This document shows positions 1 to 64,000 of a stretch of 64,000 nt of DNA, piece by piece. Position numbers and translations under genes: made by a program. Within the stretch, counting starts at the first letter, position 1. Each line of letters opens with the position of its first letter. The notes beneath the pieces are model-generated. The model had not been told where the DNA came from. It searched no databases and saw nothing but the letters and a program-made list of their open reading frames with translations. Origin of the DNA: Zobellia alginiliquefaciens (GTDB lineage Bacteria > Bacteroidota > Bacteroidia > Flavobacteriales > Flavobacteriaceae); contig NZ_CP119758.1 of assembly GCF_029323795.1 (NCBI RefSeq), positions 2,046,001-2,110,000 of the forward strand, written 5' to 3'.

Positions 1-115
1 CGGTAGAAATTTGTGCTTCACCGCTCACTAGGGTTGTCTCTTCTTCGTCTTTTGAACAGCTCACTGAAACTATCAGGGCTACACTGCAAAGTAGGTATAC
101 AATGTGTTTTTTCAT
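1..115 (-). CDS. Lipoprotein, N-terminal part (runs off window)
   Basis: The reverse strand from 115 opens with ATG and encodes a lysine-containing start, a hydrophobic stretch and a lipobox (VSVSC at about residues 17-21), followed by an acidic segment (KDEETT). This is a typical lipoprotein signal peptide, so the mature protein is probably anchored in the outer membrane or periplasm. Only 38 codons lie in the window with no stop, so the function cannot be judged. The gene is divergent from the large DUF3857 gene that starts at 331. Confidence 0.65.
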   Translation of the reverse strand, partial: MKKHIVYLLCSVALIVSVSCSKDEEETTLVSGEAQIST

Positions 116-330
116 AACTCAATTTTTTTAGGAGGATTTGGGATCTCCTGATTTGGGAAAGTGTAGTTTCCTAACACCTTATGAATCAACGTCTGTTAGG
201 TTGGGTTATTGTATTAAATCGTTGTTCGGTAGTCAATATTGAGAAAGGGAAAGTTCTACAAAGTAGAGCATACCAATTAGAGAAAACCTACGTTATAAAT
301 TATCCAAACCTTTTTCAAATTGACCTACAC

Positions 331-3300
331 ATGAGATTTTATCGTCTTCTATTAGTGGCTTTTGTCTTTTCGGCGTTATGTGTCCAAGCACAAGAAAACA
401 AGAAAATTGACCCCTATTGGCAACTTCTTTTAAAGAACCAGAGACAAGAGGCGCAAGCTAAATTTCAGAAAAAAAACAAAGGAGGTTTGTCAGGCTTACT
501 AACCGCAGAAATCATTGCCAATGAGAACGGAATGTTCAACTCTCCGGAAGGGTTTGTCAACGATGTAATTTCTCAGAAAGATTTTGAGTATTACTTGTAT
601 GCTTTGTGGAACAATAGTTTCTTTTTTGATTCTTATCTCAGTTCGGGATTCAACAAAAAAAATATAGCAAACGTTAATAGTATACCTCTCGCCTCAATTA
701 AGAATACAACGGTAAAAGAATCGCTTCGGTATTTAAAATCAGCGGTAGCCCAACACTCAGATGATTGGAAAACGTATAATCAACTTAATAACGCTATTCC
801 AGCCATTAAAGCATGGCAATTCTGTGGTAGTTTTGAGAACTTAAATGGTAGTGGTTTGGCTACTGAATATGCTCCGGAGAAGAATGTAGCTTCTAAAACT
901 AATTTTAACGCCAACAGTAATGGATTTATTAATTGGTACGAACAGAAAGGAAGAGAGACGGAAGCATATCAATACTATTCCAACCATTCAGAATATGGTG
1001 GTGGCGTTAATTACGCGCAGACTTTTATCACCAATCCAACGGCAAGAAAAGCGGTTGTGCGTTTAGGAAGTTCTTCTTTTGCTAAAGTTTGGTTAAACGA
1101 TGTGTTGATTTATGAAAACACAAACGATGGCATAACCGATTTAGATGCGTATAACGTACTTGTAAATCTTCCTGCCGGAACTAACAGGCTTTTGGTTAAA
1201 AGTGCCGATCAAAGCGGAATAGCCTATTTTATTGTCAGAATTACTGACGAAGAAGGCAATGCTTTTAACGACTTAAAATATAGCGCAGCGCCAAGTACAT
1301 ATCAAAAAAGTTCTTTGGCAAAGATTGCTCCTAAGGAACTTCCACATGCTGTTGAGGCATTTTTTCAGAACAAATTAAAGCAAGATCCAAACAACTTCTT
1401 TAATACGGTTTGTTTGGTAAGTGCCTATTTAAGAAATTCAAAATTTAACGAGGCCAAAGCAATTTTACAGCCTTGGATAGAAGTCTATCCTGAAAGTTCC
1501 TTTTTGAGAAAATATCTTATTGAGTGCTACACCAAAGAAAAGGATTATACGTCGGCAAAAGAATTGCAAAAGAATATTGAAAGTGATGATGAGAAATACT
1601 ATTTATCATACATCTATCGCTTTGAAGATTCAAGAGAACTTTTTAAACTGCCATTACCGGAGTTTGAAGCTTTTGTAGAAGAATTTTCAGCTTCGACGGA
1701 TATGGATATTCTAAAACAATCGGCAAAATTACTACTTCATATAAGACAAGAAGATAAGTCGGCCGTAAAGGAAACGTTGCGCATAATTACAGAAGAGTAC
1801 AAGGACCAACTGAGTATTCTCAAAGTATACCTTAATATTTATTCGGCCTATTTAAATGAGGATGATAGGGCTATTGCAATCCTAGAGGATATAGATAAAA
1901 ACTATTTTGATTACAGTGCGTTAAAGTCGCTTGCTAGTTTCTATAACAAACAGGATAGGAAGGAAGAAGCTCTGGCGCTTTTTGAAAAGCGGTATAATTT
2001 AGTGGACCATGATAACATCTACCTATCAGATTATATAGCGTACCAACATGAATATAAAAAGTATGAAGAGTCTCTGCCATATATAGATGAGATGCTTAAG
2101 AACTTCCCCTATTCGTTTGTGGCTATGGAATTAAAAGGTACTGCTCTTGAGCAATCCGGACGTAAAAAAGAGGCCTTGGTTTGGTATGAAAAATCATTGA
2201 AGCACAATGGGGCTAATTCCGCTTTGCGAAAAAAAATAGACGATTTATCCAAAGGTAAGGATTATCTAGAAGATTTGGCAACACCGGATATATATGAGTT
2301 TATGGCCAAAACCCGTAATAAAGGCGTGAAGGGCAACTATGGGTATAATTATTTTTTAGATGAAAGTTTGCTTCAACTGTATCCAGAAGGTGGTGGAAAA
2401 TCTCGGACGCGTTACGTGGTTGAAATTACTAGCGATAGTGGTATAGAATCTTTAAAGGAAGTAAATCTGGGCCTTAGTGGCAACTATCACATTAGAAAAT
2501 CTGAAATTGTCAAGCCTAATAAAAAGATAGTTCCTGCTTCTAAAAGTGGTTCCAGTATCGTTTTCAATAATTTAGAAATAGGTGATATTATATATGTGGA
2601 CTACGAAAGCAGTTATTCTAGTAGCGGACGATTTTACAAGGACCATGTAGACTATTTTCAGTTTGATTCTTTTCACCCTATACACAAAAACACATTAAAA
2701 ATTTTAGTGCCCAATGGTAAGGAATTCACCACTAAAACGCTCAACGGTGAGGTGAAGTATCAAAAGCGAAACATAGATGATTATGTATATCACCAGTGGG
2801 AAAGCATTGACCAAAAAGAAATGACCCCAGAAGAAAACTATATGCCAAGCCTTAGTGATGTGGCCAGTTATGTGCATGTGAGCACCATAGGTTCTTGGGA
2901 TGATATTGCCAATTGGTATTCAGATTTGGTACGCCCGCAGATTGTCATTAATTCGGATGTTCAGGAAGCGTTCAAATCAATTTTTCCTTTGGGGAGCGAT
3001 GCATTTTCAGAAGACGAGAAAGCATCCAAAATCTATTATTATATCATGGAGAACTTTAGCTATAGCCATGTAGGCTTTAGGCAAAGTGGTTTTGTTCCGC
3101 AAAGACCATCAAAAACCATAAAATCCAAATTGGGCGATTGTAAAGATTTTTCAACCTTGTATGTAACCTTAGCTCAAATGGCCGGTTTAAAATCGCATTT
3201 GGTTTTAGTGCTTACTTCAGATTATGGCGAAAGTACAATGGTACTTCCTAGTCAAGATTTTAATCATTGTATTGCCAAAGTATTCATAGATGGCAAACCC

Positions 3301-4131
3301 CAGTATTTGGAATTAACGGATAATAATATGCCATACAAATCCATACCTACAAGTTTGGAAAGTGCTACCGCTCTGGATATCCCTAACAAATGGTTGAAAG
3401 GCGTTCAAAAAGGTATTTATAAATTAAAGGATATAGATCATACCGCCACCGTCTTGGAAAGCAATATGGAGTATGTTATTGGAGAAGGTTCACATCAGTT
3501 ACAAATAGAGTCTGTTTTAAGCGGAAGTATCAATTCTCATTACGCAGCTATTTTTAAGGAGAACAATTATGAGGTGGTAAAAAAGAGCATTACGGACGAT
3601 TTTAAAAGTAGAATTTCTGAGGATTTTACTTTTGACAGTATTCGCAATATTGAATACGAACTTCGTTCGCCCGTCCTAAAATACACATCAGATTTAACCG
3701 TAAACGAAAAGTTAGACGAGATTGGAAGCATGCGGGTATTCCGTATTCCAGCGGTAAACAATGCATATAACACATCAATCATTCAAGATGATGAACGTGC
3801 CTACCCAATTGATTATTTGTTATACGAAAATGCAGATGTCTATAAGTCTAGCTATGTTATCAAATTAAAAGAAGGAGAGCGTTTTGTTGAAATTCCTGAA
3901 AGTGCTGATTACAGCTTCAATAAACATTCTTTTAAGATTGATTATGAGTTGGCAAAAGAAAATGAGTTGCATATTAAAATTGTAGCGAAAACTTCAAAAG
4001 AACGTATCGCCGCAGAAGATTACAACGGTTTTAAAGCATATGTAAAAGCAGCCCTAGATGCTAAGCAACAGCTAATCGGTTTTAAGAAAAAGAAAAAAGA
4101 AACTAAAGTTAGCTTTTCAGGCAAAAAGTGA
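331..4131 (+). CDS. Secreted DUF3857 / transglutaminase-like protein with TPR-type repeats
   Basis: A 1266-residue protein. The reading frame is open from 181, but the ATG at 331 is preferred because it begins a clean signal peptide (MRFYRLLLVAF..., ending near VQAQ). The middle (about residues 340-640) is helical with TPR-like spacing. A DUF3857-like beta domain follows, then a transglutaminase-like core with the candidate catalytic Cys937 in GDCKDF and downstream His and Asp in FNHCIAK and LELTDN. This architecture is common in Bacteroidota and its substrate is not known. The protein probably acts in the periplasm or at the envelope. It is convergent with riboflavin synthase, one base from its stop codon, and I see no terminator between them. 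Confidence 0.8.
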   Translation: MRFYRLLLVAFVFSALCVQAQENKKIDPYWQLLLKNQRQEAQAKFQKKNKGGLSGLLTAEIIANENGMFNSPEGFVNDVISQKDFEYYLYALWNNSFFFDSYLSSGFNKKNIANVNSIPLASIKNTTVKESLRYLKSAVAQHSDDWKTYNQLNNAIPAIKAWQFCGSFENLNGSGLATEYAPEKNVASKTNFNANSNGFINWYEQKGRETEAYQYYSNHSEYGGGVNYAQTFITNPTARKAVVRLGSSSFAKVWLNDVLIYENTNDGITDLDAYNVLVNLPAGTNRLLVKSADQSGIAYFIVRITDEEGNAFNDLKYSAAPSTYQKSSLAKIAPKELPHAVEAFFQNKLKQDPNNFFNTVCLVSAYLRNSKFNEAKAILQPWIEVYPESSFLRKYLIECYTKEKDYTSAKELQKNIESDDEKYYLSYIYRFEDSRELFKLPLPEFEAFVEEFSASTDMDILKQSAKLLLHIRQEDKSAVKETLRIITEEYKDQLSILKVYLNIYSAYLNEDDRAIAILEDIDKNYFDYSALKSLASFYNKQDRKEEALALFEKRYNLVDHDNIYLSDYIAYQHEYKKYEESLPYIDEMLKNFPYSFVAMELKGTALEQSGRKKEALVWYEKSLKHNGANSALRKKIDDLSKGKDYLEDLATPDIYEFMAKTRNKGVKGNYGYNYFLDESLLQLYPEGGGKSRTRYVVEITSDSGIESLKEVNLGLSGNYHIRKSEIVKPNKKIVPASKSGSSIVFNNLEIGDIIYVDYESSYSSSGRFYKDHVDYFQFDSFHPIHKNTLKILVPNGKEFTTKTLNGEVKYQKRNIDDYVYHQWESIDQKEMTPEENYMPSLSDVASYVHVSTIGSWDDIANWYSDLVRPQIVINSDVQEAFKSIFPLGSDAFSEDEKASKIYYYIMENFSYSHVGFRQSGFVPQRPSKTIKSKLGDCKDFSTLYVTLAQMAGLKSHLVLVLTSDYGESTMVLPSQDFNHCIAKVFIDGKPQYLELTDNNMPYKSIPTSLESATALDIPNKWLKGVQKGIYKLKDIDHTATVLESNMEYVIGEGSHQLQIESVLSGSINSHYAAIFKENNYEVVKKSITDDFKSRISEDFTFDSIRNIEYELRSPVLKYTSDLTVNEKLDEIGSMRVFRIPAVNNAYNTSIIQDDERAYPIDYLLYENADVYKSSYVIKLKEGERFVEIPESADYSFNKHSFKIDYELAKENELHIKIVAKTSKERIAAEDYNGFKAYVKAALDAKQQLIGFKKKKKETKVSFSGKK

Positions 4132-4132
4132 T

Positions 4133-4729
4133 TTACGCCTTATTCTGGTAAGACATTAACTTTGCTACATATTTGCCAATAACATCAAACTCAAGGTTTA
4201 CCGTTGTACCAATTTGGTATGATTTAAAACGTGTGTGTTCGTAGGTGTATGGAATAATGGCAACGCTGAAGCTATTCTTTTCTGAATTTACTACCGTAAG
4301 GCTTGTACCATCTATAGTTATAGAACCTTTTTCAATAGTAGGATTTCCGGTGCCCGCATCATATTTAAAGGTGAAAAACCAGCTGCCGTCTTTTTCCTCA
4401 ATAGCTTTGCAAACTCCTGTTTGGTCCACATGGCCTTGAACAATATGCCCATCTAAGCGGGAACCAAGAATCATGGCGCGCTCCAAGTTTACGCTTTCAC
4501 CTTCTTTTAGTTCATCTAGATTGGTCTTCTGTAAAGTTTCGTCAATGGCCGTTACCGTATAGGTGTCTTCATCTAATGAAACCACGGTAAGGCAAACACC
4601 ATTGTGCGATACGCTCTGATCGATTTTTAATTCTGGCGTTAGCGAGGATTTCACTGTAATATGAAGGTTGCTACCATCTTGTTCTAATTGCTGTATTTCG
4701 CCCAAAGTTTCGATAATGCCCGTAAACAT
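4133..4729 (-). CDS. ribE: Riboflavin synthase, alpha chain
   Basis: A 198-residue protein that dismutates two molecules of 6,7-dimethyl-8-ribityllumazine to riboflavin and a pyrimidinedione. It begins with the family hallmark MFTGIIETLG and shows the internal duplication expected of this enzyme: two barrel domains, the second beginning near GHIVQGHVDQTG at about residue 94. Length is normal for the family (about 195-215). It stands alone: other rib genes are not adjacent, and I see no FMN riboswitch in the 84 bases before pdxA. The divergent neighbour is pdxA. Confidence 0.95.
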   Translation of the reverse strand: MFTGIIETLGEIQQLEQDGSNLHITVKSSLTPELKIDQSVSHNGVCLTVVSLDEDTYTVTAIDETLQKTNLDELKEGESVNLERAMILGSRLDGHIVQGHVDQTGVCKAIEEKDGSWFFTFKYDAGTGNPTIEKGSITIDGTSLTVVNSEKNSFSVAIIPYTYEHTRFKSYQIGTTVNLEFDVIGKYVAKLMSYQNKA

Positions 4730-4813
4730 GTTCCGTTAAATTTAAGTAGTTTTGTACCTTAGATTGATAGAGATTGTTTTGACAATATCTCTAGGGCAAA
4801 GGTAAAGAATAAG

Positions 4814-5860
4814 ATGCAGGAAGAAGGAAAAATTAAACTAGGTATTTCAATAGGCGATTTAAACGGAATAGGTTGCGAGGTTGTTCTCAAAACCTTTGAA
4901 GATGCTCGCATGCTAGATTTTTGTACGCCGATTATATTTGCATCCAACAAAACTATTTCTTTTCAAAAAAAGGAATTGGGTCTAGATATCAATTACCATG
5001 GTATTACAGATGCTTCAAAAGCGGTAGACGGTAAAATAAACGTGGTTAATGTTTGGAAAGAAATTCCCAAGACCAAGTTTGGAGAAGCTACTGAAGAAGG
5101 CGGAAAATATGCGATAAAATCGCTAAGAGCTGCCGTTGATGCTCTTAAAAATGATACCATAGATGCTTTGGTAACGGCACCTATCAATAAAAATAACATT
5201 CAGGCGGAAGATTTTAAATTTCCGGGCCACACGGATTTCTTGGCGCAAGAACTAGAGGGAGAAAGTCTAATGTTCATGGTTACGGATGACCTTAAAGTGG
5301 GCTTGTTAACTGATCACGTTGCGGTAAAAGATGCTCCGGCAGCCATAAATGCAATATTGATCAGAAACAAAGTACGGACCATAGAAAAATCCTTACAAAT
5401 GGATTTTGGTATACGTGCCCCCAAAGTAGCATTGTTGGGTATTAATCCGCATAGCGGAGATAATGGTATTATAGGCAAGGAAGATGATGAGATTTTAAAA
5501 CCTGTTATCAAAGAAATGTCAGAGGCCGGTCATTTGGTTTTTGGGCCTTATTCCGCAGATAGCTTTTTTGGTTCTGATGCCTATAAAAATTTCGATGCTA
5601 TTTTAGCCGCTTATCACGATCAAGGGCTTATACCTTTTAAGACCCTTTCATTTGGTAAAGGTGTTAACTATACCGCAGGGTTATCTAAAGTGAGAACATC
5701 CCCAGACCATGGAACAGCTTATGAAATAGCAGGAAAAGGCAAGGCAGATCATAGTTCTTTTAAAGAAGCGGTCTTTACGGCATTGCATATTTTTAAGAAT
5801 AGAAAAGAATACCAAGAACTTACTGAAAACCCTTTACAGAAGCAGCGTGTAAGGCGTTAG
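4814..5860 (+). CDS. pdxA: 4-hydroxythreonine-4-phosphate dehydrogenase
   Basis: A 348-residue PdxA-family NAD-dependent dehydrogenase of pyridoxal 5'-phosphate synthesis, oxidising 4-phosphohydroxy-L-threonine. Visible family motifs are the N-terminal GISIGDLNGIG, the substrate and metal region TAPINK and FPGHTDFLA near residues 119-140, LGINPHSGDNG near 215, and AAYHDQGLIPFK near 270, whose His contributes to the divalent metal site. The C-terminal TSPDHGTAYEIAGKG is also conserved. The start follows an A-rich leader. The next gene, DUF177, begins 160 bases downstream from its own promoter. Confidence 0.95.
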   Translation: MQEEGKIKLGISIGDLNGIGCEVVLKTFEDARMLDFCTPIIFASNKTISFQKKELGLDINYHGITDASKAVDGKINVVNVWKEIPKTKFGEATEEGGKYAIKSLRAAVDALKNDTIDALVTAPINKNNIQAEDFKFPGHTDFLAQELEGESLMFMVTDDLKVGLLTDHVAVKDAPAAINAILIRNKVRTIEKSLQMDFGIRAPKVALLGINPHSGDNGIIGKEDDEILKPVIKEMSEAGHLVFGPYSADSFFGSDAYKNFDAILAAYHDQGLIPFKTLSFGKGVNYTAGLSKVRTSPDHGTAYEIAGKGKADHSSFKEAVFTALHIFKNRKEYQELTENPLQKQRVRR

Positions 5861-5948
5861 AGGGGCGTTTTTGGGGTGCTGAAACGTGTTATTTTTGAGA
5901 ATTGGTCTAAAAGATAGTCGAACTTATTGAATTCCAATTAAAAAAGGG

Positions 5949-5978
5949 TTGTAAGTTTATTAAATAATAGTATCTTTG
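5949..5978 (+). promoter_or_regulatory. Promoter of the DUF177-rpmF unit
   Basis: TTG at 5949-5951 and TATCTTTG at 5971-5978 are separated by 19 bases, an exact match to the Bacteroidota housekeeping promoter TTG-N19-TAnnTTTG. Transcription should start near 5984. The leader then contains a GC-rich hairpin (CCGCC pairing with GGCGG, about 5983-6000) directly before the gene. Confidence 0.75.
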
Positions 5979-6019
5979 CACCCGCCTTTAATCGGGCGGT
6001 GTATTAAAATAGTGTTGAA

Positions 6020-6544
6020 ATGATGAAGCAAAAGGAGTTTAACATTCCTTTCTCTGGATTAGGACAAGGAAAACACGAATTTGAGTATACGATTAATAAC
6101 CCGTTCTTTGAATCTTTTGGGTATGACGAGTTCAATGCTGCAGACGTTAAGTTGCATGTAGTTTTGAATAAAATGAGCACAATGCTCGAGTTAGAGATGA
6201 AAGCCCAGGGCACGGTTAACGTAAATTGCGACCTGACCAGCGAACCTTTTGATTTGCCTATTGAGGCAGAATTGGAGTTAGTGGTCAAGTTTGGGGAAGA
6301 GTTTAATGATGAAGATGATGAGATTCTGATAATTCCCCACGGAGAACATCAGGTCAATATTGCACAATACGTATACGAAATGTTGGTGTTGGCCGTACCG
6401 CAAAAAAGGATTCACCCAGGGGTTTTAGACGGTACGTTGCAATCTGAGGCATTAAAAAAGCTTGAAGAATTGCAGCCCAAAAAAGAGAAAAAAGAAAGTG
6501 ATCCCAGATGGGACGAATTAAAGAAACTGTTAACGGATAAATAA
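6020..6544 (+). CDS. DUF177 (YceD-like) protein
   Basis: A 174-residue acidic protein that sits immediately 5' of rpmF, the usual place of the DUF177/YceD family. In other bacteria this family is linked to 23S rRNA or ribosome metabolism, but its biochemical role is unsettled. Conserved features include the central VNCDLTSEPFDLPIE segment and the acidic EFNDEDDEI stretch. The C-terminus is charged. There are two adjacent ATG codons (6020 and 6023), and either could be used. Seven bases separate it from rpmF, so the two are cotranscribed. Confidence 0.85.
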   Translation: MMKQKEFNIPFSGLGQGKHEFEYTINNPFFESFGYDEFNAADVKLHVVLNKMSTMLELEMKAQGTVNVNCDLTSEPFDLPIEAELELVVKFGEEFNDEDDEILIIPHGEHQVNIAQYVYEMLVLAVPQKRIHPGVLDGTLQSEALKKLEELQPKKEKKESDPRWDELKKLLTDK

Positions 6545-6551
6545 GTTTTAA

Positions 6552-6749
6552 ATGGCACATCCTAAGAGAAAAATATCGAAAACCAGAAGGGATAAAAGAA
6601 GAACACATTACAAAGCGGTAGCACCAACTTTGGCTACTGACCCAACTACTGGTGAAATGCACTTGTTCCACAGAGCACATTGGCATGAAGGTAAACTTTA
6701 CTATAAAGGTCAGATTTTGATCGACAAGACTGAAGAAGCCGAAGCATAA
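6552..6749 (+). CDS. rpmF: 50S ribosomal protein L32
   Basis: A 65-residue basic protein beginning [17 protein letters not shown], the standard L32 N-terminus. The zinc-ribbon cysteines of some L32 proteins are absent; the region has [10 protein letters not shown] instead, as in cysteine-less L32 versions. It is the second gene of the DUF177-rpmF unit and is followed by a strong terminator. Confidence 0.97.
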
Positions 6750-6779
6750 ACGTATCGGTTATCTTATAATGAATTCACG

Positions 6780-6808
6780 ACTCCCGTATATATTGACGGG
6801 AGTTTTTT
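6780..6808 (+). terminator. Rho-independent terminator after rpmF
   Basis: ACTCCCGT (6780-6787) pairs perfectly with ACGGGAGT (6796-6803) around an eight-base loop, followed by a run of six T. Confidence 0.85.
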
Positions 6809-6927
6809 ATTTCTAGTACTCAAATCTCAAAAACGCATAGTTTTACAGGAAAAATTGGTAAAAATTGATTAATTTTCACCAATTTTGAGGCATTTTTGAA
6901 GGTTTCTGATATCAAATCGACTTTAAG

Positions 6928-7920
6928 ATGAGTAAAACAACAGCAGCAATTACAGCTGTAGGAGGCTATGTTCCAGAATTTGTTCTAACCAACAACATGC
7001 TGGAGGATATGGTAGAGACAAATGATGAATGGATCGTCTCTAGAACAGGAATTAAAGAAAGACGGGTGTTGAAACCTGAAGAAGGAGAAGGTACTTCGTA
7101 CTTGGCTATAAAGGCGGCACAAGACCTTATCCAAAAGAAAAATATAGACCCAAAAGAAATAGATCTTATAATGATCGCTACGGCTACACCAGATAGCATG
7201 GTGGCCTCAACAGCGGCTTTTGTAGCGTCTGAAATAGGAGCGGTAAATGCATTTGCCTATGATCTTTTGGCGGCATGTTCTAGTTTTTTGTTCGGAATGT
7301 CTACCGCGGCCAGTTATATAGAATCTGGCAGGTATAAAAAAGTACTATTGATCGGGGCGGATAAAATGTCTTCAATAATAGATTATACAGATCGTACTAC
7401 TTGCATTATTTTTGGTGATGGTGCAGGTGCGGCATTGTTCGAGCCTAATGAAGAAGGTTTGGGCCTACAAGATGAATACCTACGGGCAGATGGGGCTGGA
7501 AGACAGTTTTTAGGCATGGATGCAGGTGGCTCTTTAATGCCCGCAACCGAAGAAACGGTTAAAAACAGGAAACACTTTATTTACCAAGATGGTAGAACAG
7601 TGTTTAAATTTGCTGTGTCTAACATGGCAGACGTGGCTGAAAAAATTATGCAACGTAACGACCTTAAAGACACTGATGTTTCATGGTTGGTGCCACACCA
7701 AGCCAATAAAAGAATCATAGATGCTACGGCCAATAGAATGGGTCTGGACAGCTCTAAGGTTTTAATGAACATAGAAAGATACGGTAACACCACATCGGCA
7801 ACATTACCGTTGTTATTGGCCGATTTTGAGGGCCAATTGAAAAAGGGTGATAACCTAGTTTTTGCCGCTTTTGGCGGAGGTTTTACCTGGGGTTCCATTT
7901 ACCTAAAATGGGCGTACTAA
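6928..7920 (+). CDS. fabH: 3-oxoacyl-ACP synthase III (KAS III)
   Basis: A 330-residue condensing enzyme that starts fatty-acid synthesis by joining acetyl-CoA (or branched acyl-CoA) to malonyl-ACP. The catalytic triad is visible: Cys117 in LLAACSSF, His in VPHQANKRI near residue 248 and Asn in RYGNTTSAT near 278. Length is typical. It lies upstream of accB and accC, and together they supply and use malonyl-CoA. The intergenic gap to accB is 33 bases. Confidence 0.96.
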   Translation: MSKTTAAITAVGGYVPEFVLTNNMLEDMVETNDEWIVSRTGIKERRVLKPEEGEGTSYLAIKAAQDLIQKKNIDPKEIDLIMIATATPDSMVASTAAFVASEIGAVNAFAYDLLAACSSFLFGMSTAASYIESGRYKKVLLIGADKMSSIIDYTDRTTCIIFGDGAGAALFEPNEEGLGLQDEYLRADGAGRQFLGMDAGGSLMPATEETVKNRKHFIYQDGRTVFKFAVSNMADVAEKIMQRNDLKDTDVSWLVPHQANKRIIDATANRMGLDSSKVLMNIERYGNTTSATLPLLLADFEGQLKKGDNLVFAAFGGGFTWGSIYLKWAY

Positions 7921-7953
7921 TTAAATACCGATTACTTAAATAAATAACATTCC

Positions 7954-8445
7954 ATGGATATTAAAGAAATTCAAACCCTGATTAAGTTTGTAGCAAAATC
8001 AGGTGCCAGTGAAGTAAAGTTGGAAATGGAGGATTTAAAAATCACCATTAAAACAGGTACCTCAGACTCTGGAAACGAAACGACCTACGTGCAGCAGATC
8101 CCAATGCCGCAAGCTCAGATGATGCCTTCTCAGGCACCACCGCAGACTGTTGAAACGGCCGCAGGTGATGCCGCAAAAGCAGAAAAGAAAGAAGATGACT
8201 CTAAATATATTACCATTAAGTCACCTATTATTGGTACTTTCTATAGAAAACCCTCTCCAGATAAGAGTGCGTTCGTAGAAGTTGGTACCTCTATCGGAAA
8301 AGGAGATGTGCTTTGTGTTATTGAAGCCATGAAACTTTTTAATGATATTGAGTCTGAGGTTTCTGGTAAAATCGTTAAGATTTTAGTTGAGGATTCTTCT
8401 CCTGTAGAGTTTGATCAGCCTTTATTTTTGGTAGATCCATCATAA
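7954..8445 (+). CDS. accB: Biotin carboxyl carrier protein of acetyl-CoA carboxylase
   Basis: A 163-residue carrier. The C-terminal biotinyl domain carries the biotinylation motif EAMKLF with Lys127 as acceptor. A Pro/Gln/Ala-rich flexible linker (about residues 48-85) precedes it. It shuttles carboxybiotin between AccC and the carboxyltransferase. It is followed by accC after 84 bases and probably shares its transcript. Confidence 0.96.
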   Translation: MDIKEIQTLIKFVAKSGASEVKLEMEDLKITIKTGTSDSGNETTYVQQIPMPQAQMMPSQAPPQTVETAAGDAAKAEKKEDDSKYITIKSPIIGTFYRKPSPDKSAFVEVGTSIGKGDVLCVIEAMKLFNDIESEVSGKIVKILVEDSSPVEFDQPLFLVDPS

Positions 8446-8529
8446 ATGTAAATTCTGAATCTCAAATAAATTTCCGGTAACGGGAATAATGTTTGGTACT
8501 TGGATTTTAGAATTTAAATTGAAAAACGT

Positions 8530-9882
8530 ATGTTCAAGAAAATATTAATTGCAAATAGAGGAGAGATTGCGCTTCGTGTTATACGCACCTGTAAAGAAAT
8601 GGGTATAAAAACCGTAGCCGTCTATTCTAAGGCAGATGAAGAGAGTTTGCATGTTCGTTTTGCCGATGAAGCTGTCTGTATTGGTCCGGCACCCAGTAGC
8701 GAGTCGTACCTAAAAATACCCAATATTATTGCTGCTGCAGAGATTACAAATGCAGATGCTATTCACCCAGGTTATGGATTTCTTTCAGAGAATTCTAAAT
8801 TCTCTAAAATCTGTGCAGAGCACGACATTAAATTTATAGGTGCATCTGGCGAGCATATAGACCGTATGGGAGATAAAGCTTCCGCTAAGAAAACAATGAA
8901 AGAGGCCGGTGTTCCTACCGTTCCTGGCTCAGATGGTTTGTTGAAAGATGTGGCCGATGCTATCAAGACAGCGAAGAAAATGGGCTACCCCGTTATGATA
9001 AAAGCAACTGCCGGTGGTGGTGGTAAAGGTATGCGCGCTGTTTGGAAAGAAGAGGAAATGGAAGACCTTTTCGAAAGTGCCGTACAAGAAGCTACTGCAG
9101 CCTTTGGCAACGGTGGTATGTATATGGAAAAGTTAATCGAGGAGCCAAGACATATTGAAATCCAAGTTGTTGGTGACCAATATGGTAAGGCATGTCACCT
9201 TTCAGAAAGAGATTGTTCCGTTCAACGTAGACATCAAAAACTTACGGAAGAAACACCATCTCCGTTCATGACAGATAAGCTTCGTGAGGAAATGGGTGCG
9301 GCCGCGGTAAAAGCTGCTGAGTACATAAAATATGAAGGAGCCGGTACTATAGAGTTTTTGGTAGATAAACACCGAAATTTCTACTTTATGGAAATGAATA
9401 CCCGTATTCAGGTAGAGCACCCAATTACAGAACAGGTAATTGATTATGATTTAATACGTGAGCAAATATTGGTAGCAGGTGGTGTTCCCATTTCAGGAAA
9501 GAACTATTTGCCAAAACTACACTCTATTGAATGTAGAATAAACGCCGAAGACCCTTACAATAACTTTAGACCTTCACCGGGTAGAATTACTACTTTGCAT
9601 ACACCAGGTGGTCACGGAGTTCGTATGGACACTCACGTATATAGTGGATACAGTATTCCACCTAATTACGACTCTATGATTGCCAAGTTGATTACAACTG
9701 CGCAAACACGAGAAGAGGCTATTAATAAGATGAAAAGAGCGCTAGATGAATTCGTAATCGAAGGTATTAAAACTACGATTCCGTTTCACAGGCAGTTAAT
9801 GGATCATCCAGATTATTTGGCAGGTAATTATACTACCAAGTTTATGGAAGACTTTAAAATGGATCCTCCGCCAGCGGAATAA
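8530..9882 (+). CDS. accC: Biotin carboxylase subunit of acetyl-CoA carboxylase
   Basis: A 450-residue ATP-grasp enzyme that carboxylates the biotin on AccB. Visible features are the N-terminal fold ([19 protein letters not shown]), the glycine-rich ATP loop [12 protein letters not shown] near residue 158, the HIEIQVVGD strand, [14 protein letters not shown] near 290 with the catalytic residues, and the C-terminal biotin_carb_C domain. Length matches the stand-alone bacterial subunit. Confidence 0.97.
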
Positions 9883-9887
9883 GAATA

Positions 9888-9915
9888 AAACCCCAATTTG
9901 TATTGGGGTTTTTTT
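9888..9915 (+). terminator. Rho-independent terminator after accC
   Basis: AAACCCCAAT pairs with ATTGGGGTTT around a four-base loop, followed by a T run. Confidence 0.85.
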
Positions 9916-9925
9916 ATGGAAGAAT

Positions 9926-11038
9926 ATGAACTTAAGTTATTGGGAATATAAAACTTGGTTGTCAAACATCGATTTTACTATTGTTGGCAGTGGCATCGTA
10001 GGACTTAACTGTGCCTTGCGGTTACATGAGTGCTTTCCAAAAGCTAGAATCCTTATTCTAGAAAAAGGATTTTTACCTCAAGGAGCTAGTACCAAAAATG
10101 CCGGTTTTGCGTGTTTTGGAAGCATTTCAGAGGTTTTGGCAGATTTAGAGCGCCACACTGAGCAGGAGGTGTTGGATTTGGTAGCTCAGCGTTGGCAGGG
10201 AATAAAATTGCTCCGGCAGAAAGTTGGTGATGCAAACTTCGATTTTCAAGAAAATGGCGGACACGAATTGTTTCTAGGTTCCGCCCAAAAACTATATGAG
10301 AAATGTTTAGATCAGCTATCTGAAGTTAACAAGCTATTGCAATCTGTTTATAGTGGGGATGCATTTAGCATGAGCCCTAATACTTTTGGTTTTGATGGAG
10401 TGAAGGAAAATTACATTACCAATGTTTTTGAAGGACAATTGGATACCGGTAAAATGATGAATTCGCTATTGAAATTAGTTCAGGATGCAGGTATCACCAT
10501 CCTGAACTCCATAACAGTTGAAAACTTTACTGAAATTGGGACACAGGTAGAAGTAAAAACAAATCGATTTGAATTTAAAACTAAAAAATTACTGATTGCT
10601 ACCAACGGTTTTGCCACAGATTTAATTAATGAAAAGGTTAAACCGGCCAGAGCGCAAGTTCTGATTACCGAACCAATTGAAAATTTATCCATAAAAGGAA
10701 CTTTCCATTTTGATGAAGGCTATTACTATTTTAGAAATATAAATAACCGCATATTGTTCGGAGGAGGTAGAAATCTTGATTTTAAAGGTGAAGAAACTAG
10801 CGAATTTGGGTGTTCTCATCACATTCAAAAACATTTGGAGAAATTACTAAAAGAGGTAATCTTACCTAGAACGCCTCATAAAATTGAACATAAATGGAGT
10901 GGCATAATGGGAACTGGCGAGCATAAGAAACCCATTATCAGGCAAACCTCCAATCATGTCTATTGTGGTGTGCGCTTAGGAGGTATGGGAATTGCAATAG
11001 GAAGCATTGTGGGCCATAATCTCGCAGACCTAACATAG
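9926..11038 (+). CDS. DAO-family FAD-dependent oxidoreductase
   Basis: A 370-residue flavoprotein of the D-amino-acid-oxidase/glycine-oxidase superfamily. The dinucleotide-binding motif FTIVGSGIVGLNCALRL starts near residue 17, followed by an acidic strand end (ILILEKG) and GASTKNAGFACFGS, which resembles the FAD contact loop of this family. The C-terminus holds GIMGTGEHKKPI and GVRLGGMGIAIGS, the usual second FAD contact. No signal peptide, so cytosolic. The substrate, probably a primary or secondary amine, cannot be told. It follows the accC terminator closely and lies 76 bases before the IlvD/Edd gene. Confidence 0.75.
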   Translation: MNLSYWEYKTWLSNIDFTIVGSGIVGLNCALRLHECFPKARILILEKGFLPQGASTKNAGFACFGSISEVLADLERHTEQEVLDLVAQRWQGIKLLRQKVGDANFDFQENGGHELFLGSAQKLYEKCLDQLSEVNKLLQSVYSGDAFSMSPNTFGFDGVKENYITNVFEGQLDTGKMMNSLLKLVQDAGITILNSITVENFTEIGTQVEVKTNRFEFKTKKLLIATNGFATDLINEKVKPARAQVLITEPIENLSIKGTFHFDEGYYYFRNINNRILFGGGRNLDFKGEETSEFGCSHHIQKHLEKLLKEVILPRTPHKIEHKWSGIMGTGEHKKPIIRQTSNHVYCGVRLGGMGIAIGSIVGHNLADLT

Positions 11039-11114
11039 TCTTTGTTTCGTGGATTTTTGCTAACTGGGCTATATTCGCTACTTTAACTACTTTGAATATA
11101 TTTCTTTTCAATTT

Positions 11115-12836
11115 ATGAAAGACAAGAAACACCTGCGCAGTAGTGAATGGTTTGGTGGCAAAGATAAAATGGGTTTTGTACACCGTTCATGGCTAAGAAA
11201 CCAAGGATATCCGGATGATTACTTTACTGGTAAACCCGTTATTGGCATTTGTAACACATGGTCGGAATTAACGCCCTGTAATGGTCATTTACGTGATTTT
11301 GCCGAGGTGGTAAAACGGGGTATTTTGGAAGCTGGCGGTTTTCCCATGGAGTTTCCGGTGATGTCTTTGGGCGAAACTATTATGAGGCCCACATCCATGC
11401 TTTTTCGCAATTTGGCGAGTATGGATACGGAAGAGTCCATACGCGCCAATCCACTGGACGGCATTGTTCTATTGACAGGTTGTGATAAGACTACACCTAG
11501 TACGGTAATGGGGGCCTGTAGCGTAGATTTACCCACTATTGTTGTTCCCGGCGGTCCCATGTTGAGTGGGAGGTTTAGAGGAGAAAAAATGGGCTCCGGC
11601 TCTATGAACTGGTTGATTAAGGAGAAACGAAACGTAGACGGTTTTAGTGATGCCGATTTTACCGAAGCGGAAGTCTGTGTTGCCAGAAGCATCGGGCATT
11701 GCAACACCATGGGTACGGCTTCAACAATGGCCACCATGGTGGAAGCTTTAGGTCTTACTTTACCGGGGTTTTCATCTATTCCCGCAGTAGATTCGCGTAA
11801 GAAATTGTTCGCACAACTTTCGGGAAGACGTATTGTGGAAATGGTAAAAGAAGATTTAAAACTATCAAAAGTATTAACGCGTCAAGCCTTTGAGAATGCC
11901 ATTATTACTAATGCGGCTGTTGGAGGTTCAACCAATCTCATTATTCATTTGACTGCCATTGCAGGTAGAATAGGAGTAGAATTGAACTTAGAAGATTTTG
12001 ATACTTTAGGAAGCAAAGTGCCGCTATTGGTAAACCTAAAACCTTCCGGAAAACATCTAATGGAAGATTTTTTCTATGCGGGTGGACTTCCTGTTGTTAT
12101 GAAAGAATTAAAACCCAAACTTCATGGCGATGCCCTTACGGTAAACGGAAAATTTATCACAGAAAATTATTCTGAAGCGGTCTGTTATGATAACGATGTC
12201 ATAGCTTCCATAAAACAACCTGTTCAGCAGAATGCCGGTATTGCCGTACTTAAGGGGAATCTTTGTGAAAACGGAGCGGTAATAAAACCTTCGGCGGCGT
12301 CAAAAAAGCTAATGAAGCATACGGGTAAAGCTGTTGTTTTTGAAAGTATGGAAGATTATCATACCCGAATTGACGCTCCGGATTTAGATATAGACAAGAA
12401 TAGCGTTATTGTTTTAAAAGGTGTGGGGCCAAAAGGGTATCCGGGTATGCCAGAAGTGGGCAACGTAGACCTTCCGAAGAAATTATTATTGCAAGGGGTT
12501 ACGGATATGGTTCGGATTTCTGATGGTCGTATGAGCGGTACGGCTGCAGGCACCGTAATTTTACATGTTTCCCCGGAATCAACCGTAGGCGGTACTTTGG
12601 CTTTAGTTCAAAACAATGATCTAATTACCTTGGATGTTGAGAATAGAAGCCTTCATTTAGAGGTTTCGGAAGAGGAGCTTATAAGACGGAAAAATGCTTG
12701 GATTGCTCCCAAACCCTTGGCGGATAGAGGATATGTAAAAATGTACATAGATCATGTAGAGCAAGCGCATAAAGGAGCTGATTTGGATTTTTTGGTAGGT
12801 GGTTCAGGATCTAAGGTAGATAGAGATTTGCATTAG
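11115..12836 (+). CDS. IlvD/Edd-family dehydratase, sugar-acid (arabinonate-type) subgroup
   Basis: A 573-residue iron-sulfur dehydratase. Cluster-ligand cysteines are seen in ICNTWSELTPCNGH (near residue 46), TGCDKTTPS (near 123) and GHCNTMGTAST (near 195). The start KHLRSSEWFGGKDKMGFVHR and the CNTWSELTPCN wording resemble L-arabinonate/aldonate dehydratases more than IlvD proper. The likely reaction is dehydration of a sugar acid to a 2-keto-3-deoxy acid. No other ilv genes are nearby, which fits a sugar-acid role. An IlvD-like activity is the main alternative. Confidence 0.8.
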   Translation: MKDKKHLRSSEWFGGKDKMGFVHRSWLRNQGYPDDYFTGKPVIGICNTWSELTPCNGHLRDFAEVVKRGILEAGGFPMEFPVMSLGETIMRPTSMLFRNLASMDTEESIRANPLDGIVLLTGCDKTTPSTVMGACSVDLPTIVVPGGPMLSGRFRGEKMGSGSMNWLIKEKRNVDGFSDADFTEAEVCVARSIGHCNTMGTASTMATMVEALGLTLPGFSSIPAVDSRKKLFAQLSGRRIVEMVKEDLKLSKVLTRQAFENAIITNAAVGGSTNLIIHLTAIAGRIGVELNLEDFDTLGSKVPLLVNLKPSGKHLMEDFFYAGGLPVVMKELKPKLHGDALTVNGKFITENYSEAVCYDNDVIASIKQPVQQNAGIAVLKGNLCENGAVIKPSAASKKLMKHTGKAVVFESMEDYHTRIDAPDLDIDKNSVIVLKGVGPKGYPGMPEVGNVDLPKKLLLQGVTDMVRISDGRMSGTAAGTVILHVSPESTVGGTLALVQNNDLITLDVENRSLHLEVSEEELIRRKNAWIAPKPLADRGYVKMYIDHVEQAHKGADLDFLVGGSGSKVDRDLH

Positions 12837-12840
12837 TAGC

Positions 12841-13290
12841 ATGATAGAAAAAGAAGAGTTGCATCAGTTTTGTTTGACATTCGTTACGGAACGGATTTCA
12901 AGAATTCATAAGAATATTGAAGATGTTCAAACCTCATTATCCTCAGAAACAAAAAGTAGTGCAGGTGATAAGCACGAAACAGGTAGGGCTATGTTACAGC
13001 TTGAGCGGGAGAAATTAGGACAACAGTTGGCCGAGGCCGAAAAGATGAAGCAAGTACTGTCTAAAGTGCCTAAGGAGGCATCTAATAAGGTGATTGGTCT
13101 TGGTAGTTGGGTCATTACTTCAAAAGCCGAATATTTTCTGGCTATTTCCGCAGGTGAATTCAAAGAGATGGATAGAAGTGTTTATTGCATATCTGCAGCA
13201 ACACCCATAGCCAAATTATTATTTGCCAAAAAGGTAGGGGATACGGTTAGTTTTAATAACCAAGAAATAAAAATTATTGAAATAAAATAG
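12841..13290 (+). CDS. GreA/GreB C-terminal-domain-like protein
   Basis: A 149-residue protein starting four bases after the dehydratase stop. Residues 1-75 are predicted coiled coil (rich in E, K, Q and L). The C-terminal ISAATPIAKLLFAKKVGDTVSFNNQ is laid out like the FKBP-like domain of GreA/GreB, where the second half reads SP-x-AKALLGKKVGD-x-V. The N-terminal acidic tip of a true Gre factor is not clear. It may therefore be a secondary-channel or RNA-polymerase-associated protein, or only a relative. Similar flavobacterial proteins are often annotated as 3-oxoacyl-ACP synthases, which the sequence does not support. Confidence 0.6.
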   Translation: MIEKEELHQFCLTFVTERISRIHKNIEDVQTSLSSETKSSAGDKHETGRAMLQLEREKLGQQLAEAEKMKQVLSKVPKEASNKVIGLGSWVITSKAEYFLAISAGEFKEMDRSVYCISAATPIAKLLFAKKVGDTVSFNNQEIKIIEIK

Positions 13291-13299
13291 AAGTAATTA

Positions 13300-13758
13300 C
13301 TATCCAATTCCTTTCATTGAAGCCAAGGTTGCCGACCAAACGATTAAAGATGAAAGAAAAATACCAATGGTATTGGCCCAAAAGGCTTTTGTCTTTTCAA
13401 TTTTAAAGAGATAAGACGCAATACTACCGGCATAAACACCCGTGCCCGGTACAGGTAACATTACAAAAAATATGAGTCCCCAAAAGCCATAGCGTTTTAT
13501 TTTATCTCCGGAGCCCGTTTTGGCCCTGCGGGCAACAAATATGGCAGATTTCTTGTAGAAGCCCCACTTCAGGAAATACCGATTAACTTTTTCCAAAAAG
13601 AAAATCATCAAAGGGAATACCAACACGTTTGCCGCAAAACATAGAACAAACACCAAATATATATTAAGACCATTTAGCAACCCATAGGGAATACCCACCT
13701 TAGCTTCTCCAAAGGGAGAAAGGCTCCATAAAATGGCAATAATAAAATCTATAATCAC
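13300..13758 (-). CDS. Small multidrug export family (COG2426) membrane protein
   Basis: A 152-residue integral membrane protein with about four hydrophobic segments. Motifs such as SPFGEAKVGIPYGL near residue 14 and FFVMLPVPGTGVYAGSIASYL near 97 match the COG2426/PF06695 family, named small multi-drug export proteins though transport activity is poorly documented. It is convergent with the GreA-like gene, nine bases from its stop. Confidence 0.8.
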   Translation of the reverse strand: MIIDFIIAILWSLSPFGEAKVGIPYGLLNGLNIYLVFVLCFAANVLVFPLMIFFLEKVNRYFLKWGFYKKSAIFVARRAKTGSGDKIKRYGFWGLIFFVMLPVPGTGVYAGSIASYLFKIEKTKAFWANTIGIFLSSLIVWSATLASMKGIG

Positions 13759-13957
13759 AGTTATTTTTTTGGAAGGGCTAAACTACTAATACATGGGGTT
13801 TAAGCACCATCTGAACTCATAAATAATTCCAAAAATTGTGCCGCTCAAAAGTACGTTGTTCCTTTTAACACTTTTTAACTATTCGTTGAGTGGTGCAATA
13901 TTATCTATCTATCTGAGTTTTAGACTATACATATTTAACAACCAAAACTTTTAACCT

Positions 13958-14119
13958 ATGAAATCTTTATTTGCTAAACTATTTTTATTTGCTTTTGTGT
14001 CAGTGACAGCTTTTTCATGCAGCGTAAAATCTGAATTGGAAGATATTGCTGATGAGCTAGAGGAAGAAAACAACAATGATGCACGAACTGAAGTCATCAA
14101 ACTAGAAGACAACAAGTAG
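13958..14119 (+). CDS. Small acidic lipoprotein (53 aa)
   Basis: A short gene starting at ATG 13958 and ending at TAG 14117-14119. The protein opens with MKSLFAKLFLFAFVSVTAF and a lipobox-like FSCS, giving Cys21 as the probable lipidation site. The mature part is about 32 residues, very acidic (ELEDIADELEEENNN). It is supported by a strong terminator just downstream and by its own intergenic space. Function unknown. Confidence 0.65.
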   Translation: MKSLFAKLFLFAFVSVTAFSCSVKSELEDIADELEEENNNDARTEVIKLEDNK

Positions 14120-14140
14120 TTCAGGTCTTTTAAATACAGA

Positions 14141-14170
14141 AAAGGGAACCTTTTAAGGTTCCCTTTTTTT
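14141..14170 (+). terminator. Rho-independent terminator after the small lipoprotein gene
   Basis: AAAGGGAACC pairs with GGTTCCCTTT around a six-base loop, followed by T. The stem is A-rich on its left side, so it may also serve the minus-strand gene ending at 14203. Confidence 0.85.
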
Positions 14171-14202
14171 ATGATGTACAATTTAGAAATTGTATAAACT
14201 AA

Positions 14203-14592
14203 CTACTGCACTAGTATAGTATTATCAGTAGCTGTAGGGTTCATAGGGCAAAAATATACATACTCCCCAGCCTCCAATACGGTTGGTTTGGATGATTGTG
14301 TTTTACCAGTGGCAACTACTTCTGTCACATAGGCAGTCTGGATGTGGTTTTCAGGTTTGCTAATGTCTTCACCCTTTTTTACAAGAACAAAACCAACATC
14401 ATGGCCCACTCCTTTATTCTCAATATCAAAAACGTAAGTACCGGGAGAAACTGTCAATGATTTTTGAGTAAACTCACCGGGTGTTTGAACTAATGCAATT
14501 GTTCTTACTTCTTTTTTTACCATCTTGTCTTGGGCATTTGCTGAAAATGCTACTGTAAAAATCAATACTACTGCTGCTAATATATTTTTCAT
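14203..14592 (-). CDS. Periplasmic cupredoxin-like protein
   Basis: A 129-residue protein with a signal peptide cleaved after about residue 20 (FSANAQ). The rest is a beta-rich cupredoxin-like domain: a His is present in KGVGHDVGFVLV near residue 64, and Cys and Met in YFCPMNPT near 114. A canonical type-1 copper site needs a second His between the Cys and Met; here Cys and Met are two residues apart with no His, so copper binding would be non-standard. Divergent neighbours are the small lipoprotein gene downstream and the AhpD-like gene upstream, on the same strand. Confidence 0.65.
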   Translation of the reverse strand: MKNILAAVVLIFTVAFSANAQDKMVKKEVRTIALVQTPGEFTQKSLTVSPGTYVFDIENKGVGHDVGFVLVKKGEDISKPENHIQTAYVTEVVATGKTQSSKPTVLEAGEYVYFCPMNPTATDNTILVQ

Positions 14593-14701
14593 AATTTTTA
14601 GTTTGTGTCTTTTGTTTATTTTGAAAAGACGGATTATTAAAGGGTTAACTATTAAATTGTATTAACGGGCCTGTACAACCTTAGATTACATAGGATAAGT
14701 T

Positions 14702-15250
14702 CTATGCCTCTACGCTTTGTAATGGTGCTGCAACAGGAAAATCTACGGGAACATCGGTGGTTTTGTGAATGTAGTTAGAGATTGTTTTGTCTCCCACTAG
14801 CACAATGGTATCAATTAGGTTTTCCTTGGTCCATCCTGCGTTAAAAAATCTTTCAATTACTGCTTCATCTGTTGCACCACGATTTTCTGTAATGTTTTTT
14901 GCAAGAGCGGCAAGTGCATCTAATTTTGGGTCAAATGAGGCTTTGCCGGCTCTAAGCTCTAGAATTTCTGAGTCGTTAAAACCGTTCATTTTACCAATAG
15001 CTGTATGGGCGGAAAGACAGTAAGTACATTCGTTTACCTGACTAACTGCTAGGTTCACTACTTCTTTTTGTTTGGCGGTCAAAGATGTATTTGCACTGCT
15101 CAAAGCTAAATAGTTCGCTAAGGCGTTTTCAGAATAGGCATATGTTGCATAAAGGTTAGGTACAAAACCTACTGCTTTTTCCAAGTTGTCAAAAATTGCT
15201 TGATTGCTTGTGCTTACTTCTTCTCTTTTGGGTACATTAAATTTGCTCAT
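14702..15250 (-). CDS. Carboxymuconolactone decarboxylase / AhpD-like protein
   Basis: A 182-residue all-helical protein with the AhpD-type redox motif: NECTYCLSAH near residue 84 gives the CxxC pair and the following His. Family members are alkylhydroperoxidases or peroxidase-related enzymes using the CxxC thiols. It lies downstream of the AraC regulator and the small Cys/His-rich gene on the same strand, so all three may belong to one response, but no direct link is visible. Confidence 0.85.
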   Translation of the reverse strand: MSKFNVPKREEVSTSNQAIFDNLEKAVGFVPNLYATYAYSENALANYLALSSANTSLTAKQKEVVNLAVSQVNECTYCLSAHTAIGKMNGFNDSEILELRAGKASFDPKLDALAALAKNITENRGATDEAVIERFFNAGWTKENLIDTIVLVGDKTISNYIHKTTDVPVDFPVAAPLQSVEA

Positions 15251-15323
15251 GATTTCTAAGTTTTATGTCATACAACTGTGTAGGCTACATCAGTTCTTTG
15301 ACCGTTATTAATTTGTTATTATT

Positions 15324-15476
15324 TTAAAATTCTACGTGAGGTTTTTCAGCATCACAATAAAAATCATGATGATGTTTTTGCTCACAATGGGTTTCGGCAT
15401 CTACAGTTTGTAATTGCCTAGTTGGGCGAGAGAATATCTCTATAAGGTTAAAAAGGGATATATGTTTTAAGTTCAT
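15324..15476 (-). CDS. Small Cys/His-rich protein (50 aa)
   Basis: An open frame from ATG 15476 to TAA 15324-15326 encodes 50 residues. The second half is HCEQKHHHDFYC, with further acidic and His residues, a pattern suited to metal binding. There is no signal peptide. A promoter-like CATCTTTG (one mismatch to TAnnTTTG) precedes it on the same strand at about 15496-15503. It lies between the AraC regulator and the AhpD-like gene. Real coding status rests on the composition and context only. Confidence 0.5.
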   Translation of the reverse strand: MNLKHISLFNLIEIFSRPTRQLQTVDAETHCEQKHHHDFYCDAEKPHVEF

Positions 15477-15568
15477 CTTGCGTTGTGTTTTAATTACAAT
15501 GCAAAGATGCGAATGAAGTAAGCTTGTTTGTTAGGCGCGATTGCCCGACCGCTTGTAGAAATTTCCCG

Positions 15569-16417
15569 TTACGAAGAAATTGGGGCTATTTCGCGGTATT
15601 GTGAGGGAGAAGTACCCGTCATTTTTTTGAAAAACCGACTAAAATGTGCGGGGTCGTTAAAACCTAGCTCGTATGCAATTTCTTGGTTTTGTTTGTCCGT
15701 GAAATTTATCAATCGCTTTGCTTCAAGAGCCAAGCGATCTAAAATAATCTGCTGTGGAGATTTTTGGTTGTATATGGAAAAAAGATTGGAGAGTGTTTTT
15801 GGACTCTTAAATAAGAGCTCTGCATAGTCGCTTACCTTCCTTTTTGTTTTGTAGTGCGTATCTACAAGAACATTGAACTTTCTTATAATTTCAACTTGTT
15901 CATTATCTAGCTTTTTGACGATAAGCTGCTCCTTGGCCAGACGAGTGCAGATGATTATCAGTCGTTTTAATAACATTTGGAGCATATCTCCTTGTATACC
16001 GTCAGGCGTGGAGAATTCATCTTGGAAGACCTCGTAAAGTGTTTCAAACTTACGTTTTTGCTCTGGCGGAATGGATATGATGGGCAAGTCTTGAGTGCCA
16101 AAAAATAAGATGCCGTTACAGGATACTTCGTGATCATGATCTTTTATACAGTAAAATTCTCTATTAAAGTGAAATGCTGTTAATGGCAAAATGGTCTTTT
16201 CGTATGAAACGTTTTGGAGGTAGGTAGTTGTGACCAATTGATCCGGTAACAGCGTTACGGACATACCATCAATATATAATTCAAGGGGATCCGTATTTCG
16301 GTTCCAGAGCATGCAAATATTTCCCGAACTTACTGAAAATTGATTCTTATACGTTTTAATATCATTTGTAAACCCTAAATGAGAGCCTAGTTTTGCATCA
16401 TTGAACTCAAATTTCAT
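15569..16417 (-). CDS. AraC-family transcriptional regulator
   Basis: A 282-residue regulator. The N-terminal ~170 residues are beta-rich (cupin-like sensor). The last ~100 residues are the AraC double helix-turn-helix, with SPKTLSNLFSIYNQKSP in the first unit and the signature LGFNDPAHFSRFFKKMTG in the second. The frame is open up to a TTG at 16561, but the ATG at 16417 gives the usual length and avoids overlap with the divergent PAS gene. Probable targets are the downstream same-strand genes (small Cys/His protein, AhpD-like). Confidence 0.88.
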   Translation of the reverse strand: MKFEFNDAKLGSHLGFTNDIKTYKNQFSVSSGNICMLWNRNTDPLELYIDGMSVTLLPDQLVTTTYLQNVSYEKTILPLTAFHFNREFYCIKDHDHEVSCNGILFFGTQDLPIISIPPEQKRKFETLYEVFQDEFSTPDGIQGDMLQMLLKRLIIICTRLAKEQLIVKKLDNEQVEIIRKFNVLVDTHYKTKRKVSDYAELLFKSPKTLSNLFSIYNQKSPQQIILDRLALEAKRLINFTDKQNQEIAYELGFNDPAHFSRFFKKMTGTSPSQYREIAPISS

Positions 16418-16599
16418 CTGTAACTGGTTGGATTGTTTTGGTCTGTTTAGTCTCTTTAGAAGCGGTAACCTTACCTTATGTGAGATTAAGAAAGATGAAT
16501 GCTTAGTGTTAAACGATTCTAACTGTTTGTCAGGCAAGAAGTCTTTTTGTACTATTGACAAAGAAAATCAGAAGAGTTAGTTCTCTTAACTATAATGGT

Positions 16600-17109
16600 A
16601 TGAAGGCGTACGATGAGGCAGCAGGTGAGTTTTTAGGTAAATTGGATATAGTTCCGGTTCCGTTGGTTTCCTGGGATATTTATAGTCTTAATTTTCAGGA
16701 ACTCTGTATGAATAGCAAAGATGTAATTTCTATTCAGAATATAGCCCAGCGTAATAGATGGGTTTATGACAAACTGGATAGTTTATCCGCACAAGATACC
16801 GGCGTTGTTGTTATTACCGATATAAAATTGACTATTGTTCACGCTACAAGCAATATTGTTTCCATGACAGGATATAAATCCGAAGAAGTGATAGGGAAAT
16901 CTCCTAAAATATTTCAAGGAAAGAAAACCAGCCAAGAAACACTGGTAAAAATAAGAACGGCCATCGAAAGAAAAATTCCTTTTGAGGCCGTTCTTATTAA
17001 TTATAAAAAGGACGGGAGTACCTATAATTGTCAAATAAAGGCAGAGCCCATATTTAATAATCGAGGACAACTCGTCAACTTTATTGCCTTTGAAAAAGAA
17101 GTGGCCTAA
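16600..17109 (+). CDS. Single PAS-domain protein
   Basis: A 169-residue protein. Residues about 60-165 are a PAS domain: DTGVVVITDIKLTIVHATSN, then TGYKSEEVIGKSPKIFQG, then the beta sheet ending NFIAFEKEV. The motif position that holds the flavin-reactive Cys in LOV domains (GxNCRFLQG) reads GKSPKIFQG, so it is not a photoreceptor of that type. There is no output domain, so it should work through a partner protein. The ATG at 16600 is preferred to the TTG at 16555. It is divergent from the AraC gene. Confidence 0.75.
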   Translation: MKAYDEAAGEFLGKLDIVPVPLVSWDIYSLNFQELCMNSKDVISIQNIAQRNRWVYDKLDSLSAQDTGVVVITDIKLTIVHATSNIVSMTGYKSEEVIGKSPKIFQGKKTSQETLVKIRTAIERKIPFEAVLINYKKDGSTYNCQIKAEPIFNNRGQLVNFIAFEKEVA

Positions 17110-17124
17110 GACCACTTCTTTTAA
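17095..17124. terminator. Bidirectional terminator between the PAS gene and pyk
   Basis: AAAGAAGTGG pairs with CCACTTCTTT around CCTAAGA. The stem overlaps the PAS stop codon and has T runs on both strands, so it can end the PAS transcript and the opposing pyk transcript. Confidence 0.75.
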
Positions 17125-17142
17125 GACATATCTACAATAATA

Positions 17143-18579
17143 TTATTTGTTTTCAATTTCGGTTACACGTAAAGTGTTTACCATACCTTTTTCTTTCATA
17201 GGCATGGCCGCTAAACTGATAAGCATATCACCTTCCTCTAAAAGGCCTTTGTCACAAGCCATTTTATTTACGTCATCAATAGTTTCATCGGTAGAAACAT
17301 TTTTATCGTAGTGAAATGCTTGAACTCCCCAAAGCAGATTCAACTGGGTTAAAATGCGTCTGTTTGAGGTAAATACTAAAATGTGTGCACTTGGTCGCCA
17401 AGCGGAAATCTGAAATGCAGTATACCCACTATTGGTCAATGTGGAAATAGCTTTCGCTTTAATTTCATTGGCCATGATGGCCGCATGGTAACAAATAGAT
17501 TTGGTAATATATCTTTTAGTACGAATGTGTGGTGGGTCATGTGGTACTTGAATTAGCTCTGACCCCTCTACGCTTCGCAGAATACTGGACATCTTTTCAA
17601 TTACTTGTACTGGGTAGTTACCCACGGAAGTCTCTCCAGAAAGCATAACGGCATCAGCACCGTCCATAACCGAGTTGGCCACGTCGTTTACCTCTGCACG
17701 TGTTGGTGTAAGGCTGGTGATCATCGTTTCCATCATTTGTGTAGCGATAATTACCGGTATACGAGCTTTCTTGGCTCTAAGAACCAATTGTTTTTGAATT
17801 AACGGAACTTCCTGTGCCGGAACTTCAACACCTAAGTCGCCACGGGCAACCATTAGCCCGTCACAATAAGCAACAATTTTATCTATATTTTCTACAGCTT
17901 CCGGCTTTTCTATTTTTGCGATAATCGGAATTTTATCTTCTGCATGTTCTTTAATAATGGCTTGAAGATCAATAAGATCTTGGCTAAAACGAACAAATGA
18001 AAGAGCGATCCAATCTACCTTTAAGGAAATTGCAAAAATAGCATCTTTTACATCTTTTTCCGTTAATGCAGGTAACGAGATGTTTGTATTTGGAAGGTTA
18101 ACTCCTTTCTTGGAGCGTAGCGGTCCACCTTGTATTACTTTGGTCTTAACTTCGGTTGTACCGTTAGTCTCAACTACTTCGAACATTAATTTTCCATCAT
18201 CTAGCAAAATGCGCTCACCAGGCTTAACATCTTGAGGGAATGCGTCATAATTCATATATACCCTTTCGGCAGTTCCTTCAAAAGGTTCACCTGTAACAAA
18301 GGTAATTTCATCACCAGGGGCAACAACTACTTCACTTGCCATAACACCAACCCTTAGTTTAGGACCTTGCAAATCTGCAAGGATAGAGGTATTCCGACCG
18401 GTTTCTTCGTTAAGTTCCCGTATCATTTCTACGCGCTCTGTAACATCACTGTAATCTGCATGTGAAAAGTTGATGCGAAAGACATCCACACCAGCTTCCA
18501 TCATATCCTTAAGCACTTCCTTTTTACTTGTGGCCGGCCCTAGGGTGGCTACAATTTTTGTCTTTTTATTAATCGGCAT
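17143..18579 (-). CDS. pyk: Pyruvate kinase
   Basis: A 478-residue glycolytic enzyme converting phosphoenolpyruvate and ADP to pyruvate and ATP. Motifs: KIVATLGPATS at the start, RINFSHADYSD, ILADLQGPKLRVG, the signature IPIIAKIEKPEAVENID near residue 218 with the catalytic Lys, and MVARGDLGVEVP. The full A, B and C domains are present. It follows the IPExxxVDY gene by three bases, forming a cotranscribed pair. Confidence 0.97.
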   Translation of the reverse strand: MPINKKTKIVATLGPATSKKEVLKDMMEAGVDVFRINFSHADYSDVTERVEMIRELNEETGRNTSILADLQGPKLRVGVMASEVVVAPGDEITFVTGEPFEGTAERVYMNYDAFPQDVKPGERILLDDGKLMFEVVETNGTTEVKTKVIQGGPLRSKKGVNLPNTNISLPALTEKDVKDAIFAISLKVDWIALSFVRFSQDLIDLQAIIKEHAEDKIPIIAKIEKPEAVENIDKIVAYCDGLMVARGDLGVEVPAQEVPLIQKQLVLRAKKARIPVIIATQMMETMITSLTPTRAEVNDVANSVMDGADAVMLSGETSVGNYPVQVIEKMSSILRSVEGSELIQVPHDPPHIRTKRYITKSICYHAAIMANEIKAKAISTLTNSGYTAFQISAWRPSAHILVFTSNRRILTQLNLLWGVQAFHYDKNVSTDETIDDVNKMACDKGLLEEGDMLISLAAMPMKEKGMVNTLRVTEIENK

Positions 18580-18582
18580 TTA

Positions 18583-19047
18583 TCAAAAAATTAAATTGTT
18601 CTTAGATTTGAGTTTGTCAGTTTCTATGGCGTAAGCCGTTATAATTTTGGGTATGTTTTGTAGTGTTTTTACAAGGTTTTCCATATTTATGAAGCCATCT
18701 TGTTCTATTTTTAAAAAATAATCCACATCTCGGTGTTCGGGCACCATGTGAAATGTTGTGAATGACGGCTCATCCTTAAATAGCCCTTTTCGGCTCATAG
18801 TGTCCTCCACTAAACCATTGTTGGTAAATAAGGTCCAGTACCTATCGTTAATATCATCCTTCCATTCAAAAATAGGAACAGTAATATGACCGGTAAGGTC
18901 AAGGTCTATTTCAGACCTTTTAAAGTTCGATTTTAAATGAAGATTGAGAGCGTAGGCTATGGCATAATCTTCAAGGCTACTATGCAATGCAACTAAATCG
19001 AATGGATCTTCGTAAAAGTCGTTCGTAATTTTATGTACTGCTACCAT
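18583..19047 (-). CDS. IPExxxVDY family protein
   Basis: A 154-residue cytosolic protein of the Bacteroidota-specific family named for its motif; here it reads VPEHRDVDYFLKIEQD near residue 97, with Val for Ile. The function is unknown. Its position directly before pyk and after rnc is the usual one in Flavobacteriaceae, suggesting a housekeeping role. No signal peptide or membrane segment is seen. Confidence 0.8.
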   Translation of the reverse strand: MVAVHKITNDFYEDPFDLVALHSSLEDYAIAYALNLHLKSNFKRSEIDLDLTGHITVPIFEWKDDINDRYWTLFTNNGLVEDTMSRKGLFKDEPSFTTFHMVPEHRDVDYFLKIEQDGFINMENLVKTLQNIPKIITAYAIETDKLKSKNNLIF

Positions 19048-19157
19048 AGGGGCACAAAGTGGTAAAGATAATATTAATACCGTACAACGCCTAGATTAGA
19101 CAAGGCTAATACTATTTTAGAACAAACTATAACATTTTGGTTACATAAAATTACGAT

Positions 19158-19895
19158 TTAAGACTTATCCATTTTGTCTTGAAGCGCATAATATGCCCTT
19201 TTGGAAGCTCGTTCTTCTGCTTTCTTTTTAGATGTGGCCCTGGCTTTTGCCACAACAGTATCTGCAATAGTTAGCTTTACTGCAAAATGTTTTAGTGCAT
19301 CGTTGCCCGTGTCATCATAAACGTCATAGTCAAACGTTTTTTTCTGCTTTTGGCACCATTCAATTACAAGGCTCTTATAACTTATGACCTTACCTTCTAA
19401 TTGTTCTATATCTACGTAAGGCTCTATAACTTTTTGACTGATAAATTTTTCACAATACTTGTAGCCGCGATCTAGATAAATTGCGCCTACCAATGCCTCA
19501 AAAACGTTGCCATGTATGTTTTCACCAAAGTGCGATTTTGGTATGCGGCTTTTCACATAATTAATGAGACCTAGATCCTTACCAAGTTGGTTGAGGTGTT
19601 TTCTGCTTACTATCTTAGAACGCATCTTGGTAAGATAACCTTCATCCCCTTCCGGAACCTGGTCATACAAATGTTTGGAGATTATGGTTCCTAACATAGA
19701 GTCTCCTAAAAACTCAAGGCGCTCATAGTTTAAAGGATTTCCATCTTTATCCTTTTCGTTTGCTGAACGGTGTACGAAAGCTTTTTTGTAAATAGTTAGG
19801 CTTTTGGGCTTAAAACCTAAAATAGAAGTCATTCCTCCAAAAAAATCCCCATCCTCTTTAGGATGGGAATTGAATATATTGGATGGAAAACCCAT
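19158..19895 (-). CDS. rnc: Ribonuclease III
   Basis: A 245-residue double-strand-specific endoribonuclease. The signature NYERLEFLGDSMLGTIIS near residue 52 carries the acidic metal ligands. A second acidic motif is in GNVFEALVGAIYLDRG near 128. The C-terminal double-stranded RNA-binding domain runs from about 170 and ends ATSKKKAEERASKRAYYAL. It is six bases from fabF, in the order acpP-fabF-rnc common in bacteria. Confidence 0.96.
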   Translation of the reverse strand: MGFPSNIFNSHPKEDGDFFGGMTSILGFKPKSLTIYKKAFVHRSANEKDKDGNPLNYERLEFLGDSMLGTIISKHLYDQVPEGDEGYLTKMRSKIVSRKHLNQLGKDLGLINYVKSRIPKSHFGENIHGNVFEALVGAIYLDRGYKYCEKFISQKVIEPYVDIEQLEGKVISYKSLVIEWCQKQKKTFDYDVYDDTGNDALKHFAVKLTIADTVVAKARATSKKKAEERASKRAYYALQDKMDKS

Positions 19896-19901
19896 ATTGT
19901 A

Positions 19902-21155
19902 TTACTCGCTAAATTTTTTGAAAATTACGCAGGCATTGTGACCGCCAAACCCAAAAGTATTGCTCAATGCAACATTTACATCGCGTTTTTGAGCTTTGTT
20001 CAGGGTAAGGTTTAGTTTAGGATCTATATTCTCATCTACAGTCGTATGGTTAATAGTTGGCGGAACCAAACTATGTTGCATAGCTAAAATTGAAGCGATA
20101 GCTTCAATAGCTCCGGCAGCACCTAATAAGTGACCGGTCATTGACTTTGTAGAATTGATATTGATATTTGGGGCGTGGTCTCCAAAGACTTCACTAATAG
20201 CCTTTAGCTCTGCCACATCTCCTAGGGGAGTAGAAGTTCCATGGGTATTTATGGTATCTACATCTTCCGGTTTTAGTCCGGCATCCCTTAAACAGTTCTT
20301 CATTACTTGTACCACTCCAATTCCATCTGGATGGGGAGCAGTCATGTGGTAAGCATCGCTCGAAAGTCCGCCACCGGCAACTTCGGCATATATTTTTGCA
20401 CCACGCGCTTTGGCGTGTTCGTATTCTTCCAATATTAAAGCTCCAGCTCCTTCGCCCAATACAAATCCATCACGGGTTGCATCAAAAGGTCTAGATGCAG
20501 TTTCTGGACTATCATTTCTAGTAGATAGGGCATGCATAGCACCAAAACCACCCATACCGGCAATGGTTACGGCCGCTTCGCTACCTCCGGTAACGACTAC
20601 GTCACAATGGCCTAAACGAATATAGTTTAAAGCATCGATCATAGCGTTTGCAGAAGATGCACAGGCGGAAACCGTGGTATAATTGGGTCCCATAAAACCA
20701 TGTTTGATAGAGATATGCCCAGGGGCGATATCTGCAATCATTTTGGGTATAAAGAAAGGGTTGAATCTTGGTGTGCCATCGCCTTCGGCAAAGTTCATAA
20801 CCTCGTTTTGAAAAGTCTCTAGACCACCAATACCGGCGCCCCAGATAACTCCAACACGAAATTTGTCTACTTCCTCTAGGTTAAGCCCAGAGTCCACAAT
20901 TGCTTCATCGGAAGAAACCATGGCGTATTGTGCAAACTTATCTAGTTTTCTAGCCTCTTTGCGGTCAAAATGCTCAAGAGGGTCGAAATTTTTCAGCTCA
21001 CAGGCAAATTTCACCTTAAATTTTTCAGTATCGTAATAGGTCACGGGAGCAGAACCGCTCTTTCCGTTTTTAAGACCTTCCCAATATTCATCAATATTGT
21101 TACCTATGGGTGTCAACGCACCCAACCCCGTAACTACAACTCGCTTTAATTGCAT
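19902..21155 (-). CDS. fabF: 3-oxoacyl-ACP synthase II (KAS II)
   Basis: A 417-residue elongating condensing enzyme of fatty-acid synthesis. The catalytic Cys is in TTVSACASSANAM near residue 164, and the two His residues are in NTHGTSTPLGD near 306 and MTGHLLGAAGA near 343. The C-terminal NTFGFGGHNAC is the conserved glycine-rich loop. It works on acyl chains carried by the AcpP encoded just upstream. Confidence 0.97.
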   Translation of the reverse strand: MQLKRVVVTGLGALTPIGNNIDEYWEGLKNGKSGSAPVTYYDTEKFKVKFACELKNFDPLEHFDRKEARKLDKFAQYAMVSSDEAIVDSGLNLEEVDKFRVGVIWGAGIGGLETFQNEVMNFAEGDGTPRFNPFFIPKMIADIAPGHISIKHGFMGPNYTTVSACASSANAMIDALNYIRLGHCDVVVTGGSEAAVTIAGMGGFGAMHALSTRNDSPETASRPFDATRDGFVLGEGAGALILEEYEHAKARGAKIYAEVAGGGLSSDAYHMTAPHPDGIGVVQVMKNCLRDAGLKPEDVDTINTHGTSTPLGDVAELKAISEVFGDHAPNININSTKSMTGHLLGAAGAIEAIASILAMQHSLVPPTINHTTVDENIDPKLNLTLNKAQKRDVNVALSNTFGFGGHNACVIFKKFSE

Positions 21156-21200
21156 TGAACCTAAATTTTTGGTTTACTTAGTAAGTCAAGCGTAAATTAA

Positions 21201-21242
21201 AAAAATTATCCATGCGATAATGGTTACCACATGGATAATTTT
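21201..21242 (-). terminator. Hairpin with T run between acpP and fabF (partial terminator or attenuator)
   Basis: On the minus strand AAATTATCCATG and CATGGATAATTT form a perfect 12-bp stem around a 15-base loop, followed by a T-rich run (TTTTTAATTT). It lies in the 113-base gap after the acpP stop. It may let most transcripts end after acpP, which is needed in far greater amounts than FabF. Confidence 0.6.
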
Positions 21243-21268
21243 GAATCTCGTTCAAGAAATCATAAAGA

Positions 21269-21502
21269 TTACTTCGCTTCTTCTATATAGCTAATGGCTT
21301 GGCCAACTGTTGCGATGTTCTCAGCTTGATCGTCTGGAATCTGAATATCAAATTCCTTCTCGAATTCCATGATCAACTCCACGGTATCCAATGAATCTGC
21401 GCCTAGGTCGTTAGTAAAGCTAGCTTCCGTTACTACTTCGTTCTCATCCACACCTAATTTATCAACGATGATAGCTTTTACTCTTGATGCAATGTCTGAC
21501 AT
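21269..21502 (-). CDS. acpP: Acyl carrier protein
   Basis: A 77-residue acidic carrier protein. The phosphopantetheine attachment Ser lies in [14 protein letters not shown] near residue 37. It is the first gene of the acpP-fabF-rnc group and has its own promoter-like box (CAAAAATA at 21536-21543 on this strand's complement, reading TATTTTTG). Confidence 0.97.
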
Positions 21503-21535
21503 AATAATATTGTTTTTAAAAAATTAAATTGGTTG

Positions 21536-21543
21536 CAAAAATA
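21536..21543 (-). promoter_or_regulatory. acpP: Promoter -7 box of acpP
   Basis: Read on the minus strand the sequence is TATTTTTG, an exact TAnnTTTG box about 34 bases before the acpP start codon. A clear TTG at the usual distance upstream is not seen. Confidence 0.5.
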
Positions 21544-21661
21544 AAAAACTTTGGACTAAATCCACTATTTGTCGTTAAAATGTCTTGTAATTTATAAAAT
21601 TTCAGGATAAGAGCGGTATTTTTGGCCTAAATATTTTGCAGTCAGTAACGTTTAAAGCCAC

Positions 21662-22228
21662 ATGAAAAACATTGTATTATTTGCTTCCGGTTCAGGGTCT
21701 AATGTTGAAAATATTGTTGAGTACTTTCAAGGAAATCCTGAAGTCCATATTTCTGCGGTATTGTCCAATAAAACCCAGGCTAAAGTTTTGGATAGGTGTA
21801 ATAGGCTTAAGATTAACGGATTATACTTTAATAGAAATGCCTTCTACGAGACTGATTGTGTGTTGAATATTCTAAAATCTTTAAAACCGGACCTTATTGT
21901 GTTGGCGGGCTTTCTATGGAAAGTGCCTGAAAATTTGGTTGCGAATTTTCCTGATAAAATTGTAAATATTCACCCCGCACTTTTGCCAAAATATGGTGGC
22001 AAAGGTATGTACGGTAATAAAGTCCATGAAGCTGTGCGGGCGAATAATGAGACCGAAACCGGTATTACTATCCATTATATTAATGAGAATTATGACGAAG
22101 GAGCGGTAATTCGGCAGGTAAAAACAGCTGTTTCTTCCGAAGATTCTTCCGACGATATTGCAAAAAAAGTGCATGCACTTGAATACGAATACTTTCCCAA
22201 GGTAATTGCGCAATTATTAGAAGTGTAG
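21662..22228 (+). CDS. purN: Phosphoribosylglycinamide formyltransferase
   Basis: A 188-residue GART enzyme of purine synthesis that transfers a formyl group from 10-formyltetrahydrofolate to GAR. Visible: VLFASGSGSNVENIVEYF at the N-terminus, the catalytic region VNIHPALLPKYGGKGMYG near residue 100 with Asn and His, and HYINENYDEGAVI near 138 with the catalytic Asp. It is slightly short but complete. It is divergent from acpP and two bases from the RNase H gene. Confidence 0.95.
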   Translation: MKNIVLFASGSGSNVENIVEYFQGNPEVHISAVLSNKTQAKVLDRCNRLKINGLYFNRNAFYETDCVLNILKSLKPDLIVLAGFLWKVPENLVANFPDKIVNIHPALLPKYGGKGMYGNKVHEAVRANNETETGITIHYINENYDEGAVIRQVKTAVSSEDSSDDIAKKVHALEYEYFPKVIAQLLEV

Positions 22229-22230
22229 TA

Positions 22231-22866
22231 ATGGCAAAAAAAGGAAAATTTTATACGGTTTGGAAGGGCAAAAAACCTGGAATATATGATTCTTGGTCGG
22301 CTTGTAAAGCGGCTATTACAGGGTACAAAGGGGCTCAGTATAAATCTTTTGAAACTTTTGCTCAAGCCAAGAAAGCATTTAATGGCAACTATGATGACTT
22401 TAAAGGGAAGAAAAAAGGAAAGCCAGTACTAACCGCGGAACAAATACAAAGATTCGGAACACCAAATTACCATTCTATTTCGGTTGATGCGGCATCTAGT
22501 GGAAATCCCGGAATTATGGAGTATCAAGGCGTGGATACAAAAACAGGCAAAAAGCTTTTTAAACAGGGTCCATTTGCTCAAGGCACCAATAATATTGGTG
22601 AGTTTTTGGCTATTGTGCACGGTCTTGCCTTTTTGAAGAATAACAAAAGTGATAGAGTAATTTATACGGATTCACGAACCGCAATGAGTTGGGTGCGTAA
22701 AAAAAACTGTAATACTAAACTTCAGGAGACTGCTAAGAACAAGGAAGTTTTTGATTTGATACGCAGGGCCTTAATATGGTTGAAAAATAATTCTTACAGC
22801 ACTCCGATCGTTAAATGGGAAACCAAAGTTTGGGGCGAGATTCCTGCAGATTTTGGTCGTAAGTAA
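22231..22866 (+). CDS. rnhA: Ribonuclease H with viroplasmin-type N-terminal domain
   Basis: A 211-residue protein. Residues 1-50 are the viroplasmin-like RNA:DNA hybrid-binding domain (KFYTVWKGKKPGIYDSWSAC...). The C-terminal domain is RNase H type 1, with acidic residues in SVDAASSGNPG, NIGEFLAIVHG and VIYTDSRTAMSW giving the catalytic D-E-D set. It removes RNA from RNA:DNA hybrids. It starts two bases after the purN stop and is cotranscribed with it. Confidence 0.9.
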   Translation: MAKKGKFYTVWKGKKPGIYDSWSACKAAITGYKGAQYKSFETFAQAKKAFNGNYDDFKGKKKGKPVLTAEQIQRFGTPNYHSISVDAASSGNPGIMEYQGVDTKTGKKLFKQGPFAQGTNNIGEFLAIVHGLAFLKNNKSDRVIYTDSRTAMSWVRKKNCNTKLQETAKNKEVFDLIRRALIWLKNNSYSTPIVKWETKVWGEIPADFGRK

Positions 22867-23008
22867 TGTTATACAGGCCCGGCGCGTTTTCTTATAATTC
22901 TTTACAGTCTATATTCCTATTGGTATAACACATTGCTTTTCAGAAAACTGTTTTATAAGCGTCTTAAAAATTTGGAAAGGTAATATTCCTAGGCTTTTTT
23001 TGTAAGGG

Positions 23009-23047
23009 TATATTTGCATGTAATAGCGTTACAAAAACGTATATTTG
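23009..23047 (+). promoter_or_regulatory. Two overlapping promoters before the PfkB kinase gene
   Basis: Two TATATTTG boxes, at 23009-23016 and 23040-23047. The TTG that ends the first box lies 23 bases before the second, so the first -7 box can also act as the -33 element of the second. The start codon follows 20 bases after the second box. Confidence 0.6.
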
Positions 23048-23067
23048 CAGCTTAAACTAAAAATTGC

Positions 23068-23997
23068 ATGGGTAAACTTCTAATCGTAGGCACGGTTGCC
23101 TTTGACGAAATTGAAACTCCTTTCGGGAAAACCGATAAGATTTTGGGTGGTGCAGCTACCTTTATTGGTTTGGCAGCCTCCCAATATAACAACGTAGAAT
23201 CTGGAATCGTTTCTATAGTGGGTGAAGACCTTCCACAAGCGTATATAGATATTTTAAAGGATAAGAACATTGATCTTAGTTCTTTGGAAATCGTTAAAGG
23301 AGGAAAAACTTTTTACTGGAAAGGAAAGTACCATAACGACCTTAATTCAAGAGATACCTTAGCAACTGAGCTCAATACACTTGCGGACTTTAGCCCAGAG
23401 GTGTCAGAAGGGTTTAAAGATGCGGATGTGGTAATGCTTGGAAATCTTCATCCAAGTACGCAATTGAGTGTAATCAATCAGATGGAAAAACGACCAAAGT
23501 TGATAGTATTGGATACTATGAATTTTTGGATGGATAATGCTTTACCTGAGTTGATGGAGGTTATTAAGCATATAGATGTTCTTACTATTAATGATGAAGA
23601 AGCAAGGCAGTTAACTAATGAGTATTCATTGGTAAAGGCGGCGAAAGCTATTCGGGAAATGGGCCCTAAGTATTTGGTGATAAAGAAAGGTGAGAATGGG
23701 GCGCTTTTGTTTCATGAAGAGAAAATCTTTTTTGCACCTGCTTTACCATTGGAAGAGGTTTTTGACCCAACGGGAGCTGGAGATACGTTTGCAGGTGGGT
23801 TTGCAGGGTATTTGGCTGCGAGCAATGACCTTTCGTTCAATAATATGAAGAATGCGGTCATACACGGTTCTAATTTAGCATCGTTCTGTGTAGAACGGTT
23901 TGGAACCGAGCGTATGCAAAACTTAAAAAAGGAAGAGGTCAATAAAAGGTTGCATCAATTTAAAGCCTTGACCCAGTTTGATATAGAATTAAAATAA
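23068..23997 (+). CDS. PfkB-family sugar/nucleoside kinase
   Basis: A 309-residue ribokinase-fold kinase. The C-terminal signature DPTGAGDTFAGGFAGYLA near residue 233 includes the catalytic Asp and the anion hole. The N-terminal GGAATFIGLAAS near residue 29 is the substrate loop. Substrate unknown: ribose, adenosine or another sugar is possible. It lies between purine genes, which would fit a nucleoside or ribose role, but that is inference. A terminator follows, and then the PurF-type gene. Confidence 0.85.
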   Translation: MGKLLIVGTVAFDEIETPFGKTDKILGGAATFIGLAASQYNNVESGIVSIVGEDLPQAYIDILKDKNIDLSSLEIVKGGKTFYWKGKYHNDLNSRDTLATELNTLADFSPEVSEGFKDADVVMLGNLHPSTQLSVINQMEKRPKLIVLDTMNFWMDNALPELMEVIKHIDVLTINDEEARQLTNEYSLVKAAKAIREMGPKYLVIKKGENGALLFHEEKIFFAPALPLEEVFDPTGAGDTFAGGFAGYLAASNDLSFNNMKNAVIHGSNLASFCVERFGTERMQNLKKEEVNKRLHQFKALTQFDIELK

Positions 23998-24003
23998 TGA
24001 CAC

Positions 24004-24026
24004 GCCCCTATATTAGGGGCTTTTTT
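24004..24026 (+). terminator. Rho-independent terminator after the PfkB kinase gene
   Basis: GCCCCTA pairs with TAGGGGC around a three-base loop, followed by six T. Confidence 0.85.
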
Positions 24027-24042
24027 AATACCTAGATTTATA

Positions 24043-25941
24043 ATGAGTGACGCGATCAAACATGAATGTGGTATTTCGGTAATACGGTTGTTGAAACCGT
24101 TGGAGTATTACAAAGAGAAGTACGGTACAGCCTTTTACGGGGTAAATAAGATGTACTTAATGATGGAAAAGCAGCACAATCGCGGCCAAGACGGTGCGGG
24201 CTTTGCAAGTATTAAACTAGATGTGGCTCCCGGAGAGCGTTATATGAGTAGGGTGCGGTCAATTGCCCAACAGCCTATACAGGATATTTTTGCTCAGATT
24301 AATGATCGCATCAACACCACGTTACAACAACACCCGGAGTATGTAGATGATGTTGCTGCACAAAAAAAGAACATTCCTTATATAGGGGAAGTACTTTTAG
24401 GTCACGTGCGTTATGGTACATTTGGTAAGAATAGTATTGAGAGTGTTCACCCTTTCTTAAGGCAGAATAACTGGATGCACCGTAATATTATTGTTGCAGG
24501 TAACTTTAATATGACCAATGTTCATGAGTTGTTTGATAATTTAATTCAGATTGGACAGCACCCCAAAGAAATGGCGGATACGGTAACCGTAATGGAGAAA
24601 ATAGGTCATTTTTTAGATGATGCCGTTGCTAAACTGTATAAGCAGATTAAGAAAGAAGGATATACAAAACAAGAAGCTTCGCCTATTATAGCTGAGCGTC
24701 TTAAAGTCCATAAGATATTAAGAAGAGCCGCTAAAAACTGGGATGGTGGTTACGCTATGGCGGGTCTTTTAGGGCATGGAGACGCCTTTGTTCTTAGAGA
24801 TCCTGCGGGTATTAGGCCAACATATTATTATCAAGATGATGAGGTTGTAGTCGTAGCTTCTGAAAGACCGGCTATACAAACTGTTTTCAATGTGCCTTAC
24901 GAAGAAGTAAAGGAACTTGATCCAGGTAGCGCCATCATTATTAAAAAGGATGGAACGTCTTCTATAAATCAAATTTTAGAGCCCGCAGAGCGAAAAGCAT
25001 GCTCTTTTGAACGTATTTATTTTTCTAGGGGAAGCGATAAGGAAATTTACCAAGAACGAAAGATGCTGGGTAGACTTCTTTTTCCGCAAATACTTAAGTC
25101 TATAGATCATGACATAAAGAACACTGTCTTCTCCTATATCCCAAATACGGCAGAAACGTCTTTCTTTGGAATGGTGAAAGAGGCTCAAAATTATTTGAAC
25201 AAAAGAAAAGAAGAGCAAATACTTTCCATCGGTTCAAAAATCACCAGTGAAGAGCTTCATGAAATTTTAGAAGTTCGCCCACGAATTGAGAAAGTAGCTA
25301 TTAAAGATGCCAAGCTACGAACTTTTATTACACAAGATAGTAGCCGCGACGATTTGGTGACCCACGTTTATGATATTTCCTATGGTTCGGTTAAGAAGGG
25401 AGATAACTTGGTTATTATTGATGATAGTATCGTTAGGGGAACTACGTTAAAGAAAAGTATACTTCGTATTTTAGACCGGCTGTCCCCTAAAAAAATAATA
25501 GTTGTATCATCTGCACCACAAATTAGATATCCTGATTGTTATGGTATAGATATGGCCAAATTGGAAGATTTTATCGCATTTAGAGCTGCACTTGCATTGC
25601 ATGAAGAGCGTTTGACAATGAATGTGGTTGATGACATTTATGACAAGTGTTTGGAGCAGGTTAATAATAAGGATAAAGATGTAGTCAATTACGTAAGGGA
25701 ATTCTACGCACCTTTTACGGCTGAAGAGATATCCGCCAAAATAGGCGAACTGCTTAGTCCGGAAGAAATTAAGGCCGAGGTAGAGATCATTTATCAAAGC
25801 GTAGAGGCACTTCATGAAGCTTGTCCTAAGAATTTAGGAGATTGGTACTTTACAGGAGATTATCCAACCCCAGGAGGGAATAGAGTGGTGAATAAGGCTT
25901 TTATCAATTTTTATGAAGGTAAGAATGAACGTGCGTATTAA
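24043..25941 (+). CDS. purF: Amidophosphoribosyltransferase-type class II glutamine amidotransferase
   Basis: A 632-residue protein, longer than classic PurF (about 470-510). It has a class II glutaminase domain: the nucleophile should be Cys9 in KHECGISV after a short propeptide, with RGQDGAGFAS near residue 47 and GHVRYGTFG near 124. The PRPP-binding loop VIIDDSIVRGTTLKKSI is near 464. The extra length is an insertion in the middle and a longer C-terminus, as in the Bacteroidota PurF-like group. It should catalyse the first step of purine synthesis; a second PurF elsewhere in the genome cannot be excluded. Confidence 0.8.
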   Translation: MSDAIKHECGISVIRLLKPLEYYKEKYGTAFYGVNKMYLMMEKQHNRGQDGAGFASIKLDVAPGERYMSRVRSIAQQPIQDIFAQINDRINTTLQQHPEYVDDVAAQKKNIPYIGEVLLGHVRYGTFGKNSIESVHPFLRQNNWMHRNIIVAGNFNMTNVHELFDNLIQIGQHPKEMADTVTVMEKIGHFLDDAVAKLYKQIKKEGYTKQEASPIIAERLKVHKILRRAAKNWDGGYAMAGLLGHGDAFVLRDPAGIRPTYYYQDDEVVVVASERPAIQTVFNVPYEEVKELDPGSAIIIKKDGTSSINQILEPAERKACSFERIYFSRGSDKEIYQERKMLGRLLFPQILKSIDHDIKNTVFSYIPNTAETSFFGMVKEAQNYLNKRKEEQILSIGSKITSEELHEILEVRPRIEKVAIKDAKLRTFITQDSSRDDLVTHVYDISYGSVKKGDNLVIIDDSIVRGTTLKKSILRILDRLSPKKIIVVSSAPQIRYPDCYGIDMAKLEDFIAFRAALALHEERLTMNVVDDIYDKCLEQVNNKDKDVVNYVREFYAPFTAEEISAKIGELLSPEEIKAEVEIIYQSVEALHEACPKNLGDWYFTGDYPTPGGNRVVNKAFINFYEGKNERAY

Positions 25942-25948
25942 TTGAGCT

Positions 25949-25985
25949 TATCGATGAAATGCATGAAATATGTATTTCATCGATA
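25949..25985. other. Perfect 12-bp inverted repeat after the PurF-type gene
   Basis: TATCGATGAAAT (25949-25960) and ATTTCATCGATA (25974-25985) are exact reverse complements with a 13-base loop. There is no T run directly after, so it is not a typical terminator. It may protect the 3' end of the transcript or be an operator. Confidence 0.55.
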
Positions 25986-25990
25986 ATATG

Positions 25991-26009
25991 CGCTATTTAG
26001 CGTTTTTTT
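25991..26009 (+). terminator. Short terminator upstream of the first small RNA unit
   Basis: CGCT-ATTT-AGCG followed by seven T. The stem is only four pairs, so this is a weak terminator. The final TTG of the T run is 22 bases before the -7 box of the first small RNA unit and can double as its -33 element. Confidence 0.4.
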
Positions 26010-26032
26010 GACCGCTTGGACGAAGGTGAGGT

Positions 26033-26040
26033 TACATTTG
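26033..26040 (+). promoter_or_regulatory. Promoter of small RNA unit 1
   Basis: TACATTTG (exact TAnnTTTG) with TTG at 26008-26010, spacing 22. The conserved unit begins six bases after the box, which puts its 5' end at the expected transcription start. Confidence 0.65.
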
Positions 26041-26045
26041 GTCTT

Positions 26046-26116
26046 GCCATAGCATAAGTAGGTTAAGTTCATGGTAAGATTTGGGGCAAAAAGGTGGAGT
26101 TTACTCCACCTTTTTA
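26046..26116 (+). ncRNA. Candidate small RNA, unit 1 of a four-copy family
   Basis: A unit of about 71 nt. It has a 40-base core (26047-26086) starting CCATAGCATAAGTAGG, in which CCAT can pair with ATGG (26071-26074) to give a small 5' stem-loop, then a single-stranded AAGATTTGGGG segment. A strong terminator hairpin (AAAAAGGTGGAG pairing with CTCCACCTTTTT, loop TTTA) follows. The core is identical in units 2 and 3. It has its own promoter and terminator and no convincing reading frame, which is the layout of an independent small RNA. I do not recognise it as a named family. Confidence 0.65.
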
Positions 26117-26292
26117 TTTTTTAATACTTTTAGAAGTATTCTCTTTGTTTATTGCGCTTCACAATATATAAGTATTCTCCTGTAGTCATTTTTGTTGTTC
26201 CCTATTTTCATATGTATTCTATAAACTGGAACCCTTTTAACCGATTTTTATACGGTTTGGCAAAGATGTTTTCGTAAGGCTTAATGCTGCTG

Positions 26293-26300
26293 TATATTTG
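26293..26300 (+). promoter_or_regulatory. Promoter of small RNA unit 2
   Basis: TATATTTG (exact TAnnTTTG), five bases before the conserved CCAT start. The -33 region shows TTC at spacing 19 rather than TTG. Confidence 0.6.
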
Positions 26301-26304
26301 GAGG

Positions 26305-26375
26305 ACCATAGCATAAGTAGGTTAAGTTCATGGTAAGATTTGGGGAAAAAGGCGGAGTTTAACTCCGCCTTTTTA
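26305..26375 (+). ncRNA. Candidate small RNA, unit 2
   Basis: The 40-base core (26306-26345) is identical to unit 1. The terminator stem has changed in a paired way: GGCGGAGTT pairs with AACTCCGCC, where unit 1 has GGTGGAG pairing with CTCCACC. Such paired change (GGT/ACC to GGC/GCC) supports selection on RNA structure rather than on DNA sequence. Sequence between units 1 and 2 is unrelated to that between the others. Confidence 0.65.
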
Positions 26376-26539
26376 TTTGCCATAATTTCAAATCCAATAG
26401 GTCTCTTCGGTACAAATACCTCTGATATTTCCAATCCTTATTTTTTAATTTAAGAAAGACGTTATACCCATCCAAATTGTATTTCAACTAGTGTTTTGTT
26501 CGTTTGTCCAAAACCTTTTTTTTAAGAGCCATGTTACTC

Positions 26540-26547
26540 TACTTTTG
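26540..26547 (+). promoter_or_regulatory. Promoter of small RNA unit 3
   Basis: TACTTTTG (exact TAnnTTTG), five bases before the conserved CCAT. The five bases GAGGA between box and core are identical to those of unit 2. Confidence 0.6.
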
Positions 26548-26551
26548 GAGG

Positions 26552-26624
26552 ACCATAGCATAAGTAGGTTAAGTTCATGGTAAGATTTGGGGAAAAAAGG
26601 TGGAGCTATGCTCCGCCTTTTTTA
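26552..26624 (+). ncRNA. Candidate small RNA, unit 3
   Basis: The core (26553-26592) is identical to units 1 and 2. The terminator is GGTGGAGC-TAT-GCTCCGCC with one G-T pair and a different loop, again preserving the stem while the bases vary. A 60-codon frame starting inside the unit at 26577 begins with the conserved ATGG but diverges at once after the core, so it is not thought to be a gene. Confidence 0.65.
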
Positions 26625-26735
26625 TTGGCAAAATCCTCGCAAACACGCGGGTTTACGGCATGTTCAACTGTTTTTATCAACAATCTCGTTAAAAAAAAAC
26701 CCTACATATTTCTTTTTTATTTAACACAATACCAG

Positions 26736-26743
26736 TATTTTAG
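26736..26743 (+). promoter_or_regulatory. Promoter of small RNA unit 4 (degenerate)
   Basis: TATTTTAG, one mismatch to TAnnTTTG, at the same five-base distance from the core as in units 2 and 3. T-rich -33 region. Confidence 0.45.
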
Positions 26744-26747
26744 TATC

Positions 26748-26820
26748 GCCATAGCATAAGTAGGTTAAGTTTATGGTAAGATTTGGGACGAAAAGGGTGG
26801 AGATTTCTCCGCCCTTTTCT
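26748..26820 (+). ncRNA. Candidate small RNA, unit 4 (most diverged)
   Basis: The core differs from the others at one base in the first 39: the C before ATGG is T. This lengthens the 5' stem by one pair (CCATA with TATGG). The end of the core reads GGGACG instead of GGGG. The terminator is GGGTGGAG pairing with CTCCGCCC, with one G-T pair. The promoter is weaker than in units 1-3. Confidence 0.6.
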
Positions 26821-26835
26821 ATTTTAAAAAGGTAT

Positions 26836-26875
26836 AAAAAAGCCCGCTCAGAACTAGTTCTGAGCGGGCTTTTTT
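26836..26875. terminator. Bidirectional terminator between the small RNA array and sod
   Basis: A long perfect stem: AAAAAAGCCCGCTCAGAA pairs with TTCTGAGCGGGCTTTTTT around CTAG. T runs exist on both strands, so it ends sod on the minus strand and insulates it from the array. Confidence 0.85.
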
Positions 26876-26902
26876 AAATTTAATTTAGAAATATAGGTCG
26901 CC

Positions 26903-27511
26903 TTATTTATTGGCAGCATATAGTTCAGAAACTTTACCCCAATTGATTACATTAAAAAATGCATTAATGTAATCAGGTCTCTTGTTTTGATAGTTTAGGT
27001 AGTAGGCATGTTCCCAAACATCAAGACCTAAAATAGGAAAACCTTCGCAACCAGTTTCTGGCATTAATGGGTTGTCTTGGTTAGGTGTAGAACAAACTTC
27101 TACTTTACCTCCTTTATGAACGCAAAGCCACGCCCAACCAGAACCAAAACGAGTACCGGCAGCACCGCTAAATTTCTCTTTAAATGCTTCAAAAGAACCA
27201 AAAGCGCTGTCTATTGCAGTCGCAAGTTCGCCAGATGGGGTTCCTCCTCCATTAGGAGACATAATTTCCCAAAAAAGAGAGTGGTTGTAAAAACCGCCTC
27301 CATTGTTTCTAACAGCACCGTTGGACATGTCCAAGTTCTCTAATATATCTTCTATAGATTTGCCTTCCAAGGAAGTACCTTCAATAGCGCCATTTAATTT
27401 GGTTGTGTAACCATTATGGTGTTTTGTATGGTGAATTTCCATTGTTCTAGCATCAATATGTGGTTCCAATGCATCATATGCATAAGGTAATTTTGGTAGT
27501 TCAAAAGCCAT
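26903..27511 (-). CDS. Iron/manganese superoxide dismutase
   Basis: A 202-residue superoxide dismutase that converts superoxide to oxygen and hydrogen peroxide. Metal ligands are His in [11 protein letters not shown] (near residue 27), His in [10 protein letters not shown] (near 76), and Asp/His in [12 protein letters not shown] (near 164). Cytosolic, with no signal peptide. Metal preference cannot be told reliably from motifs. The promoter box TAAATTTG lies at 27547-27554 on this strand. Confidence 0.95.
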
Positions 27512-27546
27512 TTTCTGTGTGTTTTTAGATTAAAACTTAGTGAAGT

Positions 27547-27554
27547 CAAATTTA
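27547..27554 (-). promoter_or_regulatory. Promoter -7 box of superoxide dismutase
   Basis: Reads TAAATTTG on the minus strand, matching TAnnTTTG, about 35 bases before the start codon. Confidence 0.5.
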
Positions 27555-27630
27555 CATTTTTTAACATACAAATTCACTAAATAATTTGTTAAGAACCTTT
27601 TTAGAATTAGTATTTTGCATAAAAAAGCAC

Positions 27631-30600
27631 TTGCAACACAGCACTTTTAAAATATATAACGCTTCTGCCGGCTCAGGAAAGACACATACCTTAACGAAAG
27701 AATACCTTAAAATAGTTCTTTCATCAAGCAATCGTTTCAGTAAAATTTTGGCCATTACATTTACCAACAAGGCGGTAAACGAAATGAAGCATCGTATTTT
27801 GGAAAGCCTTTCAAAATTTGGTAAAGTTGAAAATGAAGCCACCGCTCCTCCACTTTTTTTAGATTTAATGAAGGAGCTTGGTGTAGACGCGGCCACATTA
27901 CGGCAACGCTCTAAGCAAACTTTAAAGGAAATTCTGCATAATTATGCTTTTTTTGATATTTCTACAATTGATAAGTTTACGCATCGCCTAATTAGGACAT
28001 TCGCAAAAGATTTAAAGCTACCTCAAAATTTTGAAGTTGTTCTAGATACTGATTTGTTACTAGATGAAGCTGTTGCCAAATTGGTCCATAAGGCAGGAAC
28101 GGACAAGCAGCTTACTCAGGTATTGCTGGAGTTTGCCCTTGAAAAAATTGATGATGATAAAAGTTGGGACATTGCCTATGATCTAGGTAATATGGGCAAG
28201 TTGCTTTTTAGGGAAAACCATGCAGAACACCTACAAAACTTAAAGGATAAGAATATATCAGATTTTGTAGAGCTGAAGAAAACCGTGCGCTCTCGGATTA
28301 CAGCTACGGAGGAAAGTCTTATTGGCTTTGCAACACTTGCGTTGCAATTGATAGAACAAAATGGACTTGAATTTTCAGATTTTACGAGGGGGTATTTTCC
28401 AAAATTCATGGAAAAAATTTCAGCTGGAGATATGGCAATCGATTTTAAGGCCGGGTGGAAGCAAAATTTTGATGATACCGTTCTTTATAATAAATCCACA
28501 GCAGATGCTACAAAGGCAACTTTAAACGAGTTACACCCGCAATTTTCTGAAATTTTCAATAAGATAAAACAGGCTTTTTATGAGCTTTCTTTTTTGAAGA
28601 ATACATATGCTAATTTAGTGCCGTTAACGGTTCTTAATGCAATTCAAAGAGAAGTAAAGAATCTGCAGAATGAACGTGATCAGCTTTCTATTGCAGAGTT
28701 CAACACCATCATATCCAAAGAAATAAAAAACCAGCCGGCACCTTTTATATATGAACGTTTAGGCGAGAAGTATCGTCATTATTTTGTGGATGAATTTCAG
28801 GATACATCTACACTGCAGTGGAATAACCTAATACCACTTATTGGACATGCTTTAGAGGGGGAAGATTTGCAAGGCAACAGAGGATCTCTTTTTTTAGTGG
28901 GCGATGCCAAGCAAGCTATTTATCGTTGGCGAGGTGGTCGTGCCGAACAATTTTTAGATTTAGTAAATGAATCTGAAAGTCCCTTTGCAATTCCCGCCCA
29001 AACAGAATCCCTGCCAACCAATTGGCGTAGCTATGATGAGGTCATTAAGTTCAACAACGACTTTTTTACCGCTACCAGTCCGTTTCTGAATAACGCCATG
29101 TACAATAACATGTTCGTAGAAGGAAACAGGCAAGGGTATAATTCAAAACAAGGCGGAACCGTACAGCTCAAATTTATTGAAAAAGATGAAGAAAAAAGTA
29201 GGGATGAGCAGTACTGTACGGAAGTATTGAACACTATACAAACTGTAATTGAAAAGGATTACGGCTATGAAGACATTTGTATTTTGGTTAGGGGAAATAG
29301 GCAGGGAGTTTTATTAGCTGATTTTCTTACACAACAGGAAATTCCAACCATTTCATCTGAAAGTTTATTGCTGAACAGTAGTGATAAGGTTCGGTTTCTG
29401 GCAAATCTTATGGCATACATTGGTAATCCTACTAATTTACAGATAGCCTATGAGTTGCTGACTTATCTTTCTAAGGGCGGGGAGAATAGACATCAATATA
29501 TATATGAGAACTTAAAAAATGTAGAACATCTTTTATTAAAGGAATATCAACTAGACGTTGAGGAGCTAAAACAACTATCCGTTTACGATGGTATGGAAAG
29601 AGCTATTCGTCAATGTAACCTGGTTGAAGGTTCAGATGCCTATGTTACTTTTTTTATGGATTTTGTGCTTGAAACGGAACAGAAAGAAGGTACGGGGATT
29701 CAGGCGTTCTTGAACCTCTGGGAAAAGAAAAAGGGCAAACTGAGTATTTCCGCTCCTGATAATATAGATGCCGTGCGAATTATGACCGTTCATAAGTCTA
29801 AAGGCCTTGAGTTTTCCATTGTTATTTTTCCTTTTGCCAATGAACATATCTATAAAAGGATGGACAAAAAAATGTGGCTTCCTCTAAATGCCGATGCGTT
29901 TAACGGATTTGAAGAAATTCTAATCACCGAAAAAAAGGAAGTAGAGAATTATGGGGAGGAAGCGGCTCAAATTTATTCTGAGGAGGAGCATAAAATGGAA
30001 TTGGATGCGCTTAACCTATTATATGTAGCCTTAACAAGGGCGGAGAAGGCGCTTTATATTATATCGGAAAAAGACCTGGCCAGAGGGCAACATAAAACGG
30101 ATTATTATTCGGGCTTGTTCATTGAGTATTTAAAAGGAAAGGACCTATGGTCCGATGATGAGTTGGTCTATAGTTTTGGAGAGCTGGAAAAAGCACCTGC
30201 CCCTCATCAAACAAAAGAGCAACAGGATATAGATTATAGTTTTACGCATAAAGACAGGTCAAGTTTTAAAATACTTACCCGATCAGGGATGTTGTGGGAT
30301 ACAGAACGTGAAGCTGCAATTTCTAAGGGAAACCTTATACATTATATATTAGGTTATATAGCAACTCAAGATGATATTGAACCCGCCCTGCAGAAAGCAA
30401 TACAGCAAGGGGAGATAGAAAGCCAGGAGGTAGATGAGGTAAGGGATAAGTTGCAACGTATCGTAAATCACCCTAAACTCCAGACCTATTATAAGGATAG
30501 CGATATCATTAAGAACGAAAAGGATATTATTACCGCTGATGGGAAGATATTACGTCCGGACAGAATAGTGTTTAAAGAAAAGAATGCAACCCTTATCGAT

Positions 30601-30738
30601 TATAAAACAGGTAAGACCAACCCTAAATATAAGGAGCAACTTTATTCTTATGCAGATGCATTAACGGATATGGGATATGTTGTAGAAAATAAAATCATTG
30701 TTTACATTAACGAAGAAGTAACACCAGAATTCATATAA
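27631..30738 (+). CDS. AddA/RecB-like UvrD-family helicase-nuclease
   Basis: A 1035-residue superfamily 1 helicase. Walker A is [19 protein letters not shown] near residue 9, Walker [15 protein letters not shown] near 385, motif [20 protein letters not shown], motif [10 protein letters not shown] near 730, and motif [17 protein letters not shown]. The C-terminus has a RecB-type nuclease site, LRPDRIVF...LIDYKTGK. It should process double-strand breaks with the AddB-like protein at 33471. Starts: the frame opens with a TTG at 27586, but the TTG at 27631, giving [18 protein letters not shown], fits family length better. Confidence 0.87.
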
Positions 30739-30742
30739 CTAT

Positions 30743-31936
30743 ATGTACGGAAAAATAAAAGAACATTTAGAACAAGAACTTGCAAGCATTAAAGATGAGG
30801 GTCTTTATAAAAGTGAGCGAATAATAACCACGCCTCAAGGTGCAGAGATTAAGATTTCCACAGGGGAAGAAGTAATCAACTTTTGTGCAAATAATTATTT
30901 GGGACTATCATCTCATCCGGAAGTAATACAGGCGGCAAAGGATACTTTGGATAGTCATGGATTTGGTATGTCATCGGTACGTTTCATTTGCGGCACGCAG
31001 GATATACATAAAGAACTTGAAAAGAAAATAGCCGATTTCTACGGGACTGAGGATACCATATTGTATGCTGCGGCCTTTGATGCCAATGGGGGAGTTTTTG
31101 AACCATTGCTAACTGCGGAGGATGCGATAATTTCGGATTCGCTCAATCATGCATCTATCATTGATGGGGTTAGGTTGTGTAAGGCGAAACGCTATAGATA
31201 TGCCAATAGTGATATGGCCGACTTAGAAAAGCAATTGAAACAAGCCAATGAAGATGACGCCCGTTTTAAGATAATTGTTACTGATGGTGTTTTCTCTATG
31301 GATGGTCTTGTGGCACCTTTAGACAAGATTTGCGACTTGGCAGAGAAATATGATGCTATGGTTATGATAGATGAATGTCATGCCACAGGTTTTATAGGTC
31401 CTACAGGTATAGGTACGCTTGAGGAAAAAGATGTAATGGGCCGTATAGACATTATAACCGGTACTTTGGGCAAAGCCCTTGGCGGTGCTATGGGTGGTTA
31501 TACCACAGGGAAAAAAGAAATTATAGAAATTTTGCGTCAACGTTCTAGACCGTATTTGTTTTCAAATTCTTTGGCTCCGGCCATTGTTGGGGCATCTATA
31601 AAGGTTTTTGAACTGTTGGAAAACGATACCTCATTACGAGACAAAGTGCAGGAAAACGCATCGTATTTTAAAGCGGGAATGAAAAAGGCCGGGTTTGATA
31701 TTATTGATGGAGAATCCGCTATTGTGCCCGTAATGCTGTATGACGCTAAATTGGCGCAAGAAATGGCTAGTCGATTATTGGAAAAAGGAATTTATGTTAT
31801 AGGATTTTTCTTTCCAGTGGTTCCAAAGGGTAAGGCAAGGATACGGGTTCAGTTATCTGCCGCCCATGAAATCAAGCATTTAGACCGTGCAATCCGTGCT
31901 TTTATCGAAGTTGGTAAGGACTTAAAAATCGTTTAA
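30743..31936 (+). CDS. kbl: Glycine C-acetyltransferase (2-amino-3-ketobutyrate CoA ligase)
   Basis: A 397-residue PLP enzyme of the alpha-oxoamine synthase family, splitting 2-amino-3-ketobutyrate to glycine and acetyl-CoA in threonine breakdown. The catalytic Lys lies in [17 protein letters not shown] near residue 242. [14 protein letters not shown] and [15 protein letters not shown] are family signatures. It starts four bases after the AddA-like gene. The usual partner, threonine dehydrogenase, is not in the window. Confidence 0.93.
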
Positions 31937-31985
31937 ATGCATTATTTACGGCATTAAATGCGTTAAAAAAAATAAGAAATTGATT

Positions 31986-32015
31986 TTGTTAATAATATTT
32001 AACAACTTACATTTG
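31986..32015 (+). promoter_or_regulatory. Strong promoter of the OmpA-family gene
   Basis: TTG at 31986-31988 and TACATTTG at 32008-32015 with 19 bases between: a perfect Bacteroidota consensus, in keeping with high expression. Confidence 0.75.
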
Positions 32016-32049
32016 CAGCTAATAAACACTTAAACTTAAAATTTTGAAC

Positions 32050-33408
32050 ATGAAACATCTTAGCAAATTATTGGTTGTTGTTGTCCTTATTGTAGGCATC
32101 AATAACGTACAAGCGCAAGACGAGAATAATCCATGGCAAGTGCAATTCGGAGTTAATGCCATAGATGTGTACCCGACAAGCGATGACAATTTCCCGACTC
32201 AGACTAGTTCTTTCGGTAATGAGCTTTTCAACGCATCTGATCACTGGAATATTCTTCCTTCTATCTCTTATGTTGGTGTGTCTAGATCTGTAGGTGACGG
32301 TCTTTCTGTAGGCGTTAGAGGATCTTTGAACAAAATCAGCAAATTAGGAGATATAGGTGTAGACGATCTTTCGCATTACGCTTTAGATGGTACTATTAAA
32401 TATAACTTCCTTGACCAAAAAGTAGTTGATCCTTTCGTAGAAGTAGGTGGTGGTTACACTTGGGTTGATGAAATTGGAGCTGGTACTGTTAATGGTGGTG
32501 TTGGTGTAAACTTTTGGTTTACTGAAAACATCGGTCTTACTGTACAGACTACTTACAAGCACGCTTTTGAAGATTACGGTCGTAAGCACTGGCAACATTT
32601 AGCAGGTATCTCTGTTAAGTTTGGTGGTACTGATACTGACGGTGACGGTGTATATGACAAAGATGATGCTTGTCCAGAAGTTGCTGGTCTAGAGGCTTTC
32701 AACGGATGTCCTGATGCTGACGGTGACGGAATCGAAGACAGCAAAGATGCTTGTCCTAACGAAGCTGGTTCTAAAGAAATGAACGGTTGTCCTGATGCTG
32801 ACGGTGACGGTGTTGCTGATAAAGATGATAAATGTCCTAACGAAGCTGGATTGGCTAACCTAGCAGGTTGTCCTGATGCTGACGGTGACGGTGTTGCTGA
32901 TGGTGACGATGAATGTCCTAACGAAGCAGGTCCTGCTGAGAACAAAGGATGCCCATGGCCTGATACTGACGGTGACGGTGTATTGGACAAAGATGATAAA
33001 TGTCCAGATGTTGCAGGTACTGTAGCTAACGCTGGTTGTCCTGAAGTAACTGAAGAAGTTCAGAAGCAATTGAATGACTACGCTAGAACTATCTTGTTCG
33101 ATACAGGTAAGTCTTCTATCAAAGCTGAGTCTACTTCTGTAATGGTTGACATCATCACTATCCTAAAAGAATACCCAACTGCTAAATTTACAGTAGAAGG
33201 TCACACAGATAGCGTTGGTAGCCAGAAATTGAACCAAAGCCTTTCTGAGTCAAGAGCACTTTCTGTAAAAGAGTTCTTAGTAGATAAAGGTATTGAAGAA
33301 TTCAGATTGTCTGCTATCGGTTACGGTGAAGACAAGCCAATCGCATCTAACAACACAAGAAGCGGTAGAAAAGAAAACAGAAGAGTTGAGATTAACTTAG
33401 TAAAGTAA
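32050..33408 (+). CDS. OmpA-family outer-membrane protein with TSP type-3 repeats
   Basis: A 452-residue envelope protein: signal peptide (cleaved near VQAQ, about residue 24), an N-terminal beta-barrel (to about residue 190), five calcium-binding thrombospondin type-3 repeats ([15 protein letters not shown] and variants, about residues 195-335), then an OmpA C-terminal peptidoglycan-binding domain ([10 protein letters not shown]...[13 protein letters not shown]). The ATG at 32050 is preferred to the TTG at 32044. Codon use is strongly biased (GCT, GGT, GAC), as in highly expressed genes. It probably anchors the outer membrane to peptidoglycan. Confidence 0.93.
32630..33042 (+). repeat. Tandem coding repeats of the TSP type-3 region
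   Basis: Five units of about 75-80 bases, each centred on GATGCTGACGGTGACGG or ACTGATACTGACGGTGAC. Nucleotide identity between the third and fourth units is high, so the repeat number could change by slippage or recombination. The repeats are in frame inside the OmpA gene. Confidence 0.85.
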
Positions 33409-33430
33409 TTCTCTCCACTAAATAAGTTTA

Positions 33431-33460
33431 AAAGCCCTGACATTTGTCAGGGCTTTTTTT
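33431..33460 (+). terminator. Rho-independent terminator after the OmpA-family gene
   Basis: AAAGCCCTGACA pairs with TGTCAGGGCTTT with a minimal loop, followed by a T run. It ends 11 bases before the AddB-like start codon. Confidence 0.88.
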
Positions 33461-33470
33461 ATTTTTGACT

Positions 33471-36224
33471 ATGCAGAGTTTTCTAGAAGAAGTAGTCAAA
33501 GAAGTTTGGGAAAAACATAGTTCCCATGAGCATATTGTTTTTGTGCTTCCCAGTAAGCGGGCAGGAACTTTCCTGAAAAATGCTATAGCAAAATCTGCTG
33601 ACAATACTTTTTTTGCTCCTGAGATATATAGTATAGAAACTTTCATTGAACAGGTTTCAGGTCTATCGTACGCGAGTAATACGCAGCAACTCTTTGTTCT
33701 CTACAATACTTATCTAAAAGAGACTTCTCAAGAGAAAGATAGCTTTTATAGCTTTTCCAACTGGGCGCAAACCCTTTTACAAGATTTTAATGAGATAGAT
33801 AGGTATTTGGTAGATGCCAAAAAGCTATTTTCTAATCTTGCGGCTATTCAGGAACTGACCCATTGGTCCCTTCAAAAGGAGAAGACCAAAATGATGGAAG
33901 ATTACCTGCGCTTTTGGAATAACCTAGAATCGTTATATACTAATTTTAATTCCGCGTTGCTGAATATGGGCCTAGGACATCAAGGGCTAGTCTATAGAAC
34001 GGCATATACGCAGCTAGAGTCTTATTTGCAGATTAATCCGGATAAACTCTTTGTTTTTATCGGTTTTAATGCGCTCAATACGGCCGAAACGAAAATAATT
34101 CAACATATTCTAGAGAATGCTAATTCGGATATATATTGGGATATAGATGCATATTTCTTAGAAGATAAAATTCATGATGCAGGTTTTTTTCTAAGGCAAC
34201 ATCTTAAATCTTGGTCCTATTTAAAGGAGAATGCGCTTAAAGGGGTAAGCTCTCATTATTTAGGAGATAAGAAAATAAACGTAGTAGGGGTGCCCAAAAA
34301 CGTGTCCCAAGCAAAGTATACGGCCGTTTTATTAGAGCGTATTCATGGAGAGAAGGCTTCCGATTTAAAACGTACAGCCGTTGTTTTGGGAGATGAGTCT
34401 TTACTGAATCCTATTTTAAATTCTATTCCTGAGTGTATAGAAAGAGTTAACGTAACCATGGGATATCCTTTAAATAAAATTCCCTTGGCCAGTTTGTTCG
34501 ACCAGTTCTTGAATTTGTATATCAACAGAAATGAACAGGGTTGGTTTCATCAAAATATACTATCCTTTTTAGCACACCCTTATATTCATATTCTGTTAGG
34601 GCAGGCCAATAATGAAGATACAGAGACTATTGATGAGGTCATAAAAAATAAGAATTGGGTATATATTACTGCAGAACAGATCAAAGAGGTTGAGAGGGGA
34701 GATGCGGTAGCTTCTTCACTTTTATTTCATAAGGAAACACCATCGCCTAAGCGAATTTTACAACATTGTCTAAATATAATTACTGCCTTGAGGGGCAAAC
34801 TAGATGATGCTAAAGATGCCTTATCATTTGAATACCTTTATAGGTATTTTAATTTATTCAATCAGCTATCGGATTTAGTCGAGAAATATGATTTTATTAC
34901 AGACCTTAAATCCTTATTAGGCCTTTATCGTGAGTTGCTATCTTCGGAAACCTTGGATTTTCAAGGGGAACCTTTAGAAGGTTTACAGGTGATGGGGATG
35001 CTAGAAAGTCGTAATCTGGACTTTGAAACGGTTATTATTACTTCCGTAAATGAAGGAATCCTACCATCTGGAAAATCGAACAATTCTTTTATTCCGTTCG
35101 ATTTAAAAGTGCAATTGGGGCTCCCTACTTTTAAGGAAAAAGATGCGGTCTATACGTATCATTTCTATAGGTTGTTGCAACGGGCAAAAAATATTTATAT
35201 TCTTTACAATACCGAACCAGATGTGCTGGAAGGGGGTGAGCGTAGTAGGCTTATAAACCAGTTGCTAACGGATGAGAATAGGAATTCTAGTATTACAGAA
35301 AGTGTAGCATCGCCATCTATAGATCCAAAAAGATATTCTTTAGAGTCCATAGAAAAAGATGATAGTTTATTAGAACTCATCAAAGCCCATGCGTTAAGGG
35401 GTTTTTCACCAACATCCCTCAGTAATTACGTGCGTAACCCTATTGATTTTTACAAAAGAAACTTGTTGGGTATTGATGATGTTCTAGAAGTAGAAGAAAC
35501 CATAGCGGCTAATACGTTTGGAACCATAGTTCATGATACTTTAGAAGAACTTTATACGCCTTTTATAGGGCAGGTTTTAACGGAAGAGAAACTTGTAAAG
35601 TCCAAATCTCTGGTTGCCGGATTAGTGCAAAAGCATTTTGCAAAAACATATTTGGATGGCGATATTTCTAGGGGAAAAAACCTTATAGCCTTTAATGTTG
35701 TGCTTCGTTATATTGAAAATTTCATCAACTTAGAAATAGCCGATGTCAAGAAACACCAAATAAGAATAATTGGTCTAGAAACGAACTTAAAAGTGTCCTT
35801 AAATGTCCCGTCTGTTGATTTTCCTGTTAATTTAAAAGGAAAGCTAGATAGAATAGATGAAGTAGATGGTACGTTGCGAATAATAGATTACAAAACAGGA
35901 AGTGTTGAGCGGAACCAATTAGAGATTGTAGATGGTGTATCCATTACCTCGGATTACAAATTCAGCAAAGCTTTCCAGCTCCTTTGCTATGCTACTATGT
36001 ATGCTTCCGAGCATCCGGAAGATACTATGGAAGCGGGTATCATATCTTTTAAAAAATTAAGTTCTGGAGTGTTAAAATTCGCTACAAAGGACAAAGCGGG
36101 CAATGGAGCCAAAAAAGAAACAAAAATAGGGAAAGAAACCCTTTCCCTATTCTATACTGAGCTCAGTGCCCTCATTTCCGAAATATGTGATTTAAACACG
36201 CCTTTTGAAGAAAAGGAAGTGTAA
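33471..36224 (+). CDS. AddB-like helicase-related protein with PD-(D/E)XK nuclease domain
   Basis: A 917-residue protein with an N-terminal inactivated-looking helicase fold; the Walker A position reads VLPSKRAGTFLKNA, without the canonical GKT. Near residue 780 a nuclease motif (KGKLDRIDEVDG and RIIDYKTGS) shows the conserved Asp, Asp and Lys. The four-cysteine iron-sulfur cluster typical of AddB is not seen around the nuclease domain. It should form a heterodimer with the AddA-like protein at 27631. The ATG at 33471 avoids the upstream terminator hairpin. Confidence 0.8.
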   Translation: MQSFLEEVVKEVWEKHSSHEHIVFVLPSKRAGTFLKNAIAKSADNTFFAPEIYSIETFIEQVSGLSYASNTQQLFVLYNTYLKETSQEKDSFYSFSNWAQTLLQDFNEIDRYLVDAKKLFSNLAAIQELTHWSLQKEKTKMMEDYLRFWNNLESLYTNFNSALLNMGLGHQGLVYRTAYTQLESYLQINPDKLFVFIGFNALNTAETKIIQHILENANSDIYWDIDAYFLEDKIHDAGFFLRQHLKSWSYLKENALKGVSSHYLGDKKINVVGVPKNVSQAKYTAVLLERIHGEKASDLKRTAVVLGDESLLNPILNSIPECIERVNVTMGYPLNKIPLASLFDQFLNLYINRNEQGWFHQNILSFLAHPYIHILLGQANNEDTETIDEVIKNKNWVYITAEQIKEVERGDAVASSLLFHKETPSPKRILQHCLNIITALRGKLDDAKDALSFEYLYRYFNLFNQLSDLVEKYDFITDLKSLLGLYRELLSSETLDFQGEPLEGLQVMGMLESRNLDFETVIITSVNEGILPSGKSNNSFIPFDLKVQLGLPTFKEKDAVYTYHFYRLLQRAKNIYILYNTEPDVLEGGERSRLINQLLTDENRNSSITESVASPSIDPKRYSLESIEKDDSLLELIKAHALRGFSPTSLSNYVRNPIDFYKRNLLGIDDVLEVEETIAANTFGTIVHDTLEELYTPFIGQVLTEEKLVKSKSLVAGLVQKHFAKTYLDGDISRGKNLIAFNVVLRYIENFINLEIADVKKHQIRIIGLETNLKVSLNVPSVDFPVNLKGKLDRIDEVDGTLRIIDYKTGSVERNQLEIVDGVSITSDYKFSKAFQLLCYATMYASEHPEDTMEAGIISFKKLSSGVLKFATKDKAGNGAKKETKIGKETLSLFYTELSALISEICDLNTPFEEKEV

Positions 36225-36242
36225 TACAATTCGTGTTTAAGC

Positions 36243-36962
36243 TTATTTTTTATCCGGTCTTGTGGGGCGCACCTCAATTTTGCTGGGCAAGGTACGCGGA
36301 TTCATTTTTAATAAATCCAAAACAAGTTCGCCAATATCTTCGGGCTGAATTTTCCAAGCATCTTTTTCGTCCGGCTCATTACCGGCAAAATGCGTGGCAA
36401 CAGAACCAGGCATAATGGTTGATACTTTTATATCATACTTGCGTAAATCTAGCATGGCCGCCTGTGTAAAACCTACTACACCAAATTTAGTGGCATTATA
36501 TCCCGCTCCGGAAGCAAAAAAGTTAGTGCCCGCCAAACTAGCTAGGGTTATGTAGTACCCCTTAGACTTCTTAAGTGCTTCTACAGACGCTTTTAGAGTA
36601 TGAAACACACCATTTAAGTTAGTATCTATCATCTTGTGCCAAGCATCATCTTCTAGCTCGTCTACAGGAGCAAAATAGCCCACTCCTGCATTCGCTAAAA
36701 CCACATCCAATTGCCCCCATTTATCCAAAATCTTTTGAACAGCTGCTTTTTCATCACCATGTTTTGAAACATCCGATGCCAAGGCAAGAACGCGATCCTC
36801 CGAACCTAGTTGTTTGGCGGCTTCTTCAACGGTAGAGAGTGTTCTTCCGCTTACGGCTACTCTAGCCCCTGCTTCCAATAATGTAACGGCTACACCATAC
36901 CCTATACCTTTTGAGCCTCCTGTTATATAAACTACCTTATTTTTTAAATCCATAATGTCCAT
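36243..36962 (-). CDS. Short-chain dehydrogenase/reductase
   Basis: A 239-residue SDR. The NAD(P)-binding motif TGGSKGIGYG is near residue 15, NAG in VVLANAGVG near 92, and the catalytic Ser in TLASLAG with Tyr and Lys in YNATKFG near 155-160. The ATG at 36953 could also start it. Substrate unknown. It lies beside uxaC on the opposite strand, so a role in sugar or sugar-acid metabolism is possible but not shown. Confidence 0.87.
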   Translation of the reverse strand: MDIMDLKNKVVYITGGSKGIGYGVAVTLLEAGARVAVSGRTLSTVEEAAKQLGSEDRVLALASDVSKHGDEKAAVQKILDKWGQLDVVLANAGVGYFAPVDELEDDAWHKMIDTNLNGVFHTLKASVEALKKSKGYYITLASLAGTNFFASGAGYNATKFGVVGFTQAAMLDLRKYDIKVSTIMPGSVATHFAGNEPDEKDAWKIQPEDIGELVLDLLKMNPRTLPSKIEVRPTRPDKK

Positions 36963-37259
36963 TTTTTTATAAAAATAAATGTCTTTAAAGCGGAAAGAAA
37001 GTTGAGAGCGTTATTCTTTTCTTAAATAAGAAAGTGGTCCGTTTTAAAATGTGGATAAAATCATGCTGATGATACTATTTATGCAATTTTAACAGGCTAA
37101 ATTGTTAATATTTGCATTGATGCTAATGCCTGAGTGTTGATTCTGTATTTTTTCTTGTCTATGCCAGAATAGAAACCTATTTTAGAGGTTTAAGGTCATC
37201 CAACAAAATTAGGGAAAGTTGTCCTTTCAAATAAATGACCAATTCAAAAACGATACAAA

Positions 37260-38657
37260 GTGACTAAATTTTTAGACGACAATTTCTTACTGGAAAGTAA
37301 GCAGGCACAATCGCTCTATCACGACTATGCCGTTAAAATGCCCATAATTGATTATCACAACCACCTGCCACCAAAAGACTTAGCGGAGAATAAGGTTTTT
37401 GGCAATATCACCAATGCTTGGATAGATGGTGATCATTACAAATGGAGGGCAATGAGAACTCTCGGGGTCAATGAAAAGTACCTTACCGGTAATGCTTCCG
37501 ATAGGGAGAAATTTTCTAAATGGGCCGAAACGGTGCCTCACACCATGCGAAACCCATTGTATCATTGGACGCATTTGGAGCTGTCTAGATACTTTGGTAT
37601 TACGGATACACTTAGTAGTAAAAATGCGTCTTCAGTTTATGATGCTACTACGGAAATGCTACAATCCCAAGAGTTTACTTCTAGAGGGCTTATTCGTAAA
37701 ATGAATGTAGATGTACTCTGCACAACAGAAGACCCAACAGATACTTTAGAATACCATCAGCAGCTGGCCAAAAGCGACTTTAAAACTAAAGTTAGTACGG
37801 CTTTTAGACCGGATAAAGCTATTCTAATTGGTAGTGAGACCTATAATGATTATATAAACAGTCTTGAAAAAGTGTCGGATACGGAAATTACTACGTATGA
37901 TAGACTTTGCGATGCTTTACGGAAACGTATTGAGTATTTTAATTCTAATGGTTGTTTCGTGTGCGACCACGGATTGTCTCATCTTTACGCTGAGGACTTT
38001 ACGGAGACAGAAGTAAAATCAATTTTTAAGAAAAGAAGGGAGGGAGAGCAGGTTAGTGCAAAGGAAGCTGCAAAGTTTCAGAGTGCTATTTTGTTGTATC
38101 TATCAGAAACTTATCATGAGTTTGGTTGGGTTCAGCAATTTCATTTGGGAGCCCTTAGAAATAACAATACAAGAATGCTATCGGAATTAGGCCCTGATAC
38201 GGGTTGGGATTCCATAGGCGATTATACGCAAGCGGAAAGTTTATCGAAATTTCTTGATACACTGGATAGCAAGGATAAACTTACCAAAACAATACTTTAT
38301 AATTTAAACCCTCGTGACAATGCCTTAATGGCAACTATGGCGGGTAATTTTAATGACGGTAGTGTAAAGGGAAAAGTACAATGGGGTTCCGGTTGGTGGT
38401 TCTTAGATCAAAAAGATGGTATGATCGATCAGATCAATACGCTTTCCAATATGGGATTGATAAGTTGTTTTGTGGGAATGCTCACAGATTCAAGAAGTTT
38501 TCTGTCCTTCCCGAGACACGAGTATTTCCGTCGTATTTTATGTAATCTTTTCGGTAACGAGATGGCTAAAGGAGAATTGCCTAATGATATGGAATGGATA
38601 GGTAAAATGCTCCAAAATATCTGCTACAATAACGCTAAAGAGTATTTTGACCTCTAA
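37260..38657 (+). CDS. uxaC: Glucuronate/galacturonate isomerase (uronate isomerase)
   Basis: A 465-residue enzyme of the amidohydrolase superfamily interconverting glucuronate and fructuronate (or galacturonate and tagaturonate). The metal-binding start DYHNHLPPKDL near residue 31 and VCDHGLSHL near 237 are visible. Start is GTG at 37260, which matches the family's N-terminus (MTKFLDDNFLLES). It is 12 bases from the TRAP transporter genes, so the uronate entering by the transporter is the likely substrate. Confidence 0.93.
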   Translation: MTKFLDDNFLLESKQAQSLYHDYAVKMPIIDYHNHLPPKDLAENKVFGNITNAWIDGDHYKWRAMRTLGVNEKYLTGNASDREKFSKWAETVPHTMRNPLYHWTHLELSRYFGITDTLSSKNASSVYDATTEMLQSQEFTSRGLIRKMNVDVLCTTEDPTDTLEYHQQLAKSDFKTKVSTAFRPDKAILIGSETYNDYINSLEKVSDTEITTYDRLCDALRKRIEYFNSNGCFVCDHGLSHLYAEDFTETEVKSIFKKRREGEQVSAKEAAKFQSAILLYLSETYHEFGWVQQFHLGALRNNNTRMLSELGPDTGWDSIGDYTQAESLSKFLDTLDSKDKLTKTILYNLNPRDNALMATMAGNFNDGSVKGKVQWGSGWWFLDQKDGMIDQINTLSNMGLISCFVGMLTDSRSFLSFPRHEYFRRILCNLFGNEMAKGELPNDMEWIGKMLQNICYNNAKEYFDL

Positions 38658-38669
38658 TTTGATTATCAT

Positions 38670-39650
38670 ATGAAATTGAATCTAAAATTTATTTTTTTCG
38701 CCATGGGGATACTTTTGTTATCCGGCTGTGGTGAGTTGGGCGGTAATCGAACTATTCGTTTGGCTCATGGGCTCGATGTAAACCACTCGGTTCATAAGGC
38801 CATGGTGAAAATGGGGGAAGACCTAAAGGAACTTTCCGGAGGCAAAATGCTATTGGAAATCTATCCGAACCAACAATTGGGTACAGAAAGACAATGTCTA
38901 GAACTGCTCCAGATAGGAAGTCTAGATATGACAAAAGTATCCGTTGGGACACTGGAAAATTTTGCCCCAAAAATGAAGGTTTTGGGGTTGCCTTTTCTTT
39001 TTAGGGACAGACAACATTCTTTTGATGTTTTGGATGGTCCTATAGGTCAAGAACTCTTGAACGATGGTGAACAATATTGGCTTAAAGGCTTAGGGTATTA
39101 TGATGCGGGAAGCCGAAGTTTTTACACCAAAGACCGCCCAATAAATAACCCGGATGATTTGGCAGGGCTAAAAATCCGGGTTATGGAAAGTGTAACCGCC
39201 ATGGATATGGTTAAGGATTTAGGCGGTTCTCCAACACCAATTTCTTGGGGGGAACTGTATACTGCCTTACAGCAAGGTGTGGTTGATGGTGCTGAGAACA
39301 ACCCGCCTAGCTTCTATCTTTCCAGACATTACGAGGTTTGTAAATTCTATACGCTAGATGAGCACACGGTTTTGCCGGATGTATTATTGGCCGGAACCCA
39401 TTTATGGGAAAGTTTATCCCAAGAAGAACAGAGTTGGTTAAAGAAAGCTGTAGATGGCTCCATAGGTTACCAGCGTAAATTATGGGCAGAATCCGAAGAT
39501 GAAGCTCTGGCCGAAGTTGAAAAGGCAGGAGTGGAAATTATTAGACCGGATAAAACCCTCTTTTCTGATAAAATAAAAGACTCGTTTGATAAGTATAAGG
39601 AAGACGAGGTCATCTACAAATTGATTCAAGAAATACAAGCAACTAAATAA
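38670..39650 (+). CDS. dctP: TRAP transporter solute-binding lipoprotein (DctP family)
   Basis: A 326-residue periplasmic binding protein with a lipoprotein signal (lipobox LLSGC, Cys at about residue 20). The binding-protein signature LKIRVMES near residue 169 holds the Arg that grips the carboxylate of organic acids. Gene order uxaC-dctP-dctQ-dctM makes a uronate the likely ligand. Being a lipoprotein, it is tethered rather than free. Confidence 0.9.
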   Translation: MKLNLKFIFFAMGILLLSGCGELGGNRTIRLAHGLDVNHSVHKAMVKMGEDLKELSGGKMLLEIYPNQQLGTERQCLELLQIGSLDMTKVSVGTLENFAPKMKVLGLPFLFRDRQHSFDVLDGPIGQELLNDGEQYWLKGLGYYDAGSRSFYTKDRPINNPDDLAGLKIRVMESVTAMDMVKDLGGSPTPISWGELYTALQQGVVDGAENNPPSFYLSRHYEVCKFYTLDEHTVLPDVLLAGTHLWESLSQEEQSWLKKAVDGSIGYQRKLWAESEDEALAEVEKAGVEIIRPDKTLFSDKIKDSFDKYKEDEVIYKLIQEIQATK

Positions 39651-39651
39651 T

Positions 39652-40110
39652 ATGGAATTAAGGAAAAACATTGATAAGGTCCTGGCCTATTTTCTCGTTA
39701 CAATAATGGGGATTATGGTCTTAAACGTACTATGGCAGGTGTTCAGTAGGTTTTTATTGGGCTCACCAAGTTCTTTTACAGATGAGTTGGCAAGATATCT
39801 TATGATTTGGATCGGTATTCTGGGTGCGGCATACGTCTCCGGAAAAAACCTTCATGTAGCCATAGATGTATTACCCAAAAGATTTAGTGAACGCACTCAA
39901 AAAAAGTTACAATTGGTAGTGCATTGGTTGGTGATTTTGTTCAGCCTTGGAGCTTTGGTCATAGGTGGTTCTCGTCTAGTTTATATTACCCATGTGCTAG
40001 ACCAGCATTCACCTGCTTTGCAAGTGCCATTATCCGTGGTGTACCTTGTAATTCCAATAAGCGGCATCCTTATCATCTATTATAAAATATCTGACCTTCT
40101 TAACGATTAA
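39652..40110 (+). CDS. dctQ: TRAP transporter small membrane subunit (DctQ family)
   Basis: A 152-residue protein with four hydrophobic segments and the family motif NVLWQVFSRFLLG, followed by DELARYLMIWIGILGAAY near residue 45. It starts one base after the dctP stop. It joins the binding protein to the large subunit. Confidence 0.9.
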   Translation: MELRKNIDKVLAYFLVTIMGIMVLNVLWQVFSRFLLGSPSSFTDELARYLMIWIGILGAAYVSGKNLHVAIDVLPKRFSERTQKKLQLVVHWLVILFSLGALVIGGSRLVYITHVLDQHSPALQVPLSVVYLVIPISGILIIYYKISDLLND

Positions 40111-40115
40111 ATATT

Positions 40116-41411
40116 ATGGAGTATTTACCAATTTTAGTCTTGGTGCTGAGTTTTGTTGTTCTATTGGGCATAGGAACTCCCGTGGCATGGAGTATTGCCA
40201 TATCATCTGTTCTTACCATGTTGGTAAGCATTCCCGTGTTACCGGCATTCACAACTGTTTCGCAACGAATAGGAACCGGACTTGATAGTTTCGCGCTGTT
40301 AGCTATTCCCTTATTCATACTCTCGGGAGAATTAATGAACAAAGGTGGTATTGCACACCGGTTGATAGCCTTTGCGAAGACCATGGTGGGGGCACTACCT
40401 GGTGGTTTGGCGTTGATCAATATTGTTTCGGCTATGCTTATGGGGGCTATTGCAGGTTCGTCTATGGCAGCAGCATCCGCTATGGGCAGTATTTTGGGGC
40501 CTGAAATGGAAAGGGAAGGGTATTCCCGTGAATTTGGTGCAGCGGTGAATATAACGGCTGCTACAACGGGTCTGGTTATACCGCCCAGTAATGTACTTAT
40601 TGTGTATTCTTTGGCAAGTGGTGGTGCTTCTATTGCCGCATTGTTCTTGGCAGGATATATTCCTGGGATACTCACAGGTCTTTTTCTAATGATCGTAGCT
40701 TCTTTTTGGGCAAAGAAAAAAGGTTACAAAGTGGGAAAACGTAGTTCTTTAAAAGAGATTTTTAAAACGTTTGTAGATGCATTGCCTAGTTTGTTTATGC
40801 TAGTTGTGGTTATTGGAGGTATTGTAGTAGGCGTATTTACCGCTACAGAAGCTTCCGCCATTGCCGTACTGTATAGCTTGCTATTGGGTTTTTTCTATAA
40901 GGAAATATCATTTGATAGGCTGCCTAAAATCCTGTTGGACTCTACTTCTACTACTGCAATTGTAATGTTGTTAATAGGTGCCTCCATGAGTATGTCATGG
41001 GCATTGTCCTATGAGAACATACCTCAAGAAATTAGTTCAGGACTTTTAGGTATTAGCGATAATAAGATTGTAATTCTACTAATCATTAACTTGTTATTGT
41101 TGTTCGTTGGTATTTTTATGGATATGACTCCAGCGGTTTTGATATTTACGCCGATATTTTTACCTGTGGTAACTAAATTGGGATTAGATCCAGTGCATTT
41201 TGGAATCATCATGGTACTGAACCTTTGTATTGGTCTTTGTACGCCTCCTGTGGGCTCGGTGCTCTTTGTTGGGGTGGGTATAGCCAATACCACCATAGAA
41301 AAAGTGATAAAACCACTATTTCCACTTTTTATAGCTATGATAATAGCACTGTTCCTAGTAACGTATATTCCTCAGCTTAGTTTATGGTTACCCAGCTTGT
41401 TTGATTTGTAG
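40116..41411 (+). CDS. dctM: TRAP transporter large membrane subunit (DctM family)
   Basis: A 431-residue membrane protein with about 12 hydrophobic segments, forming the substrate channel powered by a sodium or proton gradient. Conserved stretches are IAGSSMAAASAMGSIL near residue 110 and MDMTPAVLIFTPIFLPV near 330. It begins five bases after dctQ. The operon ends with a large hairpin terminator at 41434-41482. Confidence 0.92.
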   Translation: MEYLPILVLVLSFVVLLGIGTPVAWSIAISSVLTMLVSIPVLPAFTTVSQRIGTGLDSFALLAIPLFILSGELMNKGGIAHRLIAFAKTMVGALPGGLALINIVSAMLMGAIAGSSMAAASAMGSILGPEMEREGYSREFGAAVNITAATTGLVIPPSNVLIVYSLASGGASIAALFLAGYIPGILTGLFLMIVASFWAKKKGYKVGKRSSLKEIFKTFVDALPSLFMLVVVIGGIVVGVFTATEASAIAVLYSLLLGFFYKEISFDRLPKILLDSTSTTAIVMLLIGASMSMSWALSYENIPQEISSGLLGISDNKIVILLIINLLLLFVGIFMDMTPAVLIFTPIFLPVVTKLGLDPVHFGIIMVLNLCIGLCTPPVGSVLFVGVGIANTTIEKVIKPLFPLFIAMIIALFLVTYIPQLSLWLPSLFDL

Positions 41412-41433
41412 GAAGTAATTTGATTTTCAGAAG

Positions 41434-41482
41434 CTAACACTTATAGATGATAAGGGATTACATCTATAATTGTTAGTTTTTT
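41434..41482 (+). terminator. Terminator of the uxaC-TRAP operon
   Basis: A 16-base arm (CTAACACTTATAGATG) pairs with CATCTATAATTGTTAG with one mismatch, then six T. It lies 22 bases after the dctM stop. Confidence 0.8.
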
Positions 41483-41578
41483 GTTGAATTTAAATGGATA
41501 AGAGTGAGATTATAACTCCTTAACACAAGCGTAATGAACCCCTAAACTTATGGTTACTAAAGGTGCTCTAATAAGGAG

Positions 41579-41663
41579 CATCTTTGCAGCGCATTATCCG
41601 GCATACGTTCTTATTTGAATTAGCTTGAATAGAATTCAACCGATGGGGACATCGGTTTTTTTT
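41579..41663 (+). ncRNA. Candidate orphan small transcript between the TRAP operon and GH1
   Basis: CATCTTTG at 41579-41586 (one mismatch to TAnnTTTG) is followed about 50 bases on by a perfect terminator, AACCGATG-GGGA-CATCGGTT plus eight T (41638-41663). The TRAP operon has its own terminator at 41434-41482, so this second one implies a separate transcript of about 70 nt from around 41592. No reading frame is evident. A simple read-through backup terminator is the alternative. The span given includes the promoter box. Confidence 0.35.
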
Positions 41664-41678
41664 GTTTCCGTACGTTTC

Positions 41679-43052
41679 TTAGCTCTTTTTCCTTCCCAAG
41701 AAAGTACTGTACCATTTTCCCGAAGCTTTAATGGTACGTTTCAACGTATCAAAATCGATATGTACCAAACCGAATCTAGGGTAATATCCCTCTGCCCACT
41801 CAAAATTATCTGTAAATGTCCACACAAAGTAACCTGAAATTTTTAGGTCTTCCAAACTCGCTTTATGCACCTGTTTTAAGTAGCTTTTTAAATAGTTAGT
41901 ACGTTCTATATCATTCACTTCTCCCGCTTCTATGGTATCTTCAAAAGCGGCTCCATTTTCGGTAATCAATATTTTTTTCACGCCTTTGTAGGTGTTGAAT
42001 TTTTTCAGCATTTCATAAATACTGGGAGGGTGAACTTCCCAATCCATAAGCGTAGTTTGTACATTGCGTTCCGGTGCTTTTACAATCTTTGCTCTTAAAT
42101 AGGGCACGGTATAGCTATGCCTAACCACCTCTCGGGTATAGTTTTGAATACCGATAAAATCAAACTCAAAAATGCTGTTTTGGGCATCTTCCGGTTGTTC
42201 GTATTTTTTAATCTTTTTAAGAACGGCTATACTCTCGTCAGGGTAACCTAGACCCAAGCTGGGTTCAAGGAAAAGTCGGTTTAAAAGAGCATCTGCTTTA
42301 TCCGCTGCTTTCATATCTCTTTTACTATCCGATTGAGGTGTAATTTGCGAACAAGAGAAAGTTGTCCCAATTATGGCATCGGAGACCATTTTACGAAGCA
42401 ATCTTCCTCCTAAAGCTTGGCATAGAACTGCATGGTGTATAGCAGGCAGAAAATTTTTGAGCCCTTTCTTGCCGGGGGCATGTACGCCTAAAAAATATCC
42501 TGCGCCTGTGAAAACCATAGGTTCGTTAAGGACCATCCAATGCTTCACGCGGTCACCAAAGTTTTTGGCACAGATTTTCACGTAATCTTCAAACCAATCT
42601 AATATTTTCCTATTGGTCCAACCTCCTAAATCCTCTAGATTTTGGGGTAGGTCCCAGTGGTAAAGGGTTACCCATGGGGTAATGCCGCACTTAAGGCAAA
42701 AATTAATAACATCATTATAGAACTCTATGCCTTTTTGATTTACCCTACCCGTTCCGTCAGGTAGAATTCTAGACCATGATAATGAAAACCGATAATGTTT
42801 AATATTCATCGACTTCATTAAAAGAATATCGTCCCTGTATCTATTGTAGAAATCACAGGCTATTTGCCCATGTTGGTCCTCAAAAATGTTCCCTTTTTTG
42901 GATACAAAATCATCCCAAATAGACGTACCCTTTCCGTGAATATTGTGGGCGCCTTCAATCTGGTAGGCTGCGGTAGATACACCCCAAATAAAATCTTGTC
43001 CAAAATCATCAGGTTGCAAGTCAAAATTTGATTGCTCACTCGTATGCGTCAT
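41679..43052 (-). CDS. Glycoside hydrolase family 1 (beta-glucosidase type)
   Basis: A 457-residue GH1 enzyme that hydrolyses beta-linked glycosides with retention. The acid/base Glu is in MVLNEPMVFTGAGY near residue 169 and the nucleophile Glu in ILITENGAAFED near 365. FIWGVSTAAYQIEGA at the N-terminus is the family start. No signal peptide, so cytosolic: it would cleave imported disaccharides. It is followed by the glycosyltransferase gene on the same strand (upstream by six bases). Confidence 0.93.
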   Translation of the reverse strand: MTHTSEQSNFDLQPDDFGQDFIWGVSTAAYQIEGAHNIHGKGTSIWDDFVSKKGNIFEDQHGQIACDFYNRYRDDILLMKSMNIKHYRFSLSWSRILPDGTGRVNQKGIEFYNDVINFCLKCGITPWVTLYHWDLPQNLEDLGGWTNRKILDWFEDYVKICAKNFGDRVKHWMVLNEPMVFTGAGYFLGVHAPGKKGLKNFLPAIHHAVLCQALGGRLLRKMVSDAIIGTTFSCSQITPQSDSKRDMKAADKADALLNRLFLEPSLGLGYPDESIAVLKKIKKYEQPEDAQNSIFEFDFIGIQNYTREVVRHSYTVPYLRAKIVKAPERNVQTTLMDWEVHPPSIYEMLKKFNTYKGVKKILITENGAAFEDTIEAGEVNDIERTNYLKSYLKQVHKASLEDLKISGYFVWTFTDNFEWAEGYYPRFGLVHIDFDTLKRTIKASGKWYSTFLGRKKS

Positions 43053-43058
43053 TTAAAA

Positions 43059-44066
43059 TTATTTGCCTTTATATAAGGATAGCGATTTTTCTAAAACGGA
43101 CTTGATTATCTCATCGGTAATGTCAGGGTAGTGCACGTCTAACTTGGTGTCCGTATCTATCCAAGTTTTAATTTTGTCAAGATGTTTCATTTTTAGGGAT
43201 TTTATTACGGGCACCCCCATTTCTTTTAAAGCTGCTGCATTACACTGTTGCTCATATTGGCCTTTCATAGGTATGACCAGAAGTTTCTTTTGCATGTGGA
43301 GTGCTTCCGCAGGCGTTTCAAACCCTGCGCCGCAAAGTACACCTTTGCTGCTCGCCATACTGCTTACAAAGGCCTCATTAGTGATGGGGCTAATGGTTAT
43401 GTTGTTCGAGAAAATTTCTTTTTGGTTGTGCTTAGAGAAAACTTGCCACTTTACATCTTTAATTTGCGAGAGCATTTTTAACAATTTCTCATCACTGTAA
43501 GAAGGAAGATAAACCGTGTAATGTTCCCCTAGTGTTCTCGTTGTAGACCTTATATCTTGCCGGATAATGGGTTTGAACATATTTTCTCCATAGGTTTTAA
43601 AGTGAAAACCATATTGGGTTGTAGACGGCGCGTATTTCTCCAATATTAGCTTTCCTAGAGGGTCTTTTTTCTTGGGTTTGGGTGAGTTGGGAGATATAAC
43701 CGCAGCCTGATGACTAAGTGCTACACAGGGCAATTTTTTTGACTTGCAAGCCCATGCGGAGATAGGTTCAAAGTCATTAATTACCAAATCGTATTTTTCA
43801 ATGGGGATACTCTTTATTTCTTTTTTTATTCTGGCAGAATTGGTTTTTTCGTACGTGCGCCACATATCAACACCACCCTTTTTTCCAAAAATAAAACTCC
43901 ATCCGCTCAGTTGGTAGGTAATGGGGTAGGGTAATTTAATATCGGCTTGCGTACCACTGACCAGAATATCCAGATCAATATTGTTTTTCTGTAGGGAGGG
44001 AATAATATCTCGAGCTCTACTTAAATGCCCATTTCCCGTACCTTGTATTGCGTAGAGAACTTTCAT
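43059..44066 (-). CDS. GT-B glycosyltransferase family protein
   Basis: A 335-residue protein of the MurG/UGT-like GT-B group. The N-terminal MKVLYAIQGTGNGHLSRARDI is the glycine-rich loop, and the C-terminal GVLCGAGFETPAEALHMQKKLLVIP near residue 255 resembles the nucleotide-sugar binding region. The acceptor is unknown. It lies directly between the GH1 and LpxH-like genes, all on one strand, probably an operon for a glycan or glycolipid. Confidence 0.75.
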   Translation of the reverse strand: MKVLYAIQGTGNGHLSRARDIIPSLQKNNIDLDILVSGTQADIKLPYPITYQLSGWSFIFGKKGGVDMWRTYEKTNSARIKKEIKSIPIEKYDLVINDFEPISAWACKSKKLPCVALSHQAAVISPNSPKPKKKDPLGKLILEKYAPSTTQYGFHFKTYGENMFKPIIRQDIRSTTRTLGEHYTVYLPSYSDEKLLKMLSQIKDVKWQVFSKHNQKEIFSNNITISPITNEAFVSSMASSKGVLCGAGFETPAEALHMQKKLLVIPMKGQYEQQCNAAALKEMGVPVIKSLKMKHLDKIKTWIDTDTKLDVHYPDITDEIIKSVLEKSLSLYKGK

Positions 44067-44088
44067 CTACTGTTTCTTTTTGGGTGGG

Positions 44089-44952
44089 TCATTTACTTAC
44101 TTTTGAGGCGACCATGTCATTGAACTCCGCCATTAAGCTTTGAAAAAGCTCTTTTTTCTCTAGCATTTCAACATGGTCGTTACTGTCCGAATTGTAGGCC
44201 TGAATGTACATGTCATCTTCGTAACTATAGAGTTTCCATTCTCCTTTTACATATTCCAATGACGTAAGGTTCTCTATCCAATCTCCCGAGTTTAGATACA
44301 TTACGGAACCGTTCTCGTTTTCTATTGATTTAATCTCTGGTTGATGAATATGACCACAGATCACATAATCAAATTCATTTTCAATAGCGATATCCGCAGC
44401 GGTCTGTTCAAAGTTGTTTATGAACTTTACGGCAGATTTTACACTGTTCTTTATTTTCTTTGACATGGAAACCGGTCCTCTTCCAAGTTTTTTGTAGCAA
44501 AAGTTTACCGCACTGTTTATAAGAATAAGGGTGTCATAACCAATAGCCCCTAGTTTGGCCAACCATTTTGAATGTTGCATGGTAACATCAAAAACATCAC
44601 CATGAAAAATCCAAGCTTTCTTGCCATGAACGGTGAGAACCAATTTATTGACAATGCTGAAAGACCCCAATTTAAAACCGGAAAACTTCCGCATCATTTC
44701 ATCATGGTTACCTGTAATATAATGAACCTTTACACCCTTTGTAATCCACTCCATTAGCAGCTTTACCACCTTCATGTGGGATTTGGGCCAGTAACGTTTA
44801 TTAAACTGCCATATATCAACAATATCCCCGTTAAGAACAACTTGTTTTGGGTTAATGGATTTTAGATACTTGATCAGCTCCTTGGCGTGGCATCCGTATG
44901 TTCCAAGGTGTATGTCTGATATGACGACAATGTCAACAGGTCTTTTTTTCAT
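44089..44952 (-). CDS. LpxH-like metallophosphoesterase (UDP-2,3-diacylglucosamine diphosphatase family)
   Basis: A 287-residue cytosolic metallophosphoesterase. The five conserved blocks are visible: ISDIHLGTYG near residue 12, LNGDIVDIW near 40, TGNHDE near 80, IFHGDVFD near 115 and CGHIHQPE near 199. The family includes LpxH of lipid A synthesis. The first gene of a three-gene run with the glycosyltransferase and GH1. LpxH proper is usually about 240 residues, so the activity is uncertain. Confidence 0.75.
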   Translation of the reverse strand: MKKRPVDIVVISDIHLGTYGCHAKELIKYLKSINPKQVVLNGDIVDIWQFNKRYWPKSHMKVVKLLMEWITKGVKVHYITGNHDEMMRKFSGFKLGSFSIVNKLVLTVHGKKAWIFHGDVFDVTMQHSKWLAKLGAIGYDTLILINSAVNFCYKKLGRGPVSMSKKIKNSVKSAVKFINNFEQTAADIAIENEFDYVICGHIHQPEIKSIENENGSVMYLNSGDWIENLTSLEYVKGEWKLYSYEDDMYIQAYNSDSNDHVEMLEKKELFQSLMAEFNDMVASKVSK

Positions 44953-45353
44953 TGTATGGAGGGGCGACTATGCTTTCTGATTTTCTTGAATTTTAGGGGC
45001 GAAAAATAGCTTCTAAGCCGAGAGATTAGAAGGTCTGCCACAAGGGTCGATAGGTATAAAAGAACTATTTTCATAGGTAGAAAATAAGTTTGGGTAAAGG
45101 TGGTTTTTTTAGTTTACCCGGCCGTAAACATTAGATTAACAATTTGTTAGTTAATCTTTATTTTTTTAATAAGAAAAAAACTGAAAGTGCTAGCTCTAAA
45201 AAGAAAAAACCGATGCACGAGACTTGCATCGGTTTTACTAAACTAACTCAAACTAGATTAACTCAAATAATCACACTGCAAAATTCGTCTAAACTCGCTG
45301 TTGTTGGGTTAACTTAATATCAAGCTATCTTTATGAAAAATAGTACCTGAATC
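44953..45353. other. 401-base gene-free stretch between LpxH-like and phosphatase genes
   Basis: It contains the minus-strand terminator at 45196-45240 and otherwise A/T-rich sequence with no frame of convincing length. The 5' part, near 44953-45120, should hold the promoter of the LpxH-like operon, but no exact TAnnTTTG box stands out. Confidence 0.5.
45197..45236 (-). terminator. Terminator of the SusCD/phosphatase operon
   Basis: AAAACCGATGCA pairs with TGCATCGGTTTT (12 bp, seven-base loop). On the minus strand the T run TTTTTTCTTTTT follows, so it ends the seven-gene operon that starts with susC. Confidence 0.8.
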
Positions 45354-46433
45354 TTAGTTTAGGGAAAGAGGTCTGGCCGGCCTATTTTTCGATGGATTTT
45401 TCAGGTCTAATACTTTTAGGAGTGTTGGAGCTATTTGGTTGCTATACAATTGCTCTGAAATTGAAATCTCTCCACCTTTAGAGACCCCTTTACCAAATAG
45501 GATGATCCAAACATGACCGGCACCTTTTATGTTTTCCCCATGGCTTTTCCAAGTTTCTAAGGGTTGGGTTCCGCGTCCGTGATCCGTGGTAATTATGAAA
45601 AGCGTTTTGTCTTTGTAAAAGGGGTCTTGTTGGGTGAAATCGTAGAGGTTTTTAATAAGGCCATCTGTGTTATGAGTAGATTTCAAATACGCTTCATAAT
45701 CTCCATCGTGAGCAAAATCATCAGTTTCCCCATAAGCGATGTATACCAACTCTGGATGATTTTTCCTCATATGCTCTACGGCGTAATAGTGGGTAAAGGC
45801 ATCCAATCGAACCGTACTCCAAGGACTAGGCACTTTAGGTTGCAGCTCGTTCAGGAATTTTTCACGTTCACTTAGGTCTTTGCCTTCTGCAATTTCAAAA
45901 CCTCCATTTACGGGTACGCCCGACCGCTCTTCGTTTACGATATAAGGAAAAACATCCCAACTGCCGAAGGCGGCTACTTTGTTCTGATAGCGTTCATCCC
46001 TGTTTGCTATTTCTAGCACGGTTGTGTTTGGGTTAGGTATTTTGTCATTGCTGCCAATGCGTGCGTCATCGGCCTTACCGGTCAAAATTTCATTATAGCC
46101 TGGGTAGGAAAACCACATTTTATTGGTTAGGTCTACCTTGCTGCCCAATTCTCGGTTACCGTGAATTGTTCCCATCTTGGAAACAGAATTCCATACAAAA
46201 GGCATCAAGGCTTCCCTTCTGGCTTTTGCCGTGGATTTCCAAAAGCTGCTTTTCAATGCTGTGGTATCATGGACGTATTTTTTGTTGGCGACTAAAAGGG
46301 AGTCAGCTCCTGAAAAAAGTTCTTGCCACCGCAATCCATCCAAGGTAATCAGTACAACCTTAGTGTCGTTCTCCTGCGCATTGGTTTTTATAAATAAGAG
46401 AAGTCCTAGAATACAGAATATCAATTTTTTCAT
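45354..46433 (-). CDS. Secreted alkaline-phosphatase-superfamily hydrolase
   Basis: A 359-residue protein with signal peptide (cleaved near KTNAQ). The superfamily metal sites show as ITLDGLRWQELF near residue 30, WFSYPGYNEILTG near 110 (Ser or Thr nucleophile region), GETDDFAHDGDY near 238 and ITTDHGRGT near 285. This is the phosphoglyceromutase/phosphodiesterase type rather than PhoA. It overlaps the upstream metallophosphoesterase gene by four bases and is the last gene of the operon. It probably removes phosphate or cleaves phospho- or phosphono-esters in the periplasm. Confidence 0.8.
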   Translation of the reverse strand: MKKLIFCILGLLLFIKTNAQENDTKVVLITLDGLRWQELFSGADSLLVANKKYVHDTTALKSSFWKSTAKARREALMPFVWNSVSKMGTIHGNRELGSKVDLTNKMWFSYPGYNEILTGKADDARIGSNDKIPNPNTTVLEIANRDERYQNKVAAFGSWDVFPYIVNEERSGVPVNGGFEIAEGKDLSEREKFLNELQPKVPSPWSTVRLDAFTHYYAVEHMRKNHPELVYIAYGETDDFAHDGDYEAYLKSTHNTDGLIKNLYDFTQQDPFYKDKTLFIITTDHGRGTQPLETWKSHGENIKGAGHVWIILFGKGVSKGGEISISEQLYSNQIAPTLLKVLDLKNPSKNRPARPLSLN

Positions 46434-48025
46434 GGGTTGTTGGTTTTAAAAGTTAGCGGGTTGGACCAATCACTCCAATTTAGGTGCTGGTCGCGGTAGC
46501 GAACGCGCCAATAATAGGTGGTGTTAGGTTTTAATCTTTTGGAAGGCTCGTCCGTTAAGTCGTCTCCTTCTTGTCTGTTTTCAAGATAGTACCAATTTTC
46601 CGATTGCTTCCAGCTATCGATAACTAAGTCCGAAAAATCGGAATTAGTAGAAATTTGCCAGTTAGAAGCGGCGTGGTAAGCATCGTTAAAAGAACTGTTG
46701 AAGTTTTCCGCTTTGAGCATTGTTCCGGTAAATGGGATGTTTTCTCCCTTTGGGGAAATGGCTTTTGGAACTTCGGGCTTGTGACTGTTGGCGTAGATGG
46801 TAATCTCATCTGTTTTTTCGTTTGAGCGAAATTTATTTTCATTACCTCGACTTATTCTTTTTAAAGTGAATTTAGGGTTGTCCTGGTTGGCATCTACTTC
46901 TACCATTACAAAACCATATTCATCTTGCGTAACCGTAAATTCATCATAATCACGACCTTCAAACTCACCCCAATTATCAATAGCACCTCCTGCAGAAGCC
47001 ACATTTACCCAAAGGTGTTTGTGGTCCTTGGACTGACCACGGGAATAGCCATGGGTGTGCCCAAAAAAGTGAAGACTGGGTTTTCCTGTTTTTGTGCTGA
47101 AATCTTCAAGGAGTTTCACTACTTTTCCCGAAGATGCCTCTTCTCCAGGTATCCATAATTCTGATTTATGGGGATGGTGCAATTGAGCAAAAACAAAGTC
47201 GATGTCTTCATTTTTTGCCGCTTCTGCCAAGACTTCTTCCAACCAAGTGTATTGTGCATCAATATCTCTATATCCGTTATTACTGTTTAGGCCAATGATA
47301 CGGGTATTACCGTAATCTTTGTACCACCAATGTTCCGCGTAAGCGGGCGTACCGTTTTCAGGAAGACTGAAATATTTGAAGTAGTAAGATGAGTTTTTTT
47401 CATGGTTTCCAAGCACCGGATAAACGGGAACCTCGGCGAACAGGTTTTGGGCCGGGTCAAAAAAATCATTTTTCCATTGTTTATATTTGGTGCCATTTTC
47501 TACTAGGTCTCCAGGAACCATTACCAAGGCTAAATTCTCAGGAAGCGCTTCACCGTATTCGGTTTTGAGGTAAGGAATGATACCTTCGTTTACAATCTCA
47601 GAAAATTTATCCGGATTATGGTGGTCTTTTTGCATATCGCTTATAGCGAGCATATTAAACGATTGATTGTCATTGCCAAAAGGAGGTGTCTTAAACTGAA
47701 AAATGTCCGAGACAACCATTCCGGTTCGTACGCGATAAAAATAAGTTGTAAACCGTTTTAGACCATCAATTTGGACTTCGTGAATGCGAGATTCAGAAAA
47801 GTTGATGTCATGCGCAGAACCCTCCGATTTTTTACCCAATTTTTGTGTCGTACCCCATTCTACAATACTTTCCTCTCCGCTGGAAGTCTGCCAAACTATT
47901 TTAATGGAGTTGGGCATGGCATCCTGTAAATACGGGTTTACGACAAGTTCTGGTTTCTCTTTTTGGGCGAAAGCCCAAGAACATAATAGAAGATTGAGAA
48001 CAAGTAATAGATGTTTGTTTTTCAT
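46430..48025 (-). CDS. Secreted purple-acid-phosphatase-like metallophosphoesterase
   Basis: A 531-residue protein: signal peptide (to about residue 20), fibronectin-III-like N-terminal domain (LVVNPYLQDAMPNSIKIVWQT) as in purple acid phosphatases, then a calcineurin-like core with MVPGDLVENG near residue 170, VLGNHEKNS near 208, FAQLHHPHKSE near 283 and FFGHTHGYSRG near 321. The C-terminal ~100 residues are another FN3-like domain (TTYYWRVRYRDQHLNW). It should hydrolyse phosphomonoesters outside the cytoplasm. It ends overlapping the next gene by four bases. Confidence 0.82.
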   Translation of the reverse strand: MKNKHLLLVLNLLLCSWAFAQKEKPELVVNPYLQDAMPNSIKIVWQTSSGEESIVEWGTTQKLGKKSEGSAHDINFSESRIHEVQIDGLKRFTTYFYRVRTGMVVSDIFQFKTPPFGNDNQSFNMLAISDMQKDHHNPDKFSEIVNEGIIPYLKTEYGEALPENLALVMVPGDLVENGTKYKQWKNDFFDPAQNLFAEVPVYPVLGNHEKNSSYYFKYFSLPENGTPAYAEHWWYKDYGNTRIIGLNSNNGYRDIDAQYTWLEEVLAEAAKNEDIDFVFAQLHHPHKSELWIPGEEASSGKVVKLLEDFSTKTGKPSLHFFGHTHGYSRGQSKDHKHLWVNVASAGGAIDNWGEFEGRDYDEFTVTQDEYGFVMVEVDANQDNPKFTLKRISRGNENKFRSNEKTDEITIYANSHKPEVPKAISPKGENIPFTGTMLKAENFNSSFNDAYHAASNWQISTNSDFSDLVIDSWKQSENWYYLENRQEGDDLTDEPSKRLKPNTTYYWRVRYRDQHLNWSDWSNPLTFKTNNP

Positions 48026-48028
48026 TTT

Positions 48029-49402
48029 TCAGTAAGATTGATGGTTTAAAGTAGAAAGTGCGTTATCTAGTATTGTGAGGGCATTTTTAAGCTCTTCAGA
48101 AGAAATTGTGAGTGCTGGAGCCAGTTGTAAAACATTCCCTGACGAAACTTTAAAACTGAGTCCGTTCTTAAGGCATTCGTACATGACTTTTTCGGCTTCG
48201 TTTATGGCTTTCTTTTTAGTTTTTTGGTCTGTCACCAGTTCAACACCCCACAAAAGTCCCAATCCACGAATATCACCAATGATAGAATGCTTTTGTTTTA
48301 GGCGATTCATTTCTTGCTGCATCATACCCTCCAGATTTTTAATCGTACCGGAGTGGAGTTCTTCTTCAATAATTTCTAGGGTAGTTAAGGCTGCAACAGC
48401 ACCAAGCGGACTCTTTTCATGGGTGTAATGACCCAATGAAATATCGCTGAATTTGTTGTAGGCATCCCGAGCGACAATCGCTGCCTGCGGAAAAATTCCA
48501 CCACCGAGCCCTTTCCCTAAACACAGAATATCAGGTTCAATATCATAATTTTCAAAAGCGAACATTTTTCCCGTTCGGCCCATCGCTATGGGAATTTCAT
48601 CTAAGATTAATAGTACCCCATATTGATCACAGAGGCGTCTGGCTTCTTTCCAAAAAGCTTTTGAGGGAATTTGAACATCTGTGTTTCGAACGGTTTCCGC
48701 TAAAAAAGCACCAATATCGCCTTCTTTGGCGAATACATATTCCAGATATTCCAGACATTTAGATTCATTATTTTCATAAATACCTCTGTACGTCACCGGC
48801 GGTGGAATGCGTTCTACACCCGGCATTAAAGGGCCCATGTGTTCTCTAAAAACCGATTCTCCGCCCACACTTATAGCGTCCAAGGAAGCCCCGTGAAAAG
48901 AATCCCAAAAGGAGACCACTTTAAACTTTCCGGTAACCGCACGGGCCAGTTTTAGAGCAATACCAATTGCGGCACTACCGTTGGGTGTCATTAGCGTACG
49001 GTTCAGGTCAGAAGGTAAAAGAGAGGCTAGTTTTTCTGCAAAATCGATAGCGTTTTCATTGGTGTATCTTCTGGTGGAAAAAGTCAGCGATTGCAATTGC
49101 TCGGTTAGGCGTTGTACCAATTTTGGATGCGAAAAGCCCAATTGGTGCACATTATTCCCATGAAAATCGAGATACTTTTTCCCGGATAGGTTTTCGATAT
49201 AAGGACCGTCACAGTTTTTTAGAACATCTAAACATGGTGACGATAAAGATTGATGAAAGAAATACCGAGCGTCTTTTTCCAGTAGCTCCTTTGTGGTTTC
49301 ATCAACTTCATTGAATAACCATTCTTGTCTTGCTGGCGTGTAGTTGATGTCGCCCTCGGTTCTTTTATTCTGTTTTATTTCCCGTTTTTCATTTTGACTC
49401 AT
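48029..49402 (-). CDS. pbfA: Class III PLP enzyme, PbfA-like (1-hydroxy-2-aminoethylphosphonate ammonia-lyase)
   Basis: A 457-residue fold-type I PLP enzyme. The PLP Lys297 is in LCLGKGLGGGIFP and the Asp in LLILDEIPIAMGRTG near residue 268. The segments GDINYTPARQEW, YLDFHGNNVHQLGFSHP, STRRYTNE and FWDSFHGASLDAISVGGE are, as I recall, typical of the PbfA group, which eliminates ammonia from (R)-1-hydroxy-2-aminoethylphosphonate to give phosphonoacetaldehyde. A plain class III aminotransferase is the alternative. ATG at 49402 is preferred to GTG at 49429. It lacks a signal peptide although its operon neighbours are secreted. Confidence 0.7.
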   Translation of the reverse strand: MSQNEKREIKQNKRTEGDINYTPARQEWLFNEVDETTKELLEKDARYFFHQSLSSPCLDVLKNCDGPYIENLSGKKYLDFHGNNVHQLGFSHPKLVQRLTEQLQSLTFSTRRYTNENAIDFAEKLASLLPSDLNRTLMTPNGSAAIGIALKLARAVTGKFKVVSFWDSFHGASLDAISVGGESVFREHMGPLMPGVERIPPPVTYRGIYENNESKCLEYLEYVFAKEGDIGAFLAETVRNTDVQIPSKAFWKEARRLCDQYGVLLILDEIPIAMGRTGKMFAFENYDIEPDILCLGKGLGGGIFPQAAIVARDAYNKFSDISLGHYTHEKSPLGAVAALTTLEIIEEELHSGTIKNLEGMMQQEMNRLKQKHSIIGDIRGLGLLWGVELVTDQKTKKKAINEAEKVMYECLKNGLSFKVSSGNVLQLAPALTISSEELKNALTILDNALSTLNHQSY

Positions 49403-50663
49403 AAGGACCGTGTTCTGATAGTACTTCACGCTTTTCGGAAGTATCGTTCAAGATAAATATTTTATAGGATGCGCCTCCTTTTTCAACCCGTAGAACAATA
49501 TGTCCGTTATGGCTTTTATACTGGTCGAGTCTGCCGCCAATCACATCTTTGTTGGCTTGTAAAAGAACAGTACTGAAAATGTCTCGTTCACCCGGATAAA
49601 GTTCTTTTGAAGTTATACGTCTTAAGACCTCTTCGCCCGGGTGGTCGCTAGACCAGTTTTGCTGAATCCAGACGCGTGGACGTAGGGTGCGCACGTAAAA
49701 TGTGTTTTGTGAATCGCGGTTGCCATGATGATTTAAAGTTGCGACATCTACCGCACCAACAATAGGCGCTATGTTGGATTCTACCGAGTGAATATTGATG
49801 CCTCCAAAAGCATTAATCCCGCTGATATCACCTCCGGTGAAATAATCAAAATTACCATAGCTAATTTTAAGGCAAGTGCTCAATGGATTCTCTCCAGGAT
49901 ATTCACCTTCTTTAAAAATGGAAAATGTACGGTTCTTTTCTCCGGTCCAAATCTCACCGTTCACTGCTATATTTCGAATATTGAAATCAGGAAAATCTTT
50001 TTGTTTTGTTTTAAGGGCTATTTGATTCAGCTGACCAGCTTCAAAGACTTCATATTGTAGCCCATTAGTTTTTGCTTGGAAATTGATAAAGTTCCAATAG
50101 TTTTTAAGCGTAGCTATCGTTCCATAAGCATCGTTCTTATCTATTTTTGATTGAATTTCTACGTTTTTTAGGTCAACAGGATAAGAATCGCCGCGATCAA
50201 GTATGGTCTTTATCGGTAGGTGGTGGCCTACTTCTGTAATTCCTGTTAAGTAGTAATTTCCGTTTTCAGCCTTTTTTCTATTCACATCCATTTCACCAAA
50301 ATGGTCGTCATGATAATGGGTGAGAAGCGCATAATCTAACTGCGGAGTTTTGTTTTTGGGTGTAAATTGATCAATGTAATCTACAATCCATTCAGGCGCC
50401 GATTTAGAATTGTTGGGCATCAATTTGGCATTTCTAGCGGAAAGGGTTCGTTCATGCGTTTCGGACATGTCACCAGCGTCTACTAAAAGCGTTGTTCCGT
50501 CCGGAAGTATAAAATAGGCAGCATCGCCTCTTCCTGTGTTGATGTGGTGTATGTCTAGCATACCTTCTTGCCAAGGGGGCAGTTCGGAAAAAAATTGCTG
50601 GGCACAAACTGTAGTGCCCAGCAAAAAAGAGAGTAAAACGAAACTAAAATTGAAAAAATTCAT
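49389..50663 (-). CDS. Secreted metallo-beta-lactamase-fold hydrolase
   Basis: A 424-residue protein with signal peptide (cleaved near VCAQQ). The metal motif HxHxDH is seen as LTHYHDDHFGEMD near residue 115, with IHHINTGRGDAAYFILPDGT at the start of the fold, like ComEC/Rec2-type MBL proteins. The activity is unknown; a phosphodiesterase activity would suit the locus (PhnP of the C-P lyase pathway is also of this fold, but sequence likeness to PhnP is not claimed). It starts immediately after the upstream phosphodiesterase gene and overlaps the PbfA-like gene by 14 bases. Confidence 0.75.
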   Translation of the reverse strand: MNFFNFSFVLLSFLLGTTVCAQQFFSELPPWQEGMLDIHHINTGRGDAAYFILPDGTTLLVDAGDMSETHERTLSARNAKLMPNNSKSAPEWIVDYIDQFTPKNKTPQLDYALLTHYHDDHFGEMDVNRKKAENGNYYLTGITEVGHHLPIKTILDRGDSYPVDLKNVEIQSKIDKNDAYGTIATLKNYWNFINFQAKTNGLQYEVFEAGQLNQIALKTKQKDFPDFNIRNIAVNGEIWTGEKNRTFSIFKEGEYPGENPLSTCLKISYGNFDYFTGGDISGINAFGGINIHSVESNIAPIVGAVDVATLNHHGNRDSQNTFYVRTLRPRVWIQQNWSSDHPGEEVLRRITSKELYPGERDIFSTVLLQANKDVIGGRLDQYKSHNGHIVLRVEKGGASYKIFILNDTSEKREVLSEHGPYESK

Positions 50664-52310
50664 TTAATCGGTCATCAATAACGGTTGAGATAATATCTGT
50701 TTGGCAGCATCGCCTTCTTCTACAAAAACGTCTAACCAGCCATCGCCACCACCATTGAACCATAGTACTTTTATAAGGTGTATGCCAGGTTGTAAAGTGA
50801 TGGTGCCATCTTTGGTCTTTACACCATGATCACCATCATTGTCTACTACGAGTTCGTCATCAATAAAGAGTTTGCTACCGTCATCCGAACGAAGATAGAA
50901 CCTGTAATTTTTTTCTTTTTCTATCTCTATTCTAGCAGTGAACCTTACCGCTGTGTTGCTCTTGATCTTGTCATTTATTTCATCTGAGGTAATTTCAGAA
51001 GTAGTGCCTTTCAAATCTGGTTTTTTAGTGCTTAAGGCTGGAATAAAAGTGAGATTATCCATATAAAAAATCTCGTAGTTTACTGGTTTTTTCGCTTTTT
51101 TAGGTTGTATCCTGAAATAACCTTCGGCAACAGGGCTACTAATTTTATTATCTGTAAATAAGGCACTTTTAACTACGGTGTTATTCGTTAAGCGGAAAGG
51201 TTTATCGTAAATGGCCGAAGCTTTGGTAGGCAATGAACCATCCAAGGTATACCTAATGGTTCCCTCTTCGTTCATATTTTTGATTTCAACGGAAGTAGAT
51301 TCTGTGAAAAGTCCGCCAGCTTTTTTATACCCATCAGATTCAGGGAAAATAATGGGTTCTTTTAGCTGTTCTAGAACGGTGTATTGGTCCTCTATTTCAT
51401 AACCTTCAAAAGCAGATGCAACAGGTTTGCCGATCCAAGCATGTGGCGTCTTAATTCCCAATGCAAAGGCTACCGTAGCTGCGTTATCATACTGGTAGAC
51501 AGGGTGGGTAATTTTATGGTTTTTCTTGACTCCCTTTCCCCAAACGATAAAGGGAATTTCAATTTCTTGAAGAGACTCGCCGCCATGCCCTTTGCCCAAA
51601 CCACCATGATCGGCACTTACGACAACCAGGGTTTTGTCCTCAATACCGGCTGTTTTAATTGCATCCATAACTTCTTTAAGAAGTTTATCCGATTTTTCAA
51701 CGGATTCGTAATAATGTGGGGTGCCATGGCCATATTCATGACCAGCATGGTCTACGTGGTCAAAATGAATAAAAGTGAATTTTGCCTTTTTTGCTCGAAT
51801 GTATTCGCTGGCAATTTGGGCCGTTTCCTCCTCGGTTTCAGGGCTCACGTCATAATCAACTGCACTTTTTTCGAACAATCTTCCAAAACCGCCCCAATGA
51901 TAAATGGCGCCAATCTCTGCATCGGGAAATTTACTGTCAACTAGCTTGAATATAGTCGGAAATAAAAAGTCTTCACTCTGGGCAACCGCCGGCAAAACAA
52001 AGTTGTCACGTTGCCATGAATTTGATGTAATGCCATGCTGTTCGGTACCTGCACCCATGATCATAGAGGCCCAGTTACTACTGGAACTTGTGGGCAGTAC
52101 AGCCCTAGCGTGCATGGTTGAAGCACCTTCAGCGATAATCTTATCGAAGGTTGGGGTTTCGGCATTTTGAAGTCCGTCTGGGCTAAGTCCGTCAAAACCT
52201 ATGACTACTACGTGTTCGATGCCAAGGTTGGCTACATCTTGAGCATGAACACTTTTTAACCCTATTCCCCAGAATAGTATAGCTGGGATAAGTAATTTAA
52301 GTAGTTTCAT
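50664..52310 (-). CDS. Secreted type I phosphodiesterase with CHB_HEX_C-like and PA14 domains
   Basis: A 548-residue protein: signal peptide (to about residue 23), then an alkaline-phosphatase-superfamily phosphodiesterase domain (VVIGFDGLSPDGLQ, LPTSSSSNWASMIMG with the nucleophile region near residue 75, HFDHVDHAGHEYGHG, VVSADHGGLGKGHGG). A chitobiase-C-like linker domain follows (TIRYTLDGSLPTKAS, about 330-400), then a PA14 domain (RFYLRSDDGSKLFIDDELVV, GGGDGWLDVFV). PA14 and CHB_HEX modules often bind carbohydrate, so the natural target may be a phospho- or phosphono-substituted glycan. Confidence 0.8.
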   Translation of the reverse strand: MKLLKLLIPAILFWGIGLKSVHAQDVANLGIEHVVVIGFDGLSPDGLQNAETPTFDKIIAEGASTMHARAVLPTSSSSNWASMIMGAGTEQHGITSNSWQRDNFVLPAVAQSEDFLFPTIFKLVDSKFPDAEIGAIYHWGGFGRLFEKSAVDYDVSPETEEETAQIASEYIRAKKAKFTFIHFDHVDHAGHEYGHGTPHYYESVEKSDKLLKEVMDAIKTAGIEDKTLVVVSADHGGLGKGHGGESLQEIEIPFIVWGKGVKKNHKITHPVYQYDNAATVAFALGIKTPHAWIGKPVASAFEGYEIEDQYTVLEQLKEPIIFPESDGYKKAGGLFTESTSVEIKNMNEEGTIRYTLDGSLPTKASAIYDKPFRLTNNTVVKSALFTDNKISSPVAEGYFRIQPKKAKKPVNYEIFYMDNLTFIPALSTKKPDLKGTTSEITSDEINDKIKSNTAVRFTARIEIEKEKNYRFYLRSDDGSKLFIDDELVVDNDGDHGVKTKDGTITLQPGIHLIKVLWFNGGGDGWLDVFVEEGDAAKQILSQPLLMTD

Positions 52311-52397
52311 TTTTTGTTTAGAGGTTTATGTTTTAAAAATACAATTGTCTCGATTAAGTATCGAGACAATTGTTATCCTACATTAGAAAAGGTCGTC

Positions 52398-53843
52398 TTA
52401 ATACCTAGTTCCAGTTTCCCACCAACCCTTAGCGTTGATGTTGTCACCACCAATTGCTTCTACTGCAGCTTTATAGTTTGTTTCGTTCAATGTTTGCTCA
52501 GAAGAAGGGTATAGGAATCTTACTGGGTAAAGACCCTGGTTCTCGTTGTCTGGACCAGCTTCAAGCGCAGGTAAACCTGTTCTTCTGTAATTGAACCATC
52601 CTTGGTAATCGACATTCCAAAGAGCAAGTGTTTTTTGGGTCATCAACAGTTCGATGCTTCCATCGTATGCCACGGAAGGCTGAGCCAAATAGGCGTCAAT
52701 AACCGTATCGTCGGTTACACCCCAATACTTCATACTTTGGCGAATACCTTCATTGTAAAAAGTTTCGGCATCACCGGGAATAAATCCTCTTTCTGCCGCT
52801 TCGGCCAATATAAAGTTTACCTCAGAGCTTTTAATAATATAAGCCTCAGCCTCAGTTCTGGAAAAGTAGAACAATTCAACATCTAAACGGCTAGGGCTAT
52901 TAGCATCGTCATACGCTCTAGCGTTATCTTGATTTAAGCCAATAGGTATGCCCACATATTCTCCATCACTGTTACGATCAAACCAAATATCCAATCTAGG
53001 GTCGTTAAAACGGGTAAGGTATTCCAGTCCGGTGGTACATAAACTTTTCTCGTCAAAACCACCGATTCGACCTGTACTTTCGGGCCAAGAATCAGTATTT
53101 GAAGTTCCGCTGAAAGTTAGGACGGCATTGTCATCGTTGGTCATGATATAATTACCGGCACTAACAATAGCTTGCATTTCGGCGGAAACATCTCTTTGTT
53201 TTGAGATTCGCAACAAGTAGCGTAAGCGAAGTGAATTTGCGAGTTTTCTCCATTTTGAGGCATCGCCATCAAAAATAACGTCTCCTGTTGAGCCTGTAAT
53301 GGCTTCACCCAAGGCCAATGCAGCATCGGCATCCACTAAATCTTGAAGAACACCGTTGTAAACCGTTTCTTGATCATCGTATTTTGGAGTAAAAACCGCA
53401 TCTGTTTTTCCGGTAATGGCTTCCGTGAAAGGAACGTTTGCATACAAATCGGTTAAGTTGGCGTAACAAAGTGCTCTTAAGGTTAAGGCTATACCTTCAT
53501 ACGTACTATTCTTGGTTTCCTCAGCTCTAGAGATTTCTAAAATGTCCGTTACTTCGGGCAAAATCTGATAGAAAAAATTCCATAGACCTTGATCTCCCCA
53601 TTCAAATTGGCCAAAACCAGGGAAGTTGTTCTTCGCCATTAACTGTGTAAGGGTATTTCCGTCTGAATACCCTTCGGAAGTTAAAGTGCGGACAATATCG
53701 GAAGTTGCCGTAGCGGTAAGTAAATCGGCACTTACCATTTCTGGAGCATTGGGGTTTGAGTTTGTTTCTTCAAAATCTGCTGTACAGCCCGTTAAGCTTA
53801 AGCCCGTAAGAAGAATTATGGTGAATATTTTTGATGTTTTCAT
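52398..53843 (-). CDS. SusD/RagB-family outer-membrane lipoprotein
   Basis: A 481-residue SusD-like protein with a lipoprotein signal (lipobox SLTGC, Cys at about residue 20). The helical body with TPR-like repeats matches the SusD_like group (for example LLLTATA-like start, ALCYANLTDLYANVPFTEAI near residue 135, and C-terminal WNVDYQGWFNYRRTGLPALE). It forms the lid of the SusC transporter encoded just upstream and captures the substrate at the cell surface. It is 88 bases before the phosphodiesterase gene. Confidence 0.92.
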   Translation of the reverse strand: MKTSKIFTIILLTGLSLTGCTADFEETNSNPNAPEMVSADLLTATATSDIVRTLTSEGYSDGNTLTQLMAKNNFPGFGQFEWGDQGLWNFFYQILPEVTDILEISRAEETKNSTYEGIALTLRALCYANLTDLYANVPFTEAITGKTDAVFTPKYDDQETVYNGVLQDLVDADAALALGEAITGSTGDVIFDGDASKWRKLANSLRLRYLLRISKQRDVSAEMQAIVSAGNYIMTNDDNAVLTFSGTSNTDSWPESTGRIGGFDEKSLCTTGLEYLTRFNDPRLDIWFDRNSDGEYVGIPIGLNQDNARAYDDANSPSRLDVELFYFSRTEAEAYIIKSSEVNFILAEAAERGFIPGDAETFYNEGIRQSMKYWGVTDDTVIDAYLAQPSVAYDGSIELLMTQKTLALWNVDYQGWFNYRRTGLPALEAGPDNENQGLYPVRFLYPSSEQTLNETNYKAAVEAIGGDNINAKGWWETGTRY

Positions 53844-53873
53844 CTTGAATAATATTGTATTGATTAATTCTAT

Positions 53874-56800
53874 TTAGAACTCTATGTTTATATTGATACC
53901 ATAGCTTCTTGTGCTTGGTAATGCCATATCTTCTACACCTGGAACCACCGTTCCGCCCGAGAAAGAAATGGTTTCCGGGTCTACATGAGGATTCTCTGTC
54001 CACAAGGCTAGGTTACGGCCAACAAGAGAAATACTAGCCGAAGCAATTGGTGTTTGGGCGAACATCTTTTTAGGGAAGTTGTAACCAAATTTCACTTCTC
54101 TCAGCTTAACATAGCTGGCATCGTACATGGTAGTTTCTTCGTTGCTCCGGTTATATACCGTAGAATAGTACCCTGATGCAGGAACATTGATGGTGTTTTC
54201 TTCATATACAGGATTTTCTTCGGTTCCGGTATTGATAACACCTTCTGCCACAATTCCTGTTTCACGACCTTCAGTAGTAAAATCCAAAAGACCTGTGGTG
54301 CCACCAATGGATACTGTTCTAGAGTGGTAAACACCACCTTGCCGCCAATCAAAAAGAACGCCTAGATTTAGGTTTTTGTAACGGAAACTGTTTTGAAGCC
54401 CAACCATGAAGTCAGGGTTGTAATTGCCCAAGTTTCTAAGTTCACTATCTCTTGAAGGTAGACCAGTATCTTGGTTAATAATCCATTGTCCGTAATATGG
54501 ACTGCTGGTATCGGTTACTTCTACGAAACCTGTGCCGTATAAGTCTCCCATTCTTTCACCTACTTCGGCACCTACGATAAGATAATTTTCTTTTATCTGA
54601 TAAAAGTCGAGTCCCTCTGCAAGCTCTAAGATTTCACCTCTATTCGTGGTGAAGTTGATGTTGGTGTTCCAAGTGAAATTCTCAGATTTTACGGGTGTTG
54701 CGTTTAAAGTGATTTCAAGACCTTCATTTCTAACCTTACCAGCGTTGATCACTGTTTGATTGTAACCCGAAGTATTAGAAACAGGTAGTGAAATTATCTG
54801 GTTTTTTGTTTCCGACCTATATAATGCCACATCTAAGCCCAAGCGATTGCTGAAGAATCTTAAATCGGTCCCAACTTCAAAAGAGTTGGTTCTTTCTGGC
54901 TTTAAATCCGGTAATTTCAGTTCTGAAGGAGAATTTACTCGTGAAAAGCCATTAAAGGTTGTTCCAAATCCATAAGTGGATAATAAGTTGTAAGGATCGG
55001 TGTCGTTACCTACACTTGCCCAACCAGCTCTTAATTTTGCAAAAGTTATAGTTTCAGGAAAGGTGAACATATCCGATAGGATAAGGCTCAACCCGGCTGA
55101 GGGATAAAAATAACTACTGTTCTCTAGAGGAAGTGTAGAAGACCAGTCGTTTCTGCCGGTTACATCTAAAAATAGATAGTCTTTAAACCCAAAATTAGCA
55201 AAGGCGTACAAACTGTTAATTTCCTTTTTGTCATCATAATCGCTAGAAGTTAAGGGTTCCGCAGTGTTTCCGAAGTTATAGATACCGGGTATGGATAGTG
55301 AGTTGGCACTTATTCTCTGATATCTATTCTTTACTATACGACTGTTACCACCAACTGAAAGTCCTAGGTCAACATCTTCATTAAGTGAAGTGTTGTAGCC
55401 AAGTAGAAAGTCTGTGTTCTGCTCAAAGGCATAGATGTTATCTTCTCTATACTGGCCTTTTGGAAACCGCTGTGTAGAATAAGCTCTTTTGCGCATGTTC
55501 AGTTCATTGGCATAATCAAAACCTGTTCTGAACATAAAATCAAGACCCTTTGCCAATTTAATATCTGCGCGCATATTGGTAATCAGACGGTCTTTATCAA
55601 GACTATTTGTGTTTTCGTATACGTTAAAGAAAGGGTTGTCATGGTAGTTGTAATTGTAATTGTACTGTTGTACGCCTTCCAGACCCGGTTGCCAGTAGTC
55701 ACGAAGCGAGTTCATATCTACATGCTGTCCGAACCAAATCCATAAATACATGATATTTTCTGTACCGTAAGAGTTTACAGGGCGGTTGCCAGAATTACTG
55801 TTTATATAATTCATAGAACCCGAAACCTTAAGCCAATCTGTAAGTTGGTATGAACCATTGAGGGCATACGAACGTCTGTTGTAGTCGGTATTGGGTACTA
55901 TGCCCTCGCTTTGCAAATCAGTAAAAGAGAGCCTGAAATTACCTTTATCGTTTCCTCCTGTTAGAGCGATATTGTTACTAATGGTGTGACCTGTTTCAAA
56001 AAAACTTTTGATGTTACCCGGTCTTGATAGAAAAGGAGTAGCGATAATTTCATCGGCAAAAGTACCGTCTGCATTTCTTGGGCGAACATGAACGTCTCCA
56101 GCACGCAAACCGCTAGTTGTAGGGCTGTCGTGTTGTGCGATTAATTGACCGTTTAAAGCAGGACCCCAACTTTCATCAACATGATCGTTTACGCCTCCCG
56201 TTATGGAGCGGTTTTGACCACCATCGGCAAAAGCAAACTGACCGTTTGAGCCTTGACCGTATTCGTATTGATATTCAGGAAATGTTAGAATAGACTCAAA
56301 AGTAGTGTTGTTCGTATATGAAACGCCTATACCTTTATTGTTTTTCCCTGATTTTGTAGTAATCAATATAACTCCGTTCGCTCCTCTTGAGCCGTAAAGG
56401 GCTGTTGCGCTCGGGCCTTTCAAAACGTTCATGGTCTCAACGTCGTCAGGGTTAATGTCTTGCGCGCCGTTGCCGTAATCTACTTCCATATTACCTTCGC
56501 TAGAACGGCTGCTTACACTATTGTTGATAGGAATTCCATCAACTACAAAAAGTGGTGAATTGGCATTTGGACTTGGGTTTAACGAACTTTCACCACGGAT
56601 TATAATTTGAGAGGATGACCCTACTCCCGAATTGCCACCGGTTATTTGAACCCCCGCGAGTTTACCTGCCAAAGAGTTGACCACATTAGTTTCCTTTGCT
56701 TCTGAAATTTCGTCTCCGGAGACCTCTTGTACCGCGTAGGCCAATTTTTTAGCTTCTCTTTTTATGCCCAAAGCAGTCACCACAACTTCATTTAATTGTT

Positions 56801-57092
56801 CTGAATTGGGTTGTAAAACGATTGTTGCCGATGTTTTTCCAGAAGTATCTAATTCAGAGGGGATATAACCTAGGTAGGATACTACTAAAGTTTCATTTCC
56901 TTGAGGTAGTTCTATACTGAAATTACCGTCAAAATCCGTGGCTACACCAGTTGCACTTCCTTTAATAACTAAGGATGCTCCCGGTAATGGTACTTGGTTC
57001 TCGTCTAGCACCGTTCCCGTAAAAGTAGTCTGTGCACGGGCGGCCAAACTGACCATTAATGCGAATAAGGTTAAAAGAAGTGTTCTTTTCAT
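53874..57092 (-). CDS. SusC/RagA-family TonB-linked outer-membrane transporter
   Basis: A 1072-residue protein: signal peptide, CarboxypepD_reg-like domain (TFTGTVLDENQVPLPGASLV, near residue 22), TonB plug domain (ITGGNSGVGSSSQIIIRGE and VVDGIPINN near 150-190), then a large beta-barrel ending in an aromatic C-terminal strand (INIEF). Together with the SusD-like protein it imports a substrate over the outer membrane. In this operon the passengers are phosphatase- and phosphonate-related enzymes rather than glycoside hydrolases, so the substrate is probably a phospho- or phosphono-compound. Confidence 0.93.
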   Translation of the reverse strand: MKRTLLLTLFALMVSLAARAQTTFTGTVLDENQVPLPGASLVIKGSATGVATDFDGNFSIELPQGNETLVVSYLGYIPSELDTSGKTSATIVLQPNSEQLNEVVVTALGIKREAKKLAYAVQEVSGDEISEAKETNVVNSLAGKLAGVQITGGNSGVGSSSQIIIRGESSLNPSPNANSPLFVVDGIPINNSVSSRSSEGNMEVDYGNGAQDINPDDVETMNVLKGPSATALYGSRGANGVILITTKSGKNNKGIGVSYTNNTTFESILTFPEYQYEYGQGSNGQFAFADGGQNRSITGGVNDHVDESWGPALNGQLIAQHDSPTTSGLRAGDVHVRPRNADGTFADEIIATPFLSRPGNIKSFFETGHTISNNIALTGGNDKGNFRLSFTDLQSEGIVPNTDYNRRSYALNGSYQLTDWLKVSGSMNYINSNSGNRPVNSYGTENIMYLWIWFGQHVDMNSLRDYWQPGLEGVQQYNYNYNYHDNPFFNVYENTNSLDKDRLITNMRADIKLAKGLDFMFRTGFDYANELNMRKRAYSTQRFPKGQYREDNIYAFEQNTDFLLGYNTSLNEDVDLGLSVGGNSRIVKNRYQRISANSLSIPGIYNFGNTAEPLTSSDYDDKKEINSLYAFANFGFKDYLFLDVTGRNDWSSTLPLENSSYFYPSAGLSLILSDMFTFPETITFAKLRAGWASVGNDTDPYNLLSTYGFGTTFNGFSRVNSPSELKLPDLKPERTNSFEVGTDLRFFSNRLGLDVALYRSETKNQIISLPVSNTSGYNQTVINAGKVRNEGLEITLNATPVKSENFTWNTNINFTTNRGEILELAEGLDFYQIKENYLIVGAEVGERMGDLYGTGFVEVTDTSSPYYGQWIINQDTGLPSRDSELRNLGNYNPDFMVGLQNSFRYKNLNLGVLFDWRQGGVYHSRTVSIGGTTGLLDFTTEGRETGIVAEGVINTGTEENPVYEENTINVPASGYYSTVYNRSNEETTMYDASYVKLREVKFGYNFPKKMFAQTPIASASISLVGRNLALWTENPHVDPETISFSGGTVVPGVEDMALPSTRSYGININIEF

Positions 57093-57099
57093 TTTTTTC

Positions 57100-57110
57100 G
57101 TATTTGTAAA
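57100..57110 (-). promoter_or_regulatory. TTTACAAATA element (downstream copy at susC)
   Basis: Reads TTTACAAATAC on the minus strand. It is in the susC leader just before the start codon and is paired with an inverted copy at 57229-57239. Confidence 0.5.
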
Positions 57111-57131
57111 CTTTGGTTAATTATTAGGCAA

Positions 57132-57139
57132 CAAATATC
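57132..57139 (-). promoter_or_regulatory. Possible -7 box of susC
   Basis: Reads GATATTTG on the minus strand, one mismatch to TAnnTTTG, lying between the two TTTACAAATA elements. Confidence 0.35.
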
Positions 57140-57228
57140 TAATGAATAAGTTAAGCGAAATGTCATTAAATATTAAGTTATTGCAAGGTTTAAAAGAGTT
57201 TTATTATGAAAAGGTTATCTTAATGTTA

Positions 57229-57239
57229 TTTACAAATAC
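57229..57239 (+). promoter_or_regulatory. TTTACAAATA element (upstream copy at susC)
   Basis: TTTACAAATAC on the plus strand, the exact reverse complement of the element at 57100-57110, 118 bases away. It lies in the divergent region shared with the XRE-cupin regulator gene. Confidence 0.5.
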
Positions 57240-57340
57240 TCAATTATAGATTTTGTACTTATGACGTCTAAATTGAAATCTAGGTCGTGTAAAATGTCAT
57301 GTTACCTGTGAGATTTCAGTTACATATTTTAATTAAATAG

Positions 57341-57348
57341 TATGTTTG
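57341..57348 (+). promoter_or_regulatory. Promoter -7 box of the XRE-cupin regulator
   Basis: TATGTTTG, an exact TAnnTTTG, 17 bases before the regulator's start codon. Confidence 0.55.
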
Positions 57349-57365
57349 TACTTTAAGTTTTAACT

Positions 57366-57932
57366 ATGGATGATTACCTGATAGGTATTGGAAAACGGAT
57401 AAAAGAAATCCGAAAGGAAAGCAACAAAACGATAAGTGATATTGCGCGTGGTGCAGAGGTAACCGGTGGCTTGATTTCAAGGATTGAAAACGGAAGAACC
57501 ATACCATCTTTGCCCGTATTATTGAAAATAATAAGTTCATTGGAAATTGAAGTGATCGAGTTTTTCAATGGTATGCCACAGGTAAACGGGGCTAGCTATA
57601 TAGTTTCGAGAAAAGAGGACAATTCTATAATTGAAAAAGAGGACACCGCAGTTGGTTTCAATTATACTTACATTTTTGGAAAACAGCTTTCTTCCTTAGG
57701 TTTTGAGACGGTTTTATTAGAGGTTCAACCCAGCTCGGAACGTGATAAAGTCACTACAGATGCTTACGAGTTTAAGTATATGCTTACCGGTGAATGTTAT
57801 TATATAATTGGAGAGGAAGAAGTGCTTTTGAAAGAAGGGGACTCTATTTTCTTTGATGGTCGTATTCCGCATGTTCCGGTAAATAGAAGTGATGCGCCAA
57901 CTAAGATGTTGGTCATTTATTTCTTTATTTAA
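57366..57932 (+). CDS. XRE-family transcriptional regulator with cupin sensor domain
   Basis: A 188-residue regulator. Residues about 8-65 are an XRE helix-turn-helix (IGKRIKEIRKESNKTISDIARGAEVTGGLISRIENG). The C-terminal half is a small beta-barrel cupin (LTGECYYIIGEEEVLLKEGDSIFFDG) that usually binds a small ligand. It is divergent from susC and sits between the two operons of the locus, so it is the natural candidate for their control through the TTTACAAATA elements. It is followed by a bidirectional terminator. Confidence 0.87.
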   Translation: MDDYLIGIGKRIKEIRKESNKTISDIARGAEVTGGLISRIENGRTIPSLPVLLKIISSLEIEVIEFFNGMPQVNGASYIVSRKEDNSIIEKEDTAVGFNYTYIFGKQLSSLGFETVLLEVQPSSERDKVTTDAYEFKYMLTGECYYIIGEEEVLLKEGDSIFFDGRIPHVPVNRSDAPTKMLVIYFFI

Positions 57933-57953
57933 GTTTTACCACAGTGAAAGCAA

Positions 57954-57985
57954 AACGATCCGCTATCATAGGATAGCGGATCGTT
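57954..57985. terminator. Terminator between the XRE-cupin gene and the phosphonatase-like gene
   Basis: A perfect 14-bp stem, AACGATCCGCTATC with GATAGCGGATCGTT, around ATAG. It lies between two convergent genes and can serve both. Confidence 0.75.
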
Positions 57986-58013
57986 AGTTTAATTTTACTA
58001 TGCCAGTTATAGT

Positions 58014-58691
58014 TTACCCTTCAATATAATCGGTAAGTTCAACAAGAGAATTTAGTACGTAAGTAGGGTTGGCGGATTTTAGCTGTTCTGCCGTGTGGGC
58101 TCCAGTAGTAACCCCAACTGTAACACCACAATTTGCGTTTTTTCCTTCTTCAATATCTATGATTGAATCCCCGGCCTTCAATACTTTTTCTGCATCGGTC
58201 ACTCCCAAATTTTCCATAGCCTTAGAAATCATTTCGGGATGGGGCCTTCCTTCCGTTACATCATCGGCCGTAACCAGTGTATCATATTGGTTACCTAGGC
58301 TCCAGTTCATTTTTTGAAGTAGAAGTTCCGCTATGGCCCTGTTGTAACCTGTGTTTAAGGCAATCTTAATATGTTTAGATTTTAGGTCCGCCAAAGTTTT
58401 TTCAACGCCTTCAAAAGAAGAAACTGCTAAATTGCTATAGGCATCGTCTAACATCGTTTTAAAATCTTCAAAAATGGGTTCGGAGGGTTCTGAGGATATT
58501 TTGTCGCTTGCTATCAGAATATCTTTTATAGCCTGATGCTTTTCTTTTCCTGCACCATGTTCCAGTACAAAATCTAATGTAACATCATACCCTCTTTTAT
58601 TAATGGCTTTTTGTACCGTTTTATAAACTACGTTGTCTTCATTTACGACCGTTCCGGCCATGTCAAATACTGCTAATACTATGTTATGCAT
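58014..58691 (-). CDS. Phosphonoacetaldehyde-hydrolase-like HAD enzyme (TIGR03351-type)
   Basis: A 225-residue HAD-superfamily protein. The nucleophile motif FDMAGT (Asp10, Ala12, Thr14) matches the PhnX DxAGT. Near residue 46 the cap segment GAGKEKHQAI has Lys49 and His52 in the same spacing as PhnX's Schiff-base lysine region (G-L-L-K-x-x-H). TADDVTEGRPHPEMI and KAGDSIIDIEEGKNA also follow the PhnX layout. It should cleave the C-P bond of phosphonoacetaldehyde to acetaldehyde and phosphate. ATG 58691 replaces an upstream longer frame; it overlaps the FAD gene by eight bases. Confidence 0.78.
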   Translation of the reverse strand: MHNIVLAVFDMAGTVVNEDNVVYKTVQKAINKRGYDVTLDFVLEHGAGKEKHQAIKDILIASDKISSEPSEPIFEDFKTMLDDAYSNLAVSSFEGVEKTLADLKSKHIKIALNTGYNRAIAELLLQKMNWSLGNQYDTLVTADDVTEGRPHPEMISKAMENLGVTDAEKVLKAGDSIIDIEEGKNANCGVTVGVTTGAHTAEQLKSANPTYVLNSLVELTDYIEG

Positions 58692-59853
58692 TTTGTAAAT
58701 TGAATATTGAATTGATATTTTCTTTTGAAAAGCCTGCACTGCCGGTCATTCCTTTGCCACCTATACCGGTTACAATGTGAATGTTCCGATCTATGGTATG
58801 CTGATATAGGTCCGCATTTTTACATTGGGAATAAAGACCGTACCATCTGTTTTGTAATTGGTAGGTAGGCAAATCAAATATTTTCTTTGCTTCGTTTAAA
58901 ATGAAGTTGTCAATGTCCATATTCAGATCCATACCTAAATCATCTATACTTGCAGCAGGGGCATATTCGTGGGAATCACCAATAATAACCGAACCATCCA
59001 TAGCTTGTTTGAACAGAATGTGTACACCCCATTTTTTTTCTAGGGATTCACTTTTTTCATTTGCTTTAACCGAAGCATAGGATGGGCACTCGGAGAAGGC
59101 TTCATAGCGTCTTATGGATAGGCCAGTTAGAACGGAGCTTGGCAGTTTGTAATTAGGCTGAACCTTGGTTTGCATCATCTGTAATTTTGATACGATGAGG
59201 TCGCTTTCTGAAAACAAATTCGGATACAGCATTTTAAAATCACTTCCGTTACAGATAATGACCTTAGAGGCGGATAGTGCCATATTGTCCGTGGTGTGTA
59301 CTTGTACCCAATTGGTAAGGGAATTGCATTCTACCACGGTCTTGTTCATATAAATATCCAGGCCTATTTCTTTTAGATAGCTTTGTAGTTTGCCGATCAT
59401 TAGACGCGGCTCTACCATAACTTCCTCAGGAAAGAAAAGCCCCATTTTTACATAATCTTCACGGAGACCAGGATACTTTTTAAGACATTCCTCTTTGGTC
59501 ATTAACTTAGACTTGTAGGAATTTTTGAGGTTGATGGCGTTTAATTCTACCAAGAGTTGAACTTCCTCTTCATTGGAAGCAATATAGATACTCCCTTCTT
59601 GCCGTACGGAAATATCAAATTTAGATTGTATATCCTTATATATTCTTAAACTTTCCCGTCCGTATATTTGCCATTTAGAGTCCATGCCCGAGGGTACCAC
59701 TTGTCCAAAATTGCGTACGGTAGCCCCTTGGGGTTTTCCATCCTTTTCGAGCAAAGCAACTTTTAGACCGTTTTTCATTGCGTGATAAGCATGAAAAGTA
59801 CCTAAAATGCCTCCACCAACTACGACAAGGTCATATTTATTCTCCATGGTCAT
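58684..59853 (-). CDS. TIGR03364-type FAD oxidoreductase (proposed aminophosphonate oxidase)
   Basis: A 389-residue DAO-superfamily flavoprotein. The FAD-binding DLVVVGGGILGTFHAYHAMK is at the N-terminus, followed by the group signature ATVRNFGQVVPSG near residue 44. The TIGR03364 group is known from genome context to travel with phosphonatase-like HAD enzymes and phosphonate transporters, and proposed substrates are aminoethylphosphonate derivatives (hydroxylated or N-methylated), oxidised to phosphonoacetaldehyde. Here it overlaps the transporter gene by four bases (ATGA) and the HAD gene by eight, a tight operon. Confidence 0.78.
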   Translation of the reverse strand: MTMENKYDLVVVGGGILGTFHAYHAMKNGLKVALLEKDGKPQGATVRNFGQVVPSGMDSKWQIYGRESLRIYKDIQSKFDISVRQEGSIYIASNEEEVQLLVELNAINLKNSYKSKLMTKEECLKKYPGLREDYVKMGLFFPEEVMVEPRLMIGKLQSYLKEIGLDIYMNKTVVECNSLTNWVQVHTTDNMALSASKVIICNGSDFKMLYPNLFSESDLIVSKLQMMQTKVQPNYKLPSSVLTGLSIRRYEAFSECPSYASVKANEKSESLEKKWGVHILFKQAMDGSVIIGDSHEYAPAASIDDLGMDLNMDIDNFILNEAKKIFDLPTYQLQNRWYGLYSQCKNADLYQHTIDRNIHIVTGIGGKGMTGSAGFSKENINSIFNLQNA

Positions 59854-61139
59854 ATAATATGCAGTTCATTGTTTAACGTTAGTTGTTCCATCTTATATTT
59901 TTTCTTGAAATAGATTAATGAGCAAGTAGTTGCCGCGAAGCCCACAAAGGCAATAGCATAAGTTCCATAGCTAAAGAATTGTAGCCATGAGACGGAGCGA
60001 TGTCCGAAATTTTTATATAGTAGGATGGCCATGCTTCCCAAGTACCCAAAGGCATCTGCAATATAGATGAGGTAGCCGGCATTACCCTCTATTTTGAAAG
60101 TGGCTATCATCCTATCAAAAAATATACAGTTAAAAGGTACGTAGCAGATGTACAGTCCCAGACCCACTAAAACCATCCATAGTACCGGTCCCATTACTTG
60201 TGTTTGAAATAGAAAGGTGCTACCGCCAATAAGGATCGCCCCAAAAATTAACAAGTAATGGTAGGTTATAAAGGCCCGGTAATTATCTTTAACAAAGGCA
60301 AAAAGACCGATGGATATTAGAACGATTATGGCTACAGGTAGCTCAGACAAAGTATAAATGGAAGCATTGTCTTCAAAACCAACGGCATCCCAAATTTCAC
60401 GAGAAAAATTATCCCTAAAGTCGCGTATCGCAGTAAGGCAAATGTAGAAAAAGACAAGAATTACAATAGGGAAGAAGAAGTTGGAGAGTACCTTTTTACG
60501 GTCTTCGCGACTCATAGGCTTCCGTTCTTTTCTAAGTGCCTTGTCTTCTTTTGTAGGTTTTGGGATTTTATCCAATAGAAAAGCAAAACTTAAAAATGGG
60601 ATCAAGAAAACTGCGCCTGTCATGGCGGGCATCCACATTTCTGAAACTCCGGTCAATTGTATTAACAATAAGCCTGAGGATTTTACGGCACCACTAGAAA
60701 CTATAAAACTTGAGCATAAGGTAACGCCAAGTATTTCCGTAAATTTCCTTCCTTCTAAATAGGAGAAAACGATACCCCAGATCATGCCCAGGGAGAGACC
60801 GTTAAAAAACATAAATATGATGTTGTACGGAGGGGAGACCAAACCAAAAAGTATTAAGCTCAATTCCGCAATGGCAATCATTAGTATTAGGTAACGTAAA
60901 CGGTTAGTGGCTTTTAGTTCAGATATGAGCTTAATGCCTATGAACTTAGAGAGCATATACCCAAGCACTTGGGTAATAATTAGAATAATTTTGAAATCTA
61001 TACCCATAAACGCTAGCTGTTCATAGGTTGCAACCGTAAATGGCTTTCGAAAAGCGTACATACAGAAATACGTGCCAAATGACGCAAATGCTCCATAGGA
61101 AAGAAATCTAATGTCTTTATAATTTATTTTGAAAGTCAT
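59850..61139 (-). CDS. DUF5690 / MFS-like inner-membrane transporter
   Basis: A 429-residue membrane protein with about 12 hydrophobic segments. The start YKDIRFLSYGAFASFGTYFCMYAFRKPF and the segment QVLGYMLSKFIGIKLISE resemble the DUF5690 family, related to organophosphate:phosphate-type MFS carriers. It is first in the operon with the FAD oxidase and the phosphonatase-like enzyme, so the likely cargo is an aminophosphonate. This is inference; no transport data are implied by the sequence. Confidence 0.75.
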   Translation of the reverse strand: MTFKINYKDIRFLSYGAFASFGTYFCMYAFRKPFTVATYEQLAFMGIDFKIILIITQVLGYMLSKFIGIKLISELKATNRLRYLILMIAIAELSLILFGLVSPPYNIIFMFFNGLSLGMIWGIVFSYLEGRKFTEILGVTLCSSFIVSSGAVKSSGLLLIQLTGVSEMWMPAMTGAVFLIPFLSFAFLLDKIPKPTKEDKALRKERKPMSREDRKKVLSNFFFPIVILVFFYICLTAIRDFRDNFSREIWDAVGFEDNASIYTLSELPVAIIVLISIGLFAFVKDNYRAFITYHYLLIFGAILIGGSTFLFQTQVMGPVLWMVLVGLGLYICYVPFNCIFFDRMIATFKIEGNAGYLIYIADAFGYLGSMAILLYKNFGHRSVSWLQFFSYGTYAIAFVGFAATTCSLIYFKKKYKMEQLTLNNELHII

Positions 61140-61875
61140 TAAAAGTTTACAAATAGTAAATATTAAATTACAAATCTCAATATTATTTTACTATTTGTAA
61201 ATTTTATGATGTTAAGAAAAGCTTATGGGTTAATTATTTTATTGCTATCTGACTAAAGGAAATTTTTAATGAATTAAAAAAATGAAGCAGATAATTCCGA
61301 TAAAAAGCACTGGAATGTTTATCAAATAAAAAATTCGGTATCAAAGAATAGGTATCCCTATGCTTAAGACAAATATTCGTATCGTTAAAACGCTCTAATT
61401 TGATATACTCGTAAAATACAGATCGCTAAATTGAATGTTCTCTGTTTTAGGGTGTGATATTTTTCCGAGACGTTAATTTCTTAAATAAATGTTAATTACG
61501 ATATCGGCAATTGTGATGGCAGTATGTTGATTGATTGGATATTAGGGTTGTTTAAATTGTTAGTACCTGAATTTTACCAATCGTTTTTTAAATTATTATC
61601 ATGACACCCAGCTTACCGCTTGGATTCAAGCTGAAATTCTCTTTTACAGCTACTTAGATCGACTTACCTTTTGATTGCAATACACCTACTATTGCATTAA
61701 TTTTTTCTACAAGCACTAAACGTGCTTGTAATTTCCCCCAGCTGCATACGCATCCCAAATCTTATTTTGAACTGTTGATTTAGAGATCACGAGGTTGTTC
61801 GTGCTTTTTAATCATTCCATATGGCGAAAAATAAAATTTGAAAACCAACTTAGTTGTAACCAAAATGTAGCTATC
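61140..61875. other. 736-base gene-free leader region upstream of the sugar transferase
   Basis: The left end holds the inverted repeat described separately. The remainder is A/T-rich. At 61708-61730 there is a perfect 9-bp hairpin (TACAAGCAC with GTGCTTGTA), and at 61609-61633 a CAGCTT/AAGCTG pair. An 18-codon frame starts at 61601. The last 300 bases may be a long untranslated leader for the exopolysaccharide transferase; no known riboswitch was recognised. Confidence 0.45.
61146..61201. promoter_or_regulatory. Perfect 15-bp inverted repeat with TTTACAAATA cores
   Basis: TTTACAAATAGTAAA (61146-61160) and TTTACTATTTGTAAA (61187-61201) are exact reverse complements, 26 bases apart. The first arm is only six bases upstream of the DUF5690 start codon. 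The ten-base core TTTACAAATA is the same as in the elements around the susC promoter, so both operons probably share an operator. Confidence 0.6.
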
Positions 61876-63222
61876 ATGAAAAAGTCTTTATTGATTATTC
61901 CGTTTTCAGTTCTTTTACACCTCTGTATATTAAACGGCATTCTTTACCTAATGACTCCCATTACGTATGTAGAGAGCTCAAATATGATTTACTATAATTT
62001 ATCTTGGCTGATTATTACGTTTAGCCTCAATTTTTATCCCACAGAAAGGCGAGAGACATTTGAAACCAATCTTGGGAAATTCTTTAAGTTACTGGGTATT
62101 TACGGACTGGCGTATTTTGCGCTTTATGGTCTTAGGAGTGATGGCATTTATACTTTTGAATATAGGGCCTCTGTCTTTTTGATAATCTGCTTTTTCATAA
62201 CCGCCTATAGATCTCTTTTTTATTGGGTCAGAAAAAAATACAGGTTATATGGGGGTAACTTTAGAAATGTTGTTGTTATAGGCCGTGATAGGAATCTAAA
62301 AAAAATAAGAAGGGTTTTTGATCAACCGGAACTGGGTTATCGTTATAAGGGTTTCTTTGATGATAAGCCTTCTGTTAGCCCAACCTATTTGGGTAAGATG
62401 AACGATTGCTTTAAATACATTCTAGAAAACGATGTTGATTATATCTATTGTATCGCTTCTAAATTATCAAAAAAAGAACTGGAGTACTTGGTCACTTTTG
62501 CCGACAATAATTTGAAGAAACTTAAAATCATTCCGGATAATAAGGAAATCTTTACACGCTCCATGTTCATTGAACTTTATGATACGATTCCCGTTCTTGC
62601 TATGCGAAAATCGCCTCTTGAGGTAGAATATGCGCCTATAGTTAAACGTACTTTTGATATTTTGTTTTCATCAATGGTAATTCTTTTGGTACTTTCTTGG
62701 CTTGCACCACTGCTGTATATTTTGATGAAATTTGAATCCAAAGGGCCTCTTTTTTTCAAACAAAAAAGGCATGGAGTAAATAGAAAAACATTTTGGTGCT
62801 ACAAGTTTCGCTCTATGACGCAGAACGATAGTGCGGATACCGTTATGGCCACTAAAAATGATATGCGCGTAACCCGGATAGGTAAAATTATACGAAAAAC
62901 AAGTATAGACGAACTACCGCAATTTATTAATGTTTTTCTAGGAGATATGAGCGTGGTGGGCCCTAGGCCCCATATGGAATCACATACGGAAATGTACGAA
63001 ACTTCAATTGATAAATATTTGGTTCGGCATTTTGTAAAACCTGGTATAACTGGCTTAGCTCAAATAAAAGGGTATAGAGGAGAGATTATTAAAAAGGCGG
63101 ATATCGTTAACCGCATTCGGTTCGATATTTTTTACACGGAAAGCTGGTCTCTAGGTCTAGATCTAAGCATTATATATCTAACTATAGTGAATGCTGTTCG
63201 TGGCGAGGAAAAGGCCTATTAG
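61876..63222 (+). CDS. Undecaprenyl-phosphate sugar phosphotransferase (WcaJ-like)
   Basis: A 448-residue polyisoprenyl-phosphate hexose-1-phosphate transferase that begins exopolysaccharide synthesis by loading a sugar phosphate on the lipid carrier. The N-terminus has about four hydrophobic segments, then a CoA-binding-like Rossmann domain (VVVIGRDRNLKKIRRVFDQPE near residue 133). The C-terminal Bac_transf domain has KRTFDILFSSMVILLV, FKQKRHGVNRKTFWCYKFRSM and RKTSIDELPQFINVFLGDMS with GPRPH. The ATG at 61876 is chosen over the TTG at 61795. Confidence 0.9.
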   Translation: MKKSLLIIPFSVLLHLCILNGILYLMTPITYVESSNMIYYNLSWLIITFSLNFYPTERRETFETNLGKFFKLLGIYGLAYFALYGLRSDGIYTFEYRASVFLIICFFITAYRSLFYWVRKKYRLYGGNFRNVVVIGRDRNLKKIRRVFDQPELGYRYKGFFDDKPSVSPTYLGKMNDCFKYILENDVDYIYCIASKLSKKELEYLVTFADNNLKKLKIIPDNKEIFTRSMFIELYDTIPVLAMRKSPLEVEYAPIVKRTFDILFSSMVILLVLSWLAPLLYILMKFESKGPLFFKQKRHGVNRKTFWCYKFRSMTQNDSADTVMATKNDMRVTRIGKIIRKTSIDELPQFINVFLGDMSVVGPRPHMESHTEMYETSIDKYLVRHFVKPGITGLAQIKGYRGEIIKKADIVNRIRFDIFYTESWSLGLDLSIIYLTIVNAVRGEEKAY

Positions 63223-63312
63223 GGGATAGGACGGTAACTCATGTATGTAGCATATATGAACTGTTGGTCCATGTGGTTTAGCATAAATTTTTCACTGTGA
63301 AAAATAGTTTTA

Positions 63313-63320
63313 TATCTTTG
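63313..63320 (+). promoter_or_regulatory. Promoter -7 box of the His/Cys-rich small protein gene
   Basis: TATCTTTG, an exact TAnnTTTG, 47 bases before the start codon. Confidence 0.6.
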
Positions 63321-63367
63321 CGCCTTAGAAAAAACGACTCCTATTTTAAGAGGATGGTGAAATTTCA

Positions 63368-63700
63368 ATGAAGACAAGAAAACAAATAGGACAGAATATT
63401 GTCGCATTATTGCTCATGTCAGCACTAATGTTGCCTATGCTTGTAAAGTTCACTCATGTCTTTGAAGCACACGAACACGAGATTTGCCATGAGCAGACTA
63501 CTCACATTCATGCAGATGTTGCCGATTGTCAAATTTGTCATTTTCAATTGGTCTCATTTGACTATAAAGTACCTGAGTATGTGGATTTTTTCGTTGCATC
63601 TGTTCCGCAACGGTTAGAAAGTTCATTTTCTTCCTTACTGTTTCACTCATTTAAAATAACCAATACCCAATTAAGAGCACCCCCACATTTTCTTAGTTAA
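63368..63700 (+). CDS. Small secreted or membrane-anchored His/Cys-rich protein
   Basis: A 110-residue protein with a signal-anchor or signal peptide (residues about 12-33), then a His/Cys-rich segment: EAHEHEICHEQTTHIHAD and DCQICHFQL. The C-terminus reads TQLRAPPHFLS. Proteins of this style commonly precede TonB receptors for metals, so it may bind a metal ion such as copper or zinc. The family is not recognised with confidence. It is 33 bases before the next gene. Confidence 0.6.
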   Translation: MKTRKQIGQNIVALLLMSALMLPMLVKFTHVFEAHEHEICHEQTTHIHADVADCQICHFQLVSFDYKVPEYVDFFVASVPQRLESSFSSLLFHSFKITNTQLRAPPHFLS

Positions 63701-63733
63701 ACAAACACGGATTCCGTTTTATTTAATTTAAGA

Positions 63734-64000
63734 ATGTATATGCTTTTATATGCTATATCTATGCTGCTATTTGGCAGTATATCTCCTATTTCCCAAGATT
63801 GTGACAACACCCTTTCCGGAACAGTAATCGATTTGCACGATAGTTCTGTATTATCTGGTGCCTTGTTAATTGTAGCCGGAACCGAACAGGCCGTACAGAC
63901 AGATGTTGATGGTAACTATACTATTACCGGGCTTTGTGATGGTACCTATTCCATACAGGTTTCGCATCCTTACTGTCTAACTCAAGGGTATACCGTAAAG
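63734..64000 (+). CDS. Carboxypeptidase-regulatory-like domain protein, probably a TonB receptor (N-terminal part)
   Basis: An open frame from ATG 63734 to the window end (89 codons). It has a signal peptide (MYMLLYAISMLLFGSISP) and then an Ig-like CarboxypepD_reg domain (TLSGTVIDLHDSSVLSGALL, and GNYTITGLCDGTYSIQVS). This is the start typical of TonB-dependent receptors. The plug and barrel would lie beyond the window. Its position after the His/Cys-rich gene suggests a metal-related receptor. Confidence 0.7.
   Translation, partial: MYMLLYAISMLLFGSISPISQDCDNTLSGTVIDLHDSSVLSGALLIVAGTEQAVQTDVDGNYTITGLCDGTYSIQVSHPYCLTQGYTVK

Follow-up and report, generated by a model that had tools for sequence, protein, structure and literature searches.

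A SusC/SusD locus of Zobellia alginiliquefaciens with a predicted pathway for aminophosphonates

The phosphonate uptake systems in the literature that we examined take small free phosphonates. AepP, an OPA-type permease of the MFS, imports the aminophosphonate AEP, and Kriegella aquimaris is named as one of its carriers (PMC8316502); the text of that paper does not mention TonB and contains the string SusC only inside 'susceptible'. PbfA supplies phosphonoacetaldehyde to PhnX or PhnYA (PMC8154272). The TIGR03364 family includes the characterised PbfD1, PbfD2 with PhnX in the absence of PhnW is a described route, and PbfD homologues also occur in the FCB group (PMC10590968). Bacteroidota belong to this group. 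No link to SusCD appears in the sections of PMC10590968 that bear on it, and 'bacteroid' is absent from its text. In Flavobacterium, low phosphate induces PusCD loci that contain phosphodiesterases and phosphatases, and clusters combining PusCD with phosphonate-degrading enzymes have been reported before (PMC8115612, whose text mentions neither phnX nor phosphonatase). The association of SusCD with phosphonate genes is thus not wholly new.

The window analysed here is a 64 kb stretch of the genome of Zobellia alginiliquefaciens, a marine bacterium that is probably associated with seaweed. A sequence-only reading had described in it a susCD operon with DUF5690, TIGR03364 and PhnX-like genes beside it, apparently devoted to phosphonates or organophosphates. 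The gene content held: all eleven genes are present as open reading frames at the positions given in Table 1, and PbfA, the TIGR03364 protein and the PhnX-like protein score above curated cut-offs. The proposed function was supported as well, with enzymes that indicate aminophosphonates (HAEP, AEP, N-methyl-AEP) as substrates more than organophosphates generally. As in the Pus system, SusCD is linked to phosphoesterases; unlike the PusCD loci, the window carries a complete predicted route from the outer membrane to C-P cleavage, with its own regulator gene and motif. The locus resembles the PbfD2 and PhnX pathway in combining a TIGR03364-type oxidase with a phosphonatase without PhnW, but its hydrolase belongs to TIGR03351 and fails TIGR01422. 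Whereas AepP and PhnWYA/PhnWX clusters have an OPA-type MFS permease, the window has DUF5690 instead of AepP. The HAEP racemase PbfF (PMC12366243) has no counterpart among the genes of the locus. A GH1-glycosyltransferase pair adjoins the locus, and the phosphoesterase encoded next door was found in 4 of 80 related loci, every one from Zobellia or Pseudozobellia.

Table 1. Positions in the window of the genes of the locus (45354-61139) and of the operator-like motif sites.
Feature	Position	Strand	Evidence or remark
Secreted alkaline-phosphatase-superfamily hydrolase (AP-type)	45354..46433	-	family match
Secreted purple-acid-phosphatase-like (PAP) metallophosphoesterase	46430..48025	-	purple-acid-phosphatase N + Metallophos
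PbfA, class-III PLP enzyme	48029..49429	-	NF049939, 713.7 bits vs cut-off 525
Secreted MBL-fold hydrolase, candidate phosphonate-ester esterase	49389..50663	-	Pfam Lactamase_B below cut-off
Secreted NPP-type phosphodiesterase (PDE)	50664..52310	-	Phosphodiest + CHB_HEX_C_1 + PA14
SusD-like_2 surface lipoprotein	52398..53843	-	family match
SusC-type TonB-dependent outer-membrane transporter	53874..57092	-	family match
Operator-like motif, site 1	57101..57110	-	adjoins susC start; mean column conservation 0.929
Operator-like motif, site 2	57229..57238	+	between susC and XRE; conservation 0.997 vs intergenic mean 0.647
XRE-cupin regulator	57366..57932	+	HTH_3 + Cupin_2 domains
PhnX-like	58014..58739	-	TIGR03351, 229 bits vs cut-off 218.9
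FAD oxidoreductase, PbfD-type	58684..59853	-	TIGR03364, 403 bits vs cut-off 285.1
DUF5690	59850..61139	-	PF18943, 571 bits
Operator-like motif, site 3	61146..61155	+	upstream of DUF5690
Operator-like motif, site 4	61192..61201	-	inverted partner of site 3

The identities of the cytosolic enzymes rest on curated models and on intact catalytic residues. PbfA exceeds its equivalog cut-off by 189 bits, and K306, which by class-III enzymes we take to be the PLP-binding lysine, is kept in all 96 rows of the alignment, one row duplicating the window gene. Its activity as an ammonia-lyase on (R)-HAEP is inferred. The TIGR03364 protein is the sole match above cut-off in the genome; the conversion of N-methyl-AEP and AEP to phosphonoacetaldehyde by this enzyme is likewise an inference. 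The PhnX-like protein passes TIGR03351 but reaches only 112.1 bits (106.8 in the genome-wide search) against the cut-off of 220 for the PhnX equivalog TIGR01422, and is therefore not filed as PhnX proper. TIGR03351 is itself a hypothetical equivalog whose name was not found in the open-access literature searched, and relatives in Dyadobacter L080 (212.3) and L168 (189.9) score just below its cut-off. Nevertheless, D26, A28, K67, T130, R165, D191 and D195 are kept in 60/60 sequences, B. cereus PhnX included. The protein carries DxAGT, and the DxA phosphonatase signature and a lysine aligning with the Schiff-base lysine are found in all 60. HAD phosphatases generally have DxD. By phmmer this lysine falls two residues off, at K65, which is kept in 41 of the 60 sequences as compared with 60 for K67. 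By our own reading, the listed GTG starts of PbfA (49429) and of the PhnX-like protein (58739) are probably over-extended, with the real starts likely at Met codons near 49402 and 58691. A placement of the PbfA-like and PhnX-like proteins in unrelated clades, which would have counted against the sequence-only reading, is not borne out by the models and active-site residues, although no clade test against unrelated families was made. The sequence-only reading had also found no C-P lyase, PhnW or PhnY gene in the window. We extended this to the whole genome for PhnJ (C-P lyase), which gave no match, and for PhnW, which gave none above cut-off (best 48.2 vs 360.8 bits). The phosphonatase model TIGR01422 had two matches in the genome, both under the cut-off, the better being the PhnX-like gene of this locus.

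The catalytic residues of three secreted hydrolases are also intact. In the PDE, S76, D184, H191, D234, H235 and H242 are kept in all 68 aligned sequences, H188 in 67 and D40 in 64. The PAP-like protein keeps D173, N207, H208, H283, H323 and H325 in 46/46 and D130 in 45/46, and the AP-type hydrolase keeps D32, S109, D238, H242, D284, H285 and H298 in 41/41; neither of these two proteins has a sequence match in the PDB. The MBL-fold protein, whose gene occurs in 29/80 PbfA loci, falls under the Pfam Lactamase_B cut-off (21.2 vs 22.7 bits), and its HxHxDH motif is invariant in 27 relatives. It matches the teichoic acid phosphorylcholine esterase Pce/CbpE (E 7.4e-7 by sequence, 1.3e-7 by profile), with the THxHxDH motif and the NHH region aligned, but the alignment covers two short stretches only. 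Support from the fold for a Pce-like reading was not obtained: Pce is not among the 50 Foldseek matches listed for the model (pLDDT 72.3), in which ComEC ranks first. The assignment is thus split between Pce by sequence and ComEC by structure.

The AF2 model of DUF5690 (pLDDT 89.2) gave human G6PT/SLC37A4 at Foldseek ranks 1 to 7 (best E 6.5e-8, TM 0.56-0.68) and GlpT (1pw4) at rank 21, with sialin, GLUT4 and other MFS proteins trailing the top matches within about 25-fold in E-value. The predicted MFS fold is therefore firm, the OPA subfamily less so. No phmmer match to OPA transporters (GlpT/SLC37) was found, and a profile match to SLC37A4 at E 0.2 aligns the RK motif. A phosphonate gene lies at most 1.5 kb from DUF5690 in 20 of 27 examined loci, which belong to the top 30 by score of 47 matches above cut-off (L121, L122 and L139 were left out). 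L161 was not counted among the 20, its other FAD oxidoreductase only cross-matching TIGR03364 (51.3 vs 285.1). In a sample of 395 Bacteroidota genomes, DUF5690 is above cut-off in 42, namely in 12/15 genomes with PbfA and in 30/380 others (Fisher p 1.6e-10, kinship uncorrected). Because of the OPA-like predicted fold and the phosphonate gene neighbours, DUF5690 is probably an inner-membrane carrier, likely of aminophosphonates, its substrate and direction of transport being inferred.

A search of gene neighbourhoods, proposed by the sequence-only reading, found the association conserved in Flavobacteriaceae. We used the best 80 of at least 586 candidate PbfA-relative loci, a set that leans to close kin and whose flanks reach no further than 10 kb or the contig end; the counts are lowered by this, above all for DUF5690. 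Rows in this and all other counts of loci or regions are related species, not independent events. Since gene order recurs across Flavobacteriaceae genera, the arrangement is beyond chance. SusC, SusD and PDE matches occur together in 47/80 loci, 40 of which also have the PhnX-like gene; in this set, chosen by PbfA, the PDE is found in 64, the PhnX-like gene in 57, PAP in 42 and the AP-type gene in 39. Both operons form a single run in L023, L028, L044 and L080. Across the 11 loci listed, the block contains extra genes in only two: L024 adds a LamG protein as well as a minus-strand ORF, and L043 adds an FAD oxidoreductase. The conserved block showed no glycoside hydrolase, so any glycan backbone would have to remain as a residue or be cleaved elsewhere. 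The Kriegella locus (L024) is organised as SusC-SusD-LamG protein, a stretch of masked bases, and PDE-PbfA, followed by PhnA (474.1 vs 407.55), PhnY (642.3 vs 635.65), PhnW (TIGR03301, 406.8 vs 360.8; below the narrower TIGR02326, 352.4 vs 400.8) and an OPA-type MFS, an AepP-like permease. A known PhnWYA-AepP block here stands in for the cytosolic block of the window.

The link to SusCD is narrow and mainly a trait of Flavobacteriaceae. An even-sample check yielded 15 PbfA loci from 14 other genomes, with SusCD in two, both Flavobacteriaceae. A SusCD pair is missing from the remaining 13, of which L191 has a lone TonB receptor directly upstream of PbfA without a SusD match; the PDE shares the PbfA neighbourhood in 6 of these 13, and in five (L191-L195) PbfA is flanked by no PDE or phn gene. 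SusCD was found in only 2/16 Dyadobacter loci. The window SusC is one of seven SusC lineages that occupy this slot in related loci, and SusD varies jointly with it; as judged from this clustering, SusC and SusD were swapped together repeatedly and the enzymes stayed. L056, L074 and L079 were omitted, their SusC match not adjoining SusD. A scheme of three SusC types by identity to the window was dropped, as type II was mixed (the SusD proteins of L029 and L016 are only 42% identical), and the seven-lineage clustering was used instead. No paralogue donor of the exchanged SusCD was found in seven genomes (G000, G395, G396, G405, G407, G412, G419), only the window's SusC lineage having been tried; their closest match to the Pseudozobellia SusD has 39-42% identity.

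The two operons share a promoter motif, TTTACAAATA. Its four copies in the 64 kb window are confined to the two operon promoters, and 0/100 shuffles attain this number. An inverted pair like sites 3 and 4, 25-50 bases apart, occurs at a single place in the whole genome. The motif was first identified in the window and its presence elsewhere tested afterwards, with the window copies (the window and L122) excluded from the counts. It is exact in 33/33 other XRE-SusC regions and in 21/58 other DUF5690 upstream regions (35/58 allowing one mismatch), and is missing even with one mismatch from 23/58 of the latter. It was found in 2/379 control regions; most of these were taken from within the coding sequence of the same loci, and their base composition is unmatched. 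In a subset of the DUF5690 upstream regions, exact sites number 16/23 and one-mismatch sites 23/23 without L139 and L144, and 16/25 and 24/25 with these two restored; L139 has no site even with one mismatch, L144 a single one-mismatch site and none exact. An XRE-cupin orthologue at 65% or more is present in 41/80 loci. Control of both promoters by the XRE-cupin protein through this motif is inferred, without binding data.

Taken together, we consider it likely that the locus is one regulon for the uptake of external aminophosphonate-bearing molecules and their breakdown to phosphate, although no expression, binding or growth data are available and every substrate and reaction is inferred. SusCD would bind and import a phosphonate ester that porins cannot pass because of its size or charge, and the NPP-type phosphodiesterase, the MBL-fold hydrolase and the two phosphatase-like enzymes would release the aminophosphonate in the periplasm. 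DUF5690, as an organophosphate-antiporter-like carrier, would move it through the inner membrane. In the cytosol, (R)-HAEP would be converted by PbfA, and N-methyl-AEP and AEP by the PbfD-type oxidase, to phosphonoacetaldehyde, which the PhnX-like enzyme would split into acetaldehyde and phosphate, with the XRE-cupin protein sensing a pathway compound and controlling both promoters. A bolder reading is that the locus is a phosphonate-dedicated relative of PULs, in which SusCD imports polymers or lipids decorated with aminophosphonate, the secreted hydrolases strip it off, DUF5690, a family without an assigned function so far, consists of aminophosphonate permeases, and at least seven lineages have exchanged the SusCD door with the enzymes fixed. 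We lean slightly towards this joint reading.

The rival that survives best, though we judge it unlikely, is a general phosphate-scavenging (Pus) locus under Pho control, in which SusCD takes up phosphodiesters (nucleic acid or lipid headgroups, for instance), periplasmic enzymes free phosphate, and the phosphonate enzymes have a secondary role. The four secreted hydrolases, three of them in phosphoesterase families, and the low-phosphate-induced Flavobacterium loci (PMC8115612) speak for it. However, the phosphonate enzymes are as widely kept as the esterases in the 80 PbfA-chosen loci, the PDE accompanies PbfA in loci without SusCD, and the XRE-cupin gene and shared motif suggest control by substrate. 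An ordinary glycan PUL with hitchhiking phosphonate genes is very unlikely: SusCD and the PA14/CHB_HEX_C PDE look like PUL parts and the GH1-glycosyltransferase pair lies next door, but the block of the 11 loci listed has no recurrent extra gene (by gene list, without a CAZyme scan) and the next-door phosphoesterase was found, among the 80 loci, only in Zobellia or Pseudozobellia. Also very unlikely are two separate, merely adjacent systems, SusCD-PbfA for HAEP esters and DUF5690-PbfD-PhnX-like for small free aminophosphonates, as suggested by the separate transcription units of the window and by genomes G099 and G292, where DUF5690 with TIGR03364-like and PhnX-like genes (L168, L174) lies apart from a lone PbfA (L193, L195), whereas both promoters share the motif, some relatives have both operons in one run, and the product of PbfA needs a phosphonatase, for which the genome's best match is the PhnX-like protein.

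In the sea, phosphonate is believed to be bound in large part to polysaccharides and lipids. If the single-regulon reading is true, an aminophosphonate pathway fed by SusCD would open this polymer and lipid phosphonate pool directly to Bacteroidota, a group prominent in polymer degradation. It would also offer a function for DUF5690, together with a testable operator and regulator, and a transporter type best known for sugars would serve in phosphonate uptake.

All eleven genes named in the sequence-only reading of the locus were found to be present, with positions and families as it had given them. They lie in a single-contig genome of 5.07 Mb. Its PbfA shares 88% identity with the Zobellia russellii protein, which makes a Zobellia origin probable. 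PbfA scored 713.7 bits (cut-off 525), the TIGR03364 protein 403 bits (cut-off 285.1) and the PhnX-like protein 229 bits on TIGR03351 (cut-off 218.9). The latter did not meet the PhnX equivalog (112.1, cut-off 220), but the solved structures closest to it in sequence belong to phosphonoacetaldehyde hydrolases (E 1.6e-17). Alignment of 60 sequences including B. cereus PhnX showed that the nucleophilic Asp of the PhnX-like protein and the Ala two residues on are invariant, as are T130, R165, D191 and D195; ordinary HAD phosphatases have Asp in place of this Ala. K67 is also invariant and aligned with Lys53 of PhnX, which we take, in role and number, to be the Schiff-base lysine. A search against solved structures pairs that lysine with a position two residues off K67; only K67 is invariant.

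The earlier claim that the window has neither C-P lyase nor PhnW held beyond it, with no PhnJ match and no PhnW over its cut-off genome-wide. The best phosphonatase match in the whole genome is the PhnX-like gene itself. A route combining a PbfD-type oxidase with a phosphonatase, without PhnW, has been described (PMC10590968), and PbfA supplies the same intermediate (PMC8154272). From sequence alone, we infer that the gene set fits this route, with PbfA as an additional input. The proposed convergence of PbfA, TIGR03364 and PhnX-like proteins is thus supported by curated scores and described routes, the reactions themselves being inferred.

Reading of the N-termini and a hydrophobicity count, without a signal-peptide program, indicated export signals in the phosphodiesterase-PA14 (PDE), metallo-beta-lactamase-fold (MBL), purple-acid-phosphatase-like (PAP) and alkaline-phosphatase-type (AP-type) proteins. 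None was seen by the same means in PbfA, TIGR03364 or the PhnX-like protein; the SusD N-terminus, likewise read without such a program, carries a lipobox. The PDE, the AP-type protein and the PAP-like protein all keep the residues that we take to be catalytic. The top PDB sequence match of the MBL protein is the pneumococcal phosphorylcholine esterase Pce (E 7.4e-7; profile 1.3e-7). Pce strips a zwitterionic phospho headgroup off a glycan, a tempting analogue of what would be removal of 2-aminoethylphosphonate (AEP) by the MBL protein. However, ComEC was the best structure match of the MBL model (pLDDT 72.3), and Pce was not among the 50 structure matches listed. A Pce-like, AEP-releasing function remains possible, as a lead only, favoured by the sequence match and not by the structure match.

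The sequence TTTACAAATA occurs four times in the 64-kb window, twice in the promoter region of each of the two operons, against an expected count of 0.70; none of 100 shuffles attained four. Its inverted pair upstream of DUF5690 is found at a single place in the genome, and a longer form gave 11 genome matches, four at this locus, versus 6 for a reversed control. In other genomes the exact 10-mer is present in 33/33 XRE-SusC regions. Upstream of DUF5690 it was exact in 16/25 regions of a first set (24/25 with one mismatch allowed) and in 21/58 of all those examined (35/58), whereas control upstream regions gave 2/379 (38/379). Where a close orthologue of XRE (at least 65%) is present, in 41 loci, 75 of the 82 exact sites fall in these promoters and one locus lacks a site; no exact site was found in 256 kb from the 12 loci with a distant XRE. 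The 27 loci without XRE in view hold 12 exact sites, spread over six loci. Of these sites, four sit directly upstream of SusC in two loci, L025 and L034, that are cut short and whose XRE could lie outside. We infer, in the absence of binding data, that the XRE-cupin protein may bind the motif.

DUF5690 has no PDB sequence match. Among the structure matches of its model (pLDDT 89.2, pTM 0.87), human G6PT/SLC37A4 took ranks 1-7 and GlpT came at rank 21; further MFS transporters followed closely. Its RK motif aligned with that of SLC37A4 in a weak profile match (E 0.2), and R31 is invariant in 26 sequences. DUF5690 exceeded its cut-off in 42 of the 395 genomes of an even Bacteroidota sample, 12/15 with PbfA and 30/380 without (Fisher p 1.6e-10, uncorrected for kinship). 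Judged by best match, a TIGR03364-like, PhnX-like, PbfA or PhnW gene was present within 1.5-kb flanks at 20/27 DUF5690 loci examined; no phosphonate gene was found in these flanks at the other seven (L161, L164, L169, L182, L184, L185, L186), of which L161 has another FAD oxidoreductase. A second DUF5690 of Kriegella adjoins a phosphonate-associated TIGR03366 dehydrogenase (336.6 bits, cut-off 328.1). Given its occurrence at other loci and in genomes without PbfA, DUF5690 is not confined to loci of the window's type. A PHP-type gene lies directly upstream of DUF5690 in two loci; in L170 it is of the HisJ family, and in L180 it is assigned from its similar N-terminus alone.

The Kriegella aquimaris locus (L024) reads SusC-SusD-(LamG protein), a stretch with some masked bases, PDE-PbfA, and after these PhnA, PhnY and PhnW, each of which exceeds its cut-off, along with an OPA-type MFS. 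According to PMC8316502, this species carries the AEP permease AepP. Where Kriegella has PhnA-PhnY-PhnW and the OPA-type MFS, the window has DUF5690-TIGR03364-PhnX-like, which therefore occupy the place of proven AEP-route genes.

Features in or flanking the locus, or seen at related loci
Feature	Coordinates	Observation
UxaC glucuronate isomerase, then TRAP transporter genes (DctP, DctQ, DctM)	window 37260-41411	likely uronate uptake
GH1 - glycosyltransferase - calcineurin-like phosphoesterase run	window 41679-44952	terminates a short distance downstream of the AP-type gene; phosphoesterase 82-95% identical next to the locus in Zobellia and Pseudozobellia (4/80 loci), a 74% relative adjoining DUF5690 in L162
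Third conserved TATTTGT stretch (alignment)	window 57101-57238	flanked by the two exact sites of the motif close to the start of susC; possibly a promoter element or third half-site
Kriegella DUF5690, NPP-type phosphodiesterase-like gene and TIGR03366 dehydrogenase	L144:2-1165	apparently a second phosphonate locus
Extra DAO-family FAD oxidoreductase of Allomuricauda nanhaiensis	L043:7491-8729	separates the PDE and MBL genes and matches no NCBIfam model at 1e-40; a 38% relative adjoins DUF5690 in L161

The neighbourhood search for susC with phosphonate genes proposed earlier was run, and the association recurs, mainly in Flavobacteriaceae. Among 80 PbfA loci (the best of at least 586 candidates; matches at E 1e-8 or better in flanks of up to 10 kb), we counted PDE in 64, PhnX-like and TIGR03364 in 57 each, XRE in 53, SusC in 50, SusD in 48, PAP in 42, the AP-type gene in 39, DUF5690 in 38 and MBL in 29. 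SusC, SusD and PDE occur together in 47, and with PhnX-like in 40. The gene order of the window is common to many Flavobacteriaceae genera, and both operons form one run in Leeuwenhoekiella (L044), Flavobacterium (L023, L028) and Dyadobacter (L080). SusCD is present in 2/16 Dyadobacter loci, the remainder having PbfA and DUF5690, mostly with PDE, without SusCD. In nine loci of Chitinophagaceae or Sphingobacteriales type (L058-L061, L064-L067, L086), PbfA stands without any other locus gene.

SusC falls into seven lineages, 32-56% identical to one another, and SusD into eight that track them. Placed on the PbfA tree (48 rows; a quick tree with some long branches), the SusC lineages need 12 changes where the minimum is 6. 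Two of the lineages switch back and forth, and for each of these the well-supported branches require no fewer than 5 changes. The sister loci L037 and L035 (a MAG) share 94% identity in PbfA and PAP, 87% in XRE and 80% in PDE, but only 51% in SusC and 35% in SusD. Differing cargo backbones, phage pressure on SusC and chance are each possible drivers of this exchange, and the data do not discriminate between them.

The occurrence of SusCD with phosphonate-degrading enzymes is already known: Lidbury et al. published such PusCD clusters (PMC8115612), an observation cited in their later 2022 paper (PMC8812569). In the open-access literature searched, outside which lie most subscription-journal papers, bioRxiv preprints and figures, we found no account of this locus, the role of DUF5690, the motif or SusCD exchange, which are to that extent undescribed. 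The papers found there for DUF5690, TIGR03364 and TIGR03351 do not mention DUF5690 or TIGR03351.

The even sample of Bacteroidota, 395 genomes in all, yielded 15 with PbfA over its cut-off, including that of the window; the 14 others provided 15 PbfA loci, some truncated at contig ends. SusCD was found in only two, both of Flavobacteriaceae (G182, G202), making the SusCD link mainly a trait of this family. No SusCD pair was seen in the other 13, one of which (L191) has upstream of PbfA a lone TonB receptor, 28% identical to the window's SusC, and no SusD match. Neither PDE, PhnW nor DUF5690 lies beside PbfA in L191-L195 (G126 twice, G099, G190, G292). In two of these genomes (G099, G292), where PbfA stands alone (L193, L195), DUF5690 with TIGR03364-like and PhnX-like genes is found elsewhere (L168, L174). 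Two more SusCD-less loci carry PhnW-DUF5690-PbfA (G336, G119). PDE is near PbfA in 6/13 SusCD-less loci (G352, G258, G215, G223, G368 and, at about 6 kb or more, G014), five of which also have PhnW. Among the loci examined, the PDE-PbfA link is therefore wider than the SusCD link, and from this we infer that PDE would be the likeliest phosphonate esterase.
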